A stretch of DNA of 64,000 nucleotides, from positions 124,001 to 188,000 of the forward strand of contig NZ_JABBEA010000012.1 of NCBI RefSeq assembly GCF_012912005.1, given 5' to 3'. Shown here piece after piece: positions 1 through 64,000 of the stretch; positions within the stretch are counted from its first letter, which is position 1; every line of letters begins with the position of its first letter. The translations under genes were made by a program, and so were the position numbers. The stretch comes from Paenibacillus sp. SZ31 (GTDB taxonomy: Bacteria > Bacillota > Bacilli > Paenibacillales > Paenibacillaceae). Below the pieces are notes generated by a model. That model had not been told where the DNA came from, ran no database searches, and saw nothing but the letters and a program-made list of their open reading frames with translations.

Positions 1-287
1 CAGCCGGTTCGAAAGCTGGTGGTGTATTCCAGACACAGGAAACACAATTGGAAGTAGAAGGTTTGCCAGCAGATCTGCCAACTTCTATTGAGGTTGATGT
101 GAGCGGATTGGACATTGGTGATCGCTTGACTGCTGCGGATATCAAACTGAATAAAGGTTTGACACTCGTAACATCAGCTGAATCCATTATCGCTTCCGTT
201 ATGCCGCCACAAGCGGTTGAGGAAGAGCCAACAGCATCTGCTGAGGAAGCTGAACCGGCAGCTGAAGAAAAAGCTGAAGAAGAATAA
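1..287 (+). CDS. rplY: 50S ribosomal protein L25 (general stress protein Ctc), C-terminal part
   Basis: The reading frame is open from the window edge, so the N-terminal 5S-rRNA-binding domain lies outside. What remains is the C-terminal TL5/Ctc beta domain: the stretch around LEVEGLPADLP, then IEVDVSGLDIGDRLTAADI, which is characteristic of long-form L25, followed by an acidic Glu/Ala-rich tail ending at the TAA stop. L25 of this type binds 5S rRNA in the large ribosomal subunit and in Bacillus is a general stress protein. The acidic tail is usual in Firmicutes. A strong terminator follows 40 bp downstream, so this is the last gene of its transcript. Family assignment is firm; the start cannot be seen. 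Confidence 0.9.
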   Translation, partial: AGSKAGGVFQTQETQLEVEGLPADLPTSIEVDVSGLDIGDRLTAADIKLNKGLTLVTSAESIIASVMPPQAVEEEPTASAEEAEPAAEEKAEEE

Positions 288-327
288 GCCAAGCTACGGG
301 ATCTTGCCAGATCTCATGCATAACCAA

Positions 328-358
328 AGCCCAGTCCTAGTGACTGGGCTTTTTTTTG
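328..358 (+). terminator. Intrinsic terminator after rplY
   Basis: A perfect 9-bp stem, AGCCCAGTC with GACTGGGCT around a 5-nt loop, is followed directly by a run of eight T. It ends the L25 transcript. Confidence 0.93.
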
Positions 359-455
359 TTTGCCGAGCAAGAGAGTTCAATAGGCACATCGTTCGCATGA
401 AAAATGAGAATGTACTACAATACAGGTTAAAGGATAAGAAAGTGGGTTTATTTCA

Positions 456-977
456 ATGTTTGATCCAACGGTGTATGACAATCTGAAAGTCGGGTTTGAG
501 AATCATCTCTATGATATGGATAACCTGGATGAGCGTATTCAGATTAAGGGGCGTAAAGATCGGCTGGAGATGGCGGTAATGTCCAGAGAGTTCATGTTAC
601 AATTCTGTCTCAGGAATCGTCCTGAAGTAACAGGCGAAGTCGTGCTCAGCAGTTCCCTTGAGGAGCTTGCAGCCGAGATTTTGGAGACGCCTGATACACA
701 TCCGGGATGCCGTCTGGAACTTCGGTTTGGCATGGTTGTGAAGGAGCCAGAGACGCAGTGCCCAGCGATTCGTTCGATATTGCAGATGAGCTGGCCTGAG
801 CAGAAGGTATGCCAGAATATCCGATATATCTTTGATGAACAGCCAAGCACGTATAACGTCACGGCACACGTATATTTTGACCGCAGTGTGAATGAAGACC
901 AGATGGGAGATATTCCTGAACTCTGTGAGCATATGGCGAATGTGATGAATCAATTATTACCGTTGTATAACCAGTAA
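456..977 (+). CDS. Conserved hypothetical protein, 173 aa
   Basis: I do not recognise this protein. It is acidic, soluble-looking, without signal peptide or membrane segment, and begins MFDPTVYDNLKVGFENHLYD; it has several Cys residues (about 51, 86, 103, 119, 157) without a clear metal motif. The start ATG has only a weak purine-rich stretch (AAAGGATAAGAAAGTGGG) some way upstream. It is transcribed alone: a terminator precedes it and another follows 9 bp after the stop. Codon usage resembles its neighbours and the frame is the only long one on this strand, so it is a real gene. No function is proposed. Confidence 0.75.
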   Translation: MFDPTVYDNLKVGFENHLYDMDNLDERIQIKGRKDRLEMAVMSREFMLQFCLRNRPEVTGEVVLSSSLEELAAEILETPDTHPGCRLELRFGMVVKEPETQCPAIRSILQMSWPEQKVCQNIRYIFDEQPSTYNVTAHVYFDRSVNEDQMGDIPELCEHMANVMNQLLPLYNQ

Positions 978-985
978 TTCCGAAT

Positions 986-1022
986 AAAGCCTTGTCTCTT
1001 TGTAGAGATCAGGGCTTTTTTG
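986..1022 (+). terminator. Intrinsic terminator
   Basis: An interrupted stem, AAGCC then TCTCT pairing with AGAGA and GGCTT, closes on a 4-nt loop and is followed by six T. It follows the 173-aa gene immediately. Confidence 0.8.
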
Positions 1023-1248
1023 TATTATTTTTAGAAAATTGTATAGGCTTTCAGGCTTAGGTATAAGGCCTTTTGGGTTAATATTTTACGCAAGCAAGTA
1101 AGAGAATGTATATTAAAAGGGGGTAAGAGTGCAATTGAACTATATACAAACGGTGAAATTGCGAAAATAATATTGGGACTAAAGATTTAGTTCTGTACTA
1201 AAGGAACTAGTTTTCCTTGCCGATAAAATATCGAAGGGGAGAAACTAC

Positions 1249-2220
1249 ATGACAGAGAAATTAATTCGTCTGCTGCGTATACTTCAGGCTATACAAGCAA
1301 ATCCCGGAATTTCCGCCAAGGAGTTGGCGCTGAAATGCGGTACAACTGTACGCACGATATATCGTGATCTCCGGATTTTGGACAGGGTCGCCCCGATTAT
1401 GAATGAAGGATACGGCAAGGGTTACCGATTTATTGGTGAGTTTGCGATGTATCCGTTAGACTTTACTGAACAGGAAGCGATGGTTTTCTCCATGCTTCCG
1501 TCCGTAGTTGATACCTCCAAGTTACCTGCTGAATTTGATTCAGCTTTTGACAAGGTCATGTCAGCTCATACCAAATTAAAATCAAGAAACAGTGACATTG
1601 TAGAGAATATTGCGGGAATTATTCGGATGGGCACGCCAGCTTATCGTGAGGAAGGAAAAGACCCTAATTTGCTGATTCCCATCATCGAAGCGATTCTAAG
1701 TCGGCAAACGATTCGCACTCAATATCATACGCTGACTAGAAATGAGATCACGGTCCGGGATATCGATCCTTATTATCTTATTCCGCGGGATCAACGTTTT
1801 TATCTGATTGGATACTGTCATTTGCTACAAAAAGTCCGATTGTTTCGAATTAGCCGCTTTCTGGATGTGGAGAGAACACATGTCGAATTCGACAAGGGTG
1901 ATTTCAACATAACGCAGTACATGAAGAACACATGGTCCATTGACCGTGGCGACGAACATATCCATTTCAAGGTAAGATTCTCTGAGAGAGTGGCCCCCTA
2001 CATAAAAGAAGAAGAGATGTTTGTTCGCCCGCGAATGACGGATATGTCGGATGGGGGATTGTTATTTGAAGTGACACTGAATAGCAGCCGAGAGTTTTTG
2101 AAATGGTTGTATCAATTCGGACCCGAGGCAGAGGTACTTGAACCTCGTGAGTTTCGTAAAGAGATACGCAGGCAACTCGTGGAGTGGTTGGAGCATTATG
2201 ATAACGAAGTATATTTGTGA
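1249..2220 (+). CDS. HTH/WYL-domain transcriptional regulator (YafY type)
   Basis: A 323-aa regulator. The N-terminus carries a winged helix-turn-helix of the HTH_11/DeoR type (about residues 4-60: ISAKELALKCGTTVRTIYRD, with the TVRTIYRDL recognition helix typical of the family). After a linker comes a WYL domain (about 135-225), with the DPYYLIPRDQRFYLIGYCH stretch, and a C-terminal WCX-like region. WYL domains bind ligands, probably nucleotides or nucleic acid, and modulate DNA binding. A GGGGAG ribosome site lies 9 bp before the ATG. The HIRAN-domain gene begins 40 bp after its stop with no terminator between, so the two are probably co-transcribed. The target is unknown. Confidence 0.88.
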   Translation: MTEKLIRLLRILQAIQANPGISAKELALKCGTTVRTIYRDLRILDRVAPIMNEGYGKGYRFIGEFAMYPLDFTEQEAMVFSMLPSVVDTSKLPAEFDSAFDKVMSAHTKLKSRNSDIVENIAGIIRMGTPAYREEGKDPNLLIPIIEAILSRQTIRTQYHTLTRNEITVRDIDPYYLIPRDQRFYLIGYCHLLQKVRLFRISRFLDVERTHVEFDKGDFNITQYMKNTWSIDRGDEHIHFKVRFSERVAPYIKEEEMFVRPRMTDMSDGGLLFEVTLNSSREFLKWLYQFGPEAEVLEPREFRKEIRRQLVEWLEHYDNEVYL

Positions 2221-2260
2221 AATTTTCAAAATGGAGAATACAGGAAAAGGAGCAGGTGAT

Positions 2261-2623
2261 ATGAGCACCAAATTATTCGCAGCTATGTATGGGATGGAGC
2301 ATTTCCATGGAGTGCAAGCTTTACATGTGGGGGACACCGTGTATCTCGTCAAAGATCCAGATAATCGTTTGGACCATCAAGCGATTAAGGTTGTTATTCC
2401 CCCGATTGGAGCCGTAGGTTATATCGTTAATGATCCGCTTGTCGTACCGCATGGATGTTGGACCGGGACGGCATTCTATGATGTTTTTCATCAACTAACG
2501 TGTGCCAAAGTGCGCTTCATGATGAGAGATCTGGTTATTATGGAGTTAATTGAGATGAGCCAAATTCCCATTCCGCAAATGGATTCTTTTATCACCGGAT
2601 GGCAATCTCGTGAAAAAGCTTGA
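2261..2623 (+). CDS. Small stand-alone HIRAN-domain protein
   Basis: A 120-aa protein. I chose the ATG at 2261 because AAGGAGCAGG stands 6-10 bp before it; an in-frame upstream extension would overlap the previous gene. Residues about 10-58 look like a HIRAN domain: HFHGVQALHVGDTVYLVKD, then RLDHQAIKV and a GAVGYIVND end, the usual 'phi-G-x(n)-L-xxGd-v-L-v-reP-n-n-yD-xxAIxV-xxxG-xxiGyv' pattern. HIRAN domains bind single-stranded or 3'-end DNA in eukaryotic HLTF; bacterial forms are found alone or with nucleases. The C-terminal half is unfamiliar. It probably shares a transcript with the upstream WYL regulator, which suggests a DNA-related role, but this is inference. Confidence 0.72.
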   Translation: MSTKLFAAMYGMEHFHGVQALHVGDTVYLVKDPDNRLDHQAIKVVIPPIGAVGYIVNDPLVVPHGCWTGTAFYDVFHQLTCAKVRFMMRDLVIMELIEMSQIPIPQMDSFITGWQSREKA

Positions 2624-2677
2624 TCATCCTAAAGAGCGTCTTTCTTATGGGGCAGGATGATTATCAAAACAGAAGGA

Positions 2678-2697
2678 GGCTCATTCACGGATGAGCC
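2678..2697 (-). terminator. Hairpin at the 3' end of the glycosyltransferase gene
   Basis: Read on the minus strand, GGCTCAT pairs with ATGAGCC around a 6-nt loop that includes the stop codon region, followed by TCCTTCTGTTTT. The T run is imperfect, so it is a probable rather than certain terminator. A second inverted repeat (ATCATCCT / AGGATGAT, 2625-2662) lies between the convergent genes. Confidence 0.5.
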
Positions 2698-3784
2698 TGG
2701 TATAGGTCGCTTCCAGATACATGGCTGTTCTCGCCCAACTGAAATGTGCCATTGCGCTGTCTCGACCAGCCTTGCCTAACATTTCGGCAGAAGCCGGATT
2801 GCTTGCAAGTTTGTACAGGCAAGAAGCAAAACGTTGGGGGCGTTCAAAAGAGGTAACAAGGTATCCATTGATACCTGATTCAATAATTTCACGAATACCT
2901 CCGTTATCTGAAGCAATGACGGGTAATCCCGAAGCCATCGCTTCAACATTAACCAGGCCAAAGGCTTCATGTTCTTGAGAGGGGCAGACCAGGCAATCGA
3001 CTGCCCGATACAACTGGTCGATATATTCATGGTTTATCTGACCGAGGAAGGATATATGGACTTTTTGTTTTCGAGCAAGCTCTCGAAGTCTACGCACATA
3101 GTATGGAGGCCCTTTGCCTGCAATAACCAGTTGAACAGGCGTCTCTTGCTGAAGAAGGGCAGTGGCACGTATTAATACGTCTACACCTTTGCCAGGGATG
3201 AGCCGACCGACATACAGAATAGAGAATGGTTTAGTTATTGCAAATTGTGTACGCAGGCGAAGCTGTTCTTCACTGGACTCAGCAGGTCTGAAGCGGCTTA
3301 AATCTGCACCTAGTGGAACAACACTCATCCGGCGTTTTACGAGCGGAAATCGGCGACCTAGCCTTTGTCTCAGGGATTGACTGTTGACGGCAATCCAATC
3401 GGCTTTTTTCATCAATGCGAGTCTTGCAGGTCCGGGCTGAGCGAACGTTAACGAGTGAAGATAGAGCACAACTGGTGTGCGAGGGAAAGCGCGTTTAATG
3501 GCAGCCATGCTGCGGGGCCTGTTGTCCACTTGAATCACATCATAAGGTTGTTTGGATAACAAACGTATTACTGCTTTGGTGTACCCAACAGGACTAGATG
3601 CAGAGACACGTTGAATGGTGATACCGTCCATTAGCTCCATGTTGGCGAGACCTGTCACTTGACGACTTATGATGGTCACCTGATGACGGTGTGCAAGTTC
3701 GCGAGCGATTCCCAGAATACAGATTTCCACTGAACCGTTTCCCGGCAAAGGCAATTTTTCGGGTGCAACCATAGCTATTTTCAT
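2681..3784 (-). CDS. Glycosyltransferase family 4, CotSA-like (spore coat)
   Basis: A 367-aa GT-B retaining glycosyltransferase. The start is the ATG preceded by a near-perfect AAGGAGGAGC site; the longer reading frame lacks one. The N-terminus, MKIAMVAPEKLPLPGNGSVE, closely resembles spore coat protein CotSA of Bacillus, with the nucleotide-sugar acceptor half first. The C-terminal half has ILYVGRLIPGKGVDVLI and the diagnostic EX7E signature (EHEAFGLVNVEAMA, about residues 272-285) followed by GLPVIASDNGG, which bind the donor sugar nucleotide. It has no signal peptide and should be cytosolic. It stands alone between convergent and divergent genes. Involvement in the spore surface is inferred from the N-terminal resemblance only; substrate unknown. 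Confidence 0.82.
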   Translation of the reverse strand: MKIAMVAPEKLPLPGNGSVEICILGIARELAHRHQVTIISRQVTGLANMELMDGITIQRVSASSPVGYTKAVIRLLSKQPYDVIQVDNRPRSMAAIKRAFPRTPVVLYLHSLTFAQPGPARLALMKKADWIAVNSQSLRQRLGRRFPLVKRRMSVVPLGADLSRFRPAESSEEQLRLRTQFAITKPFSILYVGRLIPGKGVDVLIRATALLQQETPVQLVIAGKGPPYYVRRLRELARKQKVHISFLGQINHEYIDQLYRAVDCLVCPSQEHEAFGLVNVEAMASGLPVIASDNGGIREIIESGINGYLVTSFERPQRFASCLYKLASNPASAEMLGKAGRDSAMAHFSWARTAMYLEATYTRLIRE

Positions 3785-4000
3785 TAACAGGCTCCTCCTT
3801 GTCCGACATCGATAACATTCTTCGTCATATATCCTATGAGAAGCGGAAGCATTTGGCTCCTTCGAACAGGCCGGCGAACCACCCATATGAGGGTGCAGGA
3901 ATAATCTGCTGTTTGGGTTGAAGCAGAAATATTCGTCTTTTGTGATATACTGTACGGGAACTATTGAATTCGTTACATGTATAGAAGCAGGAGGAAAATG

Positions 4001-4312
4001 ATGTTACATTCTATGCTGGGGCGTTTCCGGCTGCTGTTGTGGTTGCAGGGCATTTCGTACGTATTGCTGCTGTTTGTTGCTTTTCCATTAAGAGATGCGG
4101 GGATTATACCGCAGGCTGTCACATGGTTTGGAAATTTATACGGTTTTTTGTTTTTAATGTACTTATTATTTATGGTGAGTTTGTACACTTCACAGAAGTG
4201 GCGTCTGCGTCGTCCAATTGCGCTATTCTTTGTTTCCTTTATTCCGCTGGGGAACATGATCTACGATGTTGTCGTATTCCGTAAGCTGTACCATCAATTA
4301 AATAAAGCTTGA
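4001..4312 (+). CDS. DUF3817 (YdzA-like) membrane protein
   Basis: A 103-aa protein with three predicted membrane segments: LLLWLQGISYVLLLFVAFPL, then WFGNLYGFLFLMYLLFMVSL, then PIALFFVSFIPLGNMIY. The ending, 'IPLGNMIYDVVVFRKL', resembles the conserved C-terminus of DUF3817 proteins of Firmicutes and Actinobacteria, whose function is not known. AGGAGG at 3989-3994 suits the second of two adjacent ATGs (6-nt spacing); the first, at 3998, is possible. A promoter and manganese riboswitch for the next gene begin right at its stop, so it is a separate unit. Confidence 0.75.
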   Translation: MLHSMLGRFRLLLWLQGISYVLLLFVAFPLRDAGIIPQAVTWFGNLYGFLFLMYLLFMVSLYTSQKWRLRRPIALFFVSFIPLGNMIYDVVVFRKLYHQLNKA

Positions 4313-4338
4313 CTTTATTTAACGTTATGAAATATGAT
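4309..4338 (+). promoter_or_regulatory. Sigma-A promoter of the manganese-riboswitch/TerC unit
   Basis: TTGACT (4309-4314), an 18-bp spacer and TATGAT (4333-4338). It overlaps the stop of the DUF3817 gene and lies about 50 bp before the riboswitch aptamer. Confidence 0.65.
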
Positions 4339-4386
4339 GAGTACAGGTTAAACAACCCGTTCCAACTAAAACTACATATTCCTGTT

Positions 4387-4478
4387 AAAGGGGAGTAGCT
4401 TTTACAGTAAAGTCGTCAATTCGGGATCATATCCCCGGCTTTATTGGCAGCAATCTTGTTGTTAGCGAGACCTTTACC
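4387..4478 (+). ncRNA. yybP-ykoY manganese riboswitch aptamer
   Basis: The sequence fits the yybP-ykoY consensus closely: AAAGGGGAGTAGC at the 5' side, the GTCGTCAATTCGGGATC segment in the middle with a CCCCGGCTTT return strand, and GCGAGACCTTTACC at the 3' side. AAAGG and CCTTT form the P1 helix. The family senses Mn2+ and, in Bacillus, switches on TerC-family Mn2+ exporters, which matches the gene downstream. The 3' strand of P1 is shared with the terminator that follows, so metal binding should prevent termination. Confidence 0.95.
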
Positions 4479-4509
4479 AAGTTTTCATGCTCGGTAAAGG
4501 TCTCTTTTT
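4467..4509 (+). terminator. Riboswitch expression platform: first terminator
   Basis: GAGACCTTTACC (the 3' strand of aptamer P1) can instead pair perfectly over 12 bp with GGTAAAGGTCTC (4493-4504), followed by TTTTTG. The two pairings exclude one another, the classic on-switch arrangement. Confidence 0.9.
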
Positions 4510-4517
4510 GTGGATAT

Positions 4518-4557
4518 AAAAGGACCTTACCAGTGATGGTAAAGGTCCTTTTTTTTG
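4518..4557 (+). terminator. Second tandem terminator in the TerC leader
   Basis: AAAGGACCTTACC pairs with GGTAAAGGTCCTTT (one bulge) around a 6-nt loop, followed by eight T. Its 3' arm repeats GGTAAAGGTC, the same core as the 3' arm of the first terminator, so it could also pair with the aptamer P1 strand. It lies 30 bp before the TerC start codon, so transcripts must pass it as well. Confidence 0.85.
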
Positions 4558-4586
4558 TACATCATAAGGATATTAAGGAGGAGTCA

Positions 4587-5408
4587 ATGTTGGAAGTTTC
4601 ATTATTATTGGAATATGGGTGGGTGCTGGCCGTCTTAGTAGTTCTTGAAGGACTACTTGCAGCAGATAATGCATTGGTACTCGCAATTATGGTTAAACAC
4701 TTACCTGAAGATAAGCGCAAAAAAGCGTTGTTCTATGGTCTGATGGGTGCATTTGTTTTCCGTTTAGGTTCGTTGTTCCTGATCTCTTTCCTCGTCGATG
4801 TATGGCAAGTACAAGCGATCGGTGCCCTGTATCTCCTGTACATTTCGATTAACCACATCGTTAAAAAGATACTGGGTAGTCGAAATAAAACAGATGAAGC
4901 AGCTGATTCAACGCCGAAGAAACCGAAAAAACAATCCGGTTTCTGGATGACCGTTTTCAAGGTTGAAGTAGCGGATATCGCATTTGCAGTCGATTCCATT
5001 CTGGCTGCTGTTGCTTTGGCCGTGGCGTTGCCACCAAGTGGATTGCCTCCAATTGGCGGACTTGACGGTGGACAGTTTATCGTTATCTTCCTCGGTGGAT
5101 TCATCGGACTTGTGATCATGCGTTTTGCAGCCACATACTTTGTGAAATTGCTTCATTCCCGTCCAGGGCTTGAAGTTGCGGCTTTTGTGATCGTAGGTTG
5201 GGTAGGGGTTAAGCTGGCAGTTATTACACTGGCACACCCTTCATTGGGTGTTCTGGATGAGCATTTCCCGGAAAATAAAATTTGGAAATTCGGATTCTAT
5301 ATTGTACTGATCACCATTGCGGTATGTGGTTGGTTCCTGTCTTCCAAAGTTCCTGAAAAAGAAGACGAAAATCCGGTTGAAGAGTTGGAAAAACAAGCAG
5401 GACTGTAA
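4587..5408 (+). CDS. TerC-family membrane protein, probable Mn2+ exporter
   Basis: A 273-aa polytopic membrane protein of the TerC/YkoY/YceF family. The ATG at 4587 follows AAGGAGGAG. Conserved acidic metal-site motifs are present: EGLLAADNALVLAIM (residues 21-35) and, in the second half, VEVADIAFAVDSILAA (about 128-143), in which Asp residues lie within membrane helices. A charged cytosolic loop (about 105-120) separates the halves. Homologues MeeY/MeeF of Bacillus export Mn2+, including supply to secreted metalloenzymes. The manganese riboswitch directly upstream supports this role. It is monocistronic, with a terminator 38 bp after the stop. Exact substrate is inferred from the riboswitch and family. 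Confidence 0.92.
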   Translation: MLEVSLLLEYGWVLAVLVVLEGLLAADNALVLAIMVKHLPEDKRKKALFYGLMGAFVFRLGSLFLISFLVDVWQVQAIGALYLLYISINHIVKKILGSRNKTDEAADSTPKKPKKQSGFWMTVFKVEVADIAFAVDSILAAVALAVALPPSGLPPIGGLDGGQFIVIFLGGFIGLVIMRFAATYFVKLLHSRPGLEVAAFVIVGWVGVKLAVITLAHPSLGVLDEHFPENKIWKFGFYIVLITIAVCGWFLSSKVPEKEDENPVEELEKQAGL

Positions 5409-5445
5409 TAATCATGTTACGCTAACAACATCATTATTATTATTA

Positions 5446-5486
5446 GAAAAACAGGAGGCTGTCTTAGGACAGTCTCCTGTTTTTGT
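5446..5486 (+). terminator. Intrinsic terminator after the TerC gene
   Basis: A long stem, AAAACAGGAG-GCTGTC with GACAGT-CTCCTGTTTT, has a 4-nt loop and a T run at 5480-5485. Confidence 0.9.
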
Positions 5487-5530
5487 TTACATATGTAATC
5501 TGCACCATGGTCCAATTTCCAAGAAAAGGG

Positions 5531-5560
5531 TTGACACATGAAATCGAGTCCCCTTAATAT
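5531..5560 (+). promoter_or_regulatory. Sigma-A promoter of the rtcB transcript
   Basis: TTGACA (5531-5536), 18-bp spacer, TAATAT (5555-5560). Transcription should begin near 5567, leaving a leader of about 340 nt before rtcB. Confidence 0.7.
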
Positions 5561-5575
5561 AAGACTAACATTAAC

Positions 5576-5843
5576 GAAGGGAGGCCGAGAGACATGATGC
5601 TTGGTTATGATTTGAATCAAACAGGGCGCAACGTAGACACAACTGCATATCCGGCTCATCGTCTCATTGGCCTCATACGGTCGACATAGGGGATAGGCAT
5701 ATCGTTTAGCAGTTTATAATCGATATGCGTTCTTCGCTTATATTATAGCGATGGATGACAGACACATAGCATGTTCATGCTGTTCTGTTCTCCGTTATTG
5801 TCATTAGTAGAAGTCATGGGCGACTAGCCTATGGCTTTTTTTA
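5576..5843 (+). ncRNA. Structured leader or small RNA upstream of rtcB (unclassified)
   Basis: Between the promoter and rtcB I see five hairpins in order. First, a long-range helix: GAGGCC and GAGAC (5581-5593) pair with GTCTC and GGCCTC (5661-5674). It encloses a small hairpin (TGAT / ATCA near 5607-5618). Second, GCATATCG / CGATATGC (5697-5704 with 5721-5728, perfect). Third, CGCT / AGCG (5735-5750). Fourth, ACAGA / TCTGT enclosing AGCATG-TT-CATGCT (5758-5788). Last, a terminator-like stem at 5812-5836. It fits no RNA family I know. It could be an attenuated leader controlling rtcB or an independent small RNA. A 31-codon frame (5594-5689, RBS GGGAGG) exists, but both its RBS and start lie beside or inside the first helix. 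Confidence 0.5.
5812..5842 (+). terminator. Terminator-like hairpin 68 bp before rtcB
   Basis: AGTCATGGGC pairs with GCCTATGGCT over ten positions, including G-U pairs, around a 5-nt loop, followed by seven T. It lies between the promoter and rtcB, so rtcB expression needs readthrough or another promoter. Confidence 0.75.
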
Positions 5844-5910
5844 GTTTTATTTTACAGATGAATCAGCAAACCGAATTTGCTGAACGTACAGGAAGGAATA
5901 ATACACTTTT

Positions 5911-7374
5911 ATGAATACAGAATTTAATTTATTTACCAATCCAAACGAATTAACAGGTGCCTACCGGCATGAAGTGAAATTGCCTGCAGGCGATCTAACC
6001 GTATATGCGGCGCAACAGCTCTTCTCCTCGCTCGATTACAAGGTATTCGAGATGGCGAACAATAATCTGCAGATTCCGGGAATCTCTTATATGAGTTACA
6101 CGCCAGACGTGCATGTCGGTGTAGGTACCTGCATCGGAACAACAGCCGTGTGGGATGCGCAGAGTGGATATGTATCTCCCTCTATCGTGGGCAGTGACAT
6201 TGGCTGTGGCATGAGAGTGCATATGACGAACTTGCACAAGGACGAGTTGAAAGACATCAAGCTCCGCCGCAAACTCGTCAAGACCATTGAGAAAGTATTG
6301 CCGATGGAGGCAAACCAGCGAGGTCATTATTCAGATATCAGACTGGAACATATTGTTCGTAAAGGATTGCATGGGTTACCTAAAAAGTATATTCCCGACA
6401 GCTATACCCCGAAAAAATCAACCTCAATGACACATGTGGAAAGCAGCAAGTTCAGTTACGATGAGGATGTGTTAAACCATGTTCCTGATATGACGTGGCA
6501 TCGTTCGCATCGTCAGCTTGGTACACTGGGTGGAGGAAATCATTTTGCTGAGATCCAGGCGATTGAGATTGCTGAAGAGAATCGTGAAATCGCCGAAGCT
6601 TGGGGATTGTACGATGGACAGGTTGTGGTCATGATTCATTCCGGCTCTCGTGCATGGGGTGGTTATGTCAGTCAGACGAGTTCGTCAGCGATCGCCAAAG
6701 TCATGCAGCGGCTTAACCTGGGTACATCCGATCCCAGACTGGTATTTGCTCCACTTGAGCATGCGGAAGGTCGTCATTATGTGAACATGATGTATTCTGC
6801 GTTGAATTACGCTGTTGTCAATCGTCACTTGATTGCGTATGCTATTCGCGAAGCATTCCGGGATGTGTTTGGTTCCAAATGTGAATTCCGTACGTTATAC
6901 GACTTGATGCACAACTATGCCTGGGAGGAATCTCATGCAGACCAAGGTTCCGTTTTTGTGCATCGTAAAGGTGCGACACGTGCGTTGCCGGCAGGGCACC
7001 CGGACAATCCAAAGCCTTATCTGGCAACAGGACATCCGGCCCTTATTCCCGGTTCTATGGGAACTGCTTCGTATATCATGGTGGGTCAGCCACAGGGTGC
7101 TGATAATTATTATTCAATATGTCACGGTGCGGGTCGGATCCGTTCACGGACAGCAACGAAACGACTGGTTTCGGTGGAAGATTTTGCATCGGCACTGGGC
7201 GTGGGGACAGAAGATGAGATTGTGGTAAACCAGCGTTCACTTGAATCCATTATTGATGAATCACCTCAGGCTTATAAAAATGTAGATGAAATTATAGACA
7301 GTGTTACCGGCGCAGGCCTGGCTCAGGTTGTAGCCAAATGCAAACCGCTTATAGCGGTAAAGGGAGCGAAATAA
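5911..7374 (+). CDS. rtcB: RtcB-family RNA ligase (3'-phosphate/5'-OH, GTP dependent)
   Basis: A 487-aa RtcB protein. Family motifs are all present: GSDIGCGM (94-101) with the metal-binding Asp and Cys99, GTLGGGNHFAEI (about 203-214), MIHSGSRAWG (about 241), NRHLIAYAIREAF, HRKGATRA, GSMGTASYIM, and the C-terminal CHGAGR with His405, the residue guanylylated during catalysis. RtcB joins 2',3'-cyclic-phosphate or 3'-phosphate RNA ends to 5'-OH ends, in tRNA splicing or RNA repair. The start ATG follows GGAAGG at a long spacing. The stop overlaps the start of the AAA ATPase gene by one base, so the two are translationally coupled. The structured leader suggests RNA-level control. No archease gene is adjacent. 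Confidence 0.93.
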   Translation: MNTEFNLFTNPNELTGAYRHEVKLPAGDLTVYAAQQLFSSLDYKVFEMANNNLQIPGISYMSYTPDVHVGVGTCIGTTAVWDAQSGYVSPSIVGSDIGCGMRVHMTNLHKDELKDIKLRRKLVKTIEKVLPMEANQRGHYSDIRLEHIVRKGLHGLPKKYIPDSYTPKKSTSMTHVESSKFSYDEDVLNHVPDMTWHRSHRQLGTLGGGNHFAEIQAIEIAEENREIAEAWGLYDGQVVVMIHSGSRAWGGYVSQTSSSAIAKVMQRLNLGTSDPRLVFAPLEHAEGRHYVNMMYSALNYAVVNRHLIAYAIREAFRDVFGSKCEFRTLYDLMHNYAWEESHADQGSVFVHRKGATRALPAGHPDNPKPYLATGHPALIPGSMGTASYIMVGQPQGADNYYSICHGAGRIRSRTATKRLVSVEDFASALGVGTEDEIVVNQRSLESIIDESPQAYKNVDEIIDSVTGAGLAQVVAKCKPLIAVKGAK

Positions 7375-8678
7375 TGACAATAAACGAAAAACAAACAGAT
7401 CCAACCCAGGCAATCTATACTTATGACGAACAACATGATACCCGAATTCGAGTGGAAGGGTACGCCATCTATTCAAGGCTGATCCGTGGAATCAGTGAGG
7501 CGCTTCATCAGCGCTATGGGGTTGAATACAAGCTCTATGCCAGTTCTGACCCGAACAATGAATACTGGGAGTTACTCCGGGAAGACTTGCAAAATGGCAG
7601 TGACGAAGTGGAATTGGTAGCCCGCATATTCGAAGATCTGGAGCTTCAGACCTTGCATTACAACGATGATGGAGATGTGCCGACTTATGGTGTGCATTAC
7701 TCCATTCGCAACAACGTATTTGCCTATCCGAAATGGGGCGTTGCGCTCGTACGGGTTCCATTTTTCCGGGAGAATGGGATCTACAGTGAAGACTTTGTCT
7801 TTGCCATCGGTGATGAGGAGATGAAGCAGTTTCTGGGAAGTGTCCGCGAACGGGAACGTCAGCAAAATATGAAAAAGGTGACGGTATACACGGATGCCCG
7901 GAATGGAAGCGATCGTCATGTCGAATCCATTACTCGTTCCGTGGGAAGAGAGGATGTTGTTCTCTCGGCGGAGATCAAGCAGGATATCTTCCGTTCGCTG
8001 GATCAGTTCTTCGAAGCGGATCGTTCTTTTTACCGAGATTATGATATCCCGTACAAACGGGGAATTCTATTGTATGGACACCCCGGAAACGGCAAGACCA
8101 CATTGGTGAAATCCATTGCTGGAAGTATCCCGGGACCGGCTGCGTATTGGCAGATTACGGAGTATACCAACAGTGAATCAGTGCGTGAAGTGTTCGAGGC
8201 TGCCAAACGGCTGGCACCGATGGTGTTGATCATTGAGGACATCGATTCGATGCCGGATGAAGTCCGTTCCTTTTTCCTGAATACACTGGATGGAGCTACG
8301 TCGAAAGAAGGCATTTTCCTGATCGGGACAACGAATTATCCGGAGAAAATAGATCCGGGCCTCATGAACCGTGCTGGACGGTTCGACCGGGCTTACGAAA
8401 TTCCGCTGCCAGATGAAGCGCTGCGCCTGCAATATTTGCGGCAACGGGGCTTCACCGTATTTGCTGGTGAAGAAGGAACAATTGAAGCTGCTCGCCTGAC
8501 CGACACGTTCTCTCTAGCGCAGCTGGGTGAGTTGTATGTCAGCGCTGCGCTGGAATGGCATCAGAATGGACAGACAGACATTGTGAAAGTCATTCAGTCG
8601 ATGCGTGGTGAGCTGGACAAGAGTCACAAACATACTTGGCTGGCACAGCCGGGTAAGGGACGTGCAGGATTTTATTGA
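7374..8678 (+). CDS. AAA-family ATPase coupled to RtcB
   Basis: A 434-aa protein whose ATG overlaps the rtcB stop (TAATG), with AAAGGGAG upstream. The N-terminal 170 residues are unfamiliar and contain no membrane segment. The C-terminal half is an AAA module: Walker A GHPGNGKTT (235-243), Walker B MVLIIEDID (about 283-291), and the second region of homology with arginine fingers, NRAGRFDRAYEIPLPD (about 329-344), as in FtsH/BCS1-like classical AAA proteins. Such ATPases usually form hexamers that remodel proteins or nucleoprotein. Coupling with rtcB implies that it acts on RtcB, its RNA substrate or a damaged ribonucleoprotein. That role is inference. Confidence 0.88.
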   Translation: MTINEKQTDPTQAIYTYDEQHDTRIRVEGYAIYSRLIRGISEALHQRYGVEYKLYASSDPNNEYWELLREDLQNGSDEVELVARIFEDLELQTLHYNDDGDVPTYGVHYSIRNNVFAYPKWGVALVRVPFFRENGIYSEDFVFAIGDEEMKQFLGSVRERERQQNMKKVTVYTDARNGSDRHVESITRSVGREDVVLSAEIKQDIFRSLDQFFEADRSFYRDYDIPYKRGILLYGHPGNGKTTLVKSIAGSIPGPAAYWQITEYTNSESVREVFEAAKRLAPMVLIIEDIDSMPDEVRSFFLNTLDGATSKEGIFLIGTTNYPEKIDPGLMNRAGRFDRAYEIPLPDEALRLQYLRQRGFTVFAGEEGTIEAARLTDTFSLAQLGELYVSAALEWHQNGQTDIVKVIQSMRGELDKSHKHTWLAQPGKGRAGFY

Positions 8679-8772
8679 TCAGACCTAACCAATCCAATCG
8701 ATAATAAGACGCGATTTTATAAATAATCCTACCTCAATTGGTGATACTAACCTTGTCTGCTGTAACATACAA

Positions 8773-8886
8773 TGACTTTCGGGAGGTACATAACGCAGCC
8801 CTGAGCTGGTGAGATGCCGGAAAGTAACGCGATCTGTTTCCATACTGGGCTAAGGCCTGTTTTGCAGAGCAGGGTGCATCGTAAAC
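8773..8886 (+). other. Possible structured RNA between the rtcB-AAA operon and the GlsB-like gene
   Basis: The 310 bp from 8679 to 8988 hold no gene. Within them ACTTTC (8775-8780) pairs with GAAAGT (8820-8825), and GCGAT (8829-8833) pairs with ATCGT (8878-8882) enclosing CCTG / CAGG. The segment is richer in G and C than its flanks. A weak GTTTAA-N14-GTTAAT (8920-8945) resembles a SigB-type promoter for the next gene but is not compelling. No known riboswitch consensus fits. Confidence 0.3.
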
Positions 8887-8988
8887 AAACGGTAATATGC
8901 AATAATTTTCATGCCAATTGTTTAAATGCTTCTGTAGCGGTTAATAGTAGACAGACAACAACAAAAACTTTAATTAGAGGTGAATGAT

Positions 8989-9246
8989 ATGGGTTGGTTA
9001 TGGTCATTAATTATCGGTGGTATCATTGGTTGGTTGGCAGGTTTGATCGTTGGTCGTGACATTCCAGGTGGTGTTATTGGTAACATCATTGCTGGTTTCA
9101 TCGGTGGATGGTTAGGTGGAGTAATCTTGGGCGATATGGGTCCTGAGATGGGCGGATTCCACATTGTACCTGCATTGATCGGTGCGATTGTTCTTGTAGC
9201 GATCGTAAGCTTGATCTTCCGTTCAATGGGTCGTAGTCGGGGGTAA
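8989..9246 (+). CDS. GlsB/YeaQ/YmgE-family membrane protein
   Basis: An 85-aa, very glycine-rich hydrophobic protein with three predicted membrane helices. The opening MGWLWSLIIGGIIGWLAGLI and the repeated 'GGVIGNIIAGFIGGWLG' are diagnostic of the transglycosylase-associated/GlsB family, small stress-related membrane proteins of unknown mechanism. The ATG at 8989 has GAGGTG 6 bp upstream; a GTG three codons earlier is less suitable because it lies within the ribosome site. It is transcribed alone, with a very stable terminator after it. Confidence 0.88.
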   Translation: MGWLWSLIIGGIIGWLAGLIVGRDIPGGVIGNIIAGFIGGWLGGVILGDMGPEMGGFHIVPALIGAIVLVAIVSLIFRSMGRSRG

Positions 9247-9300
9247 CTTACTTAAGATAATTTCTTGAATTAGTTATCAGCCAAATGCATTACTAATGAA

Positions 9301-9346
9301 GAGGTTGATTGAGAGCCATAACCATGGCTTTCAATCAACCTCTTGT
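9301..9346 (+). terminator. Terminator after the GlsB-like gene
   Basis: GAGGTTGATTGA and AGCCAT pair with ATGGCT and TCAATCAACCTC around a 4-nt loop, about 18 bp with one mismatch, followed by a T-rich stretch. Confidence 0.9.
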
Positions 9347-9403
9347 TGTTTTAAAATATATAAAGATATGCGTAATAGCTATCTATATAAATTGGACTAA
9401 ACA

Positions 9404-9553
9404 TTTACACGAGAACGTAGAGGACAGAAATAACCTGAAGAAGCGGAGCGTTCGCCTTTATCACCAGATTTTCTCCTTGTAAAGCCAAATATAAAAAATA
9501 TGGGAATAACAGCGATCAGAAGGTTGTTCTGTCATCGGAGTGGTAAGTGTAAA
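9404..9553 (+). repeat. Dispersed element, copy 1 (150 bp, internally shortened)
   Basis: It begins TTTACAC and ends GTGTAAA. The subterminal GGACAGAA is mirrored by TTCTGTCA near the 3' end. It shares the core AATAACAGCGATCAGAAGG and TGAAGAAGCG with copies at 20.4, 39.3 and 53.4 kb. It lacks the roughly 40-nt segment with the AAAGCTTTCTG hairpin that the other three contain. It ends 31 bp before the msrA start codon. Confidence 0.8.
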
Positions 9554-9583
9554 AGGTAGTTTCGATAAGAGGGGATGAACGGA

Positions 9584-10099
9584 ATGGAAAAAGCTACATT
9601 CGCCGGCGGATGTTTCTGGTGTATGGTTACACCGTTTGAAGAACAACCGGGCATTCATGGTATTGTATCGGGTTATGCTGGCGGTCACGTCGAGAATCCA
9701 ACATATGAGCAGGTCAAAACCGGGGAAACCGGGCATGTCGAAGTGGTTGAGATTACATTTGATTCGGATGTATTCCCCTATGAACGACTGCTGGAGCTGT
9801 ACTGGCCACAGATTGATCCGACGGATGACGGAGGACAGTTCCAGGATCGGGGGACACAGTATCGTACAGCGATCTTTGTGCATAATGAACGTCAGCGTGA
9901 GCTTGCCGAACAGTCCAAGCAGGAACTGGCAGCTAGCGGACGATTCAATCAGCCGATTGTTACGGAAATTCGGGATGCCGTCGTATTCTATCCGGCTGAA
10001 GACTATCATCAGGATTACCACAAGAAAAACGAGAAACATTATAAGGAAGACCGTGCATTATCCGGACGGGACGAATTTATAGACGAGAATTGGAAATAG
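9584..10099 (+). CDS. msrA: Peptide-methionine (S)-S-oxide reductase MsrA
   Basis: A 171-aa MsrA. The catalytic motif GGCFWC (8-13, nucleophile Cys10) lies at the N-terminus, followed by [23 protein letters not shown] and the YHQDYHKKN segment, all typical. It reduces methionine-S-sulfoxide in proteins. I chose ATG 9584 because GAGGGG lies 9 bp upstream; the ATG at 9575 directly abuts that site. No fused MsrB domain is present. No further Cys lies in the C-terminal half, so thiol recycling must use Cys13 or an external thiol. The dispersed element copy 1 ends 31 bp upstream. Confidence 0.95.
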
Positions 10100-10121
10100 G
10101 ATAATTCTATCCTACCCATGC

Positions 10122-10164
10122 AATAAGCCGGGAGAGCTCCTTATGGAACTCTCCCGGCTTATTA
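10122..10164. terminator. Bidirectional terminator between msrA and the propeller gene
   Basis: AATAAGCCGGGAGAG and GGCTTATT form a long near-perfect stem (AATAAGCCGGGAG with CTCCCGGCTTATT) around a central hairpin. A and T runs on both sides let it serve both convergent genes. Confidence 0.85.
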
Positions 10165-10177
10165 TTGAATCAAGAAT

Positions 10178-11449
10178 TTATTTTGCAGGATTGGACTTCA
10201 GTACATATTTGGACAATGTCTCATCGTTCATGAAATAGATGACATCATCCACATAAGTAGAGACACCTTCTAATGAAGGAACGGAGGCACTGGTCGTGTA
10301 GATATGCACGTCTTCCAGCGTGAGTGGATCAAGAATATATCCCATTTTGGCAAAATCAAGCTGGTACTGACCATCCTGCGTCTGATCGACATGCATCAAT
10401 GCAGGTTGTGCGTCCTTGAACGTACGCTCAGTCACTTTGCCTTTCATGGTGTACAGTTCCAGCTTCTGCCCTGTAAGGACCGTATAGCTGTTGCCAGCCG
10501 TCTGGATGTAGGCATCACCAGCAATGGCACGTCCCCAAGCGAGCTTGCCATCGGTGCCAAAGCCCATCAGTCGGTTACCCGTGCTCTCGAAATTGGCACG
10601 CATAATGATGGAACCATCATCAAGAATAGCCAGCGATTCACCGCCGCCATCTCCTTGGGTATTCGCATTAGCCGGGAATTGATAGAAGGACAGACGATTC
10701 AGCGTACGATCATAGATCTCCACTTTGGGATTCGCTGCTGGCTGCCAGAAGTTGCCTACCTTGGTTTGTTTGCTGGCATCCACTACAATTCGACCATGAT
10801 CAGCCTTAAGCACAGCACCGTTAATCGTCTTTTCGGTAATCAGCTTACCCTTCTTGTCATATAACGAGATGGCTGAGCGAACCGAACCATTCGATTGCGC
10901 GTCCTGACTTGAAGCGATCAACAACGTATCGTTATCCAGAAGAGAAATGTTCGAAGGTGAATTCACCGTTTTGACCCAGTTGGTTTTACCGGATGTATTA
11001 AATGAGTACAATTTTTTGGTTTTGTCTGAGTATTCCATATATACATAGGCAGTACCGTTGCTGGCATATATCGAATCGGAGAAGGTGGTGTAAGGACCAC
11101 TTTTCTCATGGAATATCGTATTCCACTTCAATTGTCCAGTTGTCGCATCGAATGCCTGAAGAGAGTCCAGTTGCCAGTCCAGTGTCGTTTTGCTGCTTGT
11201 TTTGGTCACAGACTGGGCAGCATGCACATATACGAGATTTTTCGAAGGCACAGCATGGATTTCCTTGATCAGGACATCTTTCTCTGTATTGGCTTCAGAC
11301 AGCATCAGGGAAGATGACGTCCACGCGGGTTTGGGCATGGATTCGGGTGAGGCAGCAGCGTAACTCGTTGTATTCATGGTGAAGAGGAGCATGCCGCTAA
11401 GAATGAGGGCAGCCCATGTTTTGGACTTGTGTTTGGTCGATGTATGCAA
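10178..11449 (-). CDS. Secreted beta-propeller (PQQ-like) protein
   Basis: About 423 aa with an N-terminal signal peptide (Lys-rich start, hydrophobic WAALILSGMLLFTMNTTS, then cleavage near AAA-SP). The mature protein has repeated 'ydkkGkl' blades, such as LQAFDATTGQLKWN, LYSFNTSGKTNWVK, SLYDKKGKLITEK, LMGFGTDGKLAWGR and LYTMKGKVTERT. These are PQQ/quinoprotein-like propeller repeats, often ligand-binding rather than enzymatic. I place the start at the TTG at 11449, preceded by AAAGGTGG at 8 bp; a TTG ten codons earlier would give 433 aa. It has no lipobox or wall anchor, so it is probably secreted. It stands alone, with no clue to partner or substrate. Confidence 0.72.
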   Translation of the reverse strand: MHTSTKHKSKTWAALILSGMLLFTMNTTSYAAASPESMPKPAWTSSSLMLSEANTEKDVLIKEIHAVPSKNLVYVHAAQSVTKTSSKTTLDWQLDSLQAFDATTGQLKWNTIFHEKSGPYTTFSDSIYASNGTAYVYMEYSDKTKKLYSFNTSGKTNWVKTVNSPSNISLLDNDTLLIASSQDAQSNGSVRSAISLYDKKGKLITEKTINGAVLKADHGRIVVDASKQTKVGNFWQPAANPKVEIYDRTLNRLSFYQFPANANTQGDGGGESLAILDDGSIIMRANFESTGNRLMGFGTDGKLAWGRAIAGDAYIQTAGNSYTVLTGQKLELYTMKGKVTERTFKDAQPALMHVDQTQDGQYQLDFAKMGYILDPLTLEDVHIYTTSASVPSLEGVSTYVDDVIYFMNDETLSKYVLKSNPAK

Positions 11450-11709
11450 GTGATAAACCACCTTTCTTCTTCGGTTCAAAATAGAACCGATTGTTGAATT
11501 TTACCATTGATGTCATATTGAATTCAACCGAACGCACTGTAACCTTTTATCATTCATATATCAAATTATCTTTGTTTGATGAATTATAACGGTTACAGGG
11601 ATTTCATCTTCTTTCGATGAAGGTGGAAGTCTGATATATTTAGTGCGGTGATAAGCCATATCTGCGTAAGAGGTTGGATAGAACATAGGAATGAACAAGG
11701 AGAAGAGCT

Positions 11710-12306
11710 ATGAATTGGAGTGAAAATGTGACCCTATGGGTCATTGGATGTATCATCGTATTGTTGCTGCTGGCCTGGATTATTCGGCGTGTTATCGGGC
11801 GCGGGCAACGGATCCGAAGTGAAGCCAATCCTCGTAAAATTACGATAAAGGACATCGACAAGATGGAGGATGGTTCGGAGTTTGAATTATATCTCTATCA
11901 TTTATTCGAGCAACTTGGGTACGATGAGGTTCATAAGACGACGAGTAGCAGGGACTTTGGGGCTGATCTTGTGTTTGTCGATAGACTCGGCAGACGAAGT
12001 GTGATACAAGCGAAGCGATATGGCGCGAATCATCCTGTAGGATTGAGTGCAGTGCAGGAGATCTATACATCGATGCGTTATTATGAAGCCGACCGGTCCA
12101 TTGTATTGACGTCCGCCCGTTACACCGAAGCCTGTCGGACACTTGCAGCAGTCAATGGAGTGAAGCTGCTGGACCGGGAAGACCTGATGGAATTAATCCT
12201 GTTATTCAAAGCCAGAAGAGTGGAAGAAGCGCTGGAACTGATCGAAGAAGATGATCACGAACCGATCGAGACGTGGCAGTCCCGGCGAAAGCGGCAATCC
12301 CGCTAA
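11710..12306 (+). CDS. Membrane-anchored Mrr-like (PD-(D/E)XK) restriction endonuclease-fold protein
   Basis: A 198-aa protein. Residues about 8-30 form one membrane helix (LWVIGCIIVLLLLAWIIRRVIG). Then follows an Mrr_cat-type nuclease fold: GSEFELYLYHLFEQLGY, then TSSRDFGADLVFVDRLGRR with the active-site Asp, and VIQAKRY with the Gln-x-Lys. This D...QxK arrangement is the Mrr version of PD-(D/E)XK. VRM-like 'LSAVQEIYTSMRYYEADRSIVLTS' completes the core. Mrr proteins cut modified DNA, but membrane-tethered single-domain forms are common in Firmicutes and their role is unclear. AAGGAG lies 6-11 bp before the ATG. No methylase or other restriction gene is nearby. Confidence 0.85.
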   Translation: MNWSENVTLWVIGCIIVLLLLAWIIRRVIGRGQRIRSEANPRKITIKDIDKMEDGSEFELYLYHLFEQLGYDEVHKTTSSRDFGADLVFVDRLGRRSVIQAKRYGANHPVGLSAVQEIYTSMRYYEADRSIVLTSARYTEACRTLAAVNGVKLLDREDLMELILLFKARRVEEALELIEEDDHEPIETWQSRRKRQSR

Positions 12307-12426
12307 GTACTCGGATGAAAGCCTTTAAAATGATGTATATGCCCATTCCAGTAGGAAGCACCTTCACTTGCGTAGCTGCACATGATATATTGAGTGCATA
12401 TCAACCAAAGGAGTGTGTAATCCATT

Positions 12427-12654
12427 ATGGCACGTACACAAACACAAAAAGCATTACGCAAAGCAGAGCGGTCAGGTAAGTGGTGCTCGGAACAGAGCCG
12501 GAGAGTCAACGGAGATTATAGTGCGTTATCCCAGCATGTACGCCTCATGCCTACGAAGCAGGAAAAATTGCAAAAGGTCAAACACAAGAAGCAGATCATC
12601 CAGGATGGTGGTGCTTCTTTTTATTTTGTCCAATGTGTGCGAAAAAGTGCATAA
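12427..12654 (+). CDS. Small basic hypothetical protein, 75 aa
   Basis: A Lys/Arg-rich protein beginning MARTQTQKALRKAERSGKW and continuing LMPTKQEKLQKVKHKKQII. It has the look of small cytosolic basic proteins of Bacillales whose N-terminus reads M-A-[KR]-T-x-x-Q-[KR]-x-x-R-K; I cannot name a function. AAAGGAG stands 12 bp before the ATG, slightly long. It lies alone between the Mrr-like gene and the YcaQ-like gene. The last 15 residues look less conserved in character. Confidence 0.6.
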   Translation: MARTQTQKALRKAERSGKWCSEQSRRVNGDYSALSQHVRLMPTKQEKLQKVKHKKQIIQDGGASFYFVQCVRKSA

Positions 12655-12731
12655 TGTCCTATAAACCTTCCTTTGGTTGGGGAAGCTTCTGGTTGATCAT
12701 GAATATAAGTTAGAAGGGACGAGCCATTTCG

Positions 12732-13979
12732 ATGACAACACTTCTACGTATAAATAAAGCAGCTGTTCGACGTCTTTTGCTGCACACGCAAGGTTTACTG
12801 GCACGTTGGCCAGCGGAAGCGAGACACTCCGGGCCGGATCAGGTCATAGAGCTGATCCGCTCACTTGGCTGTGTGCAGATCGATCCTGTGGCTGCTGTAA
12901 CCGGAAATCAGCATTTGGTGCTGGGTGCCCGTGATCCGGGATATACTGCTGATAGCTTAAATACGCTGCTCAGCGATCACAAGGTATTTGAGTATTTTGC
13001 CAATGCGGCATGTGTGATTCCAATCGAAGATTATACTCTCTTTGAACCTGTGCGTGCTCGGTTAAGGGAGCGTCTGGCTCCGTCTTTGCAAGGTCTGGAG
13101 AAAACAGTGCAGCATGTGTTACAGCGACTGAAGGAGGAAGGACCCCTACCTTCAAGAGCTTTCCGTGCTGTTGAACGGGTAAGTGGTTATTGGGACAGTG
13201 CGGATGTACCGAAGACCAAGGATACAACACTTGCTCTGAATTTACTTTTGGACTCCGCTGTGATTCGTGTGGTGGCGAGGCAGGGAAATGAACGTTATTT
13301 TCATATGACCGAATCCGAATTGCAGCAACAGGGGCTTCCGATGAAAGAAGACATGGATGTGTTTGCCCAGAGACAGGCTCTGCTGGATAAATACATTCAT
13401 GCATATCGGGTTGTAGATGCCCGTGATCCCCGTCTGGGTTGGCTGAAATCTACAGCGGCTGAACGTCGCGCCGATATTGCTGCACGTGTGTCAGATGGGC
13501 GAATGATCCCACTTAAGGTGGAGGATGTGGCAACGCCTTATTATATTCGTGCTGAAGATGAGGATTTGCTTCTGCATATGGAAAAGGAAGAGCCACACTA
13601 TGATGCGTCAGGTCCTGTGCGTTTCTTGCCGCCGCTGGATAACCTGTTATGGAGAAGAGAACGTATTGTCGATTTATTTGATTTTCATTATAAATGGGAG
13701 ATTTACACGCCAGAGGTGAAAAGAACCTACGGTTATTATGCCATGCCTATTCTTCATGGTGATCGGTTGATTGGACGTATGGACCCACGACTTGATCGCA
13801 AAACAGGAGTACTCACCGTTCGTTTGTTATCGATGGAAGAGACAGCTCCACCTGTGGAGGAATGGATCACGGATTTTCGGGAGGGGCTTCAATTCTTTGC
13901 GTCCATGCATGGAGCGCGTTCTATCTCTATTGAGAAGACGGTACCGAAAGAGCTGAAAAAGCTGCTTAAGTCGATTTGA
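12732..13979 (+). CDS. YcaQ/HTH_42-family protein (winged-helix DNA glycosylase-like)
   Basis: A 415-aa protein of the HTH_42 family. The N-terminus has the conserved segment IRSLGCVQIDPVAAV with Q49-I50-D51, matching the catalytic QxD motif of E. coli YcaQ and Streptomyces AlkX-type enzymes, which unhook interstrand crosslinks and excise bulky alkylated bases. FEYFANAACVIPIEDY and the C-terminal 'LPPLDNLLWRRERIVDLFDFHYKWEIYTP...GYYAMPILHGDRLIGRMDPRLDRK' are family hallmarks. GAAGGGA lies about 12 bp before the ATG. Its C-terminal neighbour is convergent. The catalytic assignment rests on the QxD motif; some family members lack activity. Confidence 0.85.
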   Translation: MTTLLRINKAAVRRLLLHTQGLLARWPAEARHSGPDQVIELIRSLGCVQIDPVAAVTGNQHLVLGARDPGYTADSLNTLLSDHKVFEYFANAACVIPIEDYTLFEPVRARLRERLAPSLQGLEKTVQHVLQRLKEEGPLPSRAFRAVERVSGYWDSADVPKTKDTTLALNLLLDSAVIRVVARQGNERYFHMTESELQQQGLPMKEDMDVFAQRQALLDKYIHAYRVVDARDPRLGWLKSTAAERRADIAARVSDGRMIPLKVEDVATPYYIRAEDEDLLLHMEKEEPHYDASGPVRFLPPLDNLLWRRERIVDLFDFHYKWEIYTPEVKRTYGYYAMPILHGDRLIGRMDPRLDRKTGVLTVRLLSMEETAPPVEEWITDFREGLQFFASMHGARSISIEKTVPKELKKLLKSI

Positions 13980-14049
13980 TAAGGGGATACACGAAAGAAT
14001 GTATGGACATGGGAAATTGGATTTCATGAACAAATCTAAAAAGGAAAAA

Positions 14050-14078
14050 ACAGGGGGAGCCAGATGGCTCCCCCTTCA
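14050..14078. terminator. Bidirectional terminator between the YcaQ-like gene and fabV
   Basis: GGGGGAGCCA pairs perfectly with TGGCTCCCCC over 10 bp across 2 nt (14053-14074). An A run precedes it, giving a T run for the minus-strand fabV, and it lies between the two stop codons. Confidence 0.85.
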
Positions 14079-14090
14079 TTGATTTTAAAA

Positions 14091-15284
14091 TCATATCACC
14101 AGATGAGGCATTTCAACGTTCGGATCAACATCTGCTTCATAATCCACACCATCGGTTTCAAAACCAAACAGCTGGAAGAATTCGCGACGGTAACCTTCCA
14201 GATCGGACAGATCGTAGATGTTCTCTGTGGTCAACTCATTCCAGAGCTTCGCCACTTCTTCCTGAACGTCAGCTCTCATCTCCCAATCGTCAATGCGAAT
14301 ACGGCCTTCGGCATCGGTTGGAACTTCTCCTCCCGTATACAAGCGATCAGCGAACAGACGTTGCAATTGCTCGATGCATCCTTCATGCAAGCCTTTTTCT
14401 TTCATGACTTTGTACAATGCTGAGATGTACAGCGGCACGACTGGAATCGCAGAACTGGATTGAGTCACCAGCGCCTTGGCTACAGTTAAGTATGCACGTC
14501 CACCTTTTGCACTTAGACGATCATTCAGCTTGTGTGCAGTCGCTTCCAGGTGATTCTTGGCCTGACCGATGGAACCATCACGATAAATGGCATGCGTAAG
14601 TTCAGGACCGATGTAGGAGAAAGCGATTGTTGTTGCATCATCAGCGAGCACGCCACCTTGTTGCAGGGCATCCATCCACAGTTCCCAATCGTCTCCGCCC
14701 ATAACGGTTACCGTCTGACGGATTTCCTCTTCGTTTGCCGGCTCCAGAGTAACCGAGCTGATTTCGCCTGTGTGGAAGTTTACCGTTTTGTTCGTGTAGG
14801 ATTGTCCGATAGGCTTCAACACAGAGTTGAATACTTCACCGGTGTTCGGCTCGGTACGACGTGCTGAGGCTACGCTGTATACAACCAAATCCACTTGACC
14901 GAGTTCACTGCGAATCAGTTCAACGGCTTTTTCTCGTGTTTCGTTTGCAAATGCATCACCTGTAACGCTGTACGATTTCAGGCCTGCTTCCTCAGCGGCT
15001 TTTTCGAATGCAGCGGAGTTGTACCATCCTGCAGAAGCTGTACGTTTCTCTGTAGAACTACTTGGACGATAAATGCCGACCGTATTCGCTCCCGCTCCAA
15101 AAGCAGAGACAACGCGTGACGCCAGTCCGTATCCGGTGGAAGCACCGATGACGAGCACATTACGAGGGCCTTTCAGCTCCGGCTGGGATTTCACATAGTC
15201 AATCTGTTCCTGCACTTGCGCAGCGCAACCTACAGGATGGGAAGTGGTACAAATAAAACCACGTGTTCTTGGTTTAATAATCAT
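14091..15284 (-). CDS. fabV: Enoyl-[acyl-carrier-protein] reductase FabV
   Basis: A 397-aa trans-2-enoyl reductase of the FabV/TER family. The N-terminus MIIKPRTRGFICTTSHPVGC is diagnostic. The NADH-binding Rossmann segment VLVIGASTGYGLASR (43-57) follows. The catalytic Tyr and Lys occur in the family spacing of eight residues (Y234 and K243, in AIYRDGSIGQAK). FabV catalyses the last step of fatty-acid elongation and is intrinsically insensitive to triclosan. GAAAGGATG stands 6-9 bp before the ATG. The leader contains a hairpin (15319-15337) and an upstream palindrome (15375-15391). Whether FabI or FabL also exists elsewhere cannot be seen. Confidence 0.94.
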   Translation of the reverse strand: MIIKPRTRGFICTTSHPVGCAAQVQEQIDYVKSQPELKGPRNVLVIGASTGYGLASRVVSAFGAGANTVGIYRPSSSTEKRTASAGWYNSAAFEKAAEEAGLKSYSVTGDAFANETREKAVELIRSELGQVDLVVYSVASARRTEPNTGEVFNSVLKPIGQSYTNKTVNFHTGEISSVTLEPANEEEIRQTVTVMGGDDWELWMDALQQGGVLADDATTIAFSYIGPELTHAIYRDGSIGQAKNHLEATAHKLNDRLSAKGGRAYLTVAKALVTQSSSAIPVVPLYISALYKVMKEKGLHEGCIEQLQRLFADRLYTGGEVPTDAEGRIRIDDWEMRADVQEEVAKLWNELTTENIYDLSDLEGYRREFFQLFGFETDGVDYEADVDPNVEMPHLVI

Positions 15285-15318
15285 TTATTTGCATCCTTTC
15301 ATATTCAGCTCATGTTTC

Positions 15319-15337
15319 AGCATTTCGATAAAATGCT
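15319..15337 (-). other. Hairpin in the fabV leader
   Basis: AGCATTT and AAATGCT form a 7-bp stem about 35 nt before the fabV start, with an unrelated AAGGAGGT just upstream of it. It may affect translation; function not known. Confidence 0.35.
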
Positions 15338-15374
15338 CGTATACATACCTCCTTATTGTAAAACAATTACCTCG

Positions 15375-15391
15375 GAAACGGAAACCGTTTC
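15375..15391. promoter_or_regulatory. Candidate operator between fabV and the HTH-TPR regulator
   Basis: GAAACGG-AAA-CCGTTTC is a perfect 7-bp inverted repeat in the 203-bp divergent intergenic region. Its position suits a repressor of fabV or of the regulator. It does not match the FapR consensus I know. Confidence 0.4.
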
Positions 15392-15487
15392 GTTTGATTT
15401 CATCGGAAGGGTAGCGTTATATCTCTAATTTTGCGATGATGTGCATAGAATGTACTCGCTCGTTAGGATAGAAAGGACAGGGATAGC

Positions 15488-16768
15488 ATGCTGAAAGAAC
15501 GCATTGAACTGCTTAGCAAAAGAAAACAGATCTCCCGTAAAGACCTTGTGGAAGGTCTGGTCACGCAGGCTCATTTTGCAAATATCCTGGCGGATCGTTA
15601 TCCGCTCCCTGAGGACTTGGCAGAAGCCATCGCTGGGCGTCTTGGGGTAACTCCTTCCTATATTACAGCGGCAGCGGCTAAGGACGAGGAAACACTCGAA
15701 CGGGCAGAGGTTATTTTCGAACAAATGTCAGTTCCAGCGTCGGCGATATCAGAAGATACGGTGCATGCGCTGGCAGATCGGGATGACACGCTGACCGTAG
15801 AGCTGACAACGGCCTTGATGAAGGCGGTCTATTATCAGCAATTAAACGAAGCAACGGCTCATGAGTATATACATACGTCTTACCTCAATTTTTACCTGGA
15901 GAAATACGGTCGTCCAGACGATATTGATCTGCCGCGTCCGTTAGTCAAGGCACTCTTGTTCTATAAAATACAATATTATCGCTCCAAAATGGCATTTGTG
16001 GATGTGTTAACTCATGCAACCAGGCTCAGTGAGCTGGCGCTTCCTGGCAGTGAATTTTGGCTGTCTGTGCAAAACATCAAGATGGAGGCTTACATCCAGG
16101 TCAAACAGTATGAAGAGGCAAAACAGGTATTCGAGCTTACAATGCGTCATGTCTATGATCAGCGGATGTTCCATCGGTTGTCCGGGTTATATGTAGCCTA
16201 TAGTGGGTATTGTTTCGCGATGGGGCTGGTTCAGGAGGCACTTTCGGCATTGACCATGGCGGAAGCGAACCTCGTGTATGCCGGTAACCAGGGTGATCTG
16301 GTGACGGCAATTTCCAACAATCGGATTGTCATGCTGACGATGACAGGTGAACTGGATCAGGCACAGGCGGAGATTGAACGATTCGAGTCGCTGTTGCAGC
16401 AGGAACCGGAAGAAACACAGCAGGCCATGCAGCCGCTCATCGGTGTGTATCGATGCGAAGTAGCTCTGGCACGAAAGAACTGGGGCGTGCTTGCGCAGAG
16501 TGTAGATCAACTTTTGAAATGTGCAACAACACAGGACCAGCAGATGAGCGCAACCTTCTATCAGAGCCATCTGGCTCTTGCACATGGAGATCGCGAGGTT
16601 TTCATGGAGCGGGCACTTGCGTGTCTGCCTTATTTCGAATCCGCCCAGCATGTCATGCGGCTTGAACCGTTATATGAAGGAATGGCTGTAGTGTCTGAGG
16701 ATCAGCGGAAATACAAGGAAGCTGCGATGTATTATCGGAAGCTGGTATATCTGTTACGCAAAAAATAG
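15488..16768 (+). CDS. HTH-TPR transcriptional regulator (RRNPP-like)
   Basis: A 426-aa protein. Residues 1-55 are a divergent XRE-type helix-turn-helix (LKERIELLSKRKQISRKDLVEGLVTQAHFANIL). The remainder is all-helical with tetratricopeptide-like repeats (for example QNIKMEAYIQVKQYEEAKQVFELTM, VAYSGYCFAMGLVQEALSALTMAEA, NNRIVMLTMTGELDQAQAEIERFE, and a final EDQRKYKEAAMYYRKLVYL). This is the plan of peptide-sensing RRNPP regulators. A cognate signal-peptide gene usually lies just downstream, but I found no convincing one in the 277 bp that follow. AAGGACAGGG precedes the ATG. It is divergent from fabV, which is a possible target. Confidence 0.75.
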   Translation: MLKERIELLSKRKQISRKDLVEGLVTQAHFANILADRYPLPEDLAEAIAGRLGVTPSYITAAAAKDEETLERAEVIFEQMSVPASAISEDTVHALADRDDTLTVELTTALMKAVYYQQLNEATAHEYIHTSYLNFYLEKYGRPDDIDLPRPLVKALLFYKIQYYRSKMAFVDVLTHATRLSELALPGSEFWLSVQNIKMEAYIQVKQYEEAKQVFELTMRHVYDQRMFHRLSGLYVAYSGYCFAMGLVQEALSALTMAEANLVYAGNQGDLVTAISNNRIVMLTMTGELDQAQAEIERFESLLQQEPEETQQAMQPLIGVYRCEVALARKNWGVLAQSVDQLLKCATTQDQQMSATFYQSHLALAHGDREVFMERALACLPYFESAQHVMRLEPLYEGMAVVSEDQRKYKEAAMYYRKLVYLLRKK

Positions 16769-16860
16769 AGTGGAAATCGGCTTGGAAGAGCCTGATTATG
16801 GCATGATTTGGTGCATTGCCAACCTACTTTCCACAAAATATGGCTGCCAATCGTGAAATG

Positions 16861-16886
16861 AAGATCGAATTAACAGATCTTTTTTT
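16861..16886 (+). terminator. Weak intrinsic terminator after the HTH-TPR regulator
   Basis: AAGATC pairs with GATCTT over 6 bp around a 9-nt loop, followed by six or more T. It lies within a 277-bp gap that otherwise holds only AT-rich sequence. Confidence 0.55.
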
Positions 16887-17045
16887 GCGAAATTGACTTC
16901 AATCCTTACCAAAGAAACGATTATCCCGTAATTCAATTGCTGGATTTTTCGTTTTTTTTGTATGCCACCAGAAGGGTATTCAAGGACAAGCCGTGGTGTT
17001 TATAATTTAACTATAAATAAAAATAAAACAAATGAGGTGCTTAAT

Positions 17046-17462
17046 ATGGGATGGTTCAGTAAAAAGAACAAGCAGGAAGATGCGATTGCTAAAGCGGATA
17101 AATTGATGAATAAAGGACTCACTGGCATGATGATGAAAGGCTTTGTATCCAAGGAACATCGAGAGGCTATCAATCAGAGTCTGGATTCGGCAAAGCAGGC
17201 ACAGTTGGCGGCAAGTGGTTCTCTGCCTTTAACAGCTACGGCTACGGTGGTGACGATCACCGACACAGGCAAACTGATCAACTTTGATCCGATTGTTCTG
17301 CTGGTATTGGATGTGACAGAGACGAATGGCAACCAGTATCAGCGTACATTGGAGACACTGGTTTCCAAGATGCAGATTCCACGAGTAGGCGATCGGGTGG
17401 GATTAGGTCAGAATCCAGCAAATCCGTCTGAGCTGATTTACATGGGGATATTGTCTATCTAG
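17046..17462 (+). CDS. Hypothetical protein with a C-terminal domain shared with the next gene
   Basis: A 138-aa soluble protein. The ATG at 17046 has GAGGTG 6 bp upstream. The N-terminal 55 residues are charged and helical (MGWFSKKNKQEDAIAKADKL). The C-terminal 80 residues form a beta-rich domain with the pattern ATATVVTITDTGKLINFDPIV, then VTETNG, a short linker and GLGQNPANPSELIYMG. The same arrangement (A-x-V-L-x-V-t-x-x-G...vTkTNG...Y-x-x-x-DPtkLvL) occurs in the C-terminus of the membrane protein encoded 99 bp downstream and in many actinobacterial proteins of unknown function. The pair is probably co-transcribed. I cannot name a function. Confidence 0.7.
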   Translation: MGWFSKKNKQEDAIAKADKLMNKGLTGMMMKGFVSKEHREAINQSLDSAKQAQLAASGSLPLTATATVVTITDTGKLINFDPIVLLVLDVTETNGNQYQRTLETLVSKMQIPRVGDRVGLGQNPANPSELIYMGILSI

Positions 17463-17561
17463 AAGGTATTTGGTTATAAGACAGTGATATTCTATTTATG
17501 AAATGCGTATAACAACGATTAATAGAGATATTAAAAGAAGTATTAAGAAAGGGTGGATCAT

Positions 17562-18356
17562 ATGGTAGTTTTCCTGAGGTTCATTGGCGTATTAACGGTG
17601 TTCGGAGTGGGGTTCTCCCCATTTCTGGCACAGCAGTTGTGGAATGATCCGTTTATGATTATGCAGGCATGGTGGTACACTCCGGCGATCTTTGCCGGGT
17701 TCGCACTGATCTTTGTTCCTGCGATTTTGAGCAATATTTTTGGCGTAGGTCGAGTGAAGGCAGGTTTACCAGCAGTTGGGGTCATTAAAACTATACAACA
17801 GACAGGTACGTATATTAATGAACAGCTTGAGGTTCGGTTGGGTCTGACGGTGTCGCGTAAGGGGCGTGAGAAATACGATACGGAGATGAAAACAGTCATT
17901 TCATTGACCTCCCTGACACAGTTTCAACCGGGCAGTTTCATTCCGTTAGTCGTTTCTGTAAAGGATGAGCGCAAGGTAGGACTTGATCTGAAAGGGCGGT
18001 TGTCGCAAGAAGATATGCAGCAATTGCTGGATGAAAAGATGGTACAGCAAGGGGTACCGCCTGAAATGATGGATATTGCGAGAACAGGTGAAAAAGCGAT
18101 GGCCAAAATTCTTGATGTCACTCCACTGGGGAGTGAAGGTAGCAACAAGATCAAGCTTCAGCTCAAGCTCAGCATAACGAAAACGAACGGCGAAACCTTT
18201 AATGTGACGACGCAAAAAGAAATTTTATCGTCTGCGCTGCCGCAGGTGCAGCAAGGTCATATCATTAACGTTATTTATTCAAGGCAAGACCCGACGAAAT
18301 TGGTGTTGGCATTGAATGTACAAGAGAGACAATTAAGTGACTTATTTTCCTCCTGA
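17562..18356 (+). CDS. Hypothetical membrane protein, 264 aa, paralogous C-terminal domains
   Basis: The ATG at 17562 follows AAAGGGTGG. Two membrane helices lie near the N-terminus (about 3-22 and 35-60: FLRFIGVLTVFGVGFSPFLA and TPAIFAGFALIFVPAILSNIF). The rest is a soluble beta-rich region with two copies of one domain: about 68-135 (LPAVGVIKTIQQTGTYINEQ, then LTQFQPGSFIPLVV) and about 185-258 (AMAKILDVTPLGSEGSNKIK, then ITKTNGETF, HIINVIYSRQDPTKLVLAL). The second closely resembles the C-terminus of the preceding gene. A strong terminator ends the pair. Function unknown; a membrane-tethered scaffold is one possibility. Confidence 0.7.
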   Translation: MVVFLRFIGVLTVFGVGFSPFLAQQLWNDPFMIMQAWWYTPAIFAGFALIFVPAILSNIFGVGRVKAGLPAVGVIKTIQQTGTYINEQLEVRLGLTVSRKGREKYDTEMKTVISLTSLTQFQPGSFIPLVVSVKDERKVGLDLKGRLSQEDMQQLLDEKMVQQGVPPEMMDIARTGEKAMAKILDVTPLGSEGSNKIKLQLKLSITKTNGETFNVTTQKEILSSALPQVQQGHIINVIYSRQDPTKLVLALNVQERQLSDLFSS

Positions 18357-18368
18357 TGATGTAGACAA

Positions 18369-18414
18369 AAGGAGATCCTACAGATCATATTTATGACGTG
18401 TAGGACCTCCTTAT
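18369..18414 (+). terminator. Intrinsic terminator
   Basis: AAGGAG and TCCTACA pair with TGTAGGA and CTCCTT around a 16-nt loop. The A run before and T-rich sequence after may let it serve the convergent methyltransferase gene as well. Confidence 0.75.
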
Positions 18415-18455
18415 TTCATTTGGTATGTACCAAAGGTGCAAGCGACGTAATGCTT

Positions 18456-19271
18456 TCAGACAATACCAAGGCGCATGCGATACGAGAACAGTACTTTTCT
18501 GGATTCTCCGTCAAATACACGATTAGCCAGCGCTCTGAAGTCGTCGGCCGCTGTTAATAGATCATCTGCTCCGAGCTTCAACGCCGTTTGCAGGCCGCCT
18601 TGACTCAGGGCCAGATTCACGTATCGGTCGGCTGTGAATGTCTCGTGGTGATGAAACACAATTTCCCGAACATATCGGAACAGCCCGGACTGCTGAATCT
18701 GCTGCAAATGCCCATCTTTGCTCCATTTGTGTGCCTGACTATCCTGGGGAGCCAGACTGGCTGCTCGATGATCTGCCTCCGTATTCAGTTGCAGATAGGC
18801 CTGCTCCAGCTGCCAGTCCAGTATTGGCGGCCAGTCGCAATCATAGGCAGCAAATATGCCCCCTGTGCGAAGTACACGTGCAAACTCGCGTAGTGTGGGT
18901 TGCGGCTCCATCCAGTGAAACGATTGCGAACAGGTCAACACATCCACACTACCATCCGGGAGCCCGAGGTCATGAGACAAGCCGGACACGAACCGGAGGT
19001 TATCCGGTTTGCCGGCAGATTCCCACTTGGATTCCGCTACAGACCTCATGTCATCGCTGGGTTCAAAGCCAATGATGCGTTCTGCCTCATTAAGCCAGAT
19101 CCACGATGATAAACCGGTGCCACAGCCAACATCTGCGACCATACGCGGTGTACTGCCAAGATATGTCGTTAGAATATCCACCACTTCAGTGGGAGCAGCT
19201 GGGCGATTCTCATCGTATAACGTACCGAAACCTTTGAAACGTTCCACATTGTTGCGTCTAATGTCTTGCAT
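18456..19271 (-). CDS. Class I SAM-dependent methyltransferase
   Basis: A 271-aa protein with a Methyltransf_11 fold. Motif I is VADVGCGTGLSSW (about residues 41-53), the acidic end of strand 2 is IIGFEPSD, motif II lies near GSVDVLTCSQSFHWM (about 106-120), then LREFARVLRTGGIFAAYD. This QSFHWM form is typical of uncharacterised small-molecule methyltransferases. AAGGAGG stands 8 bp before the ATG. It is downstream of, and in the same direction as, a WYL regulator with a 73-bp gap and no terminator, so they probably form an operon. Substrate unknown. Confidence 0.85.
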   Translation of the reverse strand: MQDIRRNNVERFKGFGTLYDENRPAAPTEVVDILTTYLGSTPRMVADVGCGTGLSSWIWLNEAERIIGFEPSDDMRSVAESKWESAGKPDNLRFVSGLSHDLGLPDGSVDVLTCSQSFHWMEPQPTLREFARVLRTGGIFAAYDCDWPPILDWQLEQAYLQLNTEADHRAASLAPQDSQAHKWSKDGHLQQIQQSGLFRYVREIVFHHHETFTADRYVNLALSQGGLQTALKLGADDLLTAADDFRALANRVFDGESRKVLFSYRMRLGIV

Positions 19272-19344
19272 GGATAAACCTCCTTCGGTCAGATGGATGA
19301 CAGAGAGTCAGCTGTGCTCAAAAGTTGTATAGGCCTATATTATA

Positions 19345-20286
19345 TCATTCATTGTCGGGTTGTTTGTTCATGACGTTCTGTAAATGTTCAACAGCTTTGA
19401 TATGACGCCTGAGCAATTCCTGTCCAACATGAGCAGGCTCGATGACGGTCAGCTCGGAACCAAACGACAGCAGGAAGGAGTAGAGCCATTCCCCAACATT
19501 CAGTTCGAGAGAGACACGGAGCCTGCCATCAGGCTCTTTTTTAATGAGGGACGGTTCGAAAAAATCATGTACTCGGTATGCAATGGTGCTGGAGAACAAA
19601 AGTGTCAGAGGGATCAAGGTGATGGCTGACTCTGATTCAGGGTCATTTGATCCGGCAGTAACAGAGTGATCGTGTTTTCTCGCCAGAAAAGTCAACTGGG
19701 TGATCCGTTTCATCTTGAATGTCTCGAATTCTCTCCGATCAGGGTCATTATGGATATATCCTTTGAAGTACCACGTACTGTTTTTGAATATAAGTTTCTG
19801 TGGCTCCACGGTCGGAATACTCTTCTCACCATCCGAATTAATGTAGTGAAACGTAATCAGTTGATTCGTTAATATAGCCTGCTTCACCTGATTGAACAGT
19901 TCTCTCTCCTGCAGAGGGATGCTGCCCCATGGTGAGAAATTGAATTCGATCCAATCCAGTTTGTGATCAAATAGAGCGGTTAACCGTTGCAGCATATGGG
20001 CACTGTTAAGATGGGGGATCGCACTGACACTATAGAGTCCCATCAAAATTTCGTTCTGGTCTTCTTCTGACAGCAGCGACTTGTCCATGACATAGTTGTC
20101 CATGAGATGAATGCCGCCATGCTTGCCGGTCGTCGTATAGACGGGAATGCCCGCAGCGCTCAGCCGATCGATATCACGGTACACCGTGCGTACAGAAATC
20201 TCGAACAAACGGGCGAGTTCGGGTGCAGTGGCTTTCTTTTTCTCTAATAACAAAAGCAACATTCGAAATAGTCGGTTATTTTCCAT
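19345..20286 (-). CDS. HTH/WYL-domain transcriptional regulator
   Basis: A 313-aa YobV/YafY-type regulator. It has an N-terminal HTH_11 (KKATAPELARLFEISVRTVYRDIDRLSAAGIPVYTTTGKHGG, about 14-55) and a WYL domain (about 130-210: FHYINSDGEKSIPTVEPQKLIFKNSTWYFKGYIHN), then a WCX-like C-terminus (LRVSLELNVGEWLYSFLLSFGSELTVIEP). The start is the ATG after a short AT-rich stretch with no strong ribosome site. The region just upstream has TGACAATAGGTGTCA, a 5-bp inverted repeat overlapping a TATACC, a candidate self-operator. It probably controls the methyltransferase downstream. Confidence 0.87.
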   Translation of the reverse strand: MENNRLFRMLLLLLEKKKATAPELARLFEISVRTVYRDIDRLSAAGIPVYTTTGKHGGIHLMDNYVMDKSLLSEEDQNEILMGLYSVSAIPHLNSAHMLQRLTALFDHKLDWIEFNFSPWGSIPLQERELFNQVKQAILTNQLITFHYINSDGEKSIPTVEPQKLIFKNSTWYFKGYIHNDPDRREFETFKMKRITQLTFLARKHDHSVTAGSNDPESESAITLIPLTLLFSSTIAYRVHDFFEPSLIKKEPDGRLRVSLELNVGEWLYSFLLSFGSELTVIEPAHVGQELLRRHIKAVEHLQNVMNKQPDNE

Positions 20287-20393
20287 GCCTTAATTATACC
20301 ATGACAATAGGTGTCAGGGTATGGGTGGTACACTGGTGTAAAAGTCTTACCAAGACATTTTGACTCAGTCTTATAATTTGTTCTTCATTTATT

Positions 20394-20577
20394 GCGGAGT
20401 AGTGAAGGGGACGATATCGATTCTGAAGAAACGAAGTGTTCGCTAAAAGCTTTCTGTAAGAAAGCTACTTCGGAAGCAAACGCTATCATCGGATTTTTCC
20501 ATTTAAAAATGGGAATAAAAGAAATCCGAGGATAACAGCGATCAGAAGAACGATTCGTGACCGGAACGGCTACTCGC
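20394..20577 (+). repeat. Dispersed element, copy 2 (184 bp, divergent ends)
   Basis: It shares the core with the other copies: CTGAAGAAACGAAGTGTTCGC, AAAAGCTTTCTG...AAAGCT, and GGATAACAGCGATCAGAAG. Its termini differ from the TTTACAC type, yet remain inverted to each other: GCGGAGTAG at the left and CTACTCGC at the right, with GGGACGATATCG mirrored by CGATTCGTGACC. It lies in the 345-bp gap between the divergent WYL regulator and the GH1 gene and ends 55 bp before the latter. Confidence 0.78.
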
Positions 20578-20601
20578 ATAATATCAAGCACTTTATATTG
20601 A

Positions 20602-22065
<1,464 letters not shown>

Positions 22066-22088
22066 TTTAGCGTAAAAAAAATAGATCA

Positions 22089-22147
22089 GCCTGTTCCCTT
22101 TAATGGGACAGGCGGGTTCATGTAGTCCTGAACTCGTTCAGGACTAC
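22089..22147 (+). other. Two hairpins downstream of the GH1 gene
   Basis: GCCTGTTCCC / GGGACAGGC (22089-22113) and GTAGTCCTGAAC-TC-GTTCAGGACTAC (22122-22147), the latter a perfect 12-bp inverted repeat with a 2-nt loop. Neither has a T run, so simple terminators are unlikely; they may protect the 3' end or be part of a repeat. Confidence 0.55.
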
Positions 22148-22162
22148 GATATATGAATATAA

Positions 22163-22203
22163 AAAATACCCGGCGATCCTGTTAAGGAAAGCCGGGTATT
22201 TCT
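22163..22203. terminator. Bidirectional terminator between the GH1 and PAP2 genes
   Basis: AAATACCCGGC pairs perfectly with GCCGGGTATTT around a 16-nt loop, with A residues before and T residues after it, suiting both convergent genes. Confidence 0.8.
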
Positions 22204-22224
22204 ATGTACACGCGCTGGTGGCAA

Positions 22225-22890
22225 CTATGCCAGTCTTCTGGACTGCAGTTGAGACATGCGCTCCAAGTGACGCCGGTAAAACCATATGCAGGTGGAGAGC
22301 CAGCAACCACTTAAGAAGTATCCGCCTACGATATCACTTGGATAATGCACCCCCAAGTAGATACGACTTATACCAATGGTCAGTATAAATACGGCGCTGG
22401 CAATAATCATCAGCACACGTCCGGTGGTGGTAGGCACATGTTTCCAGATCAGAAAGGCCAGTCCACCGTACAGGCTAAATGCTGCCATAGAATGCCCACT
22501 GGGGAAGCTGTAACCACTCACTTCAATGATCCGGTTAATGGTAGGTCTGGCACGCTGAAATACCAGCTTGAGCAATGCATTTAACAGGGTTGAACCGGCG
22601 AGCACACAAGCCAGGAAGAGTAGTTCGCGTTTGTGGCGCAGGCAAACGTATAACACAATCATTGAAATGATTGTAATGATGACCACAGGCATTTCGCCAC
22701 CAATCCAGGTGAACAGCTGCATGAATTGCGTCATGCCGGGGGATTCCAATCCCTGAATCCAGCCAATTAGCGTATCATCAAATCGATGAATCTGGTTGTC
22801 GCTGATGGACAGGGCGATGCTTACAAAAGCGATCATGCATAACGCTGCAACGAGCAGCGGGAATGAGATGTTCCTTTTCCAGTTGTGCAT
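22225..22890 (-). CDS. PAP2-family phosphatase (undecaprenyl/lipid phosphate type)
   Basis: About 221 aa, with six predicted membrane helices. The three phosphatase motifs are present: KLVFQRARP, YSFPSGHSM with the catalytic-site His, and SRIYLGVHYPSDIVGG with the nucleophile His and Asp. Such enzymes dephosphorylate undecaprenyl pyrophosphate, phosphatidylglycerophosphate or similar lipids at the outer membrane face. A longer frame begins at 22953, but GGAGG lies inside it, 13 bp before the ATG at 22890 (10 bp before a TTG at 22893), and nothing useful precedes 22953, so I prefer the shorter form. It stands alone. Confidence 0.85.
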   Translation of the reverse strand: MHNWKRNISFPLLVAALCMIAFVSIALSISDNQIHRFDDTLIGWIQGLESPGMTQFMQLFTWIGGEMPVVIITIISMIVLYVCLRHKRELLFLACVLAGSTLLNALLKLVFQRARPTINRIIEVSGYSFPSGHSMAAFSLYGGLAFLIWKHVPTTTGRVLMIIASAVFILTIGISRIYLGVHYPSDIVGGYFLSGCWLSTCIWFYRRHLERMSQLQSRRLA

Positions 22891-23063
22891 CAAATGTTGA
22901 GTTCCTCCGTGATGTTTGATTTCGTATGTTGTGTCCTTGCGTATGTCGGACATAACGATATTCGTATTGTGCTATAATTTTACAATAAATATAGCAGCAA
23001 TAAAAATATGTAACCTTAACAACGGTTGTTCAAGCAGAAAATGAAGGAGGGGGAACAGTCGGA

Positions 23064-23636
23064 ATGAAACAGCGGTTGCTGATGTGCATGATGGTCTTAC
23101 TGTTGGTTACGTCTGGGTTAGCTCTATTTCCCGGAGAGAAAGTGTATGCTTGCAGTTGTGTCGAGAGTGATGTTCAGGAGAGATTGAAGACCCAGACAAC
23201 GGTATTTACGGGAGAAGTGGTGAACAAAGGCCATTCTCAACAATCGAAGAATGATGGCATGTTAAGAGAGTATACCTTTGATGTAGATACGGCATGGAAG
23301 GGAGTCAGTGCCAAAAAGATGAAGATCATAGGGAGTGACGGAGGGTCTGAATCCTGTGGCATTCAATTTGAGAAGAATCAGTCCTATCTGATCTTTGCTT
23401 ATCAAAATGTATTGGATCATAAGCTGCATACGAATCTGTGCAGTGGCAATGTTCCTATTGAACAAGCCGGAGATGATCTGAAATTGCTGGGCGCGGGCAA
23501 GGTTGTAAATAAAGAAGATTTTGGAGAAACCAATAATGGACGAAGTGAATATTACCTACTTATCTTATACGGTGGAGTCATTTTATTGGCAGCGTTGGCA
23601 ATCGTGTGGATATGGAAACGAAAGAAAAGAATTTGA
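23064..23636 (+). CDS. Exported NTR/TIMP-like protein with C-terminal membrane anchor
   Basis: A 190-aa protein. A signal peptide (MKQRLLMCMMVLLLVTSGLA...VYA) is followed directly by Cys-Ser-Cys, the N-terminal motif of netrin/TIMP-like domains. The mature domain continues with VFTGEVVNKG, YTFDVDTAWKG, a paired Cys (ESCGIQF), YLIFAY and a late Cys (LCSGNVPIEQA), as in bacterial 'tissue inhibitor of metalloproteinase' proteins. Residues about 163-183 form a membrane helix followed by KRKKR, so the domain should face outward. A strong GGAGGGGG site precedes the ATG. No metalloprotease gene is adjacent, and inhibitory activity is not implied. Confidence 0.75.
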   Translation: MKQRLLMCMMVLLLVTSGLALFPGEKVYACSCVESDVQERLKTQTTVFTGEVVNKGHSQQSKNDGMLREYTFDVDTAWKGVSAKKMKIIGSDGGSESCGIQFEKNQSYLIFAYQNVLDHKLHTNLCSGNVPIEQAGDDLKLLGAGKVVNKEDFGETNNGRSEYYLLILYGGVILLAALAIVWIWKRKKRI

Positions 23637-23703
23637 TTGCAGGTCTGATGAAAATTGAAAGCTGGATTGTATAACATAAGGTTTGTATGACGGAAAAAGA
23701 AAC

Positions 23704-23755
23704 TGATCCCCGTACAGAGCGTTAAGAAACATTGACGTTCTATATGGGGATTTTC
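23704..23755 (+). terminator. Probable terminator after the NTR-like gene
   Basis: ATCCCC-TA-AGAGCGT pairs with ACGTTCT-TA-GGGGAT with small internal loops, followed by TTTT. Confidence 0.6.
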
Positions 23756-23810
23756 AGGAGTGGCGTCAAAATATTATCCATTTGGAGTCGAGATTACCGA
23801 TCCGATGGAA

Positions 23811-24587
23811 CTAGTTTAACTGCAACATGTATTCATAAGCGGTGACACCAAATACCCGTTTGAAATGTCGGTTCAGATGGGTCAGATCGACGAATCCACA
23901 ATCGGCAACAGCAGCATAGATGTCCTTGTGTGTTTCGATGGACTGACGGGCACGCTCAACCTTGCAATTCAAGAAAAACTGGTAGGGTGAGATGCCAGCA
24001 TGTGATTTGAATTCACGGATAAACTGAAACTTGGACATGCCAAATTCGGAGCTTAGGTTGTCCAGCTTGAGCACATCTTCGGTACTGCAAAACATGATTT
24101 CCTTGGCTTTGCGGACCAGGTTGTCCTGAGGTAACCAGAGCTTGGTGTCCATTTCCTTCTGTGCCAGAAGATGAACCAGATCGAAGACCCGTTCGCTGCA
24201 CTCGGCTTCGTCCTGTCTGAGTTGAACGGCATCGTTTAGCATCAGAATGCTACGTGCAAGTTCAGGTTCATAGACGATGGGAGTTGCGAAAAGCAATTCC
24301 TTTTTACCTATAATCTCTTCTACCAAATCGGGCTTCAAATACAGCATCACATAGTCGATGCCAGCTTTATCATAGGAGCTTCCATCATGAGACTGTTCAC
24401 GGTTGAACAGCATGACACCATTTTGGTGAGAAGCCTGATATTGTCCGTCCAGGTTGTATTGTTGAATGCCACGCAGCGTTACGCCAACCGCATATTCTTC
24501 GTGGCAATGCTTTTTATAGGTAAAATCAGTAAAGCTGGCGGATAGTGCCAGCACGTCTTGCGACTTTTTATAGTTAAACCGTTCCAT
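23811..24587 (-). CDS. AraC-family transcriptional regulator
   Basis: A 258-aa regulator: an AraC_binding cupin-like N-domain (HCHEEYAVGVTLRGIQQYNLDG, about 26-50) and a C-terminal AraC DNA-binding domain with two helix-turn-helices (KLDNLSSEFGMSKFQFIREFKSHAGISPYQFFLNCKVERAR and AAVADCGFVDLTHLNRHFKRVFGVTAYEY). The second is the HTH_18 signature. The ATG at 24587 has GGGAGGTG 6 bp upstream. It lies 19 bp downstream of a LysE-type exporter gene in the same orientation, so the two form an operon and the regulator probably senses the exported amino acid. That link is inference. Confidence 0.88.
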   Translation of the reverse strand: MERFNYKKSQDVLALSASFTDFTYKKHCHEEYAVGVTLRGIQQYNLDGQYQASHQNGVMLFNREQSHDGSSYDKAGIDYVMLYLKPDLVEEIIGKKELLFATPIVYEPELARSILMLNDAVQLRQDEAECSERVFDLVHLLAQKEMDTKLWLPQDNLVRKAKEIMFCSTEDVLKLDNLSSEFGMSKFQFIREFKSHAGISPYQFFLNCKVERARQSIETHKDIYAAVADCGFVDLTHLNRHFKRVFGVTAYEYMLQLN

Positions 24588-24606
24588 GCAGCACACCTCC
24601 CAAGCT

Positions 24607-25188
24607 TTAGATCAATCCGGATACTATAATGGCTGAGTATAACAAAAAAAGGGCCATGAGAATACTTAGTAATTTTTGGTGGCGATTCAGTAACGTCTTG
24701 AAAACCTTGCCGAACACAACCCAACTAGAATAGGCGAGAAAACCAATGAAGGTAATAAGCATCACGAACAAAAATGATGAGAAAGAACTTTGATAGAAGG
24801 GCAATACATAACTTGGAATGACAGTGAAAGTAAACAAGACCACCTTTGGATTCACAAATTGCATGATGAAACCGTTCCAGAATCCGGTAACTTGTTTCGG
24901 TGCATCCTCGGTGGTACCCATCTTGTAGATCTGGTAAGCCAGATACACCATATACAGGCCGCCGACAATCTGCATCACCTTCAGAATTCCGGGTAAGACT
25001 CCCGCAAGAAGATGATTGAGAAAAGCTGAAGCGGTAAGCAACAGACCGAATGCCAGCGTAGCTCCCCACACATATCGCATCGTTTGACGCGCCCCAACCT
25101 GTTGCACGGAAGAAAGAATCACGATATTACTGGGACCTGGGGTGAACGTAACGACGATGCAGTAGATTAAAAAAGATGCAAGATTCAT
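24607..25188 (-). CDS. LysE/RhtB-family amino-acid exporter
   Basis: A 193-aa membrane protein with about six helices. The N-terminus MNLASFLIYCIVVTFTPGPSN has the conserved TPGPSN loop of the LysE/RhtB family, followed by GGLYMVYLAYQIYK and the FWNGFIMQFVNPKVVLFTF segment (the NPK motif). These proteins export amino acids or homoserine lactones. The ATG at 25188 has GAGGAG 9 bp upstream; a longer frame upstream lacks a ribosome site. The AraC-type gene follows after 19 bp. Substrate not determinable. Confidence 0.9.
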   Translation of the reverse strand: MNLASFLIYCIVVTFTPGPSNIVILSSVQQVGARQTMRYVWGATLAFGLLLTASAFLNHLLAGVLPGILKVMQIVGGLYMVYLAYQIYKMGTTEDAPKQVTGFWNGFIMQFVNPKVVLFTFTVIPSYVLPFYQSSFSSFLFVMLITFIGFLAYSSWVVFGKVFKTLLNRHQKLLSILMALFLLYSAIIVSGLI

Positions 25189-25342
25189 GATGATGCTCTC
25201 CTCTGGTTGTAGTCTAGTTCCATGATCATACGTCCAGAGGGGAAAACTATATAGTACATTATTGCAGCATGCGACTCTGCATATGTAGAAAAGGAAAACA
25301 GCGTAACCCAACCGCTTCATAGAAGGCGGCCTGATCACGCTG

Positions 25343-26713
25343 CTACATCAAGGCATCGAGAAAACGTGTAGCGATTCCAAAATAGATAAACAGGGACAAG
25401 ATATCATTCAATGTGGTGATTAATGGGCCAGAAGCGACAGCAGGGTCGACTTTAAAACGACTAAGTAGAAGCGGGATACAGGTACCGGTCAGTGTGCCAA
25501 TGACGAGAGTGAGGAACAAAGACACCCCAATAATGGCGCCTAACAGCCAATCCCCTTGCCAGAAATAAGCAATGACGGTGATCAGTAAGCCACATACCAA
25601 GCCTATCATCGTGCCAACTTTGATCTCCCGACCAATCAGTGCCAGTACGGTGGCTTTGTCGAGTTTGCGTCCGATCAATCCGCGTACCACAACAGCCAGA
25701 GATTGCGTTCCTGTATTACCTGTCATACCCGCGATCATTGGCATGAAGAACGCCAGTGCGACAACCTGATTCAGTGTATCCTCGAAGAAATCCACGATAC
25801 TTCCCGAGATCAATCCAATCAACAGAAGCAATATGAGCCAGGGAAGCCTGCGTCTGACGGCGACCAGCGGTTTGGTATCAAAATCGATATCCTTGCTGCC
25901 ACCACCCATCTTGGCCAAATCTTCACTTGCTTCATCCATAATAATATCAATGACATCATCCATCTGGATGACACCGCATAGCCTGTGATTCTCATCTACC
26001 ACCGGAAGCGCCATAAACTCATAACGCTGCAAAAGCTGTGCGGCTTCTTCCTGGTCCATATCCACCGTTGCATGAATTACTCGCCGGGTCATCAGTTCTT
26101 CGACTGGGGTCTTGTCGTCAGACAAGGCGAGGGATCGATAACTCACGACACCGACCAGTTTGCCTTCATTATCGGTCACATAGAGATAACTGGAGGCGGA
26201 GATATGCATGGTACCTTGCGATTGTCGTAAGGCTTCCTTCGCTGTCTCATGGGCGAGCAGAGTCCGATATTGATCCGTCATGATGCGTCCTGCCGTCTCC
26301 GGCGGATAATTAAGCACGGACCGGATAATGGCCGAGTGGTCCAGGTTCATGTTGGACAGCAATTCTTCTCTGCGTTTGGCAGGCAAATCGTGCATGAACC
26401 GGATCAGATCACTTTTGTCCATCTGCTGCATGACTTCAAGCGTTCGTTCCGGGCCGAGTCGTTCAAACAGCTGAATCTGTTCGTGCAGCTTCAGGGTCTC
26501 GGCGAGATCGGCTAGGGCATCGGGTTTGAAGAGGAGCAGAAACCGATTGGTTTCTTCTTCAGGGAACTTTTTGTATACGAGTGAGAGGTCGTAGGGATGC
26601 AGTTCTTTCACCAATTTATAGAAATCGGACAGGTTCCGCGATTGCACATGTTGCACGAGTTGTTCGGTGATTTCTTCAACAGAGAAATCTTTCTTGGAAT
26701 TAGATTCTTTCAT
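25343..26713 (-). CDS. mgtE: Magnesium transporter MgtE
   Basis: A 456-aa MgtE. The N-terminal superhelical domain (about 10-135, with RLGPERTLEVMQQM and LPAKRREELLSNM), a tandem CBS pair (about 138-255) and a five-helix membrane domain (about 285-455) follow in order. The pore-lining signature PMIAGMTGNTGTQSLAVVVRG is present, and the plug helix precedes it. MgtE is a Mg2+-gated channel/transporter. AAAGGAG precedes the ATG. Only 45 bp separate it from the in-frame upstream end of the divergent AlkD frame, about 190 bp from the AlkD start I chose, and I see no M-box. No terminator was clear downstream. Confidence 0.95.
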   Translation of the reverse strand: MKESNSKKDFSVEEITEQLVQHVQSRNLSDFYKLVKELHPYDLSLVYKKFPEEETNRFLLLFKPDALADLAETLKLHEQIQLFERLGPERTLEVMQQMDKSDLIRFMHDLPAKRREELLSNMNLDHSAIIRSVLNYPPETAGRIMTDQYRTLLAHETAKEALRQSQGTMHISASSYLYVTDNEGKLVGVVSYRSLALSDDKTPVEELMTRRVIHATVDMDQEEAAQLLQRYEFMALPVVDENHRLCGVIQMDDVIDIIMDEASEDLAKMGGGSKDIDFDTKPLVAVRRRLPWLILLLLIGLISGSIVDFFEDTLNQVVALAFFMPMIAGMTGNTGTQSLAVVVRGLIGRKLDKATVLALIGREIKVGTMIGLVCGLLITVIAYFWQGDWLLGAIIGVSLFLTLVIGTLTGTCIPLLLSRFKVDPAVASGPLITTLNDILSLFIYFGIATRFLDALM

Positions 26714-26902
26714 ATCGACACTCCTTTCTAAACGATCAGCTTCATATTTTTAAACGAAATGGGTTGGAGGTTAAACAAATGGAGAAAAAGAGAGTACCCA
26801 AAACGATATTGTAATCTTGCTCAAACATTCGATATGGGCTTACAAAAAGTCGCTGCAAGGATATACTTGTTGTACAGCAACAAACGAGGAGGACATGTGC
26901 GA

Positions 26903-27607
26903 GTGGAAGCAGATATCAGAACACAATTGCTCAGCCTGGCTGAGCCGGAGTATCAGAAATTCTCAGCTGCGCTCATTCCTAACATCACCAATGTACTAGG
27001 TGTGAGATTGCCAGTCTTACGAAAGATTGCCAAACAGATTGCTGTCGGGGACTGGCGCACGTATCTGCAGACGGCAGACGATGAATACTTTGAAGAAGTG
27101 ATGCTGCAAGCGATGGTGATTGGACATGTACAGGCTGATCTGGACGAGCTGCTGAAGGCCATTGAAGCATTTGTACCAAAGATCGACAACTGGTCAGTGT
27201 GCGACAGCTTCTGTGCGGGACTGAAATATACGAAAGTGCATTCGGAGCCAATGTGGACATTCTTGCAGCCCTATCTGAGATCAGAGCAGGAATATGAAAT
27301 TCGGTTTGGCGTGGTGATGCTGTTGAATTTTTATCTGGATGAGAGATATATTGATCAGGTTCTAAACGCATTGGATCAGATCAGGCACGAGGCGTATTAT
27401 GTGAAAATGGCAGTCGCCTGGGCCATCTCGATGGCCTATGTGAAACAACCTGAAGTGACTATGCGTTATCTGAAGCATAATACCCTGGACGATTTTACGT
27501 ATAATAAGGCACTTCAGAAAATCACGGAATCTTATCGCGTTGATCCGGAGACCAAGCAGATGATCCGCAGTATGAAACGTAAGGTGAAGAAGCAGGCTAC
27601 GTCCTAG
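26903..27607 (+). CDS. DNA alkylation repair protein, AlkD-like HEAT-repeat glycosylase
   Basis: About 234 aa, a helical HEAT-repeat protein of the DNA_alkylation family. Recognisable parts are IPNITNVLGVRLPVLRKIAKQI, FEEVMLQAMVIGHVQAD, IDNWSVCDSFCAGLK (with the conserved W and D near the active site) and YYVKMAVAWAISMAYVKQPE. AlkD excises positively charged N3/N7-alkylpurines. The start is GTG 26903, 10 bp after AGGAGG; GTG 26897 is too close, and the frame upstream extends 48 codons without a suitable site. It is 36 bp upstream of an O6-methylguanine methyltransferase gene, so the two are a repair operon. Confidence 0.87.
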   Translation: MEADIRTQLLSLAEPEYQKFSAALIPNITNVLGVRLPVLRKIAKQIAVGDWRTYLQTADDEYFEEVMLQAMVIGHVQADLDELLKAIEAFVPKIDNWSVCDSFCAGLKYTKVHSEPMWTFLQPYLRSEQEYEIRFGVVMLLNFYLDERYIDQVLNALDQIRHEAYYVKMAVAWAISMAYVKQPEVTMRYLKHNTLDDFTYNKALQKITESYRVDPETKQMIRSMKRKVKKQATS

Positions 27608-27643
27608 CATTAAGCATTCCACCGGGGAGAGGGTGATAAACGG

Positions 27644-28198
27644 ATGAGAAAAAAGTTGATGTACGCCACGATGCAGTTGGACGGTCGTCCATGGGTGCTG
27701 CTCGCTACGGAACAAGGGTTGTGCCGAGTGGTCATGCCTAATGAAACACTGGAGGACTGGAAGGGCTGGATACAGAAAGTTGCACCAGGCGTAAAACTGG
27801 AAGAGAACGAGCATGCGCTGAAACAAACAGGTATGATGGACTGGCTGCAGTCCTATTTTGCAGGGGAGCCCATGGCTTATACGGATGCAATCCCACTAGA
27901 CTTGATCGGAACTAACTTTCAACAGGAGGTATGGAGAGAGCTAGGGCGTGTGCCTTATGGTGAAATTCGGACCTATGGTGACATCGCCACTGCGATTGGA
28001 AGACCTTCGGCTGTGAGAGCGGTTGGGGCTGCGAATGGAGCTAACCCAATTCCGGTTCTGTTACCCTGCCACCGTATTATCGGGGCCAATCGCAAGCTGA
28101 CCGGATTCCGTGGAGGCCTGGAGATGAAGCGCAGACTGCTGGATATCGAACAGATTGAAGGCGTGACCGATGGAGGACATGCGCGGTTTCATTTTTAA
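27644..28198 (+). CDS. ogt: Methylated-DNA--protein-cysteine S-methyltransferase
   Basis: A 184-aa O6-alkylguanine DNA alkyltransferase. The C-terminal domain has GTNFQQEVWRELGRVPYGEIRTYGDIA, the helix-turn-helix arginine-finger segment RPSAVRAVGAANGANP, and the active site LPCHRIIG with the acceptor Cys142. The enzyme transfers the alkyl group from O6-alkylguanine to itself irreversibly. GGGGAGAGGG lies before the ATG. It follows the AlkD-like gene after 36 bp, pairing base excision of N-alkyl adducts with direct reversal of O6 adducts. A terminator ends the operon. Confidence 0.93.
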   Translation: MRKKLMYATMQLDGRPWVLLATEQGLCRVVMPNETLEDWKGWIQKVAPGVKLEENEHALKQTGMMDWLQSYFAGEPMAYTDAIPLDLIGTNFQQEVWRELGRVPYGEIRTYGDIATAIGRPSAVRAVGAANGANPIPVLLPCHRIIGANRKLTGFRGGLEMKRRLLDIEQIEGVTDGGHARFHF

Positions 28199-28240
28199 TG
28201 GAAGAGCGGAATCAAGCAGATTAAGGTGATATGGACAGGG

Positions 28241-28267
28241 CAGGCACGTTATTGTGCCTGTTTTTTT
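28241..28267 (+). terminator. Intrinsic terminator of the alkD-ogt operon
   Basis: CAGGCAC pairs with GTGCCTG around a 6-nt loop, followed by seven T. Confidence 0.9.
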
Positions 28268-28413
28268 GCATGTATTAAGGAAGGCATGCAAACGTTCCGC
28301 GTATGGAAAACCAACGTTTTACATATTTTTGCCCGGTGAAACCGTATGGTACCATGGATCATAGAACAATCGGTATCTGGGGACGTAATGCCGGGTGAGA
28401 AAAGAGGGATGAC

Positions 28414-29643
28414 ATGATGAAGCAGGCCTACTGGTTAACCAATGTGACTTTGGAGCAGAGTTATGTTCGAGAAGAAGAACAGGTGACGGGGACACGGACA
28501 AGCCCCGCTCATCTGCGGATTGAAGATGGAGTGATCGCGGAGATTGTGGAAGGAAACGGCCCGCTGTCTAGCGATCTACCTCAAGTAGATGGCAAGGGAC
28601 TTTTACTGCTGCCTTCGTTCGAGGAGGCACATATTCATCTGGACAAAACGTACTACGACGGGCCATGGAAAGCGGTTAAGCGTATCTCCAGCATTTTTGA
28701 TCGTATTGAAGAAGAGAAGGTTCTTTTGCCCAAGCTGTTACCAGATGCGAAGCGTCAAGCGGAGAGTATTCTGACCTTGATCCAGGGGTATGGCTCCACT
28801 CATGTGCGTAGTCATTGCAATATTGAACCCGTCAGTGGCTTGAAAAGACTGGAAGCGACGCGGCAGGCTCTGGAATCATTTTCGGGCAAAATCTCTTCAG
28901 AGATCGTAGCTTTTCCACAGCATGGGCTACTTCGCTCCAATTCAGTGGAGCTTATGGGCCAAGCGATGAAGGAAGGTGCAACGCATGTGGGCGGTCTTGA
29001 TCCTCATACGGTGGATGAACAGATCGAGAGATCACTGAACGCCATGGTTGAACTGGCTGTTCAGCACCATGTGGGCATAGACATACATCTGCATGATAGC
29101 GGGCAGGCTGGCAAACAAACGCTGCTGGAACTCGCGAATCTGACCGAAGCAGCAGGGCTTCAGGGCAAAGTTACCGTGAGTCATGCGTTCTGGTTCGCCC
29201 ACGCAGAACAACAGGAAGCAGAAGATATGGCGCAGCGAATGGCTTCGCTTGGGATGAGCATTGCTTCCACGGTGCCCATTGGCAGAACGATGATGCCTCT
29301 TCCCATGCTCCACCGTATGGGCGTGAACGTGAAGCTGGCAACAGATAGCCTGACGGATCATTGGTCTCCTTTTGGCAATGGGGATCTGCTTGCGAAAGCG
29401 GGACGCTTCGCAGAACTGTACGGATATAGCGATGAGTTATCCTTGTCTCAATCTTTGGCATTCGTAACAGGAGGTATCACACCGCTGGATTCACAAGGGG
29501 AACAGGTATGGCCGAAGGTGGGAGATGCAGCGAGTTTTGTACTAGTCCATGCGAGTTGTTCGGCGGAAGCCGTTGCTCGGCGATCTGCGCGGCAGTCGGT
29601 ATGGTACAATGGGAAATTGGTGAGCGGATCGACATCGGATTGA
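28414..29643 (+). CDS. Amidohydrolase, cytosine-deaminase-like
   Basis: A 409-aa metal-dependent hydrolase of the amidohydrolase superfamily, CodA branch. Key sites: AHIHLDKTYYDGPW (the HxH metal ligands, about 72-85), RSHCNIEP, GIDIHLHDSG (about 219-228, third His), VTVSHAFWF (fourth His) and TDSLTDHWSPFGNGDL (the metal Asp). The HLDK and HDSG motifs are those of cytosine deaminase and close deaminases. The substrate could be cytosine or another N-heterocycle. AGAGGG stands before two adjacent ATGs (28414, 28417). No permease or purine gene is adjacent. Confidence 0.85.
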   Translation: MMKQAYWLTNVTLEQSYVREEEQVTGTRTSPAHLRIEDGVIAEIVEGNGPLSSDLPQVDGKGLLLLPSFEEAHIHLDKTYYDGPWKAVKRISSIFDRIEEEKVLLPKLLPDAKRQAESILTLIQGYGSTHVRSHCNIEPVSGLKRLEATRQALESFSGKISSEIVAFPQHGLLRSNSVELMGQAMKEGATHVGGLDPHTVDEQIERSLNAMVELAVQHHVGIDIHLHDSGQAGKQTLLELANLTEAAGLQGKVTVSHAFWFAHAEQQEAEDMAQRMASLGMSIASTVPIGRTMMPLPMLHRMGVNVKLATDSLTDHWSPFGNGDLLAKAGRFAELYGYSDELSLSQSLAFVTGGITPLDSQGEQVWPKVGDAASFVLVHASCSAEAVARRSARQSVWYNGKLVSGSTSD

Positions 29644-29659
29644 GGAAAATAGAGCGTCT

Positions 29660-29686
29660 AGAGCCATGGGAAACCATGGCTTTTTA
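29660..29686 (+). terminator. Intrinsic terminator after the amidohydrolase
   Basis: AGCCATGG-GAAA-CCATGGCT, a perfect 8-bp stem with a GNRA-type loop, followed by TTTTT. Confidence 0.9.
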
Positions 29687-29771
29687 GCATGGGAGAAAAA
29701 GAGGAAGGAACTGTTCGCAACTACCACATTTTGGGTTATGATGGACGTAGTTAATGGAGGGAGCCAGACGA

Positions 29772-30176
29772 ATGAGGATTGAATATGCAACGGAAGACGA
29801 CTACGAATATATCATGGAGAGAGATCGGCATATCCATCAGCCACTTGTGAAAACAAAGATTAGTGAGAAAGAAGTATTCATCCTATGGGACGAGGGATCA
29901 AGAATTGGATGGATGAGATACGGGTACTTTTGGGACAACATTCCCTTTATGAATATGATCTGGATTGATGAACCCTATCGAAACGGCGGATTTGGCAAAA
30001 AAGTCGTGCATCACTGGGAAAGTCTAATGAAGCAACAAGGCTTCGATACGGTGATGACTTCAACGCAATCAGACGAACATGCCCAACATTTCTATCGAAA
30101 GCTGGGTTATGTTGATGCAGGGGCTCTGTTGCTGGATGTGCAGCCTTTGGAGATTATTTTGATCAAGAAAATCTAG
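29772..30176 (+). CDS. GNAT-family N-acetyltransferase
   Basis: A 134-aa acetyltransferase. The acetyl-CoA-binding motif A is IDEPYRNGGFGKKVVHHWE (about 70-88) with R-x-x-G-x-G, followed by the QHFYRKLGYVDAG end typical of GNAT. GGAGGGAG lies 8 bp before ATG 29772; six earlier in-frame codons contain that site. Its stop is 27 bp before the next GNAT start, giving a tandem acetyltransferase pair. Substrate unknown. Confidence 0.87.
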   Translation: MRIEYATEDDYEYIMERDRHIHQPLVKTKISEKEVFILWDEGSRIGWMRYGYFWDNIPFMNMIWIDEPYRNGGFGKKVVHHWESLMKQQGFDTVMTSTQSDEHAQHFYRKLGYVDAGALLLDVQPLEIILIKKI

Positions 30177-30202
30177 TGAATAAGCTGCAAGGGGGGAGCT
30201 TG

Positions 30203-30631
30203 ATGATAAGAGAGGCGGAATCTAGAGATGCAGCAGGGATTGAAAGGCTGTATACAGAATTATTGCCGAACAACTTAAACACGAAGGTGCTTGCAGAGCG
30301 TATTGAAGAAGTTCGGAATAATCCAAACAGTTTCTTGTTTGTGTATGAAATGGGTGATCAGGTGATCGGAACTGCTCATTTACATATTTGTCTGGATGCT
30401 TTGGTAGAGAATAGACCCTTTGGCGTAGTTGAGCGGGTTATCATTACGGAACATGTGCAGAGCAAGGGATATGGATCTGAATTGATGAAACATATAGAGC
30501 ATGTATGTGAGCAGAAAAATTGTGTGAAGGTGTTTCTTACGAGCGGATCATCCAGAAACGAAGCACATCACTTTTATAGGAAATTGGGGTACAACGGAGA
30601 ATCCAGCAAGGCATTTAAAAAGTATTTATAA
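30203..30631 (+). CDS. GNAT-family N-acetyltransferase
   Basis: A 142-aa acetyltransferase, second of a tandem pair. AAGGGGGGAG lies 4 bp before ATG 30203. Motif A is VERVIITEHVQSKGYGSELM (about 77-96), and the C-terminus has FLTSGSSRNEAHHFYRKLGY. The sequence resembles aminoglycoside/amino-acid acetyltransferases of the PhnO/AAC(6')-like kind, but the substrate cannot be told. It is only distantly similar to the first of the pair, so they are not a recent duplication. Confidence 0.87.
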   Translation: MIREAESRDAAGIERLYTELLPNNLNTKVLAERIEEVRNNPNSFLFVYEMGDQVIGTAHLHICLDALVENRPFGVVERVIITEHVQSKGYGSELMKHIEHVCEQKNCVKVFLTSGSSRNEAHHFYRKLGYNGESSKAFKKYL

Positions 30632-30672
30632 CTTATAACATTCATCAAGGAAAAGGAAGTAGAAGCAAAGAT

Positions 30673-31374
30673 ATGAAAGATAACAAACATCCGGTTCAAG
30701 ATCTCCGACTTATTGGTACATTGCTCGTGGCTACTCTTTGTTGTCTAGGTGTTGTGATGTATTTACGTGCTCAAACAGATACGAACATGTATCGCTTTTT
30801 GAGCTGGGATATGTTCTTGGCATGGGTACCCTTCATCATCTCATCCGGCATTGGATACATATTCAATAAGAAATTAACCACAACGAGCATGATATGTATG
30901 GGGCTAATGTGTGCTATTTGGCTCTTTTTTTTGCCGAATTCGGCCTATCTTTTTACAGAGATCCTGCACTCATTCAGATATTTTGATGCTCAAGGGGAAG
31001 TTAGATTTTGGGTTAATATTGATTTTTGGTATAGTCTCACCCTGACGTTTGCCGTAGCGATTATCGGATTGCTGCTCTCGACTTGTTCGATCATTCAAAT
31101 CCATGGCATGTTAAACAAATTAGTCAATAAGTACATTAGTATGATGGTTGTCGGTGTTATTTTGCTATTGAGCAGTATAGGGGTCTACATTGGTAGATTT
31201 AATCGGTGGAATTCGTGGGATGTGTTGTCGAGGCCTGGGAAGATCTTCGTGGATCTTGTGAACGATTTCAATGCAGCGAACAGCATGATGGTTGAGTTTG
31301 TCGCCATTGTATTTACGGTTCAACTTTTTGGCTATGTTATTTTATCTTTGCTAACCGCAAAGTCGGGCAACTAA
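30673..31374 (+). CDS. DUF1361 membrane protein
   Basis: A 233-aa protein with about six or seven predicted membrane segments. FFLPNSAYLFTEILH (about 93-108) and IGRFNRWNSWDVL (about 174-186) are the conserved motifs of DUF1361 (YwiC-like) proteins. Function is unknown in the family. AAGGAAAAGGAAG precedes the ATG. It lies 41 bp after the GNAT gene and could share its transcript. Confidence 0.82.
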   Translation: MKDNKHPVQDLRLIGTLLVATLCCLGVVMYLRAQTDTNMYRFLSWDMFLAWVPFIISSGIGYIFNKKLTTTSMICMGLMCAIWLFFLPNSAYLFTEILHSFRYFDAQGEVRFWVNIDFWYSLTLTFAVAIIGLLLSTCSIIQIHGMLNKLVNKYISMMVVGVILLLSSIGVYIGRFNRWNSWDVLSRPGKIFVDLVNDFNAANSMMVEFVAIVFTVQLFGYVILSLLTAKSGN

Positions 31375-31413
31375 TTATTCCATTTGAAAGGGTAAAGGAG
31401 GCAATATCACACG

Positions 31414-32043
31414 ATGGGTAATCTTAATTTTATCGATAAACTTCCTCACATTAGTGAATGCAAACAGATTCTAAAGGCAGCAGCTATGCTGGATGCCATT
31501 TTGATGCCGGAATGGGAGTACAGGTATTACTCGTATAATTCCCAGTGGGACACGAATGAGCAAATGGCATCCATGAGAGATGGGCAAGGAGATCATTATT
31601 TTGCAATATTCAGTCCGAATGGGCTGATTATTAAAGGCTTTGATAAAGAGTATGAACTTCAGCATAAGGTTGACCGGAGTGATGTGGTAAAGCGTGTTCC
31701 AGAAGCATTTAATACATTTTTGGCAGAACCGGCATTTGTAATGGATCAGACGACGTTCTGTATCTGGAGTGTGGCGGATCAGGAAGGGTGGTCTGCGGGC
31801 ACGGTGCTTGGGGATCATGAATACGAACTGTTAGAGATTTTGGTAGGCGGCGCGAAATATTATCATGCTTGGGCACAGGATTACTACGAGATAGCGTTGG
31901 ATATCAAACTGGTTGAACAGGTATTTGATATGAAGCCGATCAATGAGGACTTACTACAGCAATTAAATGATGAACTGAAATTAAGTGATATCGAAGGTGA
32001 AATTGCAGAAATTGGATACCCGGATAAGGATCTGAATGTATGA
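31414..32043 (+). CDS. Hypothetical protein, 209 aa
   Basis: Not recognised. A soluble acidic protein rich in aromatic residues (EWEYRYYSYNSQWD, CIWSVADQEGW, GGAKYYHAWAQDYYEI), without signal peptide or membrane segment. AAAGGAGG stands 13 bp before the ATG. Its last four bases overlap the start of the next gene (ATGA), indicating translational coupling, so the two products probably act together. Similar proteins are common as stand-alone immunity-like or regulatory proteins in Bacillales, but I have no specific evidence for that here. Confidence 0.7.
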   Translation: MGNLNFIDKLPHISECKQILKAAAMLDAILMPEWEYRYYSYNSQWDTNEQMASMRDGQGDHYFAIFSPNGLIIKGFDKEYELQHKVDRSDVVKRVPEAFNTFLAEPAFVMDQTTFCIWSVADQEGWSAGTVLGDHEYELLEILVGGAKYYHAWAQDYYEIALDIKLVEQVFDMKPINEDLLQQLNDELKLSDIEGEIAEIGYPDKDLNV

Positions 32044-32501
32044 AGGCGATAACGCAGGGAATTACGGAAGAATTGTTGGCTGTAATGGATATGTACCAAA
32101 GAATTGCACAACAATTGATCGAGAAATTGATAATGGAAACGGATCAGCCTGATCGGGCGGAAATTCTCGAAGGTGCGTACCATTTGCTGTCCAATGCGGA
32201 TGTAATCAATGGAGAAGAAGAATTAACGGAAAACTGGTTTTTTGATGTTCATGGCGAGCACTGTTTGTTTCAGAATACAGAAACAGGGCAGACATTAGAG
32301 GTTTCCCTCGGTAGTCCAAAGGATGTGGGCAACATGGACCCCTACTTTTTTTACAATTTTATAAAAACAACGCCAGAGCTTGCATATCTGACTTCGTATT
32401 TCGAGAATCCGTTTAAGGACATGTTGGATTTCTTCGAACGTATGGAGGCACAGCATGTGTTAATTCATGTTCACGGGGTGGAATATAGAAAGCTTCTTTA
32501 A
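32040..32501 (+). CDS. Hypothetical protein, 153 aa (DUF5713-like pattern)
   Basis: A soluble, largely helical acidic protein, starting within the stop region of the preceding gene (ATGA overlap). The segment AEILEGAYHLLSNADVINGEEELTENWFFDVHGEHC is reminiscent of small DUF5713-type proteins, though I am not sure. No signal peptide, membrane segment or known active site. Coupling to the upstream gene is the main clue to a shared role. Confidence 0.65.
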   Translation: MKAITQGITEELLAVMDMYQRIAQQLIEKLIMETDQPDRAEILEGAYHLLSNADVINGEEELTENWFFDVHGEHCLFQNTETGQTLEVSLGSPKDVGNMDPYFFYNFIKTTPELAYLTSYFENPFKDMLDFFERMEAQHVLIHVHGVEYRKLL

Positions 32502-32539
32502 TTGCTGTACATTTAATTGGAATTGAGGAGGAATGACGT

Positions 32540-33481
32540 ATGAGTTTAACGGAATGGTCTACAGATATTCTTCAATATGATCTGTCGGATGAATATTCGA
32601 TTCGCAAAGCTGATTTTGCCGAATGGGGATTATATTGCACGGTTTATTATGATATGCGTTATGTCGGATTTTTCAGAGAAGAAGAGTTTAGTTCTTCCAA
32701 GATCAGTGCCTACTGGATTTACAAGGGGGAAAGCAAAATAGGTGGCGTGAGAATGGAGCCTAACCAGATGTATCATTTGTTTTTTATCCCGCCATTCCAG
32801 CAGTACTTTGAGGTATTGAAGCTTCTGAAGTATAAATTATTACAGTGGTCGGATCGCACCAAACGTATTCTGACCTTTGAGATTCTTCCAGACCAAGTCG
32901 ATCTATACGCAAGAGCTGGATTCTGGCCAGTGGAGTTCAGATGTCGCTGGATGCAGCGGCCTACAGATCATTTTGAGATCGAGTGGGACAGCAGGGTAAC
33001 CGTGAAGAGTCCAGAGATTATTGAAAGTGAAACCGGCACCAAAAAATATGTGAATGAAGATGAAATTGCTCAATGTGACCTGGAGAGCTTTGCGGGAAGT
33101 CTTGAAGCTACACGAAGAAAACATACCACTCTTGCAGATTTTATACCAAGTGATGACCCTAATTATACCAATGAAATTCTGACCCAAGCGTCCACGCTTG
33201 TATATGACAAGGAAACGGGACAGCTTGTTGCCAATTGTCGCTTATGCTTGCAAGATAATCAGGCGGCTGTATACAGTATCGGAGTGCTCCCCGCCTATAG
33301 AGGCAGAGGTCTGGCTACACTGATGTTACAGAGAGCATTAAATGAACTTAAGGGTAAGTATCCCGTTCTACGATTGTATGTGATGCAAGGAAATGATGCG
33401 GAGTCCGTGTATCTGAATCTGGGCTTTATTCCGGGTGTGCAGGAGATTCAGACGATGTATATTCCTGAGGAGGAATCATAA
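32540..33481 (+). CDS. GNAT-family N-acetyltransferase, long form
   Basis: A 313-aa protein with two GNAT-like halves. The C-terminal one is complete: ETGQLVANCRLCLQ, then VYSIGVLPAYRGRGLATLMLQRAL (motif A, about 245-268) and VMQGNDAESVYLNLGFIPG. The N-terminal half (EWGLYCTVYYDMRYVGFFREEE...) looks like a degenerate GNAT domain. GGAGG precedes the ATG. The stop overlaps the start of the broken phosphoesterase gene by one base. Confidence 0.83.
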   Translation: MSLTEWSTDILQYDLSDEYSIRKADFAEWGLYCTVYYDMRYVGFFREEEFSSSKISAYWIYKGESKIGGVRMEPNQMYHLFFIPPFQQYFEVLKLLKYKLLQWSDRTKRILTFEILPDQVDLYARAGFWPVEFRCRWMQRPTDHFEIEWDSRVTVKSPEIIESETGTKKYVNEDEIAQCDLESFAGSLEATRRKHTTLADFIPSDDPNYTNEILTQASTLVYDKETGQLVANCRLCLQDNQAAVYSIGVLPAYRGRGLATLMLQRALNELKGKYPVLRLYVMQGNDAESVYLNLGFIPGVQEIQTMYIPEEES

Positions 33482-34154
33482 TGAAAGTTGCCATCTTAAC
33501 CGATATTCATGGGAATTTCCCTGCTCTTCAAGCGGTATTGGCCTGTACTCCAATGAAGTGATTGAGATGTTGTACAGTCGTAAAAATATGATAGCGACTT
33601 CAGGCAATCACGAAGAGGCCGTATTGAGTTTGCTCCAAAATAAGAGACCATTAGAAGGGCATAAAGGCATGGCCGAGCATCATGAATGGATTGGTCAACA
33701 TTTGAGTGCAGAGTCGATCAAGAGAATACAAGCTCTACCGAAATTCGTTGAAAAAGAGGTAGAAGGACGTCGGTTCCTTTTGACTCACTATCATATGAAC
33801 AACGACAAGCTGGATGTTATCGATAAAGAATCATCCGGGACCAAATTGGACGCGAAGTATCAGGGGACGGCCCATGATTTGGTTTGTTTTGGTCATCATC
33901 ACATTCTTTATTATTATAAGACAGATCAAAGAGTATATATGAATCCGGGCGCTCTAGGCTGTAACGATCTTGCCATTGCCAGATATGGGATCGTGGATCT
34001 CCAAGAGGGGAACATTGATGTGAAATTCATTGGCGTTCCATATGACAACAGGGAGTATCTGCAATCGTATGAACGGTTGAACGTTCCGGATCGGACTTTT
34101 ATTTTGAAGGCATTCCATGGGAATCAGTTGGAGAGAGAGTACGGGGAGGAGTAA
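33481..34154 (+). pseudogene. Metallophosphoesterase (YfcE/Calcineurin-like), internal deletion and frameshift
   Basis: The start is normal: GAGGAGG, then ATG and MKVAILTDIHGNFPALQAVLA, which holds the first metal motif DIHGN. After about 20 residues the frame ends at a stop (33559). The rest of the protein resumes in another frame at 33540 with GLYSNEVIEMLYSRKNMIATSGNHEEAV, keeping GNHE, LTHYHMN and FGHHH (later metal ligands). Compared with family members, roughly 20 residues including the essential GD motif are missing at the junction near 33540. The product should be inactive. It is either a pseudogene or a sequencing/assembly error. Confidence 0.8.
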
Positions 34155-34180
34155 ACGTTCGTAGCAACGTTTCTTGGTAA

Positions 34181-34294
34181 AGGAGAGATGTACACGGGAA
34201 TGATCATTATGTTGGTGGTGTATCTGTTCCTCACACCAATGAAATATTATCAGAGTTAAGGGAAATTAAGGAGCTATTGAAAGAGCAAAGATGA
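34181..34294 (+). pseudogene. Possible gene remnant
   Basis: An open stretch with no usable start encodes a protein-like C-terminus, GGVSVPHTNEILSELREIKELLKEQR. It has regular helical periodicity and charge. It may be the tail of a gene whose front was lost, in the same region as the deleted phosphoesterase. In another frame a 23-codon hydrophobic ORF (ATG 34189) exists but looks less natural. Confidence 0.3.
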
Positions 34295-34348
34295 AGATTG
34301 ATTAGGTATGTGCTTCAAAAAAGTAGCTGAGGAGCAGCATTTTCCGAT

Positions 34349-34384
34349 GAATCCCTCTCCTTTATGTCAGGAAAGGGAGGATTC
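34349..34384. terminator. Hairpin between the remnant and the ArsR-type regulator
   Basis: GAATCCCTC-CCTTT pairs with AAAGGGAGGATTC around a short loop. It lies just beyond the stop of the minus-strand regulator and probably ends its transcript. Confidence 0.6.
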
Positions 34385-34401
34385 CTGTACAGCGAGCCAA
34401 A

Positions 34402-35304
34402 TTACCCTAGTACACGAATAACAATATCCTGATCATGGTTACCAAAACCGGCACCATAGATCGTTAAACCGCCTACGTTGGGGCTTTCCTCGTCAACCGT
34501 AAAACGAAGCGTCCAGAACGGTTCGCTAAGCTTAATATCCGCGAGAGTAATGTCTGACATCCGCTCACCATCCATATAGGTACCAGAGGCATCAATGCGG
34601 ATGGTCTTCAATAATCCATACTGATTCACATTGCGATGCCACCATTCTGGTGTATATTTGCCACGCGCTGCTCTGCCAAAGTCGGCAGGGCTTGTCCACG
34701 TTCCGAGAGAAACACCATTGAAAGTGAAGCGAATATCCGAAGGCCAATGATCCCGCAATCCCGGAGCTTCAGAAGCCAGTTCCATCGAAATCTCAATAGC
34801 ATCAGTTGTCTGATCGGGAAGTACAAAGTTAGGTGTTTTATATTCAACATAGCCTTTCCCAAACCACAGGATAGCAGCGTGTACTCGCTCAGGATCAAGG
34901 AAGTAACGCGGATCGTCCCATACGCCGATTTCTTTCTCAAGTGTTCCTAGCCCACAGGTAGGGTGGATATCAAAAGCAGTGTAGTGCCCGACGGATATCC
35001 TCTGCTCTTTGGTTCGTAAAGTTCGGCTTGCGGATGGCAGCTCGATCTCAATCTGATTTTGCTTGAGGTAACATAATTTGTGCGTTCCTCCGTTGATCCG
35101 AACTCGTCTGCTCCCAATTAGACCCGCATCCTCCAGTTTGCGAATATGCATCGTGACAATGGATGAGCTAAGCTCCAATACTGCAGCAATATCCTTTACA
35201 TTCATTTCGCGATCTGCAATCATATTCATAATTCTCCATCTGACTTCGCTTGCCAGCGCCTCATATAAAGGAAGGAACTGTGGCTCCCCGTTTGCTTTGA
35301 TCAT
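34402..35304 (-). CDS. ArsR-type HTH regulator with large C-terminal domain
   Basis: A 300-aa protein. Residues about 12-80 form a winged ArsR/HTH_20-type domain (LYEALASEVRWRIMNMIADREMNVKDIAAVLELSSSIVTMHIRKLEDAGLI) without the arsenic-type Cys ligands. The remaining 200 residues are an unfamiliar, beta-rich domain with many Trp and Gly, ending ...TIYGAGFGNHDQDIVIRVLG; it may sense a carbohydrate. GGGAG lies before the ATG. It is divergent from the GH43 gene across 177 bp and is its likely regulator. The regulatory link is inferred from position. Confidence 0.78.
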   Translation of the reverse strand: MIKANGEPQFLPLYEALASEVRWRIMNMIADREMNVKDIAAVLELSSSIVTMHIRKLEDAGLIGSRRVRINGGTHKLCYLKQNQIEIELPSASRTLRTKEQRISVGHYTAFDIHPTCGLGTLEKEIGVWDDPRYFLDPERVHAAILWFGKGYVEYKTPNFVLPDQTTDAIEISMELASEAPGLRDHWPSDIRFTFNGVSLGTWTSPADFGRAARGKYTPEWWHRNVNQYGLLKTIRIDASGTYMDGERMSDITLADIKLSEPFWTLRFTVDEESPNVGGLTIYGAGFGNHDQDIVIRVLG

Positions 35305-35481
35305 CTGTACAACTCCCTACCCTCAATCTTCTAAAATCACATATATATTAATTCAATAAAATTAACTCCAAGATGCAATCCAGATTCATTGCAAGTTTAT
35401 AGCCAATGGTGTTTAATTTTTTTAGTTGCTACAAAGTTGGATTCTTATATTTATGAATTTTATCATAAGAGGTGGAGTATA

Positions 35482-36972
35482 GTGAAATACAATAATCCTG
35501 TCGTTAAAGGTTTCTATCCAGACCCAAGTGTGATCAAAGTCAACGATACGTACTATATGGTGTGTAGTTCTTTTCAGTACTTTCCGGGCGTACCTCTCTT
35601 TGAAAGCAAGGATCTGCTTAATTGGAAGCAGATTGGTCATTGCCTCACTCGTAAAAGTCAGATTCAGCTGGAGACCGTGAGCAGTTCCGGGGGTGTATTT
35701 GCCCCAACGATCAGACACAATAACGGGCGTTTCTACATGGTGACAACGAATGATACGACACATCAGAATTTCTATGTATGGACGGACGATATCTACGGAG
35801 AATGGTCTGAGCCTATTTATGTGGATCAAGGCGGGATTGATCCGGATTTGTATTTTGAAGATGGAAAGACCTTGTTTATGAGTAACGGGGTGGATGATGA
35901 AGGTGTTGGCGGAATTGTCCAGTGTGAGCTTGAGATTGAAACTGGGCGCAAACTGACCCCGAGTCGTTCGATATGGAATGGTACTGGCGGAAGATATCTG
36001 GAAAGCCCGCATCTCTATAAAATAAACGGATATTACTACCTGCTTGCAGCTGAGGGCGGTACGGAGTATGGTCACATGGTTACGTATGCTCGGGGAACTT
36101 CATCTTCGGGTCCGTTCGAAGCTTATACACACAATCCAGTTCTGACCAATCGTAATCTGGGAGGTTATGAGTTGCAGGGTGTGGGTCATGGTGACCTGGT
36201 TGAGGATGATCTGGGAAACTGGTGGCTCTTTCACTTAGGGTTCCGTCAGATTGGCAGATGGGCTACGTTCCATCATCTGGGCCGGGAAGTGTTCCTGACT
36301 CCGATTACGTTTGGTGAAGACGAATGGTTTACAGCCGGGCATGAAGGCACAACGCTGACGAGTTTTGAGACTAATCGTATCCCGGACACGGTGATCCAGC
36401 AGGACAAGAAGCATTATACGTTTGAAAATACAGACTGGAACCTCGACTGGTGTTACCTTCGTCATCCAAATACAGAGCATTATCAGCTTGAATCAGATAA
36501 GCTTACGCTAACAGGAACCGATGTAACGCTGGACGTGCCGGCATCCCCGACGTTCATCGGATTACGTCAAAAAGACTTTAATGCTACGATCTCTGTCGAT
36601 GTCAGTCTAACGAATGGCGAGGCAGGTATTACGATCTACATGGATGAGAATCATCATTATGAAGTGGCAATTCGTAGGGAGCAGGACGGCTATAAGGTGA
36701 TCGAGCGCCTGAATATCGGTGATATCAAATCGATTGAACAAGAAGTGGATCTGGCAAATAAACAGCATGCAACGCTGGTCATCCGCTCAAGTCAGGAACG
36801 TTACAGCTTCTTGCTTCAAGCAGATGGTGAAGAGATTCTGCTAGGCTCTGCACAGACGAGATACCTGTCATCGGAAGTGGCTGGAGGTTTTACAGGCGTA
36901 CTCATTGGTCTATACGCGAAGGGTGAAGATGCTGTAGCTGAGTTTACAAACTTCAAGTGTGACTATCATTAA
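35482..36972 (+). CDS. Glycoside hydrolase family 43 (beta-xylosidase/arabinofuranosidase type)
   Basis: A 496-aa enzyme without signal peptide. The GH43 catalytic triad is visible: the general base Asp14 in FYPDPSV, Asp120 in GGIDPDLYFED, and the general acid Glu174 in ESPHLYK. The five-bladed propeller (about 1-310) is followed by a C-terminal beta-sandwich (about 330-495) of the GH43 C2/concanavalin-like type. The start is GTG 35482, after GAGGTGG; a 31-codon upstream extension lacks a ribosome site and is AT-rich. It probably trims xylo- or arabino-oligosaccharides in the cytosol. It is monocistronic with a terminator. Confidence 0.92.
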   Translation: MKYNNPVVKGFYPDPSVIKVNDTYYMVCSSFQYFPGVPLFESKDLLNWKQIGHCLTRKSQIQLETVSSSGGVFAPTIRHNNGRFYMVTTNDTTHQNFYVWTDDIYGEWSEPIYVDQGGIDPDLYFEDGKTLFMSNGVDDEGVGGIVQCELEIETGRKLTPSRSIWNGTGGRYLESPHLYKINGYYYLLAAEGGTEYGHMVTYARGTSSSGPFEAYTHNPVLTNRNLGGYELQGVGHGDLVEDDLGNWWLFHLGFRQIGRWATFHHLGREVFLTPITFGEDEWFTAGHEGTTLTSFETNRIPDTVIQQDKKHYTFENTDWNLDWCYLRHPNTEHYQLESDKLTLTGTDVTLDVPASPTFIGLRQKDFNATISVDVSLTNGEAGITIYMDENHHYEVAIRREQDGYKVIERLNIGDIKSIEQEVDLANKQHATLVIRSSQERYSFLLQADGEEILLGSAQTRYLSSEVAGGFTGVLIGLYAKGEDAVAEFTNFKCDYH

Positions 36973-36981
36973 GAAGTTGAG

Positions 36982-37011
36982 GAGAGGGTCTAAGGGACCT
37001 TCTCTTTTTTT
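36982..37011 (+). terminator. Intrinsic terminator after the GH43 gene
   Basis: GAGAGGGTC pairs with GGACCTTCTC (one bulge) around a 4-nt loop, followed by seven T. Confidence 0.88.
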
Positions 37012-37184
37012 GAATTTGTGTAAAAATATAATTATATTAATAAATGCTAACAGAAGAGAGGTATTAAACTTGGAAGAAGCTCCTGTTATCTTTATTGGGT
37101 CATTAAATAATCTAAATGTAACAAAAGGTTAAATGAACTTGTTATTAAGTATATAGCTTCATTGAATAACCAAGGAGGAGTTGT

Positions 37185-37730
37185 ATGGAGGATCAATGGA
37201 GAATTACAAAATATGATCCGACATGGCGTGATTTGTTTCTCGAAATTGCTTCGAAATTAAGGGAAGCGTTAGGAGAAAAGGCTGTGCGGATTGATCATGT
37301 TGGGTCTACTGCAATTGTTGGAATAGACGCCAAACCTATTATCGATATACAAATATCTGTTTCTAATTATGAGAATCTGTTGGACTACAAACGTGAGATC
37401 GAAACAGTCGGTTTTGTATTCAGAGCAGAAAATCCAGATAAGACTAAACGTTACTTTCGTGAAGAACCCGGAAGCAGAAGGATACATATACACGTTAGAC
37501 AGGTAGGCAGTTTCTCCGAGCAGATGACCTTGCTGTTCAGAGACTATTTAAGGGAGCATCCAGAAGATTGTTTGAAATATGCAGAAGAAAAGCACAGACT
37601 CATGTCATTGTATCAAGATCAGCGTCCCAAATATGTTGAAGGAAAAGGGCCAATGGTGTGGAGCATATTACAGAGAGCACATAGTTGGTCTCAAGAAATC
37701 GGATGGCAACCGGCAAAATCGGACGCATGA
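37185..37730 (+). CDS. GrpB family protein (UPF0157)
   Basis: A 181-aa nucleotidyltransferase-fold protein. The conserved N-terminus 'YDPTWRDLFLEIASKLREALGEKAVRIDHVGSTAIVGIDAKPIIDIQISV' carries the HVGSTA motif and the D-x-D of the fold; RIHIHVRQVGS follows. The family is of unknown substrate; some members are predicted to add nucleotides to small molecules or tRNA. AAGGAGGAG precedes the ATG by 5 bp. It stands alone after an AT-rich 200-bp gap. Confidence 0.87.
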   Translation: MEDQWRITKYDPTWRDLFLEIASKLREALGEKAVRIDHVGSTAIVGIDAKPIIDIQISVSNYENLLDYKREIETVGFVFRAENPDKTKRYFREEPGSRRIHIHVRQVGSFSEQMTLLFRDYLREHPEDCLKYAEEKHRLMSLYQDQRPKYVEGKGPMVWSILQRAHSWSQEIGWQPAKSDA

Positions 37731-37772
37731 GCACATCCAATGAAAAGTAGATAACTGTATTGGAGTGATGAG

Positions 37773-38194
37773 ATGAATATAGGAAGAAAGCAGATGACCA
37801 CCGTGCTAACCATCATTTGTTTTACTTTGATTGCAAGCTCATATCGATAAATGAATCCTACAGTTTTGATTTTTACATTGTTATTTATCTGGTATACGCG
37901 TCTCCCCTGATCGTATTGATCGGGCTGCCTTTATCGATATTGCTGGACTATCTGCTCAGCCGAATTCAATTCGTCACTCATGTGTTGTATCTAAGTACGA
38001 GGATTCTGAGCTATGCATGTGCTGGAATTTTAGGTATGTATATTTATTATGTGGTCATGGGCGCAGGAGAAGCAATCTTGGATTTCAAAGAGACGTTAGT
38101 TCTGACCTTATTTGGCGTTCTTGCTGCTATTCTATTTGTATTGATTGATATGGGATTGGAAGTTTTGTTAAAAAAGCAAAGAAAAAAGAGTTGA
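37773..38194 (+). pseudogene. Frameshifted small membrane-protein gene
   Basis: A start with GGAG upstream (ATG 37773) encodes MNIGRKQMTTVLTIICFTLIASSYR, a typical first membrane helix, then stops at 37848. The frame two positions over continues at the same place with INESYSFDFYIVIYLVYASP and three further helices (ILLDYLL, ILGMYIYYVV, LVLTLFGVLAAILFVLI), ending LLKKQRKKS. The two parts join naturally at about 37840-37855, so one gene of about 139 codons has been shifted. Function unknown. A sequencing error is possible. Confidence 0.55.
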
Positions 38195-38224
38195 ATTAAA
38201 TTGATTTGTCAGGAGGAAAGCAAG

Positions 38225-38746
38225 ATGAAAAATCATTGTGCACTTCTAATTATTGACGTACAGGTAGCAATGTTTGATGAAGCAGATCCTGTATATCAGG
38301 GGGAACAGTTGCTTCAGAAGATCCAGATGCTAATGGACAAGGCCCGTGAAGCAGGGCATTCCATCATATATATCCAGCACAGCGAAGGGGCAGGCAGTCC
38401 ACTGGAACGAGGAACTCCGGGGTGGGCCATTCATCCGTCCATCACACCGATTGCTGGTGACCTCGTTATTGAAAAAGAGACACCGGATTCGTTTCACGAA
38501 ACCAATCTGCATCTGAAATTGCAAGAAGATGGCGTGACGGAGTTGATTCTTACAGGTATGCAGACCGAGTTATGTGTAGACACGACTTGCCGCAGAGCGT
38601 ACAGCCTGGGATACACAGTCAATCTGGTTCGAGATGCGCACAGCACATGGCATTCAAATACGCTTCAAGCGGAGCAGATTATTGAACATCACAATACGGT
38701 ACTGAGACTGTTTGCCAACATGGTGGATACGGAGAATGTGTTGTAA
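38225..38746 (+). CDS. Isochorismatase-family cysteine hydrolase
   Basis: A 173-aa protein with the catalytic triad of the family: Asp11 in LLIIDVQ, Lys84 in VIEKETPDSF, and Cys117 in TGMQTELCVDTT. It also has the cis-peptide region before the Cys. Such enzymes hydrolyse amides (nicotinamidase, N-carbamoyl compounds) or isochorismate. GMQTELCVDTT and absence of the metal-site His make a nicotinamidase less likely. AGGAGG is 8 bp before ATG 38225. The stop overlaps the start of the next, frameshifted, gene. Confidence 0.9.
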   Translation: MKNHCALLIIDVQVAMFDEADPVYQGEQLLQKIQMLMDKAREAGHSIIYIQHSEGAGSPLERGTPGWAIHPSITPIAGDLVIEKETPDSFHETNLHLKLQEDGVTELILTGMQTELCVDTTCRRAYSLGYTVNLVRDAHSTWHSNTLQAEQIIEHHNTVLRLFANMVDTENVL

Positions 38747-39008
38747 TGCTAGGAAAACGTAGGCGATTCTGGTTTTACATAGGTGCGGCAATCATATCAC
38801 AGGAAGCATTAGTGCAGGAATTGCTTTGAGATTAAAGCATAACGCTAAGGTTACGATTCAATACAATCGGAAACAGATTATTGTAACCAGAAAAAGCAGA
38901 TTTAATAGAAGTTCGAGATATATAGTTGATCAAAAGGACTTAAGAGACTTTATGGATCAAAAGCTAAAAGGAACGTTTTTTGGAGAAGATCCCGTCAGGG
39001 TGGAGTAA
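38746..39008 (+). pseudogene. Frameshifted small membrane-anchored protein gene
   Basis: The ATG overlaps the isochorismatase stop (TAATG) and encodes MLGKRRRFWFYIGAAI before running to a stop at 38827. The adjacent frame supplies the rest of a plausible membrane helix, ITGSISAGIALRLK, then HNAKVTIQYNRKQIIVTRKS and a charged tail to 39005. Joined near 38793-38800 they make one protein of about 87 residues with a single N-terminal helix. The shift is of the same kind as at 37.8 kb. Function unknown. Confidence 0.5.
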
Positions 39009-39020
39009 GGGGGAGAGGTA

Positions 39021-39299
39021 TTGACGATTAACAAAAGAATAATGAATCTATCAGCCTGGCTTGCGGTATTAGCCATCATATGTATTCCTGGAACTTTACA
39101 TACTGAAGATGGACCGTTCCGAACAGAGTATGGTTTCCCGCTCCGATTCTTTACGGATTATCATTATGCTAATTCTGAGGGAACAATCTGGTTTGTATCT
39201 GGCATCCATTTAAACGTACTTCTATATTTGTTCAATGTCCTGTTTATTTATGCAGGTATTCATGTAATCTTGTATATAAAAAAGAAATTAACTAAATAA
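39021..39299 (+). CDS. Small hypothetical membrane protein, 92 aa
   Basis: It has two predicted membrane helices (about 9-25, LSAWLAVLAIICIPGTL, and about 64-88, HLNVLLYLFNVLFIYAGIHVILYI), with an acidic, aromatic-rich loop between (GPFRTEYGFPLRFFTDYHYA). GGGGGAG lies 5 bp before the TTG start at 39021; an ATG seven codons on has no ribosome site. It follows the frameshifted gene after 12 bp. Not recognised. Confidence 0.6.
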   Translation: MTINKRIMNLSAWLAVLAIICIPGTLHTEDGPFRTEYGFPLRFFTDYHYANSEGTIWFVSGIHLNVLLYLFNVLFIYAGIHVILYIKKKLTK

Positions 39300-39312
39300 A
39301 TTCAACAGAATA

Positions 39313-39499
39313 TTTACACGAAACGGAGAGGACAGAAAAAAACTGAAGAAGCGAAGTGTTCGCCTAAAAGCTTTCTGAAAGAAAGCTGCATCGGAAGCAT
39401 AGGCTTATCCCCGGAGTTTCCCATTATAAAATGAATCAAAAAAATCTGGGGATAACAGCGATCGGAAGATTGTTCTGTCATCGTAGTGACCAGTGTAAA
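39313..39499 (+). repeat. Dispersed element, copy 3 (187 bp, full form)
   Basis: The most complete copy. It begins TTTACACGAAACGG and ends CAGTGTAAA, with subterminal GGACAGAA mirrored by TTCTGTCA. Internal hairpins are AGCTTTCTGAAAGAAAGCT and ATCCCCGGA / TCTGGGGAT. The core GGATAACAGCGATCGGAAG is shared with the other copies. It ends 79 bp before the DinB-family gene. Confidence 0.85.
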
Positions 39500-39577
39500 C
39501 ATTCGGATGATACTTTTGCCAATACAGAATTGATCAAAGCTCTCTGAAAAACATAGCCGATAAAGGGGAATATACCA

Positions 39578-40057
39578 ATGGAAACATTCTTTCGTTATAA
39601 CTGGATGGTACGTGAGCAATGGTATGCGTGGTGTGAAGATGTGCCGCTTGAAGAGTTGCTTCGGCCTCGTACGGGCGGAGTAGGCAACATATTACAAACG
39701 TTGTTTCATATCATTGATGTAGAGTGGAGCTGGCTTCAGTTGCTTCAGGGAAAACCGGATGATGCGGAAGATTTTGCAAACTACTCGAACCTTGAGGCGG
39801 TAAGGCGATTCGATCGCAAGTTACGTTCTGATGTGGAGGCATTTGTTACAGCATGGGATTCGCGTATGGAAAAAAGAGCTTATATCGATCATCGCTCAGC
39901 TGGCAAGGTCGATACACATTCATGGGGAGAAGTCATGCGACATGTGATCGCACATGAGATTCACCATATGGGCCAACTGTCGGTATGGGCCAGAGAACTG
40001 GGCAAGCAGCCGGTGTCCGCCAATGTTATTGGCAAAGGCCTGATTATACCTGACTAA
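39578..40057 (+). CDS. DinB/YfiT-family protein
   Basis: A 159-aa four-helix protein. The three metal-ligand histidines of the DinB fold are visible: TLFHIIDVEWSW (about 45-56) and HVIAHEIHHMGQLSVWARELG (about 123-143, two His). Members include damage-inducible DinB of Bacillus and mycothiol/bacillithiol-dependent S-transferases; which applies cannot be decided. AAAGGGG precedes the ATG at 11 bp. The dispersed element copy 3 fills its upstream region. Confidence 0.87.
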   Translation: METFFRYNWMVREQWYAWCEDVPLEELLRPRTGGVGNILQTLFHIIDVEWSWLQLLQGKPDDAEDFANYSNLEAVRRFDRKLRSDVEAFVTAWDSRMEKRAYIDHRSAGKVDTHSWGEVMRHVIAHEIHHMGQLSVWARELGKQPVSANVIGKGLIIPD

Positions 40058-40094
40058 CAGGGAGAGGCGGTCATAACATGGAAGGAGGAGAACG

Positions 40095-40976
40095 ATGACG
40101 ATTCAACTTAGCCAGATAGATTGGATACAACTGGATGAACGTGTCCAACAGGTGATTGAACAGGAGCATCAGATCATTCCCTTGTCACCTGGACTGGAAG
40201 CGAGTGTGATGAGAATCGAAATAGGTGATCAGCGGTACGTATTGAAGATCTGGAACAAGGATTCAAAACCGGATATCGCCAAACAATATCGGTTATTGTC
40301 TAAGCTTCATCAAAGTGGAATTCGTGTTTCTAAGCCCTATGGTTGGGGATTAGACGACCAACAGAATCAAGTGCTGTTAACAAGCTATGATGGTGAACCG
40401 GTTACCCAATTGACACAAACCAAACTGACATATTTGGCTGAACGGTTAATGGAGGTCCATCGTTATCCGGTGAATGAAGTGGGTACTAGAGAAGAAGATG
40501 AAGAATACATATTCAGGTACGATTTTGTTCAATACTTTTTTCCTCAAATTGAGTTACATGACGATATAAATGATCTTCTGGCAAACTTGATCCAGCAGGT
40601 CCAGATCAGACAGGACTGTTTGATTCATGGCGATTATAATCTGGGAAACATTCTTGAGATGCACGACCATTACACCATCATCGATTGGACTAATGGGCAG
40701 TATGGTGATCCAAGGTACGATATGGCATGGTCTGTGTTTCTGATCACCATCTATAATGGGGAAAGTTACGGTGAGATTTATTACGCTCAATTTGCACGTT
40801 CTGCAAGTTATGCGTACACGCTGGAAGAGGAACAGATTTTTGGAGCAATAGCTTGTCTGCGCTGGATTCTGTTAAGGCGTGTTGGGGATGTACCCATGGG
40901 GCCAGATGTAATGGAAAGGGTTCACAGCATGGCTGTCCACAATCCGTATTTGAATGAAAATCTGCTGAAATCGTAA
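40095..40976 (+). CDS. Aminoglycoside phosphotransferase (APH)-family kinase
   Basis: A 293-aa kinase-like protein. The catalytic loop is CLIHGDYNLGNIL (about 176-188, Asp and Asn) and the metal-binding segment is IIDWTNGQYGDPRYDMAWSVF (about 197-217). The small N-lobe contains YVLKIWNKD with the ATP-binding Lys. The family phosphorylates sugars, choline, homoserine or antibiotics; resistance cannot be inferred. GGAGGAG precedes the ATG. It follows the DinB-family gene by 37 bp with no terminator, so they may be co-transcribed. Confidence 0.87.
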   Translation: MTIQLSQIDWIQLDERVQQVIEQEHQIIPLSPGLEASVMRIEIGDQRYVLKIWNKDSKPDIAKQYRLLSKLHQSGIRVSKPYGWGLDDQQNQVLLTSYDGEPVTQLTQTKLTYLAERLMEVHRYPVNEVGTREEDEEYIFRYDFVQYFFPQIELHDDINDLLANLIQQVQIRQDCLIHGDYNLGNILEMHDHYTIIDWTNGQYGDPRYDMAWSVFLITIYNGESYGEIYYAQFARSASYAYTLEEEQIFGAIACLRWILLRRVGDVPMGPDVMERVHSMAVHNPYLNENLLKS

Positions 40977-41105
40977 TACGGGGATACACAATGACGACCG
41001 TATACGATTAAGTAATAGAAAGACCACATGTTTCAAATAAAATAAACAGCCAGTCCTAAACTAGCGATCCTCGCATACCTATGATAATAGAGGAGCGTGA
41101 TCGAT

Positions 41106-41453
41106 ATGGAGCAGAAAGTGCAAACTTACTTTGAACTGAAGCAGCAGCAAAAAGATATTGAGCAGCAGTTGTCTGTACTACGAGATGAAATTGTGGCGTA
41201 TTGTGCAGAACAAGGGGTCTATGAGACGCAGGTTGGTGGTTACACCGTGAAAACAGTGCTTCAGAACCGGAAGGAATACGATGATCAGAAGCTGTATGCT
41301 TCTCTTCCAGACCCTGATATCTGGCGATTGTTGTCCAAGGTGGACAGCCATAAGTTGAAAAGCCTGATTAAGCTGAACATTCTGTCCGAGGAGCAAATTA
41401 ACCCGGCATGCACAGTGAAACAGGTGACCTTGTTACAGGTAGACAAGCTGTAA
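41106..41453 (+). CDS. Conserved hypothetical protein with N-terminal coiled coil
   Basis: A 115-aa soluble protein. MEQKVQTYFELKQQQKDIEQQLSVLRDEIVAYC (1-33) is a clear coiled-coil helix, followed by GVYETQVGGYTVKTVLQNRKEYD and a helical tail (SLPDPDIWRLLSKVDSHKLKSLIKLNILSEEQ). The layout resembles small coiled-coil proteins annotated in phages and Firmicutes, but no function is known to me. AGGAG lies 10 bp before ATG 41106. It stands alone. Confidence 0.7.
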   Translation: MEQKVQTYFELKQQQKDIEQQLSVLRDEIVAYCAEQGVYETQVGGYTVKTVLQNRKEYDDQKLYASLPDPDIWRLLSKVDSHKLKSLIKLNILSEEQINPACTVKQVTLLQVDKL

Positions 41454-41693
41454 CGCTTCATAGCCTCTTCGTACATGAGTTGAATTCAACGACGATTAAC
41501 TATCACGAAGCACCTTCCATGAAAAAGTTCTGTTGCCATAAGCAGTGGAACGAACGTGGAGGTGTTTTTGGTTTGTAAACAGGGTTAAGGATCAAAAATA
41601 GTTAAATATGAGGGGAAAGAAGTATAATTTGTTCATGGTAAGCGTATTCAACAAGCGATATGATGGATAAAAACCGGCAGGGAGGAATTGTAA

Positions 41694-42695
41694 ATGCCAA
41701 CGGAAATTCCATCACTACATGCTGCTTACGCCAACACGTTTAAAATAGGTGCTGCTGTACATACCAAAATGTTGCAGTCCGAAGGGGAGTTTATCGCCAA
41801 GCACTTCAATAGTATCACGGCTGAAAATCAGATGAAATTCGAAGAGATTCACCCGGAAGAGGATCGGTATACATTTGAGGCGGCGGATCAAATTGTTGAT
41901 TTTGCTGTCAGTAAAGGAATAGCTGTTCGCGGACATACATTGGTCTGGCATAATCAGACATCGAAATGGGTTTTCGAGGATACTTCGGGTGCTCCTGTTT
42001 CCAGAGAATTGCTATTATCCCGCTTGAAGCAACATATTGATACAGTAGTAGGTCGGTATAAGGGGCAAATATATGCGTGGGATGTCGTCAATGAAGCTGT
42101 TGAAGATAAGACCGACCTGTTCATGAGGGACACGAAGTGGTTAGAGCTGGTGGGGGAAGATTATTTGCTGCAAGCGTTCAGTATGGCTCATGAAGCTGAT
42201 CCGAATGCCTTACTTTTCTATAATGACTACAATGAGACGGATCCGGTCAAACGGGAGAAGATCTACAATCTGGTTCGGTCTTTGCTGGACAAGGGAGCAC
42301 CTGTACACGGGATTGGGTTGCAGGGGCATTGGAATATTCATGGTCCTTCCATTGAAGAAATCCGAATGGCTATTGAGCGTTATGCTTCACTGGATGTGCA
42401 GTTGCATGTTACGGAGCTGGATATGTCTGTGTTTCGTTATGAGGATCGTCGAACGGATCTCACCGCGCCCACTTCGGAGATGGCTGAGCTACAGGAGCGT
42501 CGATATGAAGAAATCTTCAATTTGTTCCGTGAATACAAATCATCCCTTACCTCTGTGACATTCTGGGGAGTAGCGGACAATTATACTTGGCTGGACCATT
42601 TCCCGGTTCGTGGGCGCAAAAATTGGCCCTTTGTTTTTGATCAGCAGTTGCAGCCAAAGGAATCATTTTGGCGCATATTTAACCCTATGTCCTGA
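41694..42695 (+). CDS. Glycoside hydrolase family 10 endo-1,4-beta-xylanase, intracellular type
   Basis: A 333-aa GH10 barrel with no signal peptide or carbohydrate-binding module. The catalytic residues are Glu134 in DVVNEAVED (acid/base) and Glu241 in VTELDMSVF (nucleophile). NxxK (TAENQMKFEEIHP), RGHTLVWHNQTSKW and FWGVADNYTW are further family sites. Intracellular GH10 enzymes of Paenibacillus and Geobacillus degrade imported short (methylglucurono-)xylo-oligosaccharides. GGGAGG is 9 bp before the ATG. It is monocistronic here, not in a uronate-type xylan cluster. A GH43 gene lies 5 kb upstream. Confidence 0.93.
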   Translation: MPTEIPSLHAAYANTFKIGAAVHTKMLQSEGEFIAKHFNSITAENQMKFEEIHPEEDRYTFEAADQIVDFAVSKGIAVRGHTLVWHNQTSKWVFEDTSGAPVSRELLLSRLKQHIDTVVGRYKGQIYAWDVVNEAVEDKTDLFMRDTKWLELVGEDYLLQAFSMAHEADPNALLFYNDYNETDPVKREKIYNLVRSLLDKGAPVHGIGLQGHWNIHGPSIEEIRMAIERYASLDVQLHVTELDMSVFRYEDRRTDLTAPTSEMAELQERRYEEIFNLFREYKSSLTSVTFWGVADNYTWLDHFPVRGRKNWPFVFDQQLQPKESFWRIFNPMS

Positions 42696-42713
42696 ACATT
42701 AGGTAAGGAAAGA

Positions 42714-42741
42714 GCATCGGTCACAATGTGGCCGATTTTTT
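42714..42741 (+). terminator. Intrinsic terminator after the xylanase gene
   Basis: ATCGG-CAC pairs with GTG-CCGAT (one bulge) around 3-4 nt, followed by six T. Confidence 0.78.
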
Positions 42742-42813
42742 GCTGTTATTGTACTCATATTAATTTCTACAGTACGGCTATCTTGTGCCTGGTTGAAACA
42801 CATTGTAGGTAAG

Positions 42814-42984
42814 ATGGATCGCACCCGCAATTACCTGTTGATATTTGCAGGAAACTTGGTCGCTGCCTATTATATCTTTGAAGAGGGTACTTTTGCCAAA
42901 CCGCTGATGTTTGCTACATTCATGCTGTTGCTGATCATGACAATTGATTACATGAAAAGTAGAACAAAATATACATTGGAATAG
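42814..42984 (+). CDS. Small membrane protein, 56 aa
   Basis: MDRTRNYLLIFAGNLVAAYYIF, then PLMFATFMLLLIMTIDYMKSR: two short membrane helices and a charged end. The ATG at 42814 has only a weak TAGGTAAG just before it; a TTG seven codons earlier is an alternative. A terminator follows 20 bp after the stop, supporting a real transcript. Not recognised. Confidence 0.5.
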   Translation: MDRTRNYLLIFAGNLVAAYYIFEEGTFAKPLMFATFMLLLIMTIDYMKSRTKYTLE

Positions 42985-43002
42985 GGTATGTCCATGGTTT
43001 AT

Positions 43003-43033
43003 AGCGATTCTGGAGCACAGGGTCGTTTTTTTA
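43003..43033 (+). terminator. Intrinsic terminator before punA
   Basis: AGCGATTCTG pairs with CAGGGTCGTT (three G-U pairs) around a 5-nt loop, followed by seven T in all. Confidence 0.7.
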
Positions 43034-43134
43034 TTGCATATAGAACAGCTTCCATTTACATCATGGCCATTGTTCATTACACTGGATTAGTAGTAACTCG
43101 TTAACTCAATTCAGATTTTCAGGAGGATATCATT

Positions 43135-43953
43135 ATGCATCAATCCGCACATATTCAGGAAGCAAGAGATTACATATTAAACCGAATCAAGACCAAGCCT
43201 GCTGTAGGCATGATTCTGGGTTCGGGACTGGGAGCGCTCGCGGATGAGATTGAAAATGCGACCGTTATTCCGTATACAGATATTCCACATTTCGCCCAAT
43301 CGGAGGCCATTGGCCATGCTAATGAACTGGTTATTGGTGAACTGATGGGCAAGACGGTTGTAGCCATGAAGGGACGCCTTCACTATTATGAAGGTTTCAC
43401 ACTGGATGAAGTGACTTTCCCGGTTCGTATGATGAAGGCACTGGGTGTTGAACAATTACTAATCACCAATGCCTGCGGAGCGATCAACACAAGCTTTGAG
43501 CCGGGCCAACTGATGCTCATTACAGATCATATTAACCTGGTAGGTAATAACCCGTTAATGGGACCGAATAACGCCGAACTGGGTGTGCGTTTCCCAGACG
43601 TATCACAGGTATACAATCGCGAACTGCGCAGCATTGCCCTGAAGGTTGCAGAAGAGCAAAATGTTGGCCTGCAGCAAGGTGTCTATGCATGGTGGAGTGG
43701 TCCGGCATATGAGACACCAGCCGAGATTCGCATGATTCGTACGATGGGTGCGGATGCAGTGGGTATGTCCACGGTACCTGAAGCCATTGTTGCCATCCAT
43801 GGCGGTATGAAGGTACTGGGCATCTCCTGTTTGACCAACATGGCCTGTGGTATTCTCGATCAGCCGTTAAGTCATGACGAAGTCATTGAAGTGGCTGCGC
43901 AAGTGAAAACAACCTTTATCGGACTTGTGAAAGGTATCTTGAAAGAGATCTAA
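43135..43953 (+). CDS. punA: Purine nucleoside phosphorylase
   Basis: A 272-aa trimeric-type PNP (family 2, PunA/PnpA). ILGSGLGALADEI (phosphate-binding Ser), GHANELVIGEL, MKGRLHYYEGF, LLITNACGAIN, YAWWSGPAYETPAEIRMIRTMGADAVGMSTVPE (with the purine-binding Glu and Asn region), and ISCLTNMACGI are diagnostic. It splits inosine and guanosine to base and ribose-1-phosphate. AGGAGG precedes the ATG by 8 bp. The deoB/drm partner is not adjacent; the gene stands alone between two terminators. Confidence 0.95.
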   Translation: MHQSAHIQEARDYILNRIKTKPAVGMILGSGLGALADEIENATVIPYTDIPHFAQSEAIGHANELVIGELMGKTVVAMKGRLHYYEGFTLDEVTFPVRMMKALGVEQLLITNACGAINTSFEPGQLMLITDHINLVGNNPLMGPNNAELGVRFPDVSQVYNRELRSIALKVAEEQNVGLQQGVYAWWSGPAYETPAEIRMIRTMGADAVGMSTVPEAIVAIHGGMKVLGISCLTNMACGILDQPLSHDEVIEVAAQVKTTFIGLVKGILKEI

Positions 43954-43971
43954 TCACGAGATTATTGCAAG

Positions 43972-44016
43972 GGGCACTGTCTATGCGGAGTTCATCCGTT
44001 CGGCAGTGCTTTTTGT
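43972..44016 (+). terminator. Intrinsic terminator after punA
   Basis: GGCACTG pairs with CAGTGCT flanking an inner CGGA / TCCG hairpin, followed by TTTTTG. Confidence 0.8.
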
Positions 44017-44165
44017 TTTGGCAAAATGATGGACTTAACAAGATAAGATAGTCATGCGCTCCCTTGTATTTCCTATCTCTGATATCGTACAGTTGAGAGA
44101 CATGATCGTATGAGTGCATAAATGTATAAACGTATGAATGATGGGAAAAAAGTGAGGTGTTATGG

Positions 44166-45089
44166 ATGCAAAAGATTAGAAGAACGAGAGAAATTGAGGG
44201 CACGACTACCCCTGGCATTATACATAACGGCGGACAGCATTTTCTCATTTCGGTACAGATCTATGAAGACGGGATGGTCAATTGCTGGGAGTTGGTAGAT
44301 CTGAAGGGATTGAAGCAGAAGATTGAGGATCAGTGGCTAGGCCCTGATGTACCAAACGGCGAGAATCTTTCCATTCATGGGCTGGGTGCCTACCGAGTGG
44401 AGCAGGCGAACTGGACATATAACAATAACAGCTATTATGGACATATTCAGCATAAGATCAGGGTGCTCAATCCGGAATTTCATAATATATATGAAATCAC
44501 ACCACGTCAGCAGCAACTGATGGATGCAAGAAGAGTGTCACACTCGCCCAAAGCGACTGATTTTGCAGTCGTACAAGAATTGTTTTATCAAACGATTACA
44601 GGAGACGGATTCTCCATTTTCATGAAATACGAAGGGCGGAATTATCTGGTTAACATGGTTGTATATGAGGATGGCAGGGTAGCCATCTATAATTTGCCGA
44701 GTCTCGTAGAGGCCTCAATGGATGAACTTGTAATTTGGTTCAGGGAAGGAATCTTGTTCACAACCATAGAGCAGCCAACCGTGATCTCGATACTTGATTT
44801 GGGGGAAGTTACGTTCTCGGAAGAAATCTACGCGGAAAAGGCCGAAGATAAGTATTTGGAGCTACTGGATCTGCACAGGAAACTTAAGGGAGAACGATCT
44901 ACTTCAGAGGAATGCCGACATGCCTATCATATGTATCTGGAGGACCCGAGTGAGTTCAATCGAGCGAGACTGAAGGAAACTTACGAAAGCGTGCCTGAAC
45001 ACCAACGTATGTATCTGGGTGACATGGACACCAAGGATGTGGATTATCAACGAATCCTATATGCTCCTGAGGAGAAACGAGAAGTATAG
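44166..45089 (+). CDS. Hypothetical protein, 307 aa, with two related halves
   Basis: Not recognised. The ATG at 44166 has GAGGTG 6 bp upstream. The protein is soluble with no signal. Two segments look alike: HFLISVQIYEDGMVNCWEL (about 27-45) and NYLVNMVVYEDGRVAIYNL (about 161-179), each followed by a stretch near a Leu-Ile/Trp-Phe helix (LKGLKQKIEDQWL; MDELVIWFREGIL). This suggests an internal duplication of a small alpha-beta domain. The C-terminal 70 residues are helical and charged. It has its own terminator. No function proposed. Confidence 0.68.
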   Translation: MQKIRRTREIEGTTTPGIIHNGGQHFLISVQIYEDGMVNCWELVDLKGLKQKIEDQWLGPDVPNGENLSIHGLGAYRVEQANWTYNNNSYYGHIQHKIRVLNPEFHNIYEITPRQQQLMDARRVSHSPKATDFAVVQELFYQTITGDGFSIFMKYEGRNYLVNMVVYEDGRVAIYNLPSLVEASMDELVIWFREGILFTTIEQPTVISILDLGEVTFSEEIYAEKAEDKYLELLDLHRKLKGERSTSEECRHAYHMYLEDPSEFNRARLKETYESVPEHQRMYLGDMDTKDVDYQRILYAPEEKREV

Positions 45090-45120
45090 AATTTCCATGC
45101 AATCGAGTCGAAACCTGAAA

Positions 45121-45170
45121 TAACCGTATGCTTCACGAGCTGTTACTCGTGAGACATACGGTTATTTTAT
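45121..45170. terminator. Bidirectional terminator between the 307-aa gene and the LacI-type regulator
   Basis: TAACCGTATG pairs perfectly with CATACGGTTA, enclosing a second stem CACGAG / CTCGTG. A and T runs flank both sides. Confidence 0.88.
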
Positions 45171-46243
45171 TTTACGGAACTATGAACCATCTGAGAATGA
45201 TCATCCATGATTGCTGGCGTGGACTCCCTGATGATGGGTTTGGTCACAATATGCGAAACCTGATACGGTTGTGTCGGGTTTTTAATTCGAGATAATAGCA
45301 TCTCTGCAGCCTTAATGCCCATTTCGTTGCTGTAAATATGAACCGTCGTTAGCGGAGGTTCAATAATTCGGGATTGGGGTGCGTTATCGAATCCGCATAT
45401 GGCTACATCCTGTGGAACAGCGACATTTCTAGCTTTCAAAGCCCGCATCAGATCGACCGCAATAAAATCATTGGCACATACGTAAGCGGAAGGTATAGAT
45501 GCCAGCTCTGCCACTCGTTGGTTCAACCATCCTGGCTTGGAAAAACACAGGCGATCATTATCTAGGATGCAATGGGAGAGGTCGATCTGCAAGCCCGCTT
45601 CCAGCATAGCACGGTGATATCCAACCCATCGTTCATTAAAACTCTTGCAGTGATTGTAATCTCCGACGAATCCGATACTTGTGTAGCCGCTCCCAATTAA
45701 TTTTTTGGTTATCTGATAGATGCTATGTTCATTCTCCATAAGGAGCAAATCTGCTTGGAATTCGGGATAACATATGTTGGAAGCGCAATCGATAAAGATC
45801 GTGGGGATGCCCAGATCGGTAATCAGCTGTGTGTATTCCAGATCAAATAATTCAATGCAAATGATGCCGTCTACCTTGGCAATATCAAAATTGTTGGGAA
45901 GTGTAAGTGCATCTTGATCGTCTTCACGCACGATGTGAATCGAGAGATTGTATCCCTCCGCACTAATTCTTTTCTCCAATCCGCTGATTAACAACGAACC
46001 AAAGTGAGATGTATTAGGCAGGTTTTCAGTTAACAGGGCGATATTGCCTGCGGTTTTGGTTAGAACATGCTCATTTTCCATATAGGCAAACTGTTTATAT
46101 TTAAGTTCAATTGCTTTTTTAATTACACGATTTCGGGTCTCATCCGGGATATTTCCACTATCGTTCAATGCTTTGGAAGCCGTATTCCTGGAGATCCCCA
46201 AAGCATCAGCGATGTCTTGTATCGTGACTTTTTCCTTTGCCAT
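45167..46243 (-). CDS. LacI-family transcriptional regulator of the fructan operon
   Basis: A 358-aa LacI/GalR repressor. The N-terminal HTH (VTIQDIADALGISRNTASKALNDSGNIPDETRNRV, about 6-40) and hinge precede a periplasmic-binding-protein-like sensor domain (NIALLTENLPNTSHFGSLLISGLE, then VDGIICIELFD, YTSIGFVGD, AYVCANDFIAVDLMRAL, PPLTTVHIYSNEMGIKAAEMLL). GAGGTG precedes the ATG. It is divergent from the permease-binding protein-GH32-ROK operon across 432 bp and is the natural candidate to control it in response to a sugar. The exact inducer is unknown. Confidence 0.9.
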   Translation of the reverse strand: MAKEKVTIQDIADALGISRNTASKALNDSGNIPDETRNRVIKKAIELKYKQFAYMENEHVLTKTAGNIALLTENLPNTSHFGSLLISGLEKRISAEGYNLSIHIVREDDQDALTLPNNFDIAKVDGIICIELFDLEYTQLITDLGIPTIFIDCASNICYPEFQADLLLMENEHSIYQITKKLIGSGYTSIGFVGDYNHCKSFNERWVGYHRAMLEAGLQIDLSHCILDNDRLCFSKPGWLNQRVAELASIPSAYVCANDFIAVDLMRALKARNVAVPQDVAICGFDNAPQSRIIEPPLTTVHIYSNEMGIKAAEMLLSRIKNPTQPYQVSHIVTKPIIRESTPAIMDDHSQMVHSSVK

Positions 46244-46562
46244 CTAATGCTTCACCTCTAATCATCAATAGTTATCCATATTCTTCTCTAAGTCAAATGT
46301 ATAATAGAACGGGACAAATAGCAATCTCTGTTTTACAAATGCACAATTACATTTACATTTAGATAGTCGAATTCTATTTTCATAATTGTTCCAGAAGTTT
46401 TGTTAATTAGTGTAACAATGATATCTATTACAGTAATGATATAGAAATATCTATGCGAGTATTAACGATTCAGTGCTGTATATATGCAAATTTAATCCTC
46501 TTTAGTTACATTGATGCAAAGGTAAAATGATCAAATGCACAAATATTTTTTTACAAAATGTA

Positions 46563-46592
46563 TTGACTAAATCTGTTGAAACCTGATAAATT
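46563..46592 (+). promoter_or_regulatory. Promoter of the fructan operon
   Basis: TTGACT (46563-46568), 18-bp spacer, TAAATT (46587-46592). It lies about 85 bp before the first permease start. The remaining part of the 432-bp gap (46244-46675) is AT-rich and holds no gene. Confidence 0.5.
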
Positions 46593-46620
46593 GTAAATTA
46601 TTAAATAGGCAATTGTAAAT
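46589..46620. promoter_or_regulatory. Candidate regulator sites: direct repeat AATTGTAAAT spaced 22 bp
   Basis: AATTGTAAAT occurs at 46589-46598 and again at 46611-46620, exactly two helical turns apart and overlapping the -10 and transcription start region. A near copy (AAATGTAAAT, opposite strand, 46351-46360) lies nearer the LacI-type gene. The placement fits repressor binding. Confidence 0.4.
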
Positions 46621-46675
46621 ATTGAAAGCCCTTACTGAAAACAATTGTCAACTTCAAGAATGAAACGGGGGTAGC

Positions 46676-47644
46676 ATGTTGGATAACATAGCAGACAGCA
46701 AAAAGGGCAGAGGAAGGGTACTAAAAGTGAGGACGACCAGCGGTCATAAGTTGCAGCAACTCAAAAAAAATTACTTTTTATATATGTTGCTTGCACCAGC
46801 CTTAATCTTGACTCTGATCTTCAAGTACATCCCAATGTACGGAGCCATCATTGCGTTTAAAGATTTCAGTCCGATCAAAGGCATCATGGGCAGTGATTGG
46901 GTAGGACTGAAGCATTTCGAGAAATTTATAGCTTCACCCAATTTCGATATCATTTTAATGAATACGCTTAAACTCAGCTTTTGGGGATTGATATTCAGTT
47001 TCCCGGTGCCCATTTTGCTGGCACTCATGCTGAATCAGGTACGCAAAGCTGGCGTTAAGAAAAATATTCAATTGTTCCTGTACGCACCCAATTTCATATC
47101 CGTTGTTGTCGTTGTGGGAATGCTGTTTATCTTTCTCTCACCGACAGGGCCAATTAATCAATTAGCCACTTGGATTACAGGTCAGCCAATTATGTTCATG
47201 TCTGAACCTGAATATTTCCGCTGGATCTACATTTTGTCCGATATCTGGACCGGAGCGGGCTGGGCTTCCATCATATACGTCGCGGCGTTGGCCAATGTTG
47301 ATCCAGAGCTTCACAATGCGGCCAATCTGGATGGAGCCAACCTCCTTCAACGTATTCGGCACATCGACCTTCCAACCATTCGACCGATTATGGCTATCGT
47401 CTTTATCCTGGCAGCTGGTGGCATTATGTCCATTGGATTTGAGAAGGCCTATCTGATGCAGACGTCCATGAACCTGCCTTCCTCTGAGATCATTGCCACG
47501 TATGTCTACAAGGTGGGGCTGCAATCGGGAGATTACGCTTATTCAGCGGCCGTGGGATTGTTCAACTCGGTTATTAATGTGATTCTGCTGGTGACGGTGA
47601 ATCTGATCGTGAAGAAATTGAATGAAGGCGAAGGCCTCTACTAG
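46676..47644 (+). CDS. ABC transporter permease, LplB type
   Basis: A 322-aa permease with six predicted membrane helices. LLAPALILTLIFKYIPMYGAIIAFKDFSPIKGIMGSDWVG is the typical LplB/YtcP-group start, and the EAA-like loop reads NAANLDGANLLQRIRHIDLP (about 222-241). It forms the membrane channel of a carbohydrate importer with the next gene. GGGGGT precedes the ATG. First gene of a five-gene operon with short gaps (16, 58, 22 and 28 bp). The ATPase is not encoded here, so a shared MsmX-type ATPase is likely. Confidence 0.9.
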   Translation: MLDNIADSKKGRGRVLKVRTTSGHKLQQLKKNYFLYMLLAPALILTLIFKYIPMYGAIIAFKDFSPIKGIMGSDWVGLKHFEKFIASPNFDIILMNTLKLSFWGLIFSFPVPILLALMLNQVRKAGVKKNIQLFLYAPNFISVVVVVGMLFIFLSPTGPINQLATWITGQPIMFMSEPEYFRWIYILSDIWTGAGWASIIYVAALANVDPELHNAANLDGANLLQRIRHIDLPTIRPIMAIVFILAAGGIMSIGFEKAYLMQTSMNLPSSEIIATYVYKVGLQSGDYAYSAAVGLFNSVINVILLVTVNLIVKKLNEGEGLY

Positions 47645-47660
47645 GAAAGGAGTATTATCC

Positions 47661-48542
47661 ATGGTTGTTAAACATACGGGAATGGATCGATTGATTCTCA
47701 CACTCAATGCCATCTTTCTCACCTGTGCTGTACTGGTTGTCGTTGTTCCCTTGATTTACATTGTTATCGCTTCATTCATGGACCCCACAGTGCTATTGAA
47801 CCGTGGACTATCCTTCAATGTATCCGACTGGAGTCTAGATGGTTATCAGATGATATTATCCAATCCAGCCATGATCCGAGGGTTTGCGAATGCGGTATTG
47901 TACTCGGTTTCCTTTGCACTGATTACCGTGACCGTTTCCATATTTGCTGGCTATGCATTGTCAGATGATAGGCTTGCGGGACGCGGATTTTTCATGATTA
48001 TCTTTATCATTACGATGTTCTTCGGCGGGGGATTAATCCCTACGTATCTACTCATACGTAATCTCGGCATGCTCGATACGGTGTGGGCGATCATCATTCC
48101 TGGAGCCGTCAACGTCTGGAATATCATTCTCTCCAGAACCTTTTTCAAAGGAGTCCCTCGGGAACTGAAAGAAGCCGCGAATGTGGATGGCGCCTCCGAG
48201 ATGAAGATTTTCTTCCAGATCGTCATTCCGTTGTCCAAACCCATCATTTTTGTACTCGCACTCTATGCGTTCGTTGGGCAATGGAATTCCTATTTTGATG
48301 CAATGATCTATCTGGATAATCCGAAATTACATCCGTTACAGCTCGTTCTGCGTTCGATTTTGATTCAGAATCAGGCTGCTCCGGGCATGATCAGTGATCA
48401 GCTTGCCATGGCAGAACTGAAACGGCTCTCCGAGATGATTAAATACTCAGCGATTGTCATTTCGAGTCTGCCACTCATCATTATGTACCCGTTCTTCCAG
48501 AAGTATTTCGAAAAAGGTGTCATGGTTGGTTCCCTCAAATAG
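47661..48542 (+). CDS. ABC transporter permease, LplC/YtcP type
   Basis: A 293-aa permease with six predicted helices, partner of the preceding LplB-type protein. The start at 47661 follows AAAGGAG; the longer frame overlaps the previous gene. The EAA loop is KEAANVDGASEMKIFFQIVIPLSKP (about 172-196), which contacts the ATPase. Features such as GGGLIPTYLLIRNLGMLDTVWAIIIPGAVNVWN are typical of the family. It serves oligosaccharide or glycoside import. Confidence 0.9.
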   Translation: MVVKHTGMDRLILTLNAIFLTCAVLVVVVPLIYIVIASFMDPTVLLNRGLSFNVSDWSLDGYQMILSNPAMIRGFANAVLYSVSFALITVTVSIFAGYALSDDRLAGRGFFMIIFIITMFFGGGLIPTYLLIRNLGMLDTVWAIIIPGAVNVWNIILSRTFFKGVPRELKEAANVDGASEMKIFFQIVIPLSKPIIFVLALYAFVGQWNSYFDAMIYLDNPKLHPLQLVLRSILIQNQAAPGMISDQLAMAELKRLSEMIKYSAIVISSLPLIIMYPFFQKYFEKGVMVGSLK

Positions 48543-48600
48543 TGAACAGCCTGCAATACAGTAAGTTCGTTCCAATCCAACTCACATGGAGGTCATGATT

Positions 48601-50208
48601 ATGAAAAAAGTGAAGAAGTCCAGAAAAGCCGTTACAACGGCGTCCATTTCCATGTTATCTGCGATGCTCTTTCTAACCGCCTGCGGCGGGGGTGGAGGCG
48701 GCGCAGCAAGTGAGGCGCAATCACCAGATGGCAAAGTGACATTGAATTTTATAACACAGAGCTCTCCGCTGGCTCCCGCTGATCCGAACGACAAGCTGAT
48801 TAACAAGCGACTCGAAGAGAAAACCAATGTGCATATCAACTGGAAGAACTATACGAGTGATGTGTTTGCGGAAAAAAGAAATCTGGCGGTAGCCAGCGGT
48901 GATTTGCCGGATGCCATTTTTGATTCAGGTTATGGGGATTATGATCTCCTGAAACTGGCGAAGGACGGGGCGATCATTCCACTCGAAGACATGATTGAAC
49001 AGTACATGCCCAATCTGCAAAAGGTGCTGGAGGAGGCTCCCGAATACAAGAGTATGATCACGGCTCCAGACGGACATATATACTCCTTCCCGTGGATTGA
49101 AGAACTCGGCAGTGGCAAACAACGCATTCAGTCGGTGGATAACTTGCCCTGGATTAATGTGGAATGGCTGAACAAGCTCGGACTGGAGATGCCGAAGACA
49201 ACCGAGGAATTAAAAGAAGTGCTGATCGCGTTCAAAACCCAAGACCCGAACGGCAATGGCAAGGCTGACGAAATTCCGCTTTCTTTCATTAACAAGCCGG
49301 GCGGAGAAGATCTGACATTTCTCTTTGCGGCATTTGGACTCGGGGAGAACTGGGATCATACCGTGGTAACGGATGAAGGAAAAGTGGTCTTTACAGCAGC
49401 TGATACGGGTTACAAGGAAGCGGTTAAATACATTCATGAACTGGTTCAGGAAGGTCTCGTGGATGTGGAATCGTATCAACAGGATTGGAACACATATCTT
49501 GCGAAAGGCAAGGATGACAAGTACGGCATGTACTTCACTTGGGATAAGGCCAACATTACAGGCATGAATGATACGTATGATGTTCTTCCTCCGGTTGCTG
49601 GACCTAGCGGAGAGGTCAATGTCACAAGAACGAATGGCATCGGTCTTGATCGTGGTCGCATGGTCATTACCAGCAGCAATAAAAACCTGGAATCCACAGC
49701 GAAGTGGGTTGACCAATTGTACGATCCACTCCAATCTGTACAGAACAACTGGGGCACTTACGGAGATGAGAGTCAGCAAAATATTTTTGAATTCGATGAA
49801 GCCAAGGGCATGCTGAAGCATCTTCCACTGGAAGGTTCTGCACCTGTGGAACTCAGACAAAAGACCAGTATTGCCGGACCATTGGCCATTCTCGACAGTT
49901 ACTATGACAAATACACAACCAAACCGGAAGATGCAGCTTGGCGCATGGAACTTCTTGATAAGGTTATGGTTCCGCATATGAAAGCGGAGAACGTGTATCC
50001 AAGTGTGTTCTTCTCTATTGATGAACTGGATCGATTGTCCACGATTGAGACGGATCTATTCGCCTACGTGCTGCGTCTGCGTACGGAATGGTATCAGAAC
50101 GGGAAAGTCGATCAGGAATGGGATGCTTATCTGAAAGAGCTGGATCGTCTTGGGTTGCAAGAATGGCTTCAGATTAAACAAGCGGGATATGACCGTAATA
50201 CTAAATAA
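48601..50208 (+). CDS. Extracellular sugar-binding lipoprotein, LplA type
   Basis: A 535-aa solute-binding protein of family 1. A lipoprotein signal (MKKVKKSRKA...AMLFLTAC) puts the lipid-modified residue at Cys28, followed by an unusual run of six Gly. NFITQSSPLAPADPNDKLINKRLEEKTN and the SGDLPDAIFDSGYGDYDLLKLAKDGAIIPLEDMIE stretch are typical of the LplA/YtcQ group. GGAGGT precedes ATG 48601. With the two permeases it makes an importer, and the GH32 and fructokinase genes downstream indicate fructose-containing oligosaccharides as substrate. Confidence 0.9.
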   Translation: MKKVKKSRKAVTTASISMLSAMLFLTACGGGGGGAASEAQSPDGKVTLNFITQSSPLAPADPNDKLINKRLEEKTNVHINWKNYTSDVFAEKRNLAVASGDLPDAIFDSGYGDYDLLKLAKDGAIIPLEDMIEQYMPNLQKVLEEAPEYKSMITAPDGHIYSFPWIEELGSGKQRIQSVDNLPWINVEWLNKLGLEMPKTTEELKEVLIAFKTQDPNGNGKADEIPLSFINKPGGEDLTFLFAAFGLGENWDHTVVTDEGKVVFTAADTGYKEAVKYIHELVQEGLVDVESYQQDWNTYLAKGKDDKYGMYFTWDKANITGMNDTYDVLPPVAGPSGEVNVTRTNGIGLDRGRMVITSSNKNLESTAKWVDQLYDPLQSVQNNWGTYGDESQQNIFEFDEAKGMLKHLPLEGSAPVELRQKTSIAGPLAILDSYYDKYTTKPEDAAWRMELLDKVMVPHMKAENVYPSVFFSIDELDRLSTIETDLFAYVLRLRTEWYQNGKVDQEWDAYLKELDRLGLQEWLQIKQAGYDRNTK

Positions 50209-50230
50209 GATAAATGAGGGAGAGAACATC

Positions 50231-51703
50231 ATGTCAACCATACTTAATCAGGATCACAGAGGCGTCTATCATTTTACACCAAAAGAAAATTGGATCAACG
50301 ATCCAAATGGCATGGTATTTTTCAAAGGTGAGTATCACTTGTTCTATCAGCATCACCCACATGGAACCACATGGGGCCCCATGCATTGGGGCCATGCAGT
50401 GAGCAGGGACCTGATCTCCTGGGAGGAACTTCCGTTAGCCTTGTTCCCAGATGAGAATGGCACTATATTCTCCGGAAGCGCCATAGTGGATTGGAATAAT
50501 ACGACCGGATTCTTTGAGGATGAGCCAGGATTGGTTGCTATTTTCACCCACCATCTTGAAGTTAAAGACCAGGATGCCATACAAACCCAGAGTCTCGCGT
50601 ATAGCAAAGACAACGGCAGAACTTGGACTAAATACGAGGGTAATCCGGTATTAAAGCATGAGTCTTTTGTCGATTTCCGTGATCCGAAAGTGTTCTGGCA
50701 TGAGCAGACCAAGGAATGGGTTATGGTTATCGCTTGTGGTCAAACGGTATGTCTGTATCGTTCTCCAAATCTGAAGGATTGGACGATTGGTAGTGAATTC
50801 GGCGCCGGGATTGGTTCACACGATGGCGTGTGGGAATGCCCGGACCTGTTCCCCCTTCCAGTGGATGGAGATTCAGGGCAGGAGAAATGGGTGATGCTCG
50901 TTAGCATCGGTGCAGATCCTGCTTTTATTGAAGGCTCCAGAACACAATATTTTACCGGAGATTTTGATGGAACTACATTTGTCCCAGACGAGGCATCTCA
51001 TACGGTTCGCTGGATTGATTATGGTCGGGATAACTACGCAGGAGTTAGTTGGTCTGACGTTCCTGAGGAAGATGGAAGACGCCTCATTATCGGCTGGATG
51101 AGCAACTGGATGTACGCCAACCAGACGCCAACCAATAATTACCGTGGAGCAATGACCATTGCCCGGGAGTTGACACTGGAGACAAGAGCGGGAGAAGTTA
51201 TATTGATTCAACGTCCTGCACGTGAACTTGAGCAAGCCCGTACGCCAGTATTGTCCCAACAGGATGCTTCGATTCAGCAAGTGAGTGAACAGTTGAACGC
51301 TTTGCAACTAGTGAACTATGAGATCCGTGCAGAGTGGACTCCGAATCAGTCGTTCCATTTTGCACTAAGAAGCGGCGCAGATCACGAGACGGTCGTTGGT
51401 GTAGACTCGATCCGAAGTGAAGTGTACGTTGATCGTAGTCGATCGGGCATCGTCGATTTTCATGAACATTTCCTGGGCCGCCATACAGCTGAGTTAAAAG
51501 AGGTGAATGGAAATCAAAGTTTGCGTATCTTTGTAGATCATTCATCTGTGGAGGTATTTGCAAATGATGGTCAGGCCGTTATTACGGATCTGATCTATCC
51601 GGATGTGGATTGCCAAGGCATCTCTGTTCATGCCGAAAATACCGATCTGCTATTCTCTTCACTTCATATCTATGAGATCTCACCGACCAAAGCTAAAGAT
51701 TAA
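50231..51703 (+). CDS. Glycoside hydrolase family 32 (sucrose/levan/fructan hydrolase)
   Basis: A 490-aa intracellular GH32 enzyme without signal peptide. The nucleophile is Asp24 in WINDPNG, the transition-state Asp151 in FRDPKVF, and the acid/base Glu202 in WECPDLF. A C-terminal beta-sandwich with HSSVEVFANDGQAVITDLIYP completes the fold. It should release fructose from sucrose or fructo-oligosaccharides. The absence of a PTS and the ABC importer suggest an unphosphorylated substrate. GGGAGAG lies 7 bp before the ATG. The fructokinase gene follows 28 bp after its stop. Confidence 0.94.
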   Translation: MSTILNQDHRGVYHFTPKENWINDPNGMVFFKGEYHLFYQHHPHGTTWGPMHWGHAVSRDLISWEELPLALFPDENGTIFSGSAIVDWNNTTGFFEDEPGLVAIFTHHLEVKDQDAIQTQSLAYSKDNGRTWTKYEGNPVLKHESFVDFRDPKVFWHEQTKEWVMVIACGQTVCLYRSPNLKDWTIGSEFGAGIGSHDGVWECPDLFPLPVDGDSGQEKWVMLVSIGADPAFIEGSRTQYFTGDFDGTTFVPDEASHTVRWIDYGRDNYAGVSWSDVPEEDGRRLIIGWMSNWMYANQTPTNNYRGAMTIARELTLETRAGEVILIQRPARELEQARTPVLSQQDASIQQVSEQLNALQLVNYEIRAEWTPNQSFHFALRSGADHETVVGVDSIRSEVYVDRSRSGIVDFHEHFLGRHTAELKEVNGNQSLRIFVDHSSVEVFANDGQAVITDLIYPDVDCQGISVHAENTDLLFSSLHIYEISPTKAKD

Positions 51704-51731
51704 TAGTAATGAAGGAAAGGAGTCCAGAACG

Positions 51732-52631
51732 ATGCGTATTGGAGCCATAGAAGCGGGCGGAACAAAGTTTGTATGTGGTGTAGGAAATGAGCATGGACAG
51801 ATTGAAGATCGGATCAGCTTTCCAACAGAACATCCGGAGACAACTCTTGCCAAGGTGATCGACTATTTCAGGGATAAAGATGTGGAAGCGATGGGTATCG
51901 GCTCCTTTGGTCCGATTGATCTGCAACCGGATAGTCCCACCTATGGTTATATTACAACCACACCTAAGCCTGGGTGGGGAAACTGTGATGTGGTTGGAAC
52001 TTTGAAGCATGAATTTTCGGTTCCTTTCGGATGGGATACGGATGTGAATGCTGCCGCGCTCGGTGAAGTGACGTGGGGAGCGGCGCTAGGGTTGGATAAC
52101 TGTGTATATTACACGATTGGCACAGGCGTTGGTGTCGGACTTGTGGCAGGGGGCAAACGAGTACACGGATTGTTACATCCCGAGGGTGGACATATTCGTA
52201 CAAGACGCCATCCGGACGATCACTTTGCCGGGTTATGTCCGTATCATGGCGATTGCCTGGAGGGGATGGCTGCAGGACCAGCTGTTGAAGCACGTTGGCA
52301 AATCCCTGGCAGTGAACTGCCGGCAGATCATCCTGCGTGGGAGATCGAATCCTTTTACATTGCGGAGTCAATTACAACTACTATCTTGCTTCATTCGCCA
52401 CAGAAGATCATCTTGGGCGGTGGTGTGATGCAGCAAGATCATCTGTTTCCTATGATCCGGAAGCAGGTAGTGCGGAATCTCAATGGTTATGTGAATGCAG
52501 CTCCGATCACGCAACATATCGACCAGTACATTGTCCAGCCTGGATTGGGCCAGCATGCAGGCCTGTGTGGTGCACTCGCTTTGGGTCTGGAAGCATTGCA
52601 ACATGCAGCACAAGCTTCGCATACTTCATAG
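51732..52631 (+). CDS. ROK-family fructokinase
   Basis: A 299-aa ROK sugar kinase closest to Bacillus YdhR/GmuE fructokinases. The phosphate loop is EAGGTKF (7-13); YYTIGTGVGVGLVAGG and PEGGHIRTRRHPDDHFAGLCPYHGDCLEGMAAGPAVEARW contain the ROK signature and the zinc ligands (His, two Cys, His). IILGGGVMQQDHLFP is the second ATP-binding region. It should phosphorylate the fructose released by GH32 to fructose-6-phosphate. AAAGGAG lies before the ATG. It ends the operon at a large terminator. Confidence 0.93.
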   Translation: MRIGAIEAGGTKFVCGVGNEHGQIEDRISFPTEHPETTLAKVIDYFRDKDVEAMGIGSFGPIDLQPDSPTYGYITTTPKPGWGNCDVVGTLKHEFSVPFGWDTDVNAAALGEVTWGAALGLDNCVYYTIGTGVGVGLVAGGKRVHGLLHPEGGHIRTRRHPDDHFAGLCPYHGDCLEGMAAGPAVEARWQIPGSELPADHPAWEIESFYIAESITTTILLHSPQKIILGGGVMQQDHLFPMIRKQVVRNLNGYVNAAPITQHIDQYIVQPGLGQHAGLCGALALGLEALQHAAQASHTS

Positions 52632-52648
52632 TTTTCTGAAATAATATA

Positions 52649-52722
52649 TAGCCCAAAAGGGACGGTTGCGGGTTCGCTTATTTAGTTAAGCTAGACTGCA
52701 CTGTCCTTTTTTGGGCTTTTTT
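52649..52722 (+). terminator. Terminator of the fructan operon
   Basis: AGCCCAAAAGGGAC pairs with GTCCTTTTTTGGGCT over a long arm around a large internal loop (including GCGGGTTCGC), followed by six T. The remaining 160 bp to the next gene hold nothing I can name. Confidence 0.82.
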
Positions 52723-52882
52723 ATTTCTTTGAGGAGTTAAATATGTTTGAAAAATATAGTGTGTTCTAAAATCCGATGTTGCTCAAGTGAGCTGCCAAAG
52801 GTATGATTTTTAGTGTCCTATCCCTATCGTCCGATATGACATTCATAATTTAACGTGTCTCCAATGGAAAGGAATTCAACGA

Positions 52883-53323
52883 ATGAACCATATAACAATA
52901 CGTCAAGCTGTACAGGCAGACCAGGAACAACTGGCCGATTTGCGAGCGTTGGTACTATACGATGATCTAAGCAGGCTGGGAAGGTACGATGATGTGAAAG
53001 TGCGTGAACGTTTCCGCAATACATTCGATCCTGCTCACACACGTATTATTGAAGTGGAGGGTTCAATGGTAGGTTGTGTAGCGTTGAAGCCCAAGTCTGA
53101 GGCATATCTATTGGAACATTTCTACATACATCCCGATTATCAGGGCCAGAGAATAGGAACTCAGGTATTGAATATGCTGTTGGAACAGGATGAAATTCAG
53201 GGAAAACAGGTTATTTTAAATGTATTGCAGGGAAGTCCTGCTCGGCGATTGTATGAACGATTTGGATTTGTGTTGGATAGTGAAGATGAGGTCGATGTGT
53301 TTATGTCGGTCCAAGTGCAGTAA
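52883..53323 (+). CDS. GNAT-family N-acetyltransferase
   Basis: A 146-aa acetyltransferase. Motif A is EHFYIHPDYQGQRIGTQVLNMLL (about 71-93) with the Q-x-x-R-I-G-T acetyl-CoA loop; the C-terminal half has GSPARRLYERFGF. AAAGGA lies 9 bp before the ATG. It stands alone, followed by the dispersed element copy 4. Substrate unknown. Confidence 0.87.
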   Translation: MNHITIRQAVQADQEQLADLRALVLYDDLSRLGRYDDVKVRERFRNTFDPAHTRIIEVEGSMVGCVALKPKSEAYLLEHFYIHPDYQGQRIGTQVLNMLLEQDEIQGKQVILNVLQGSPARRLYERFGFVLDSEDEVDVFMSVQVQ

Positions 53324-53358
53324 TTTTTACTGTACATCTATATAAGTTGAACTATTCT

Positions 53359-53548
53359 TTTACACAGAAACGGAGAGGGCAGAAAAAACCTGGAAAAGTG
53401 AAGCGTTCGCCTGAGAGCTTTCTGAAAGAGAGCTACGTCGTAAGCATAGGCTTATCAGCGGATTTTACCCTTGAGAAAAGGGAATCAAAAAAATCTGGGG
53501 ATAACAGCGATTAGAAGGTTGTTCTGTCATTGGAGTGTTCAGTGTAAA
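53359..53548 (+). repeat. Dispersed element, copy 4 (190 bp, full form)
   Basis: It begins TTTACACAGAAACGG and ends AGTGTAAA. It carries AGCTTTCTGAAAGAGAGCT and the core GGGGATAACAGCGATTAGAAGG, then TTGTTCTGTCA. It lies in the 360-bp gap between the GNAT and MFS genes and ends 136 bp before the MFS start. Confidence 0.85.
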
Positions 53549-53571
53549 ATCTTTAGTTCAAGTTATATAAC

Positions 53572-53602
53572 AGACCCATTCATTTAATTCTTGAATGGGT
53601 CT
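53572..53602 (+). other. Perfect hairpin between the element and the MFS gene
   Basis: AGACCCATTCA pairs perfectly with TGAATGGGTCT over 11 bp around a 9-nt loop. Only a loose T-rich stretch follows, so it is a weak terminator at best. Confidence 0.5.
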
Positions 53603-53683
53603 ATTGAACCTTTCTATTATACTTTCCGTTGGTCGTACCCTAATATGGATAATAACCTACTTTTTATATAGGAATTATATAGT

Positions 53684-54931
53684 ATGGAGAATGCCAAGAT
53701 GCCACAATGGAAACGAAATCTGTATATTCTGTGGTTCGGTCTGTTTTTCAATCATATGGCGTACTCGCTGTCCGTTCCGTTCTTTCCTATATTCCTGCAA
53801 AATGATCTCGGTATCCAGAGTGGCCTGGAAGCTTGGTCCGGGATTTCGATCTCGATTAGCTTTCTGATCAGTGGATTATGTGCACCCTTCTGGGGATCAC
53901 TGGCTGATAAATATGGCAGTAAACTGATGTTGGTCCGTTCAGGAGTTGGGCTAGGCATTGCACATCTGGCTAACTTCTTTGTTTACGATCCGTATACGTT
54001 TATCGCGGTGAGGGTCTTTCAGGGACTCATGGCTGGTTTTCATCCCGCCTCAATTACACTGATTGGCACCAATACACCGGAGAAACATGTGGGTTATGCA
54101 CTTGGCGTGATCTCCACGGCCAGCGCTGCGGGTGGGATTCTTGGCCCTCTTGCCGGTGGTGTGCTGAGTCACTGGATCGGACTGCGGGGATGTTTCATTG
54201 CATCGGCTGTGATTACATTACTCGCGGCTCTGATGGTCCTCGGTGTTAAGGAGTCACGACAAGCTCGTACGATCGTTCCAACGAAGATCATAGGGGATTT
54301 GAAAAGAGCGGCTTCCACGCCCGGCTTGTTGCGAATCTACGGTTTGATTCTGCTAGTCTCGACCTCCGTACTTATCATCGAGCCGGTGCTGACGCTCTAT
54401 GTGGTCCAGATTGGCGGAGATATCGGCAGTGCAACACTTAGTGCAGGTATTGTCTTCTCGGCGATTGGTGTGGCAACCGTCATTATGGGGCCGCGCTGGG
54501 GCAAGATTGGTGGGAGGATCGGGTACGAGAAAACATTGTTTATCGGTCTTCTCGGCGGCGGAATTGGTAGTCTGCTGCAAATGACAGCAAATAATCTGAT
54601 TTATTTTGGTAGCCTGCGATTTGTCTATGGTCTGTTCTTTGCCGCGGTCTATCCGGCGCTTAATGCGCTCATCATCAAATATGCTGATCACGACTTTCGG
54701 GGGAGGGCTGTCAGTCTGAGTCAGACGGCGAGTCAGTTCGGTATCGTGCTTGGGCCGTTAATCGGTGGTTTTCTCGGTGGATGGATCGGCATTCCCTTTA
54801 TTTTTCTATTTACAGGGATTGTATTGCTTGGAGCGGCTTGGGCAGTCAGGGTTAGTGATGTGAAACAGGCGGGTAAACCTGGATTAGGCATGGCAGCAGC
54901 AGAAGCTGGCGGAAACAGCATAAAGAAATGA
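53684..54931 (+). CDS. MFS transporter, drug-exporter type
   Basis: A 415-aa major facilitator with 12 predicted helices. The loop 2-3 motif A reads GLCAPFWGSLADKYGSKLMLVRS (about 66-88), and motif C-like glycine-rich GGILGPLAGGVLSHWIG (about 146-162) indicates an antiporter of the DHA1 MdtG/YttB type. Drug efflux is likely but the substrate is not known. GGA stands before the first ATG; an ATG five codons on (53699) is possible. The monooxygenase gene begins 71 bp downstream. Confidence 0.88.
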   Translation: MENAKMPQWKRNLYILWFGLFFNHMAYSLSVPFFPIFLQNDLGIQSGLEAWSGISISISFLISGLCAPFWGSLADKYGSKLMLVRSGVGLGIAHLANFFVYDPYTFIAVRVFQGLMAGFHPASITLIGTNTPEKHVGYALGVISTASAAGGILGPLAGGVLSHWIGLRGCFIASAVITLLAALMVLGVKESRQARTIVPTKIIGDLKRAASTPGLLRIYGLILLVSTSVLIIEPVLTLYVVQIGGDIGSATLSAGIVFSAIGVATVIMGPRWGKIGGRIGYEKTLFIGLLGGGIGSLLQMTANNLIYFGSLRFVYGLFFAAVYPALNALIIKYADHDFRGRAVSLSQTASQFGIVLGPLIGGFLGGWIGIPFIFLFTGIVLLGAAWAVRVSDVKQAGKPGLGMAAAEAGGNSIKK

Positions 54932-55002
54932 TGGAACGACTCTCAGAGATAAAAGGATACTCGAATTGAATGGTCATTATCACAACATAGGGAGGAATAT
55001 AT

Positions 55003-56325
55003 ATGTCGCAACGACAATTGAAATTGGGAGCTAATCTGAACGGAGTGGGGAACAGCATTTCCTTTTGGCGTCACCCGGATATTCCCATTAACGCGAGCGT
55101 TAGTCTGGAATTCTACAAGAAGCAGGTACGTATCGCGGAAAAAGGGAAATTCGATCTGCTCTTTATTGCAGATGGTCTCTTTATCAACGAGAAGTCCAAT
55201 CCTCATTTTCTCAATCGTTTCGAACCTCTGACGCTTCTATCCGCACTCGCTGGGGCAACTTCCCACATTGGGTTGGTTGCTACATTGTCTACTTCCTATA
55301 GTGAACCCTTCACGGTTGCGCGGCAGTTTGCCTCACTGGATCAATTAAGCGATGGGAGAGCCGGATGGAATGTGGTCACTTCACCTCTGGAAGGATCGGC
55401 ACTGAACTTTGGCAAAGGCGAACATCCCAACCATGCGCTGCGCTACGAAATTGCGGAAGAACATCTGAATGTGGTCAAAGGCCTGTGGGATTCCTGGGAG
55501 GACGATGCCTTTGTCGGAGACAAGGAGCAGGGCGTATTCTTCGATCCTGCCAAGCTACATACGCTGAATCACAAGGGAACGCACTTCTCGGTACAGGGTC
55601 CACTTAATGTGGGGCGTTCGAAGCAGGGTCATCCGGTGATTTTCCAGGCGGGCTCATCCGAATCTGGGAAAGATCTGGCTGCCCGATCGGCGGATGCCGT
55701 ATACACAGGACATGAGACGCTGGAGGAAGCAAGGGAGTTCTACCGGGATGTGAAGACAAGAGCGGTGGCGTATGGACGTCAGGCAGCGGATATCCTGATC
55801 TTCCCTGGCATCGGTCCCATTGTGGGTAGAACAGCGGAAGAGGCTGAGCAGAAATATCAGGAAATTGCCGAACTGGTGAGTATTGATCACGCACTGAATT
55901 ATCTGGGACGTTACTTCGACCATTACGACTTCTCCCAGTTCCCGCTGGACGAACCTTTCCCCGAGATTGGGGAGATCGGCAGCAACAGCTTCCGTAGTAC
56001 AACAGACAAGATCAAGCAGCAGGCACGAGAACAGAGGCTGACCCTGCGCCAAGTGGCATTGCTGGCATCTACCCCACGCACATCGTTCATTGGTACACCG
56101 GATCAGATCGCAGATCAGATTCAGGAATGGTTTGAAGGCGAAGCGGCAGACGGATTCAATGTTCGTACCGTGGTGCCCAATGGCTTGGAAGATTTCGTGG
56201 AGCTAGTTGTTCCAGTTCTGCAAGAACGAGGGCTGTTCCGTACGGAGTATGAACATGAGACGCTAAGGGAGAATCTGGGTCTTGAGATTCCGCGTAATCA
56301 ATATACGTTAGAGCGTGTGAGATAG
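55003..56325 (+). CDS. FMN-dependent monooxygenase, NtaA/SnaA/DszA family
   Basis: A 440-aa bacterial-luciferase-like flavin monooxygenase. [21 protein letters not shown] is a typical opening, then [67 protein letters not shown] (flavin and substrate region) and [27 protein letters not shown]. Members use FMNH2 from a separate reductase to oxidise chelators, aromatic or sulfur compounds. GGGAGG precedes the ATG. It follows the MFS gene by 71 bp, and export plus oxidation of one compound is conceivable. A terminator follows. Confidence 0.92.
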
Positions 56326-56332
56326 AGAAGTT

Positions 56333-56381
56333 AGAGTGGTAATGACGTTAAATTAACGTTGTTGCCACTCTTTTTTTATGG
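56333..56381 (+). terminator. Intrinsic terminator after the monooxygenase
   Basis: AGAGTGG pairs with CCACTCT, enclosing CGTTAA-ATT-AACG, followed by seven T. Confidence 0.88.
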
Positions 56382-56471
56382 TTTCTTTTTCGGAGAGTAC
56401 TGTTATTATAAAATGATAAAGAATACGATAAACAATCTGCAATTCCAGACGAGTCACAGGAGGAGATTGGG

Positions 56472-57299
56472 ATGATTAGAGGGTTAACAAATGCGGGATT
56501 GGGAAACATCGAGTCAGATGCACAATATATCACAGATGCGGCCAAGCACGGATTCGGATCTGTAGATTTGAATCCGCTCTCATTGATTCAAACGTATGGC
56601 AAGGAACAGGCACAACATCTGCTAGAGAGTAATCAGGTGATCATCGGTTCATCGGGTCTGACGGTGGAGTGGCGGACGACAGATGAACAATTTCGTGAGG
56701 GATTGCAATCGTTGGTCGCTATGGCAGAAGCTTCTGCTTCGCTGGACTGTTACAGCTGCTGCACGTATATTTTACCCTCAACGGATCAACAGGCAGCGCA
56801 ATTTATGGCAGCGGCTACGAAACGCTTGAGACTCTGCGCAGATATCTTGGACGCTTACGGAATTAAGCTAGGGCTGGAGTTTGTTGGCTGCCATCACTTG
56901 CGGACGCAATGGAAGAATCCGTTTATCTGGCGTGTGGAGGATACCCTGGACTGGATAGAAACGATCCATGCGCCCAATGTTGGCCTGCTCGTAGATTCCT
57001 ATCACTGGCATACGAATGGTCTACCGATGGAGGATCTGTTGAAGCTGAAGAAAGAGCAGATTGTTCATGTTCATATCAATGATGCCTATGACCTGCCGGT
57101 GGAAGAATTATTGGATTATGAGCGTTTGTATCCCGGCGAAGGGGTTATTGATCTGGGTGGATTTCTGAGAAATCTGCAGGCGATTGGCTACAATGGTGTG
57201 GTGGCTCAGGAAGTACTGGCCCCGGCATCTAATCTTGGTACGAATGAACTATTTTCCAAGTCGAAGGCTGGGTTTGATCAGGTGTTTGCCACAGTATAA
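56472..57299 (+). CDS. Sugar phosphate isomerase/epimerase-like TIM-barrel protein
   Basis: A 275-aa xylose-isomerase-like barrel (AP_endonuc_2 family). Conserved metal-site residues appear in order: GLEFVGCHH (Glu, about 136), NVGLLVDSYHWHTNG (Asp/His, about 172-186), VHVHINDAYD (His/Asp) and VVAQEVL (Glu, about 249). It resembles IolE/IolI-type inosose enzymes and sugar epimerases without specific assignment. AGGAGG is 7 bp before the ATG. It stands alone with its own terminator. Confidence 0.85.
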   Translation: MIRGLTNAGLGNIESDAQYITDAAKHGFGSVDLNPLSLIQTYGKEQAQHLLESNQVIIGSSGLTVEWRTTDEQFREGLQSLVAMAEASASLDCYSCCTYILPSTDQQAAQFMAAATKRLRLCADILDAYGIKLGLEFVGCHHLRTQWKNPFIWRVEDTLDWIETIHAPNVGLLVDSYHWHTNGLPMEDLLKLKKEQIVHVHINDAYDLPVEELLDYERLYPGEGVIDLGGFLRNLQAIGYNGVVAQEVLAPASNLGTNELFSKSKAGFDQVFATV

Positions 57300-57328
57300 T
57301 GTGTGAGAAAACATATAATGACCGCAAA

Positions 57329-57357
57329 GGCCCATACATTGTGTATGGGTCATTTTG
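57329..57357 (+). terminator. Intrinsic terminator before the phosphate cluster
   Basis: GCCCATACA pairs with TGTATGGGT around 3 nt, followed by CATTTTG. Confidence 0.72.
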
Positions 57358-57394
57358 TTGTGTTTAATCATATGAATGTGTTGATATGAAAACA

Positions 57395-57448
57395 TTGACA
57401 ATTCGTTAACAAATCCAAGATTTCCCGTTTACAATTCGCTCCTATAAT
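57395..57448 (+). promoter_or_regulatory. Pho-box promoter of the pst cluster
   Basis: TTGACA (57395), TTAACA (57406), AAGATT (57417, degenerate) and TTTACA (57428) are spaced exactly 11 bp apart, the arrangement of the PhoP-binding TTAACA tandem repeats. TATAAT (57443-57448) lies 9 bp beyond, with no separate -35. This is how phosphate-starvation promoters of Bacillus look. The leader to the first gene is about 145 nt and otherwise unremarkable. Confidence 0.75.
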
Positions 57449-57601
57449 TACAAACGTGATAGGTCATTTTTACTATGAACGTGGAAGCTAAGGGGGATGA
57501 GGCGGACAAGCTCTCATATTGATGATACATGCAAAATACCAGACAACAGGGCACGGCATACAAGGCAAATTATATGGAGAAAAGAAGGGTGACCAAAGCC
57601 A

Positions 57602-59002
57602 ATGTCAATGAAAAAGGTGTTAGTAGTGTCCATGGTAGCCACAGTGTTAACAACTTCTGTGGTCAGTGCAGTATCAGCTGCTCCTGCAGTGAAACCTGCA
57701 GCTAGTACAGCTCAGGTGCAAAACTCCACGCTTACAATAAACGGAAACAGCGTCGTCGTTCGTTCCATCGTGAAGAATGGTGAGACCCTTGTGTCGCTCC
57801 GTGATGTGATCAAGGCTATTGGCGCGCAAGCGGAAGTACAACGTGGAACGACGGTGATTAAGTTAAATGGTCACACGGTGACACTCCAGAACAATGCGAA
57901 ACAACTTCTGGTGGATGGCAACAAAGTGAATTTGAATCAACCGGTTACGATCATTGGAGGTACAAGCTACGTTGCGCTCCGACCATTGGTATCCAGTGTT
58001 GGCGGCACAATCGTCAAGAGAAGCGGAGCGCTGGAGGTTAGCACGGTAGCATTGTTCGAAGGTGCGGAAAATCCCCGTTTTGCCGGAACAGACAAGCTGA
58101 TCGTTTCCAAAAGTGATGACAGTGGCCGAACCGATTATCTCGTGAATACCACGAGTGGTAAATACGATCTGTTGTTAACGACAGATGGCGGATCGGATCT
58201 TATCGTTTCCCCGAGTGGCAATCAAGCGGCGTATACGAATGCGGATGGAGCCGTCTACGTTATTGATCTGAAGACAAAGGCTTCGAAATTGATTACCAGT
58301 GACACAAGCATCAAACCGGAACTGGTATGGTCTGCGGACGGAAGCGCGATTTATTTCCTGCAAGGAGATAAAGGGTCGGTCATTGCGAGTCTGAATCTGG
58401 CAGATGGAACAATTAAGAAACTGGTTGAAGATAAGGTGGATTACAAAGAAAACCTGAATGTGTCTGCGGACGGCAAAAGATTCATCTACACGGTAACGAC
58501 ACTGGGTAAGGTTACCTCTGATGCAACCAATGTAGATGAAGACAACGTGTCTATCGACTTTTCAGCCAATCAACAGCAATTATTTTCGTATAACAACGGA
58601 ATATCAAAACCTGAAGCGACGCAGTTAACGACTTCAACTGATGACAAAGTGTTTGTATGGTCCGTTGACGGGCAGAAAGCCTACTACGTAAGTGTACCGT
58701 CCGAGGACGGCAATGCTTCGCTGCAATCTGTGGATTCATCCCAGGAGGCAACAACGGTGTATGGCGTTCACGATGTAGAGCAAGCGATTCTGTCGGGTGG
58801 CGTCTTGTACGTACTGGCTGCGCAAGATGACAGCAATAGCGTCATTATTTCCGTTGACACGGTGACAGGAAAACAAACCAAACTGTATACCGTATCTTCC
58901 GATGTATCCTCCATTACCGTTGCCGGATCACAATTGGCTGTAATTGAGAATGGCCAAGTTCTGGTACAAGCGGGTGGCAGCTGGAGAGCCGTTACGAAGT
59001 GA
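57602..59002 (+). CDS. Secreted protein: copper-amine-oxidase N-domain plus TolB-like propeller
   Basis: A 466-aa exported protein. Signal peptide about 1-27 (MKKVLVVSMVATVLTTSVVSAVSAAPA). Residues about 40-150 are a Cu_amine_oxidN1 domain (VVVRSIVKNGETLVSLRDVIKAIGA, then VDGNKVNLNQPVTIIGGTSYVALRPLVSSVGG), which in Paenibacillus commonly marks surface or secreted proteins and carries no oxidase activity. The rest is a TolB/WD40-like propeller (PSGNQAAYTNADGAVYVIDLKTKAS, VWSADGSAIYFLQG, VSADGKRFIYTV, VWSVDGQKAYYVS). It follows the Pho box and precedes pstS by 72 bp, so it is probably phosphate-regulated. Role unknown. Confidence 0.85.
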   Translation: MSMKKVLVVSMVATVLTTSVVSAVSAAPAVKPAASTAQVQNSTLTINGNSVVVRSIVKNGETLVSLRDVIKAIGAQAEVQRGTTVIKLNGHTVTLQNNAKQLLVDGNKVNLNQPVTIIGGTSYVALRPLVSSVGGTIVKRSGALEVSTVALFEGAENPRFAGTDKLIVSKSDDSGRTDYLVNTTSGKYDLLLTTDGGSDLIVSPSGNQAAYTNADGAVYVIDLKTKASKLITSDTSIKPELVWSADGSAIYFLQGDKGSVIASLNLADGTIKKLVEDKVDYKENLNVSADGKRFIYTVTTLGKVTSDATNVDEDNVSIDFSANQQQLFSYNNGISKPEATQLTTSTDDKVFVWSVDGQKAYYVSVPSEDGNASLQSVDSSQEATTVYGVHDVEQAILSGGVLYVLAAQDDSNSVIISVDTVTGKQTKLYTVSSDVSSITVAGSQLAVIENGQVLVQAGGSWRAVTK

Positions 59003-59074
59003 TTTTTTTGATCCAAGAGTGATAAGCACGTAATCATAATTAACTATTTTATAATTCGAGAGGAGTTTATAAAA

Positions 59075-59938
59075 ATGAAAAAATGGATCAAACCCTTCAC
59101 GGCAATGCTTATGGCTGTATCCCTAATTGGTGGACTTGGAGGAGCAACGACGGTATCCGCTGCCAAGAGCACAGAGAAAGGTAAGATTGTCATCAACGGT
59201 TCCTCGGCATTGCTTCCACTGACTCTTCAGGCTGCAAGTGAATTCAAGAAAGATAATCCAAAAGTCAAAATCTCGGCTTCCGCCGCAGGTTCAATCACAG
59301 GTCCTCAATCCGTACGTAAAGGCATTGCCGACATCGGTGCTGTGGACTGGGACGCATCCAAGGATGTACCTGGCTTCAAGAAATTCGATGGAATGGTTGC
59401 TAATCCAGTAGCAGTGACAGTATTCACGGCTGTTGTTAACACAAATGTGGGTGTAAGCAGTCTGACCACGAAACAATTGCAGGACATCTTCTCTGGTAAA
59501 GTGACCAACTGGAAAGACGTCGGCGGTGCTAATGCCAACATCGTTGTTGTTAACCGTAAGTTCGGTTCCGGTACACGGGTCAACTTCCAGCAAAAAGCGC
59601 TCGACGGTAAGGATTTCATGAGCAAAGGTGATAACTACAAAGAAGTTGGCTCCAGCGGTGATATGAAAACTACCATCGAAACGACACCGAATGCGATCGG
59701 TTATATTGACCTTCCTTATGTAACTAACAAAATGAAGGCAGTATCCATCAATGGCGTGGCACCTACAGAGAAAAACGTTCTGAACAAAACGTACAAAGTC
59801 TGGGGTATCGGATATTACATGACTAAAGGTCAACCTACCGGTGCAACCAAAGCGTTCATTGAGTACATCCAAAGCAGCAAGTTCCAGAACGGTTCCCTGA
59901 AAAAGCTGAAATTCATTCCGCTTGCGGCTGTAAAATAA
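59075..59938 (+). CDS. pstS: Phosphate ABC transporter substrate-binding protein PstS
   Basis: A 287-aa phosphate-binding protein. The signal peptide (MKKWIKPFTAMLMAVSLIGG...TTVSAA) lacks a lipobox Cys; indeed no Cys is seen in the protein, so it is not a typical lipoprotein. Phosphate-binding segments are INGSSALLPLTLQ (about 41-53), ADIGAVDWD, VNRKFGSGTRVNFQQ (about 166-180) and ETTPNAIGYIDL. GAGAGGAG precedes the ATG. It follows the propeller gene and precedes pstC after a hairpin. How it is kept at the cell surface is not evident. Confidence 0.93.
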   Translation: MKKWIKPFTAMLMAVSLIGGLGGATTVSAAKSTEKGKIVINGSSALLPLTLQAASEFKKDNPKVKISASAAGSITGPQSVRKGIADIGAVDWDASKDVPGFKKFDGMVANPVAVTVFTAVVNTNVGVSSLTTKQLQDIFSGKVTNWKDVGGANANIVVVNRKFGSGTRVNFQQKALDGKDFMSKGDNYKEVGSSGDMKTTIETTPNAIGYIDLPYVTNKMKAVSINGVAPTEKNVLNKTYKVWGIGYYMTKGQPTGATKAFIEYIQSSKFQNGSLKKLKFIPLAAVK

Positions 59939-59985
59939 CGGAGCATCAAACGTTCGTCATTCTCACATTTCATAAGAAAAGGGAT

Positions 59986-60022
59986 AGCCAGCTTCTGCGC
60001 ATGGTCGCAAGCTGGCTTCTCT
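59986..60022 (+). terminator. Hairpin between pstS and pstC (partial terminator)
   Basis: AGCCAGCTT pairs perfectly with AAGCTGGCT and encloses GCG / CGC. Only TCTCT follows instead of a T run, so it probably stabilises the upstream message or stops some transcripts, giving more PstS than permease. Confidence 0.7.
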
Positions 60023-60043
60023 ATGTGAAAGGAAGAGCACTTC

Positions 60044-61012
60044 ATGATCGATTTGAATCCATCCCCGAACAGCCCCACCCCCAGTGAACTTGGCACGAGC
60101 CTTGGTAAGGCCGCTGATTCGGGCACGCGGTTTAACCGTAAGGCGCGTCTAAGGTGGTCCAATAACCTGTTTCGTATGGTGTGCATCGGCAGTACGATCT
60201 TTGTATGTTTGGTTCTCTTATGTATCTTAATTCTCATGCTTCGTACGGGCGTTCTTACTTTTGCAGATGTGTCGCTGCGTGAATTCTTTTTCTCCACCAA
60301 CTGGGACCCGGAAAATGAACACTATGGTGCACTGACCTTTATCCTCGGAACACTGGCTCTTACAGGTCTCACCATGTTGTTTGCCATTCCACTCTCTGTC
60401 ATCATTGCTGTATTTCTGGCTGAAATGACGCCCAAGTGGCTTCGCCATATTCTGCGGCCCGTATTGGATCTGCTGGTGGGTATTCCCTCTGTAGTGTACG
60501 GTTTCCTGGGACTGACGATCCTCATCCCCTGGCTAAGGGATATTAGCGGACGTGATCTGGCTGATGGGTTACTCGCTGCGTCGATTGTATTGACCATTAT
60601 GGTACTTCCCACGATTAGCCGGATCAGTGATGATGCCATATCTGCTGTGCCGAACAAATACCGTGATGCTGCCTATGCGCTCGGTACGAACCGATTCCAG
60701 ACCGTGACTCGTGTCGTCTTACCTGCTGCAAAAGGCGGAATCATGTACGCGGTCATTCTTGGAATGACTCGTGCGATCGGTGAGACGATGGCGGTGGTGA
60801 TGGTCATCGGTAATACCGCGCAGCTCGCGAATAGTCTGTTCACCCCAACAGCCGTGCTGACCAGTAATATCGTTATGCAGATCTCTAGCGTCGAATTCGA
60901 CTCCACCTGGAATCATGCTCTGTACATGATGGGCTTTATCCTGCTCGCGATTTCGATCCTGATGATCGTTATTGTAAGACTGCTTCAGAAGAGAGGGGAC
61001 CGAAACGTATGA
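60044..61012 (+). CDS. pstC: Phosphate ABC transporter permease PstC
   Basis: A 322-aa permease with six predicted helices. The long cytosolic N-terminus is rich in Pro, Ser and basic residues. FFFSTNWDPENEHYGALTFILGTLALTGLTMLFAIPLSV, GIPSVVYGFLGLTILIPWLRD and the EAA loop region AVPNKYRDAAYALGTNRFQTVTRVVLPAAKGGI (about 204-236) identify PstC. GAAAGGAAG precedes the ATG. The stop overlaps the pstA start (ATGA). Confidence 0.94.
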   Translation: MIDLNPSPNSPTPSELGTSLGKAADSGTRFNRKARLRWSNNLFRMVCIGSTIFVCLVLLCILILMLRTGVLTFADVSLREFFFSTNWDPENEHYGALTFILGTLALTGLTMLFAIPLSVIIAVFLAEMTPKWLRHILRPVLDLLVGIPSVVYGFLGLTILIPWLRDISGRDLADGLLAASIVLTIMVLPTISRISDDAISAVPNKYRDAAYALGTNRFQTVTRVVLPAAKGGIMYAVILGMTRAIGETMAVVMVIGNTAQLANSLFTPTAVLTSNIVMQISSVEFDSTWNHALYMMGFILLAISILMIVIVRLLQKRGDRNV

Positions 61013-61920
61013 GTGTGAAGAAGCAGGCGAACGCTGCCGTCCCGTCTTATTCTTTTGGCAAACGGAGAAGTTCCTCGATGGTGATGGATCGACTCTTTAC
61101 AGGCATGGTATGGGGTGTCGGTATTGTCGTCATTTTATTTATCGTTGGACTGTTATTTTTGCTACTGAACAAAGGATTGCCTCTGCTAAGCTGGGATTTT
61201 CTCTATGGTGTTCCTAGTGAGATTGAAGAAGGGGGAGGGATCGGCCCGGCGCTGTTCAACTCGTTCTATGTGTTGATTCTGTCCCTGCTCATCTCCATCC
61301 CTATTGGTATGGCGGCAGGCATATATCTCGCAGAGTTTGCACCAAACAATAAGCTGATCGAGACCGTTCGTATTTGCGTGGAGGGATTGTCCTCTGTGCC
61401 ATCCATCATCTTCGGATTGTTCGGTATTGCTCTGTTTGTGGAGTTTTTCGAAATTGGTCTTACCATTCTGGGGGCAGCCGTCAGTCTGGCTTTCCTGAAT
61501 CTGCCTGTGCTTACCAGGGTAACAGAGGAATCCGTCAGGGCGGTTCCGGTGGAGCTTCGCAATGGATCATTCGCGCTGGGCTCAACGCATCTCCAGACGA
61601 TCCGCCAAGTGTTGTTGCCGGTGGCTATCAACGGGATCATGACAGGCATTTGCCTGACGGCAGGCCGGGCATTCGGTGAGAGTGCTGTCATTATTCTAAC
61701 CGCTGGGGTGTCTACATCCGGGGAGATGTGGGACTTTAATTTGCTATCGCCGGGAGGAACCCTTGCTGTACATCTCTGGTACATTCAATCGGAAGCGATT
61801 GTGCCGGATGCCGAGGAAATTGCGCAGAAAACCACAGCTGTGCTGATCTTTGTGGCGTTGCTCATTAATGTTTTGTTCCGTGTACCCCTGTGGCTGAATG
61901 CACGTAAAAATCAAGCGTGA
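61009..61920 (+). CDS. pstA: Phosphate ABC transporter permease PstA
   Basis: A 303-aa permease, starting within the pstC stop (ATGA overlap), so translation is coupled. PEIEEGGGIGPALFNSFYVLILSLLISIPIGMAAGIYLAEF, VEGLSSVPSIIFGLFGIALFVEFFEIG and AVPVELRNGSFALGSTHLQTIRQVLLPVAINGIMTG (EAA loop, about 181-216) are typical of PstA. It forms the phosphate channel with PstC. It is followed by a 98-bp gap before pstB without a terminator. Confidence 0.94.
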   Translation: MSVKKQANAAVPSYSFGKRRSSSMVMDRLFTGMVWGVGIVVILFIVGLLFLLLNKGLPLLSWDFLYGVPSEIEEGGGIGPALFNSFYVLILSLLISIPIGMAAGIYLAEFAPNNKLIETVRICVEGLSSVPSIIFGLFGIALFVEFFEIGLTILGAAVSLAFLNLPVLTRVTEESVRAVPVELRNGSFALGSTHLQTIRQVLLPVAINGIMTGICLTAGRAFGESAVIILTAGVSTSGEMWDFNLLSPGGTLAVHLWYIQSEAIVPDAEEIAQKTTAVLIFVALLINVLFRVPLWLNARKNQA

Positions 61921-62018
61921 TGAAGAGAGGATACCTTAACTCTGTATCGTCTAGGAATAACGCTAACTGTTTAAGCTGAATCCGCAAATCATTCCATTTC
62001 AACCCGGGAGGGCACCTT

Positions 62019-62774
62019 GTGCAACCTATTATTGAGATCAACAAATTGAATTTGTATTATGGTCCGTTTCAAGCGCTGAAGGATGTTTCCATTGAAATTC
62101 CGGAGCGGGCAATCACTGCGTTTATCGGACCATCGGGTTGTGGTAAATCGACCCTGCTGCGTACGCTGAACCGGATGAATGACCGGATTCCCGGCACACG
62201 GATTGAAGGTAAAGTGGCCGTAGGGGGAACCGACATTTACAGTGGTGAAGTTCATGTGGAAACCCTTCGCAAGAAGATCGGCATGGTCTTTCAGCAACCG
62301 AATCCTTTTCCAAAATCCATCTATGACAATGTAGCCTTCGGCCCCAAACAGCACGGTATCCATGGTAAGAAGAAGTTGGATGAGATTGTGGAGCAGAGTC
62401 TGCGTTCTGCAGTCTTGTGGGATGAGGTAAAAGACAATCTGAAGCGCTCCGCGTTAAGCCTGTCTGGAGGTCAGCAACAACGCCTCTGTATCGCACGTGC
62501 GCTGGCAGTGGAGCCGGATATTCTGTTGATGGATGAGGCGACTGCCTCGCTTGATCCCGTCTCCACCTTCAAGATTGAGGAGCTGACGCACGAATTGAAG
62601 GAACGTTATACCATTGTGATGGTCACGCATAACATGCAGCAAGCCGCTCGCGTATCTCAGCAGACGGTGTTTTTCCTGAACGGCGAAGTCGTGGAATATT
62701 CCGCTACCCAGAGCATGTTCGCCGAGCCTGTTGATGTGCGTACGCAGGATTATATTAGTGGTAGATTTGGTTAA
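62019..62774 (+). CDS. pstB: Phosphate ABC transporter ATPase PstB
   Basis: A 251-aa ATPase that energises phosphate import. Walker [10 protein letters not shown] (37-45), the Q-loop [16 protein letters not shown], signature LSGGQQQR (148-155), Walker B ILLMDEAT, and the switch His in [12 protein letters not shown] are complete. The start is GTG with GGGAGG 7 bp upstream. No phoU follows, unlike many pst operons: a terminator lies 30 bp after the stop. Confidence 0.95.
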
Positions 62775-62804
62775 GAAAAAGTGAGTTGATCCTGGAACCA
62801 TGCG

Positions 62805-62835
62805 AGCCTTTCAGAGATGATCTGAAAGGCTTTTA
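62805..62835 (+). terminator. Terminator of the pst operon
   Basis: AGCCTTTCAGA pairs perfectly with TCTGAAAGGCT around 5 nt, followed by TTTTA. Confidence 0.88.
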
Positions 62836-62986
62836 TGATGTTACAGTTTCCAGGGAAGCTACGAGCGCTTGTAGCGAAAGAGACTTTATCATGTAATGTA
62901 TTAAAGCTTAGTTGTTATGATATTAAGAAGGTAAATTACACCAGATGTCGAATGAAGTAGTACTACATCAAAGGAGTGATTAACAC

Positions 62987-63415
62987 ATGCAATATGATTC
63001 CGATATACTAACAATAGAAGAAGTGTTTGAATATGAGAGTGATGAGGTTCGGAGTGTACTAAATGCTGTTGAATATTCAATCAGAGTAGGAGATAATTTT
63101 TTCATCATTACCCCTTATAATGATGAAACGTATGTCGTAGAGGCAATCGAAGAACAATATGATAGTTGGACTATAATTTATAATGGAGGAAGAAGAGTAG
63201 CAATAAAGGATATATTTCCTTTATTTTCAGTTGGTTCTTTAATTAGTATGTTATCACTTGATAATGAGTTTAATCTCCGGACTGCTGGAGCTAAGTGGAT
63301 TGTGAGTTTCGATCATTACCATGAGTATGCGTCAGAAGAAAATGAACTTCTTGTTACGTTTTTGTGGTATGTTCTTAAGGATGTATGTGTACGAGGGCTC
63401 ATTAGTCGTAGTTAA
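62987..63415 (+). CDS. Hypothetical protein, 142 aa, AT-rich
   Basis: Not recognised. An acidic protein rich in Tyr and Asp/Glu (MQYDSDILTIEEVFEYESDE), without membrane segment. AAAGGAG is 10 bp before the ATG. Base composition is visibly more AT-rich than the pst genes, which hints at later acquisition. The layout suggests a small soluble protein of the SMI1/Imm type, but no motif supports that. Confidence 0.6.
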   Translation: MQYDSDILTIEEVFEYESDEVRSVLNAVEYSIRVGDNFFIITPYNDETYVVEAIEEQYDSWTIIYNGGRRVAIKDIFPLFSVGSLISMLSLDNEFNLRTAGAKWIVSFDHYHEYASEENELLVTFLWYVLKDVCVRGLISRS

Positions 63416-63588
63416 GAAAAAATTAACTAAGTTATGTCTCATCCATATTCTGGAAATAATATTGATATAGAATTGAAGTCAGGATAATATTTTATAAATT
63501 ATAAATTTCAGTAATCTATGTATGTGTTTATTGTACATACGTTTATTTGATTAACAGGCCCCAACCTGCAATCTACTATTATGCAAAT

Positions 63589-63624
63589 AAAAAACTGATA
63601 TCCTTTTGGGGTATCAGTTTTTTT
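63589..63624 (+). terminator. Intrinsic terminator after the 142-aa gene
   Basis: AAAAACTGATA pairs with TATCAGTTTTT around a loop with CC/GG, followed by further T. The 336-bp gap (63416-63751) is otherwise AT-rich and holds no gene I can support. Confidence 0.85.
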
Positions 63625-63751
63625 GGAATTAAGACTATCTCATCTTGGGTGATATGTAAGACGTTCCCTTGCTCTATTCACGAAACGAAAGGGCAAGTTA
63701 CTGTGATAGAATAAGTTAGGTTTGGATGATGAAACGGTGGGGGCTTAGAAA

Positions 63752-64000
63752 ATGAACAAAACGGAGCGGCAGCTTGCGATTACGCTTGAATTGCAGCGAA
63801 GAAAGATGCTACGAGCAGAAGATTTAGCTGCTCAATTGGAGACAAGTGTACGTACGATATATCGAGATATTCAGGCATTAAGCGAAGCTGGCGTTCCAAT
63901 CATGGGAGCTCCGGGTCATGGGTATTCTCTCATGGAAGGGTATTTTCTGCCCCCGGTAAGTTTCACAGCAGAAGAAGCGGTATCCCTGCTCATGGGAGCT
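63752..64000 (+). CDS. HTH/WYL-type regulator, N-terminal part
   Basis: The first 83 codons of a YafY-type regulator, cut by the window end. MNKTERQLAITLELQRRKMLRAEDLAAQLETSVRTIYRDIQALSEAGVPIMGAPGHGYSLMEGYFLPPVSFTAEEAVSLLMGA is a typical HTH_11 (residues about 5-60) leading into the WYL region. GGTGGGGG precedes the ATG. It is the third regulator of this family in the window (with 1.2 and 19.3 kb). Confidence 0.88.
   Translation, partial: MNKTERQLAITLELQRRKMLRAEDLAAQLETSVRTIYRDIQALSEAGVPIMGAPGHGYSLMEGYFLPPVSFTAEEAVSLLMGA

Follow-up and report, generated by a model that had tools for sequence, protein, structure and literature searches.

Four similar structured repeats lie on one strand of a 64,000-nucleotide stretch of the Paenibacillus sp. 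SZ31 genome (the window), raising the question of whether they are mobile elements, cis-acting RNAs, or both. The first-pass annotation of this DNA had placed them at 9404-9553, 20394-20577, 39313-39499 and 53359-53548, in one orientation, each a short distance before a gene, and had weighed a bcr/MITE-type mobile repeat against a cis-acting RNA. We found all four on the + strand at these coordinates, and a covariance model (CM) trained without the window copies recovered every one of them (Table 1). The genes behind them start at 9584, 20632, 39578 and 53684, in agreement with the distances of 31, 55, 79 and 136 nt given for msrA, GH1, DinB and MFS genes, and Pfam assigns their products to four different domains (PMSR, GH1, DinB and MFS). 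Earlier in-frame ATGs also occur at 9575 and 20614.

The window copies and their genomic family

The placement of each copy just upstream of a gene stands for copies 1 and 2 and needs correction for the other two. The outer right arm is missing in copies 1 and 3, in the latter through a deletion reaching into a GNAT gene; copy 3 now adjoins the DinB gene because this deletion took most of the intervening GNAT gene. Copy 4 starts ~15 nt 3' of a GNAT stop codon and is separated from the MFS gene by an inverted repeat at 53570-53602, which the terminator scan did not call a terminator; given this position, the copy may be part of the 3' end of the upstream gene. Copy 2 lacks the ends of the window family.

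Table 1. Coordinates of the four elements and their structured cores in the window
Feature	Position	Strand	Basis or remark
Copy 1 left inverted repeat CTATATAAATTGGACTAAACATTTACAC	9383..9410	+	inferred TA duplication 9384-9385, element proper from 9386
Copy 1 element, short architecture without outer right arm, 5' of msrA	9386..9553	+	sequence comparison
Copy 1 structured core P1-P3	9415..9539	+	CM 122.7 bits, E 1.9e-31
Copy 2 element, divergent subfamily, 5' of GH1 gene	20355..20611	+	approximate limits, filled vs empty sites
Copy 2 structured core with extra hairpin	20402..20565	+	CM 72.0 bits, E 2.8e-17
Copy 3 element at CTAG/TA target, 79 nt 5' of DinB gene	39295..39499	+	empty-site comparison
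Copy 3 structured core with extra hairpin	39323..39485	+	CM 97.8 bits
Copy 4 element, two arms, GNAT gene/MFS gene gap	53341..53567	+	inferred TA duplications 53339-53340, 53568-53569
Copy 4 structured core with extra hairpin	53370..53534	+	CM 91.2 bits

Chance is ruled out as the source of the similarity among copies: the core motif has 145 matches in the genome at ≤3 mismatches (reversed control, 4) and 100 at ≤1 mismatch (reversed control, 0). The further genomic copies on which the first-pass annotation had staked its family are thus present, and the CM search that it had proposed for this genome and other Paenibacillus recovered the structured core across the order. From the at least 100 copies in this genome, 40 loci were read, these being the best matches to copy 3 (best 40 of 187 candidates). 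At least 114 GTDB loci were retrieved with an exact 32-base pattern, a sample in which conserved copies are over-represented. Searches with nhmmer gave 265 hits, 206 after removal of overlaps and 196 above 25 bits, with 192 outside the window record; architecture was unclear in 49 of these 192 copies, and the short class includes at least one copy (L006) with the hairpin. Retaining one copy per site left 126 sites; excluding the 14 that lay at locus edges gave 112 usable sites.

Ends, target site and mobility

The motifs TTTACAC and GTGTAAA had been mistaken for the element ends. The true ends lie outside them, in inverted repeats of 28-31 bp (CTATATAARTTGAACTAA...) that extend to CTATATAA...TTATATAG, and elements of the window family measure about 193 or 232 bp. 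At one exactly resolved empty site, the copy 3 locus (reading frame judged by eye), the target duplication is TA at a palindromic CTAG. TA is present at both inferred duplication places in 45 of 78 two-armed copies, and no duplication longer than TA was found among 79 two-armed copies of the window family. Orthologous empty sites were recovered for copy 1 (msrA) in 5 of 11 aligned genomes, the copy 2 (GH1) site is filled in 5 and empty in 6 of 11, and among six aligned relatives the copy 4 element is absent from four and reduced to a remnant in two. The alignments drew on 11, 11 and 7 loci, each from 30 fetched, and on 16 of 23 for the copy 3 site. Such presence and absence of copies between species shows that the element is mobile, and the proposed comparison of target-site duplications and empty sites yielded an exact TA at one site and empty sites at msrA and GH1. 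Short, flanked by terminal inverted repeats, without an internal transposase gene, and accompanied by a TA duplication and empty sites, the element has the features of a MITE. The outer arms co-vary (55 matched changes vs 22.7 in shuffled controls, at 78 sites), a pattern that fits base pairing and joint inheritance equally and was not counted as evidence for an RNA.

A phage or plasmid origin was rejected: copy 3 had no match among 50,697 phage records, and its one match among plasmid records was confined to the extra hairpin. Separately, 15 stretches on 14 IMG/VR contigs carry copies.

RUP elements generate a TA duplication, which we observed here at one site. No match to the DDE_3 (PF13358, IS630-type) transposase was found in this genome (7 first-look candidates), and a RUP-type repeat moved by an IS630 partner in the genome was therefore set aside. 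RUP of Streptococcus pneumoniae is likewise a small repeat with inverted repeats, which resemble those of an IS630-type element, but it measures 107 bp (PMC3049150, excerpted text). BOX, from the same species, is described in that excerpt as a short interspersed modular repeat (boxA/boxB/boxC) with a predicted RNA fold, transcribed as operon extensions, affecting downstream genes, and proposed to be moved by an insertion sequence (IS) through similar inverted repeats (PMC3049150). Compared by description, BOX resembles the present elements in its short modular make-up, predicted RNA fold and proposed IS-type movement; it differs in its particular modules and streptococcal hosts, and a single RNA core shared by mobile elements with unrelated ends does not feature in the excerpt. 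In the excerpted text of PMC3446304 and PMC6542083, the bcr1-bcr18 repeats of the Bacillus cereus group are scattered between genes, measure 100-400 bp and frequently lie in UTRs or between the genes of an operon; some are MITE-like, and in some an RNA structure is conserved. All of this recalls the elements described here. However, these excerpts call them specific to the B. cereus group, and their mobility is tied to a TTTAT motif (PMC6542083), whereas our resolved site is TA at CTAG and the core is order-wide; with neither a TTTAT end motif nor such a duplication at that site, the family was not assigned to the bcr1 type. Within the open-licence PMC literature, we recognised no description of the window element family: the excerpt of PMC3012674 mentions P. 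vortex repeats in general terms, and that of PMC2267715 does not name Paenibacillus.

A structured core on different carriers

The interior of the element is a three-helix core (P1-P3). In the sample drawn mainly from Paenibacillus, 15 of 30 pairs have two-sided compensatory changes, with a covariation score of 0.151 vs 0.084 for shuffled and ≤0.092 for slid controls. In other genera, where the alignment was fitted to the model, compensatory changes affect 27 of 30 pairs and the score is 0.456, vs 0.142 shuffled and ≤0.094 slid. These comparisons indicate that compensatory change has preserved an RNA-like fold in the core throughout the order. Folding energy does not distinguish the two strands of copy 1 (-36.3 and -36.0 kcal/mol). 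G-U exceeds A-C by 82/42 in the divergent set (first 60 of 89 alignment rows), where half of the A-C cells come from one, perhaps misaligned, pair; with constitutive G-U pairs set aside, the other alignments give 32/20 and 59/42 (not significant), and 10/12. Against Rfam 15, the window had no match at the gathering score, and relaxed limits, applied to one window copy and to four further loci, gave only chance-level matches. A presumed likeness of GGGGATAACAG to a 23S rRNA sequence was dropped, the order-wide reading being CAACAG.

The CM matches 146 of 198 genomes of the order, in 26 of 43 genera. Its copy numbers are lower bounds, with at most 17, 117 or 8 candidates scored per genome, and a 30-genome search covered genomes chosen for an earlier match. 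Across the 26 genera, the core and its unpaired joints are conserved while the ends differ, the core of other genera sitting within elements of other kinds. One carrier (genome G355) has 8-9 bp direct repeats, read by eye. In another genome (G118), the core lies inside an insertion sequence with Pfam DUF772 and DDE_Tnp_1_6, just before the transposase gene and antisense to it; we take this IS to be of the IS1182 type. It resembles the window family in carrying the core, but the window family has other ends, no transposase of the DUF772 plus DDE_Tnp_1_6 type was found inside its copies, and the IS is one of several carriers. From genus to genus, then, one and the same core is linked to different mobile ends. 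One copy occupies the same place in two genomes, flanked by open reading frames of equal length, which in one of the two are a ROK gene and an alpha-L-fucosidase gene.

Orientation and a possible role in gene leaders

Mapping copies against gene starts, as the first-pass annotation had suggested, showed them to lie mostly in sense before start codons. Among the 112 usable sites, the element points in sense towards a start codon ≤60 nt away at 49 and in antisense at 3, whereas copies solely behind genes are unbiased (16:15; Fisher p 9e-6 for the two ratios); 30 of the 112 have no gene end near the element. In gaps between co-directed genes, 62 copies run with and 17 against the gene direction (p 4e-7). 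Genes were called with a simple caller written for this analysis, and a caller-free cross-check gave 35 sense vs 3 antisense at ≤60 nt from a start; in other genera the ratio at ≤100 nt was 10 vs 1 (60 divergent copies, several per site possible). The sense bias holds for intact-arm copies (25 vs 6); by site, it is 34 vs 12 where the insertion is unshared and somewhat stronger, 28 vs 5, where it is shared. Copies occur in tight operon gaps, and one insertion lies 24 nt 5' of a start codon, which implies co-transcription. Terminator-like sites occur on the sense strand at 4 of 111 sites and on the antisense strand at 43 of 111; the latter are mostly weak (6 vs 1 at dG ≤-9) and may reflect T-richness. 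Given the 49:3 ratio before start codons against 16:15 for copies only behind genes, we infer a leader RNA that would be tolerated or useful only in sense.

The two alternatives of the first-pass annotation hold together, since the inverted repeats, TA and empty sites speak for a mobile element and the covarying core is placed mostly in sense before start codons; membership of the bcr1 type is not supported. The family is probably, though by no means securely, a non-autonomous mobile element with a conserved structured RNA as passenger. Set against this reading are the equal folding of the two strands of copy 1, the uneven G-U excess, the weakness of most antisense terminator-like sites, the 30 sites away from any gene end, the single exact TA duplication and the antisense position of the core in the G118 IS. 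That the copies are instead plain selfish MITEs, with a fold that merely follows from inverted repeats in the DNA, a core devoid of an RNA role and an orientation due solely to loss of polar insertions, strikes us as rather unlikely: mobility and inverted repeats, very different downstream genes, the unbiased orientation behind genes and the equal folding of both strands accord with it, but a functionless passenger would be expected to decay, and the core and joints are instead kept in 26 genera with compensatory pairs despite differing ends. We regard as improbable a dedicated cis-regulatory RNA, be it riboswitch-like or a general control of translation or mRNA stability, that transposition dispersed and that controls the genes downstream of it. 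The sense position beside Shine-Dalgarno sequences, the conserved joints and the copy retained at one place in two genomes would suit it, yet no common pathway emerges, sites are gained and lost between species, and there is no Rfam match; of ten downstream proteins scanned, nine carry nine different domain kinds and one has no domain, which together with the four kinds in the window speaks against a riboswitch for a single pathway. Insertion directed into leaders in one direction only, e.g. transcription-coupled or via RNA, is very improbable: the bias in intact-arm copies and at unshared sites agrees with it, but copies only behind genes, probably transcribed too, are unbiased, the resolved CTAG target is palindromic, and shared sites are the more biased.

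If the family is a mobile element with an RNA passenger, it would have been inserted into TA-rich gaps, in this genus, by a transposase that acts on its 28-31 bp inverted repeats. A sense transcript in a leader or operon gap would then form a closed domain in which pairing of the inverted repeats seals off P1-P3; transcription could proceed through it, and the ribosome-binding site directly downstream would stay accessible. Antisense insertions would damage expression, perhaps via termination, and be lost. The core may be retained because a leader-compatible fold, or some further RNA activity, allows the element to live in leaders. More tentatively, the core could be an order-wide "leader passport" RNA, taken up repeatedly by unrelated transposons: through antitermination or self-insulation it would keep sense insertions from obstructing transcription and translation, so that they can persist in 5' leaders and operon gaps.

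This putative structured RNA family, outside Rfam 15, occurs in the majority of the genomes sampled from a large bacterial order, and a single genome can have 100 copies or more. Its many natural insertions, with empty sites as controls, offer a view of how a mobile element fits into a gene leader, and allow one to ask whether it is the passenger RNA, and not the mobile ends, that selection keeps. Should the RNA influence the genes downstream, current annotation would be missing a sizeable regulatory layer.

Copies, ends and mobility

The first-pass annotation had described four copies, all on the (+) strand, and we recovered each at its position and in that orientation. They could be aligned over most of their length (n = 4); copies 3 and 4 (before the DinB and MFS genes) form a close pair, copy 2 (before the GH1 gene) is divergent, and copy 1 (before msrA) lacks one internal hairpin. 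A covariance model, proposed at that stage from the four copies and built here excluding them, retrieved 4/4, and the anticipated dispersed family extends beyond them: the core motif GGATAACAGYGATYNGAAGG occurs 145 times at ≤3 mismatches in the 6.48-Mb source genome (reversed control, 4) and 100 times at ≤1 mismatch (control, 0). The element alignment was drawn from the best 40 BLAST matches. TTTACAC and GTGTAAA, earlier taken as the ends, did not hold as such; likeness extends outward into inverted repeats, which in the aligned copies read CTATATAA[AG]TTGAACTAA-n-ATTTACAC on the left and GTGTAAATATTCTTTAGTTCAA[CT]TTATATAG on the right. Elements fall into two size classes, ~193 and ~232 bp.

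Coordinates of element copies and associated features
Feature	Sequence	Position	Strand
Copy 1, before msrA	window	9386..9553	+
Copy 2, before GH1 gene (approximate limits)	window	20355..20611	+
Copy 3, before DinB gene	window	39295..39499	+
Copy 4, before MFS gene	window	53341..53567	+
Right-arm/GNAT deletion	window	39485-39577	
Tandem copies	L247	1408-1536 and 1633-1763	
Tandem copies	L330	1568-1697 and 1773-1902	
Insertion sequence, genome G118	L333	1721-3319	
Insertion sequence, genome G118	L335		
Core, genome G346	L336	3503-3625	
Core, genome G349	L300	1501-1624	

At the msrA site, the element is present in 6 of 11 aligned genomes and absent from 5; at the GH1 site, the corresponding counts are 5 and 6 of 11. 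The MFS site holds a full copy in the source genome, remnants in two relatives and nothing in four, and 9 of 16 loci carry a copy upstream of DinB. This last site is complete in locus L339 and empty in L345 and L347, where ...AACTAGAACGTAAA... compares with the filled ...AACTA[element]TAGAACGTAAA..., so that the TA of a CTAG target is duplicated around the element. Both the empty sites and, at this one exactly resolved site, the target-site duplication to be sought in relatives were found. The L339-type insertion point lies 24 nt ahead of a GNAT start codon; as we read the frame, it also falls within the last codons of the preceding gene. The source genome, L338 and L346 have lost the greater part of this GNAT gene, and copy 3 now adjoins the DinB gene because of this loss; its described placement just upstream of DinB is true today but owed to the deletion. 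The deleted stretch runs from the element's right arm into the GNAT 3' end (L337, L338 and L346 versus L339 and L342), with the same breakpoint region in three of the compared genomes.

Between genomes, an internal hairpin module is present or missing at one and the same site (13 mixed-architecture sites, and likewise the msrA site). The source genome gave no match to a DDE_3 transposase. Tandem copies ~205–225 nt apart were seen in two genomes.

The RNA-like core and its distribution

The core comprises three pairings, P1 (GGACAGAAAUAACCU / AGGUUGUUCUGUC), P2 (GCGAA / UUCGC) and P3 (UUAUCCCCGGAUUU / AAAUCUGGGGAUAA), with the joints CUGAAGAA and CAGCGAUCGGA. In an alignment of 33 sequences, of which 30 are Paenibacillus copies and 3 come from another genus (two genomes), pairing holds in 93.5% of cells and 15/30 pairs carry two-sided changes; none of 500 shuffles (mean 0.084) and no slid version (≤0.092) reaches its covariation score of 0.151. 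The other-genera set of 89 matches, fitted to the model and including weak second-strand matches, has two-sided changes in 27/30 pairs and scores 0.456 (0.142 shuffled, ≤0.094 slid). By eye, the order-wide consensus approximates aGCGGAGnGG-P1-CUGGAGAAGCGnAGCGnUCGCCUUUG-P3-CAACAGCGAUCGGAAG-P1'-CGCAGC. G-U exceeded A-C in 4/4 alignments before constitutive G-U pairs were set aside, an excess that favours the + strand as RNA; after their removal, the divergent set alone was significant (82/42), two were weak (32/20 and 59/42) and one was not in favour (10/12). In copy 1, both strands fold equally well. At gathering scores, Rfam 15 returned no family match for the window; with relaxed thresholds, one window copy and four other loci gave nothing above chance level.

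Within the family, 68 of 295 genomes (8/19 genera) carry the strict motif. The suggested covariance search beyond the source genome covered 198 genomes of the order and recovered the core in 146 (26/43 genera), with at least 1 to at least 100 copies per genome in 30 genomes picked from the 146. Class-wide, with 8 candidates scored per genome, 38 of 398 genomes matched, all within the order; the 20 itemised non-matching genomes all lie outside it, and 340 were not itemised. An exact 32-base pattern hit at least 114 stretches in GTDB contigs and, among the matches listed, all records were titled Paenibacillus. Fifteen stretches on 14 IMG/VR contigs (L363–L377) bear copies, possibly as prophages or host flanks; copy 3 had no match among 50,697 phage records.

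Placement and orientation

The sample comprised 126 independent sites, 112 of them usable. Where the flanking genes are co-directed, the element runs with the flow at 62 sites and against it at 17 (p 4e-7), a bias shown both by copies with intact arms (25 versus 6) and by the remaining copies (37 versus 11). At 49 of the 112 sites, its right end lies ≤60 nt from a start codon in the sense direction; at 3 sites, its left end is that near a start codon, in antisense. Sense copies ≤60 nt past a stop codon number 31, of which 15 also enter the count before starts; the remaining 16 behind-gene-only copies compare with 15 in antisense, and this differs from 49 versus 3 (Fisher p 9e-6). Thirty of the 112 sites lie away from any gene end. 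Independently of the gene caller, the counts were 35 versus 3 within 60 nt and, for 60 copies from other genera, 10 versus 1 within 100 nt. Judged from these placements, the sense bias is limited, within the sample used, to copies before start codons.

We read this bias as selection acting on leader copies, given the palindromic sequence of the resolved target and the lack of bias in behind-gene-only copies. The element would be co-transcribed with its gene, its RNA would form a closed fold compatible with a leader, and antisense insertions would be lost. Terminator-like sites are more frequent in antisense (43/111 versus 4/111 in sense at dG ≤-6; 6 versus 1 at dG ≤-9), an excess to which base composition may contribute and which is a possible reason for the bias. 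Among ten downstream proteins, nine show nine different domain kinds and one has none.

Other carriers and similar repeats

Six copies aligned from G355, a genome belonging to a different family within the order, have ends resembling GAGGCCACTGAAAAAC; by eye, their direct repeats (n = 6) are exact in two (8 and 9 bp), differ once in three and are ambiguous in one. Four copies in G118 sit inside a longer repeat, two examples of which, compared over their full length, share 1968 bp at 99.95% identity and which encodes a 532-aa transposase (DUF772 and DDE_Tnp_1_6 domains); we take this insertion sequence to be of the IS1182 type. The core lies just before the transposase start, antisense to the gene, and another copy is internally deleted, lacking most of the transposase. 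G346 and G349 each have one detected core copy, at a matching place flanked in both genomes by ORFs whose lengths agree (a ROK and an alpha-L-fucosidase gene in G346, with the core in sense), a candidate domesticated leader. On the downstream side of some copies in other genera (L329, L330, L292), TTAGGAGG or TTAAGGAG accompanies a small hairpin, and the element may therefore supply its own ribosome-binding site there.

Nearest in kind are two pneumococcal repeats, BOX and RUP (PMC3049150), and the B. cereus-group bcr repeats (PMC3446304, PMC6542083), as far as the available text of these sources describes them. We file the element with the MITE/structured repeats; its likeness to BOX is one of description (PMC3049150). 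The initial proposal of a bcr/MITE-type mobile repeat or cis-acting RNA stands for mobility and for the structured core, but the TTTAT described for bcr (PMC6542083) was not found here, the resolved site having TA at CTAG. One RNA core shared among unrelated mobile ends is a feature of the present element that is absent from the available BOX, RUP and bcr descriptions. On the evidence of the compared genomes, the element is mobile, structured and order-wide, and is borne by several kinds of ends.
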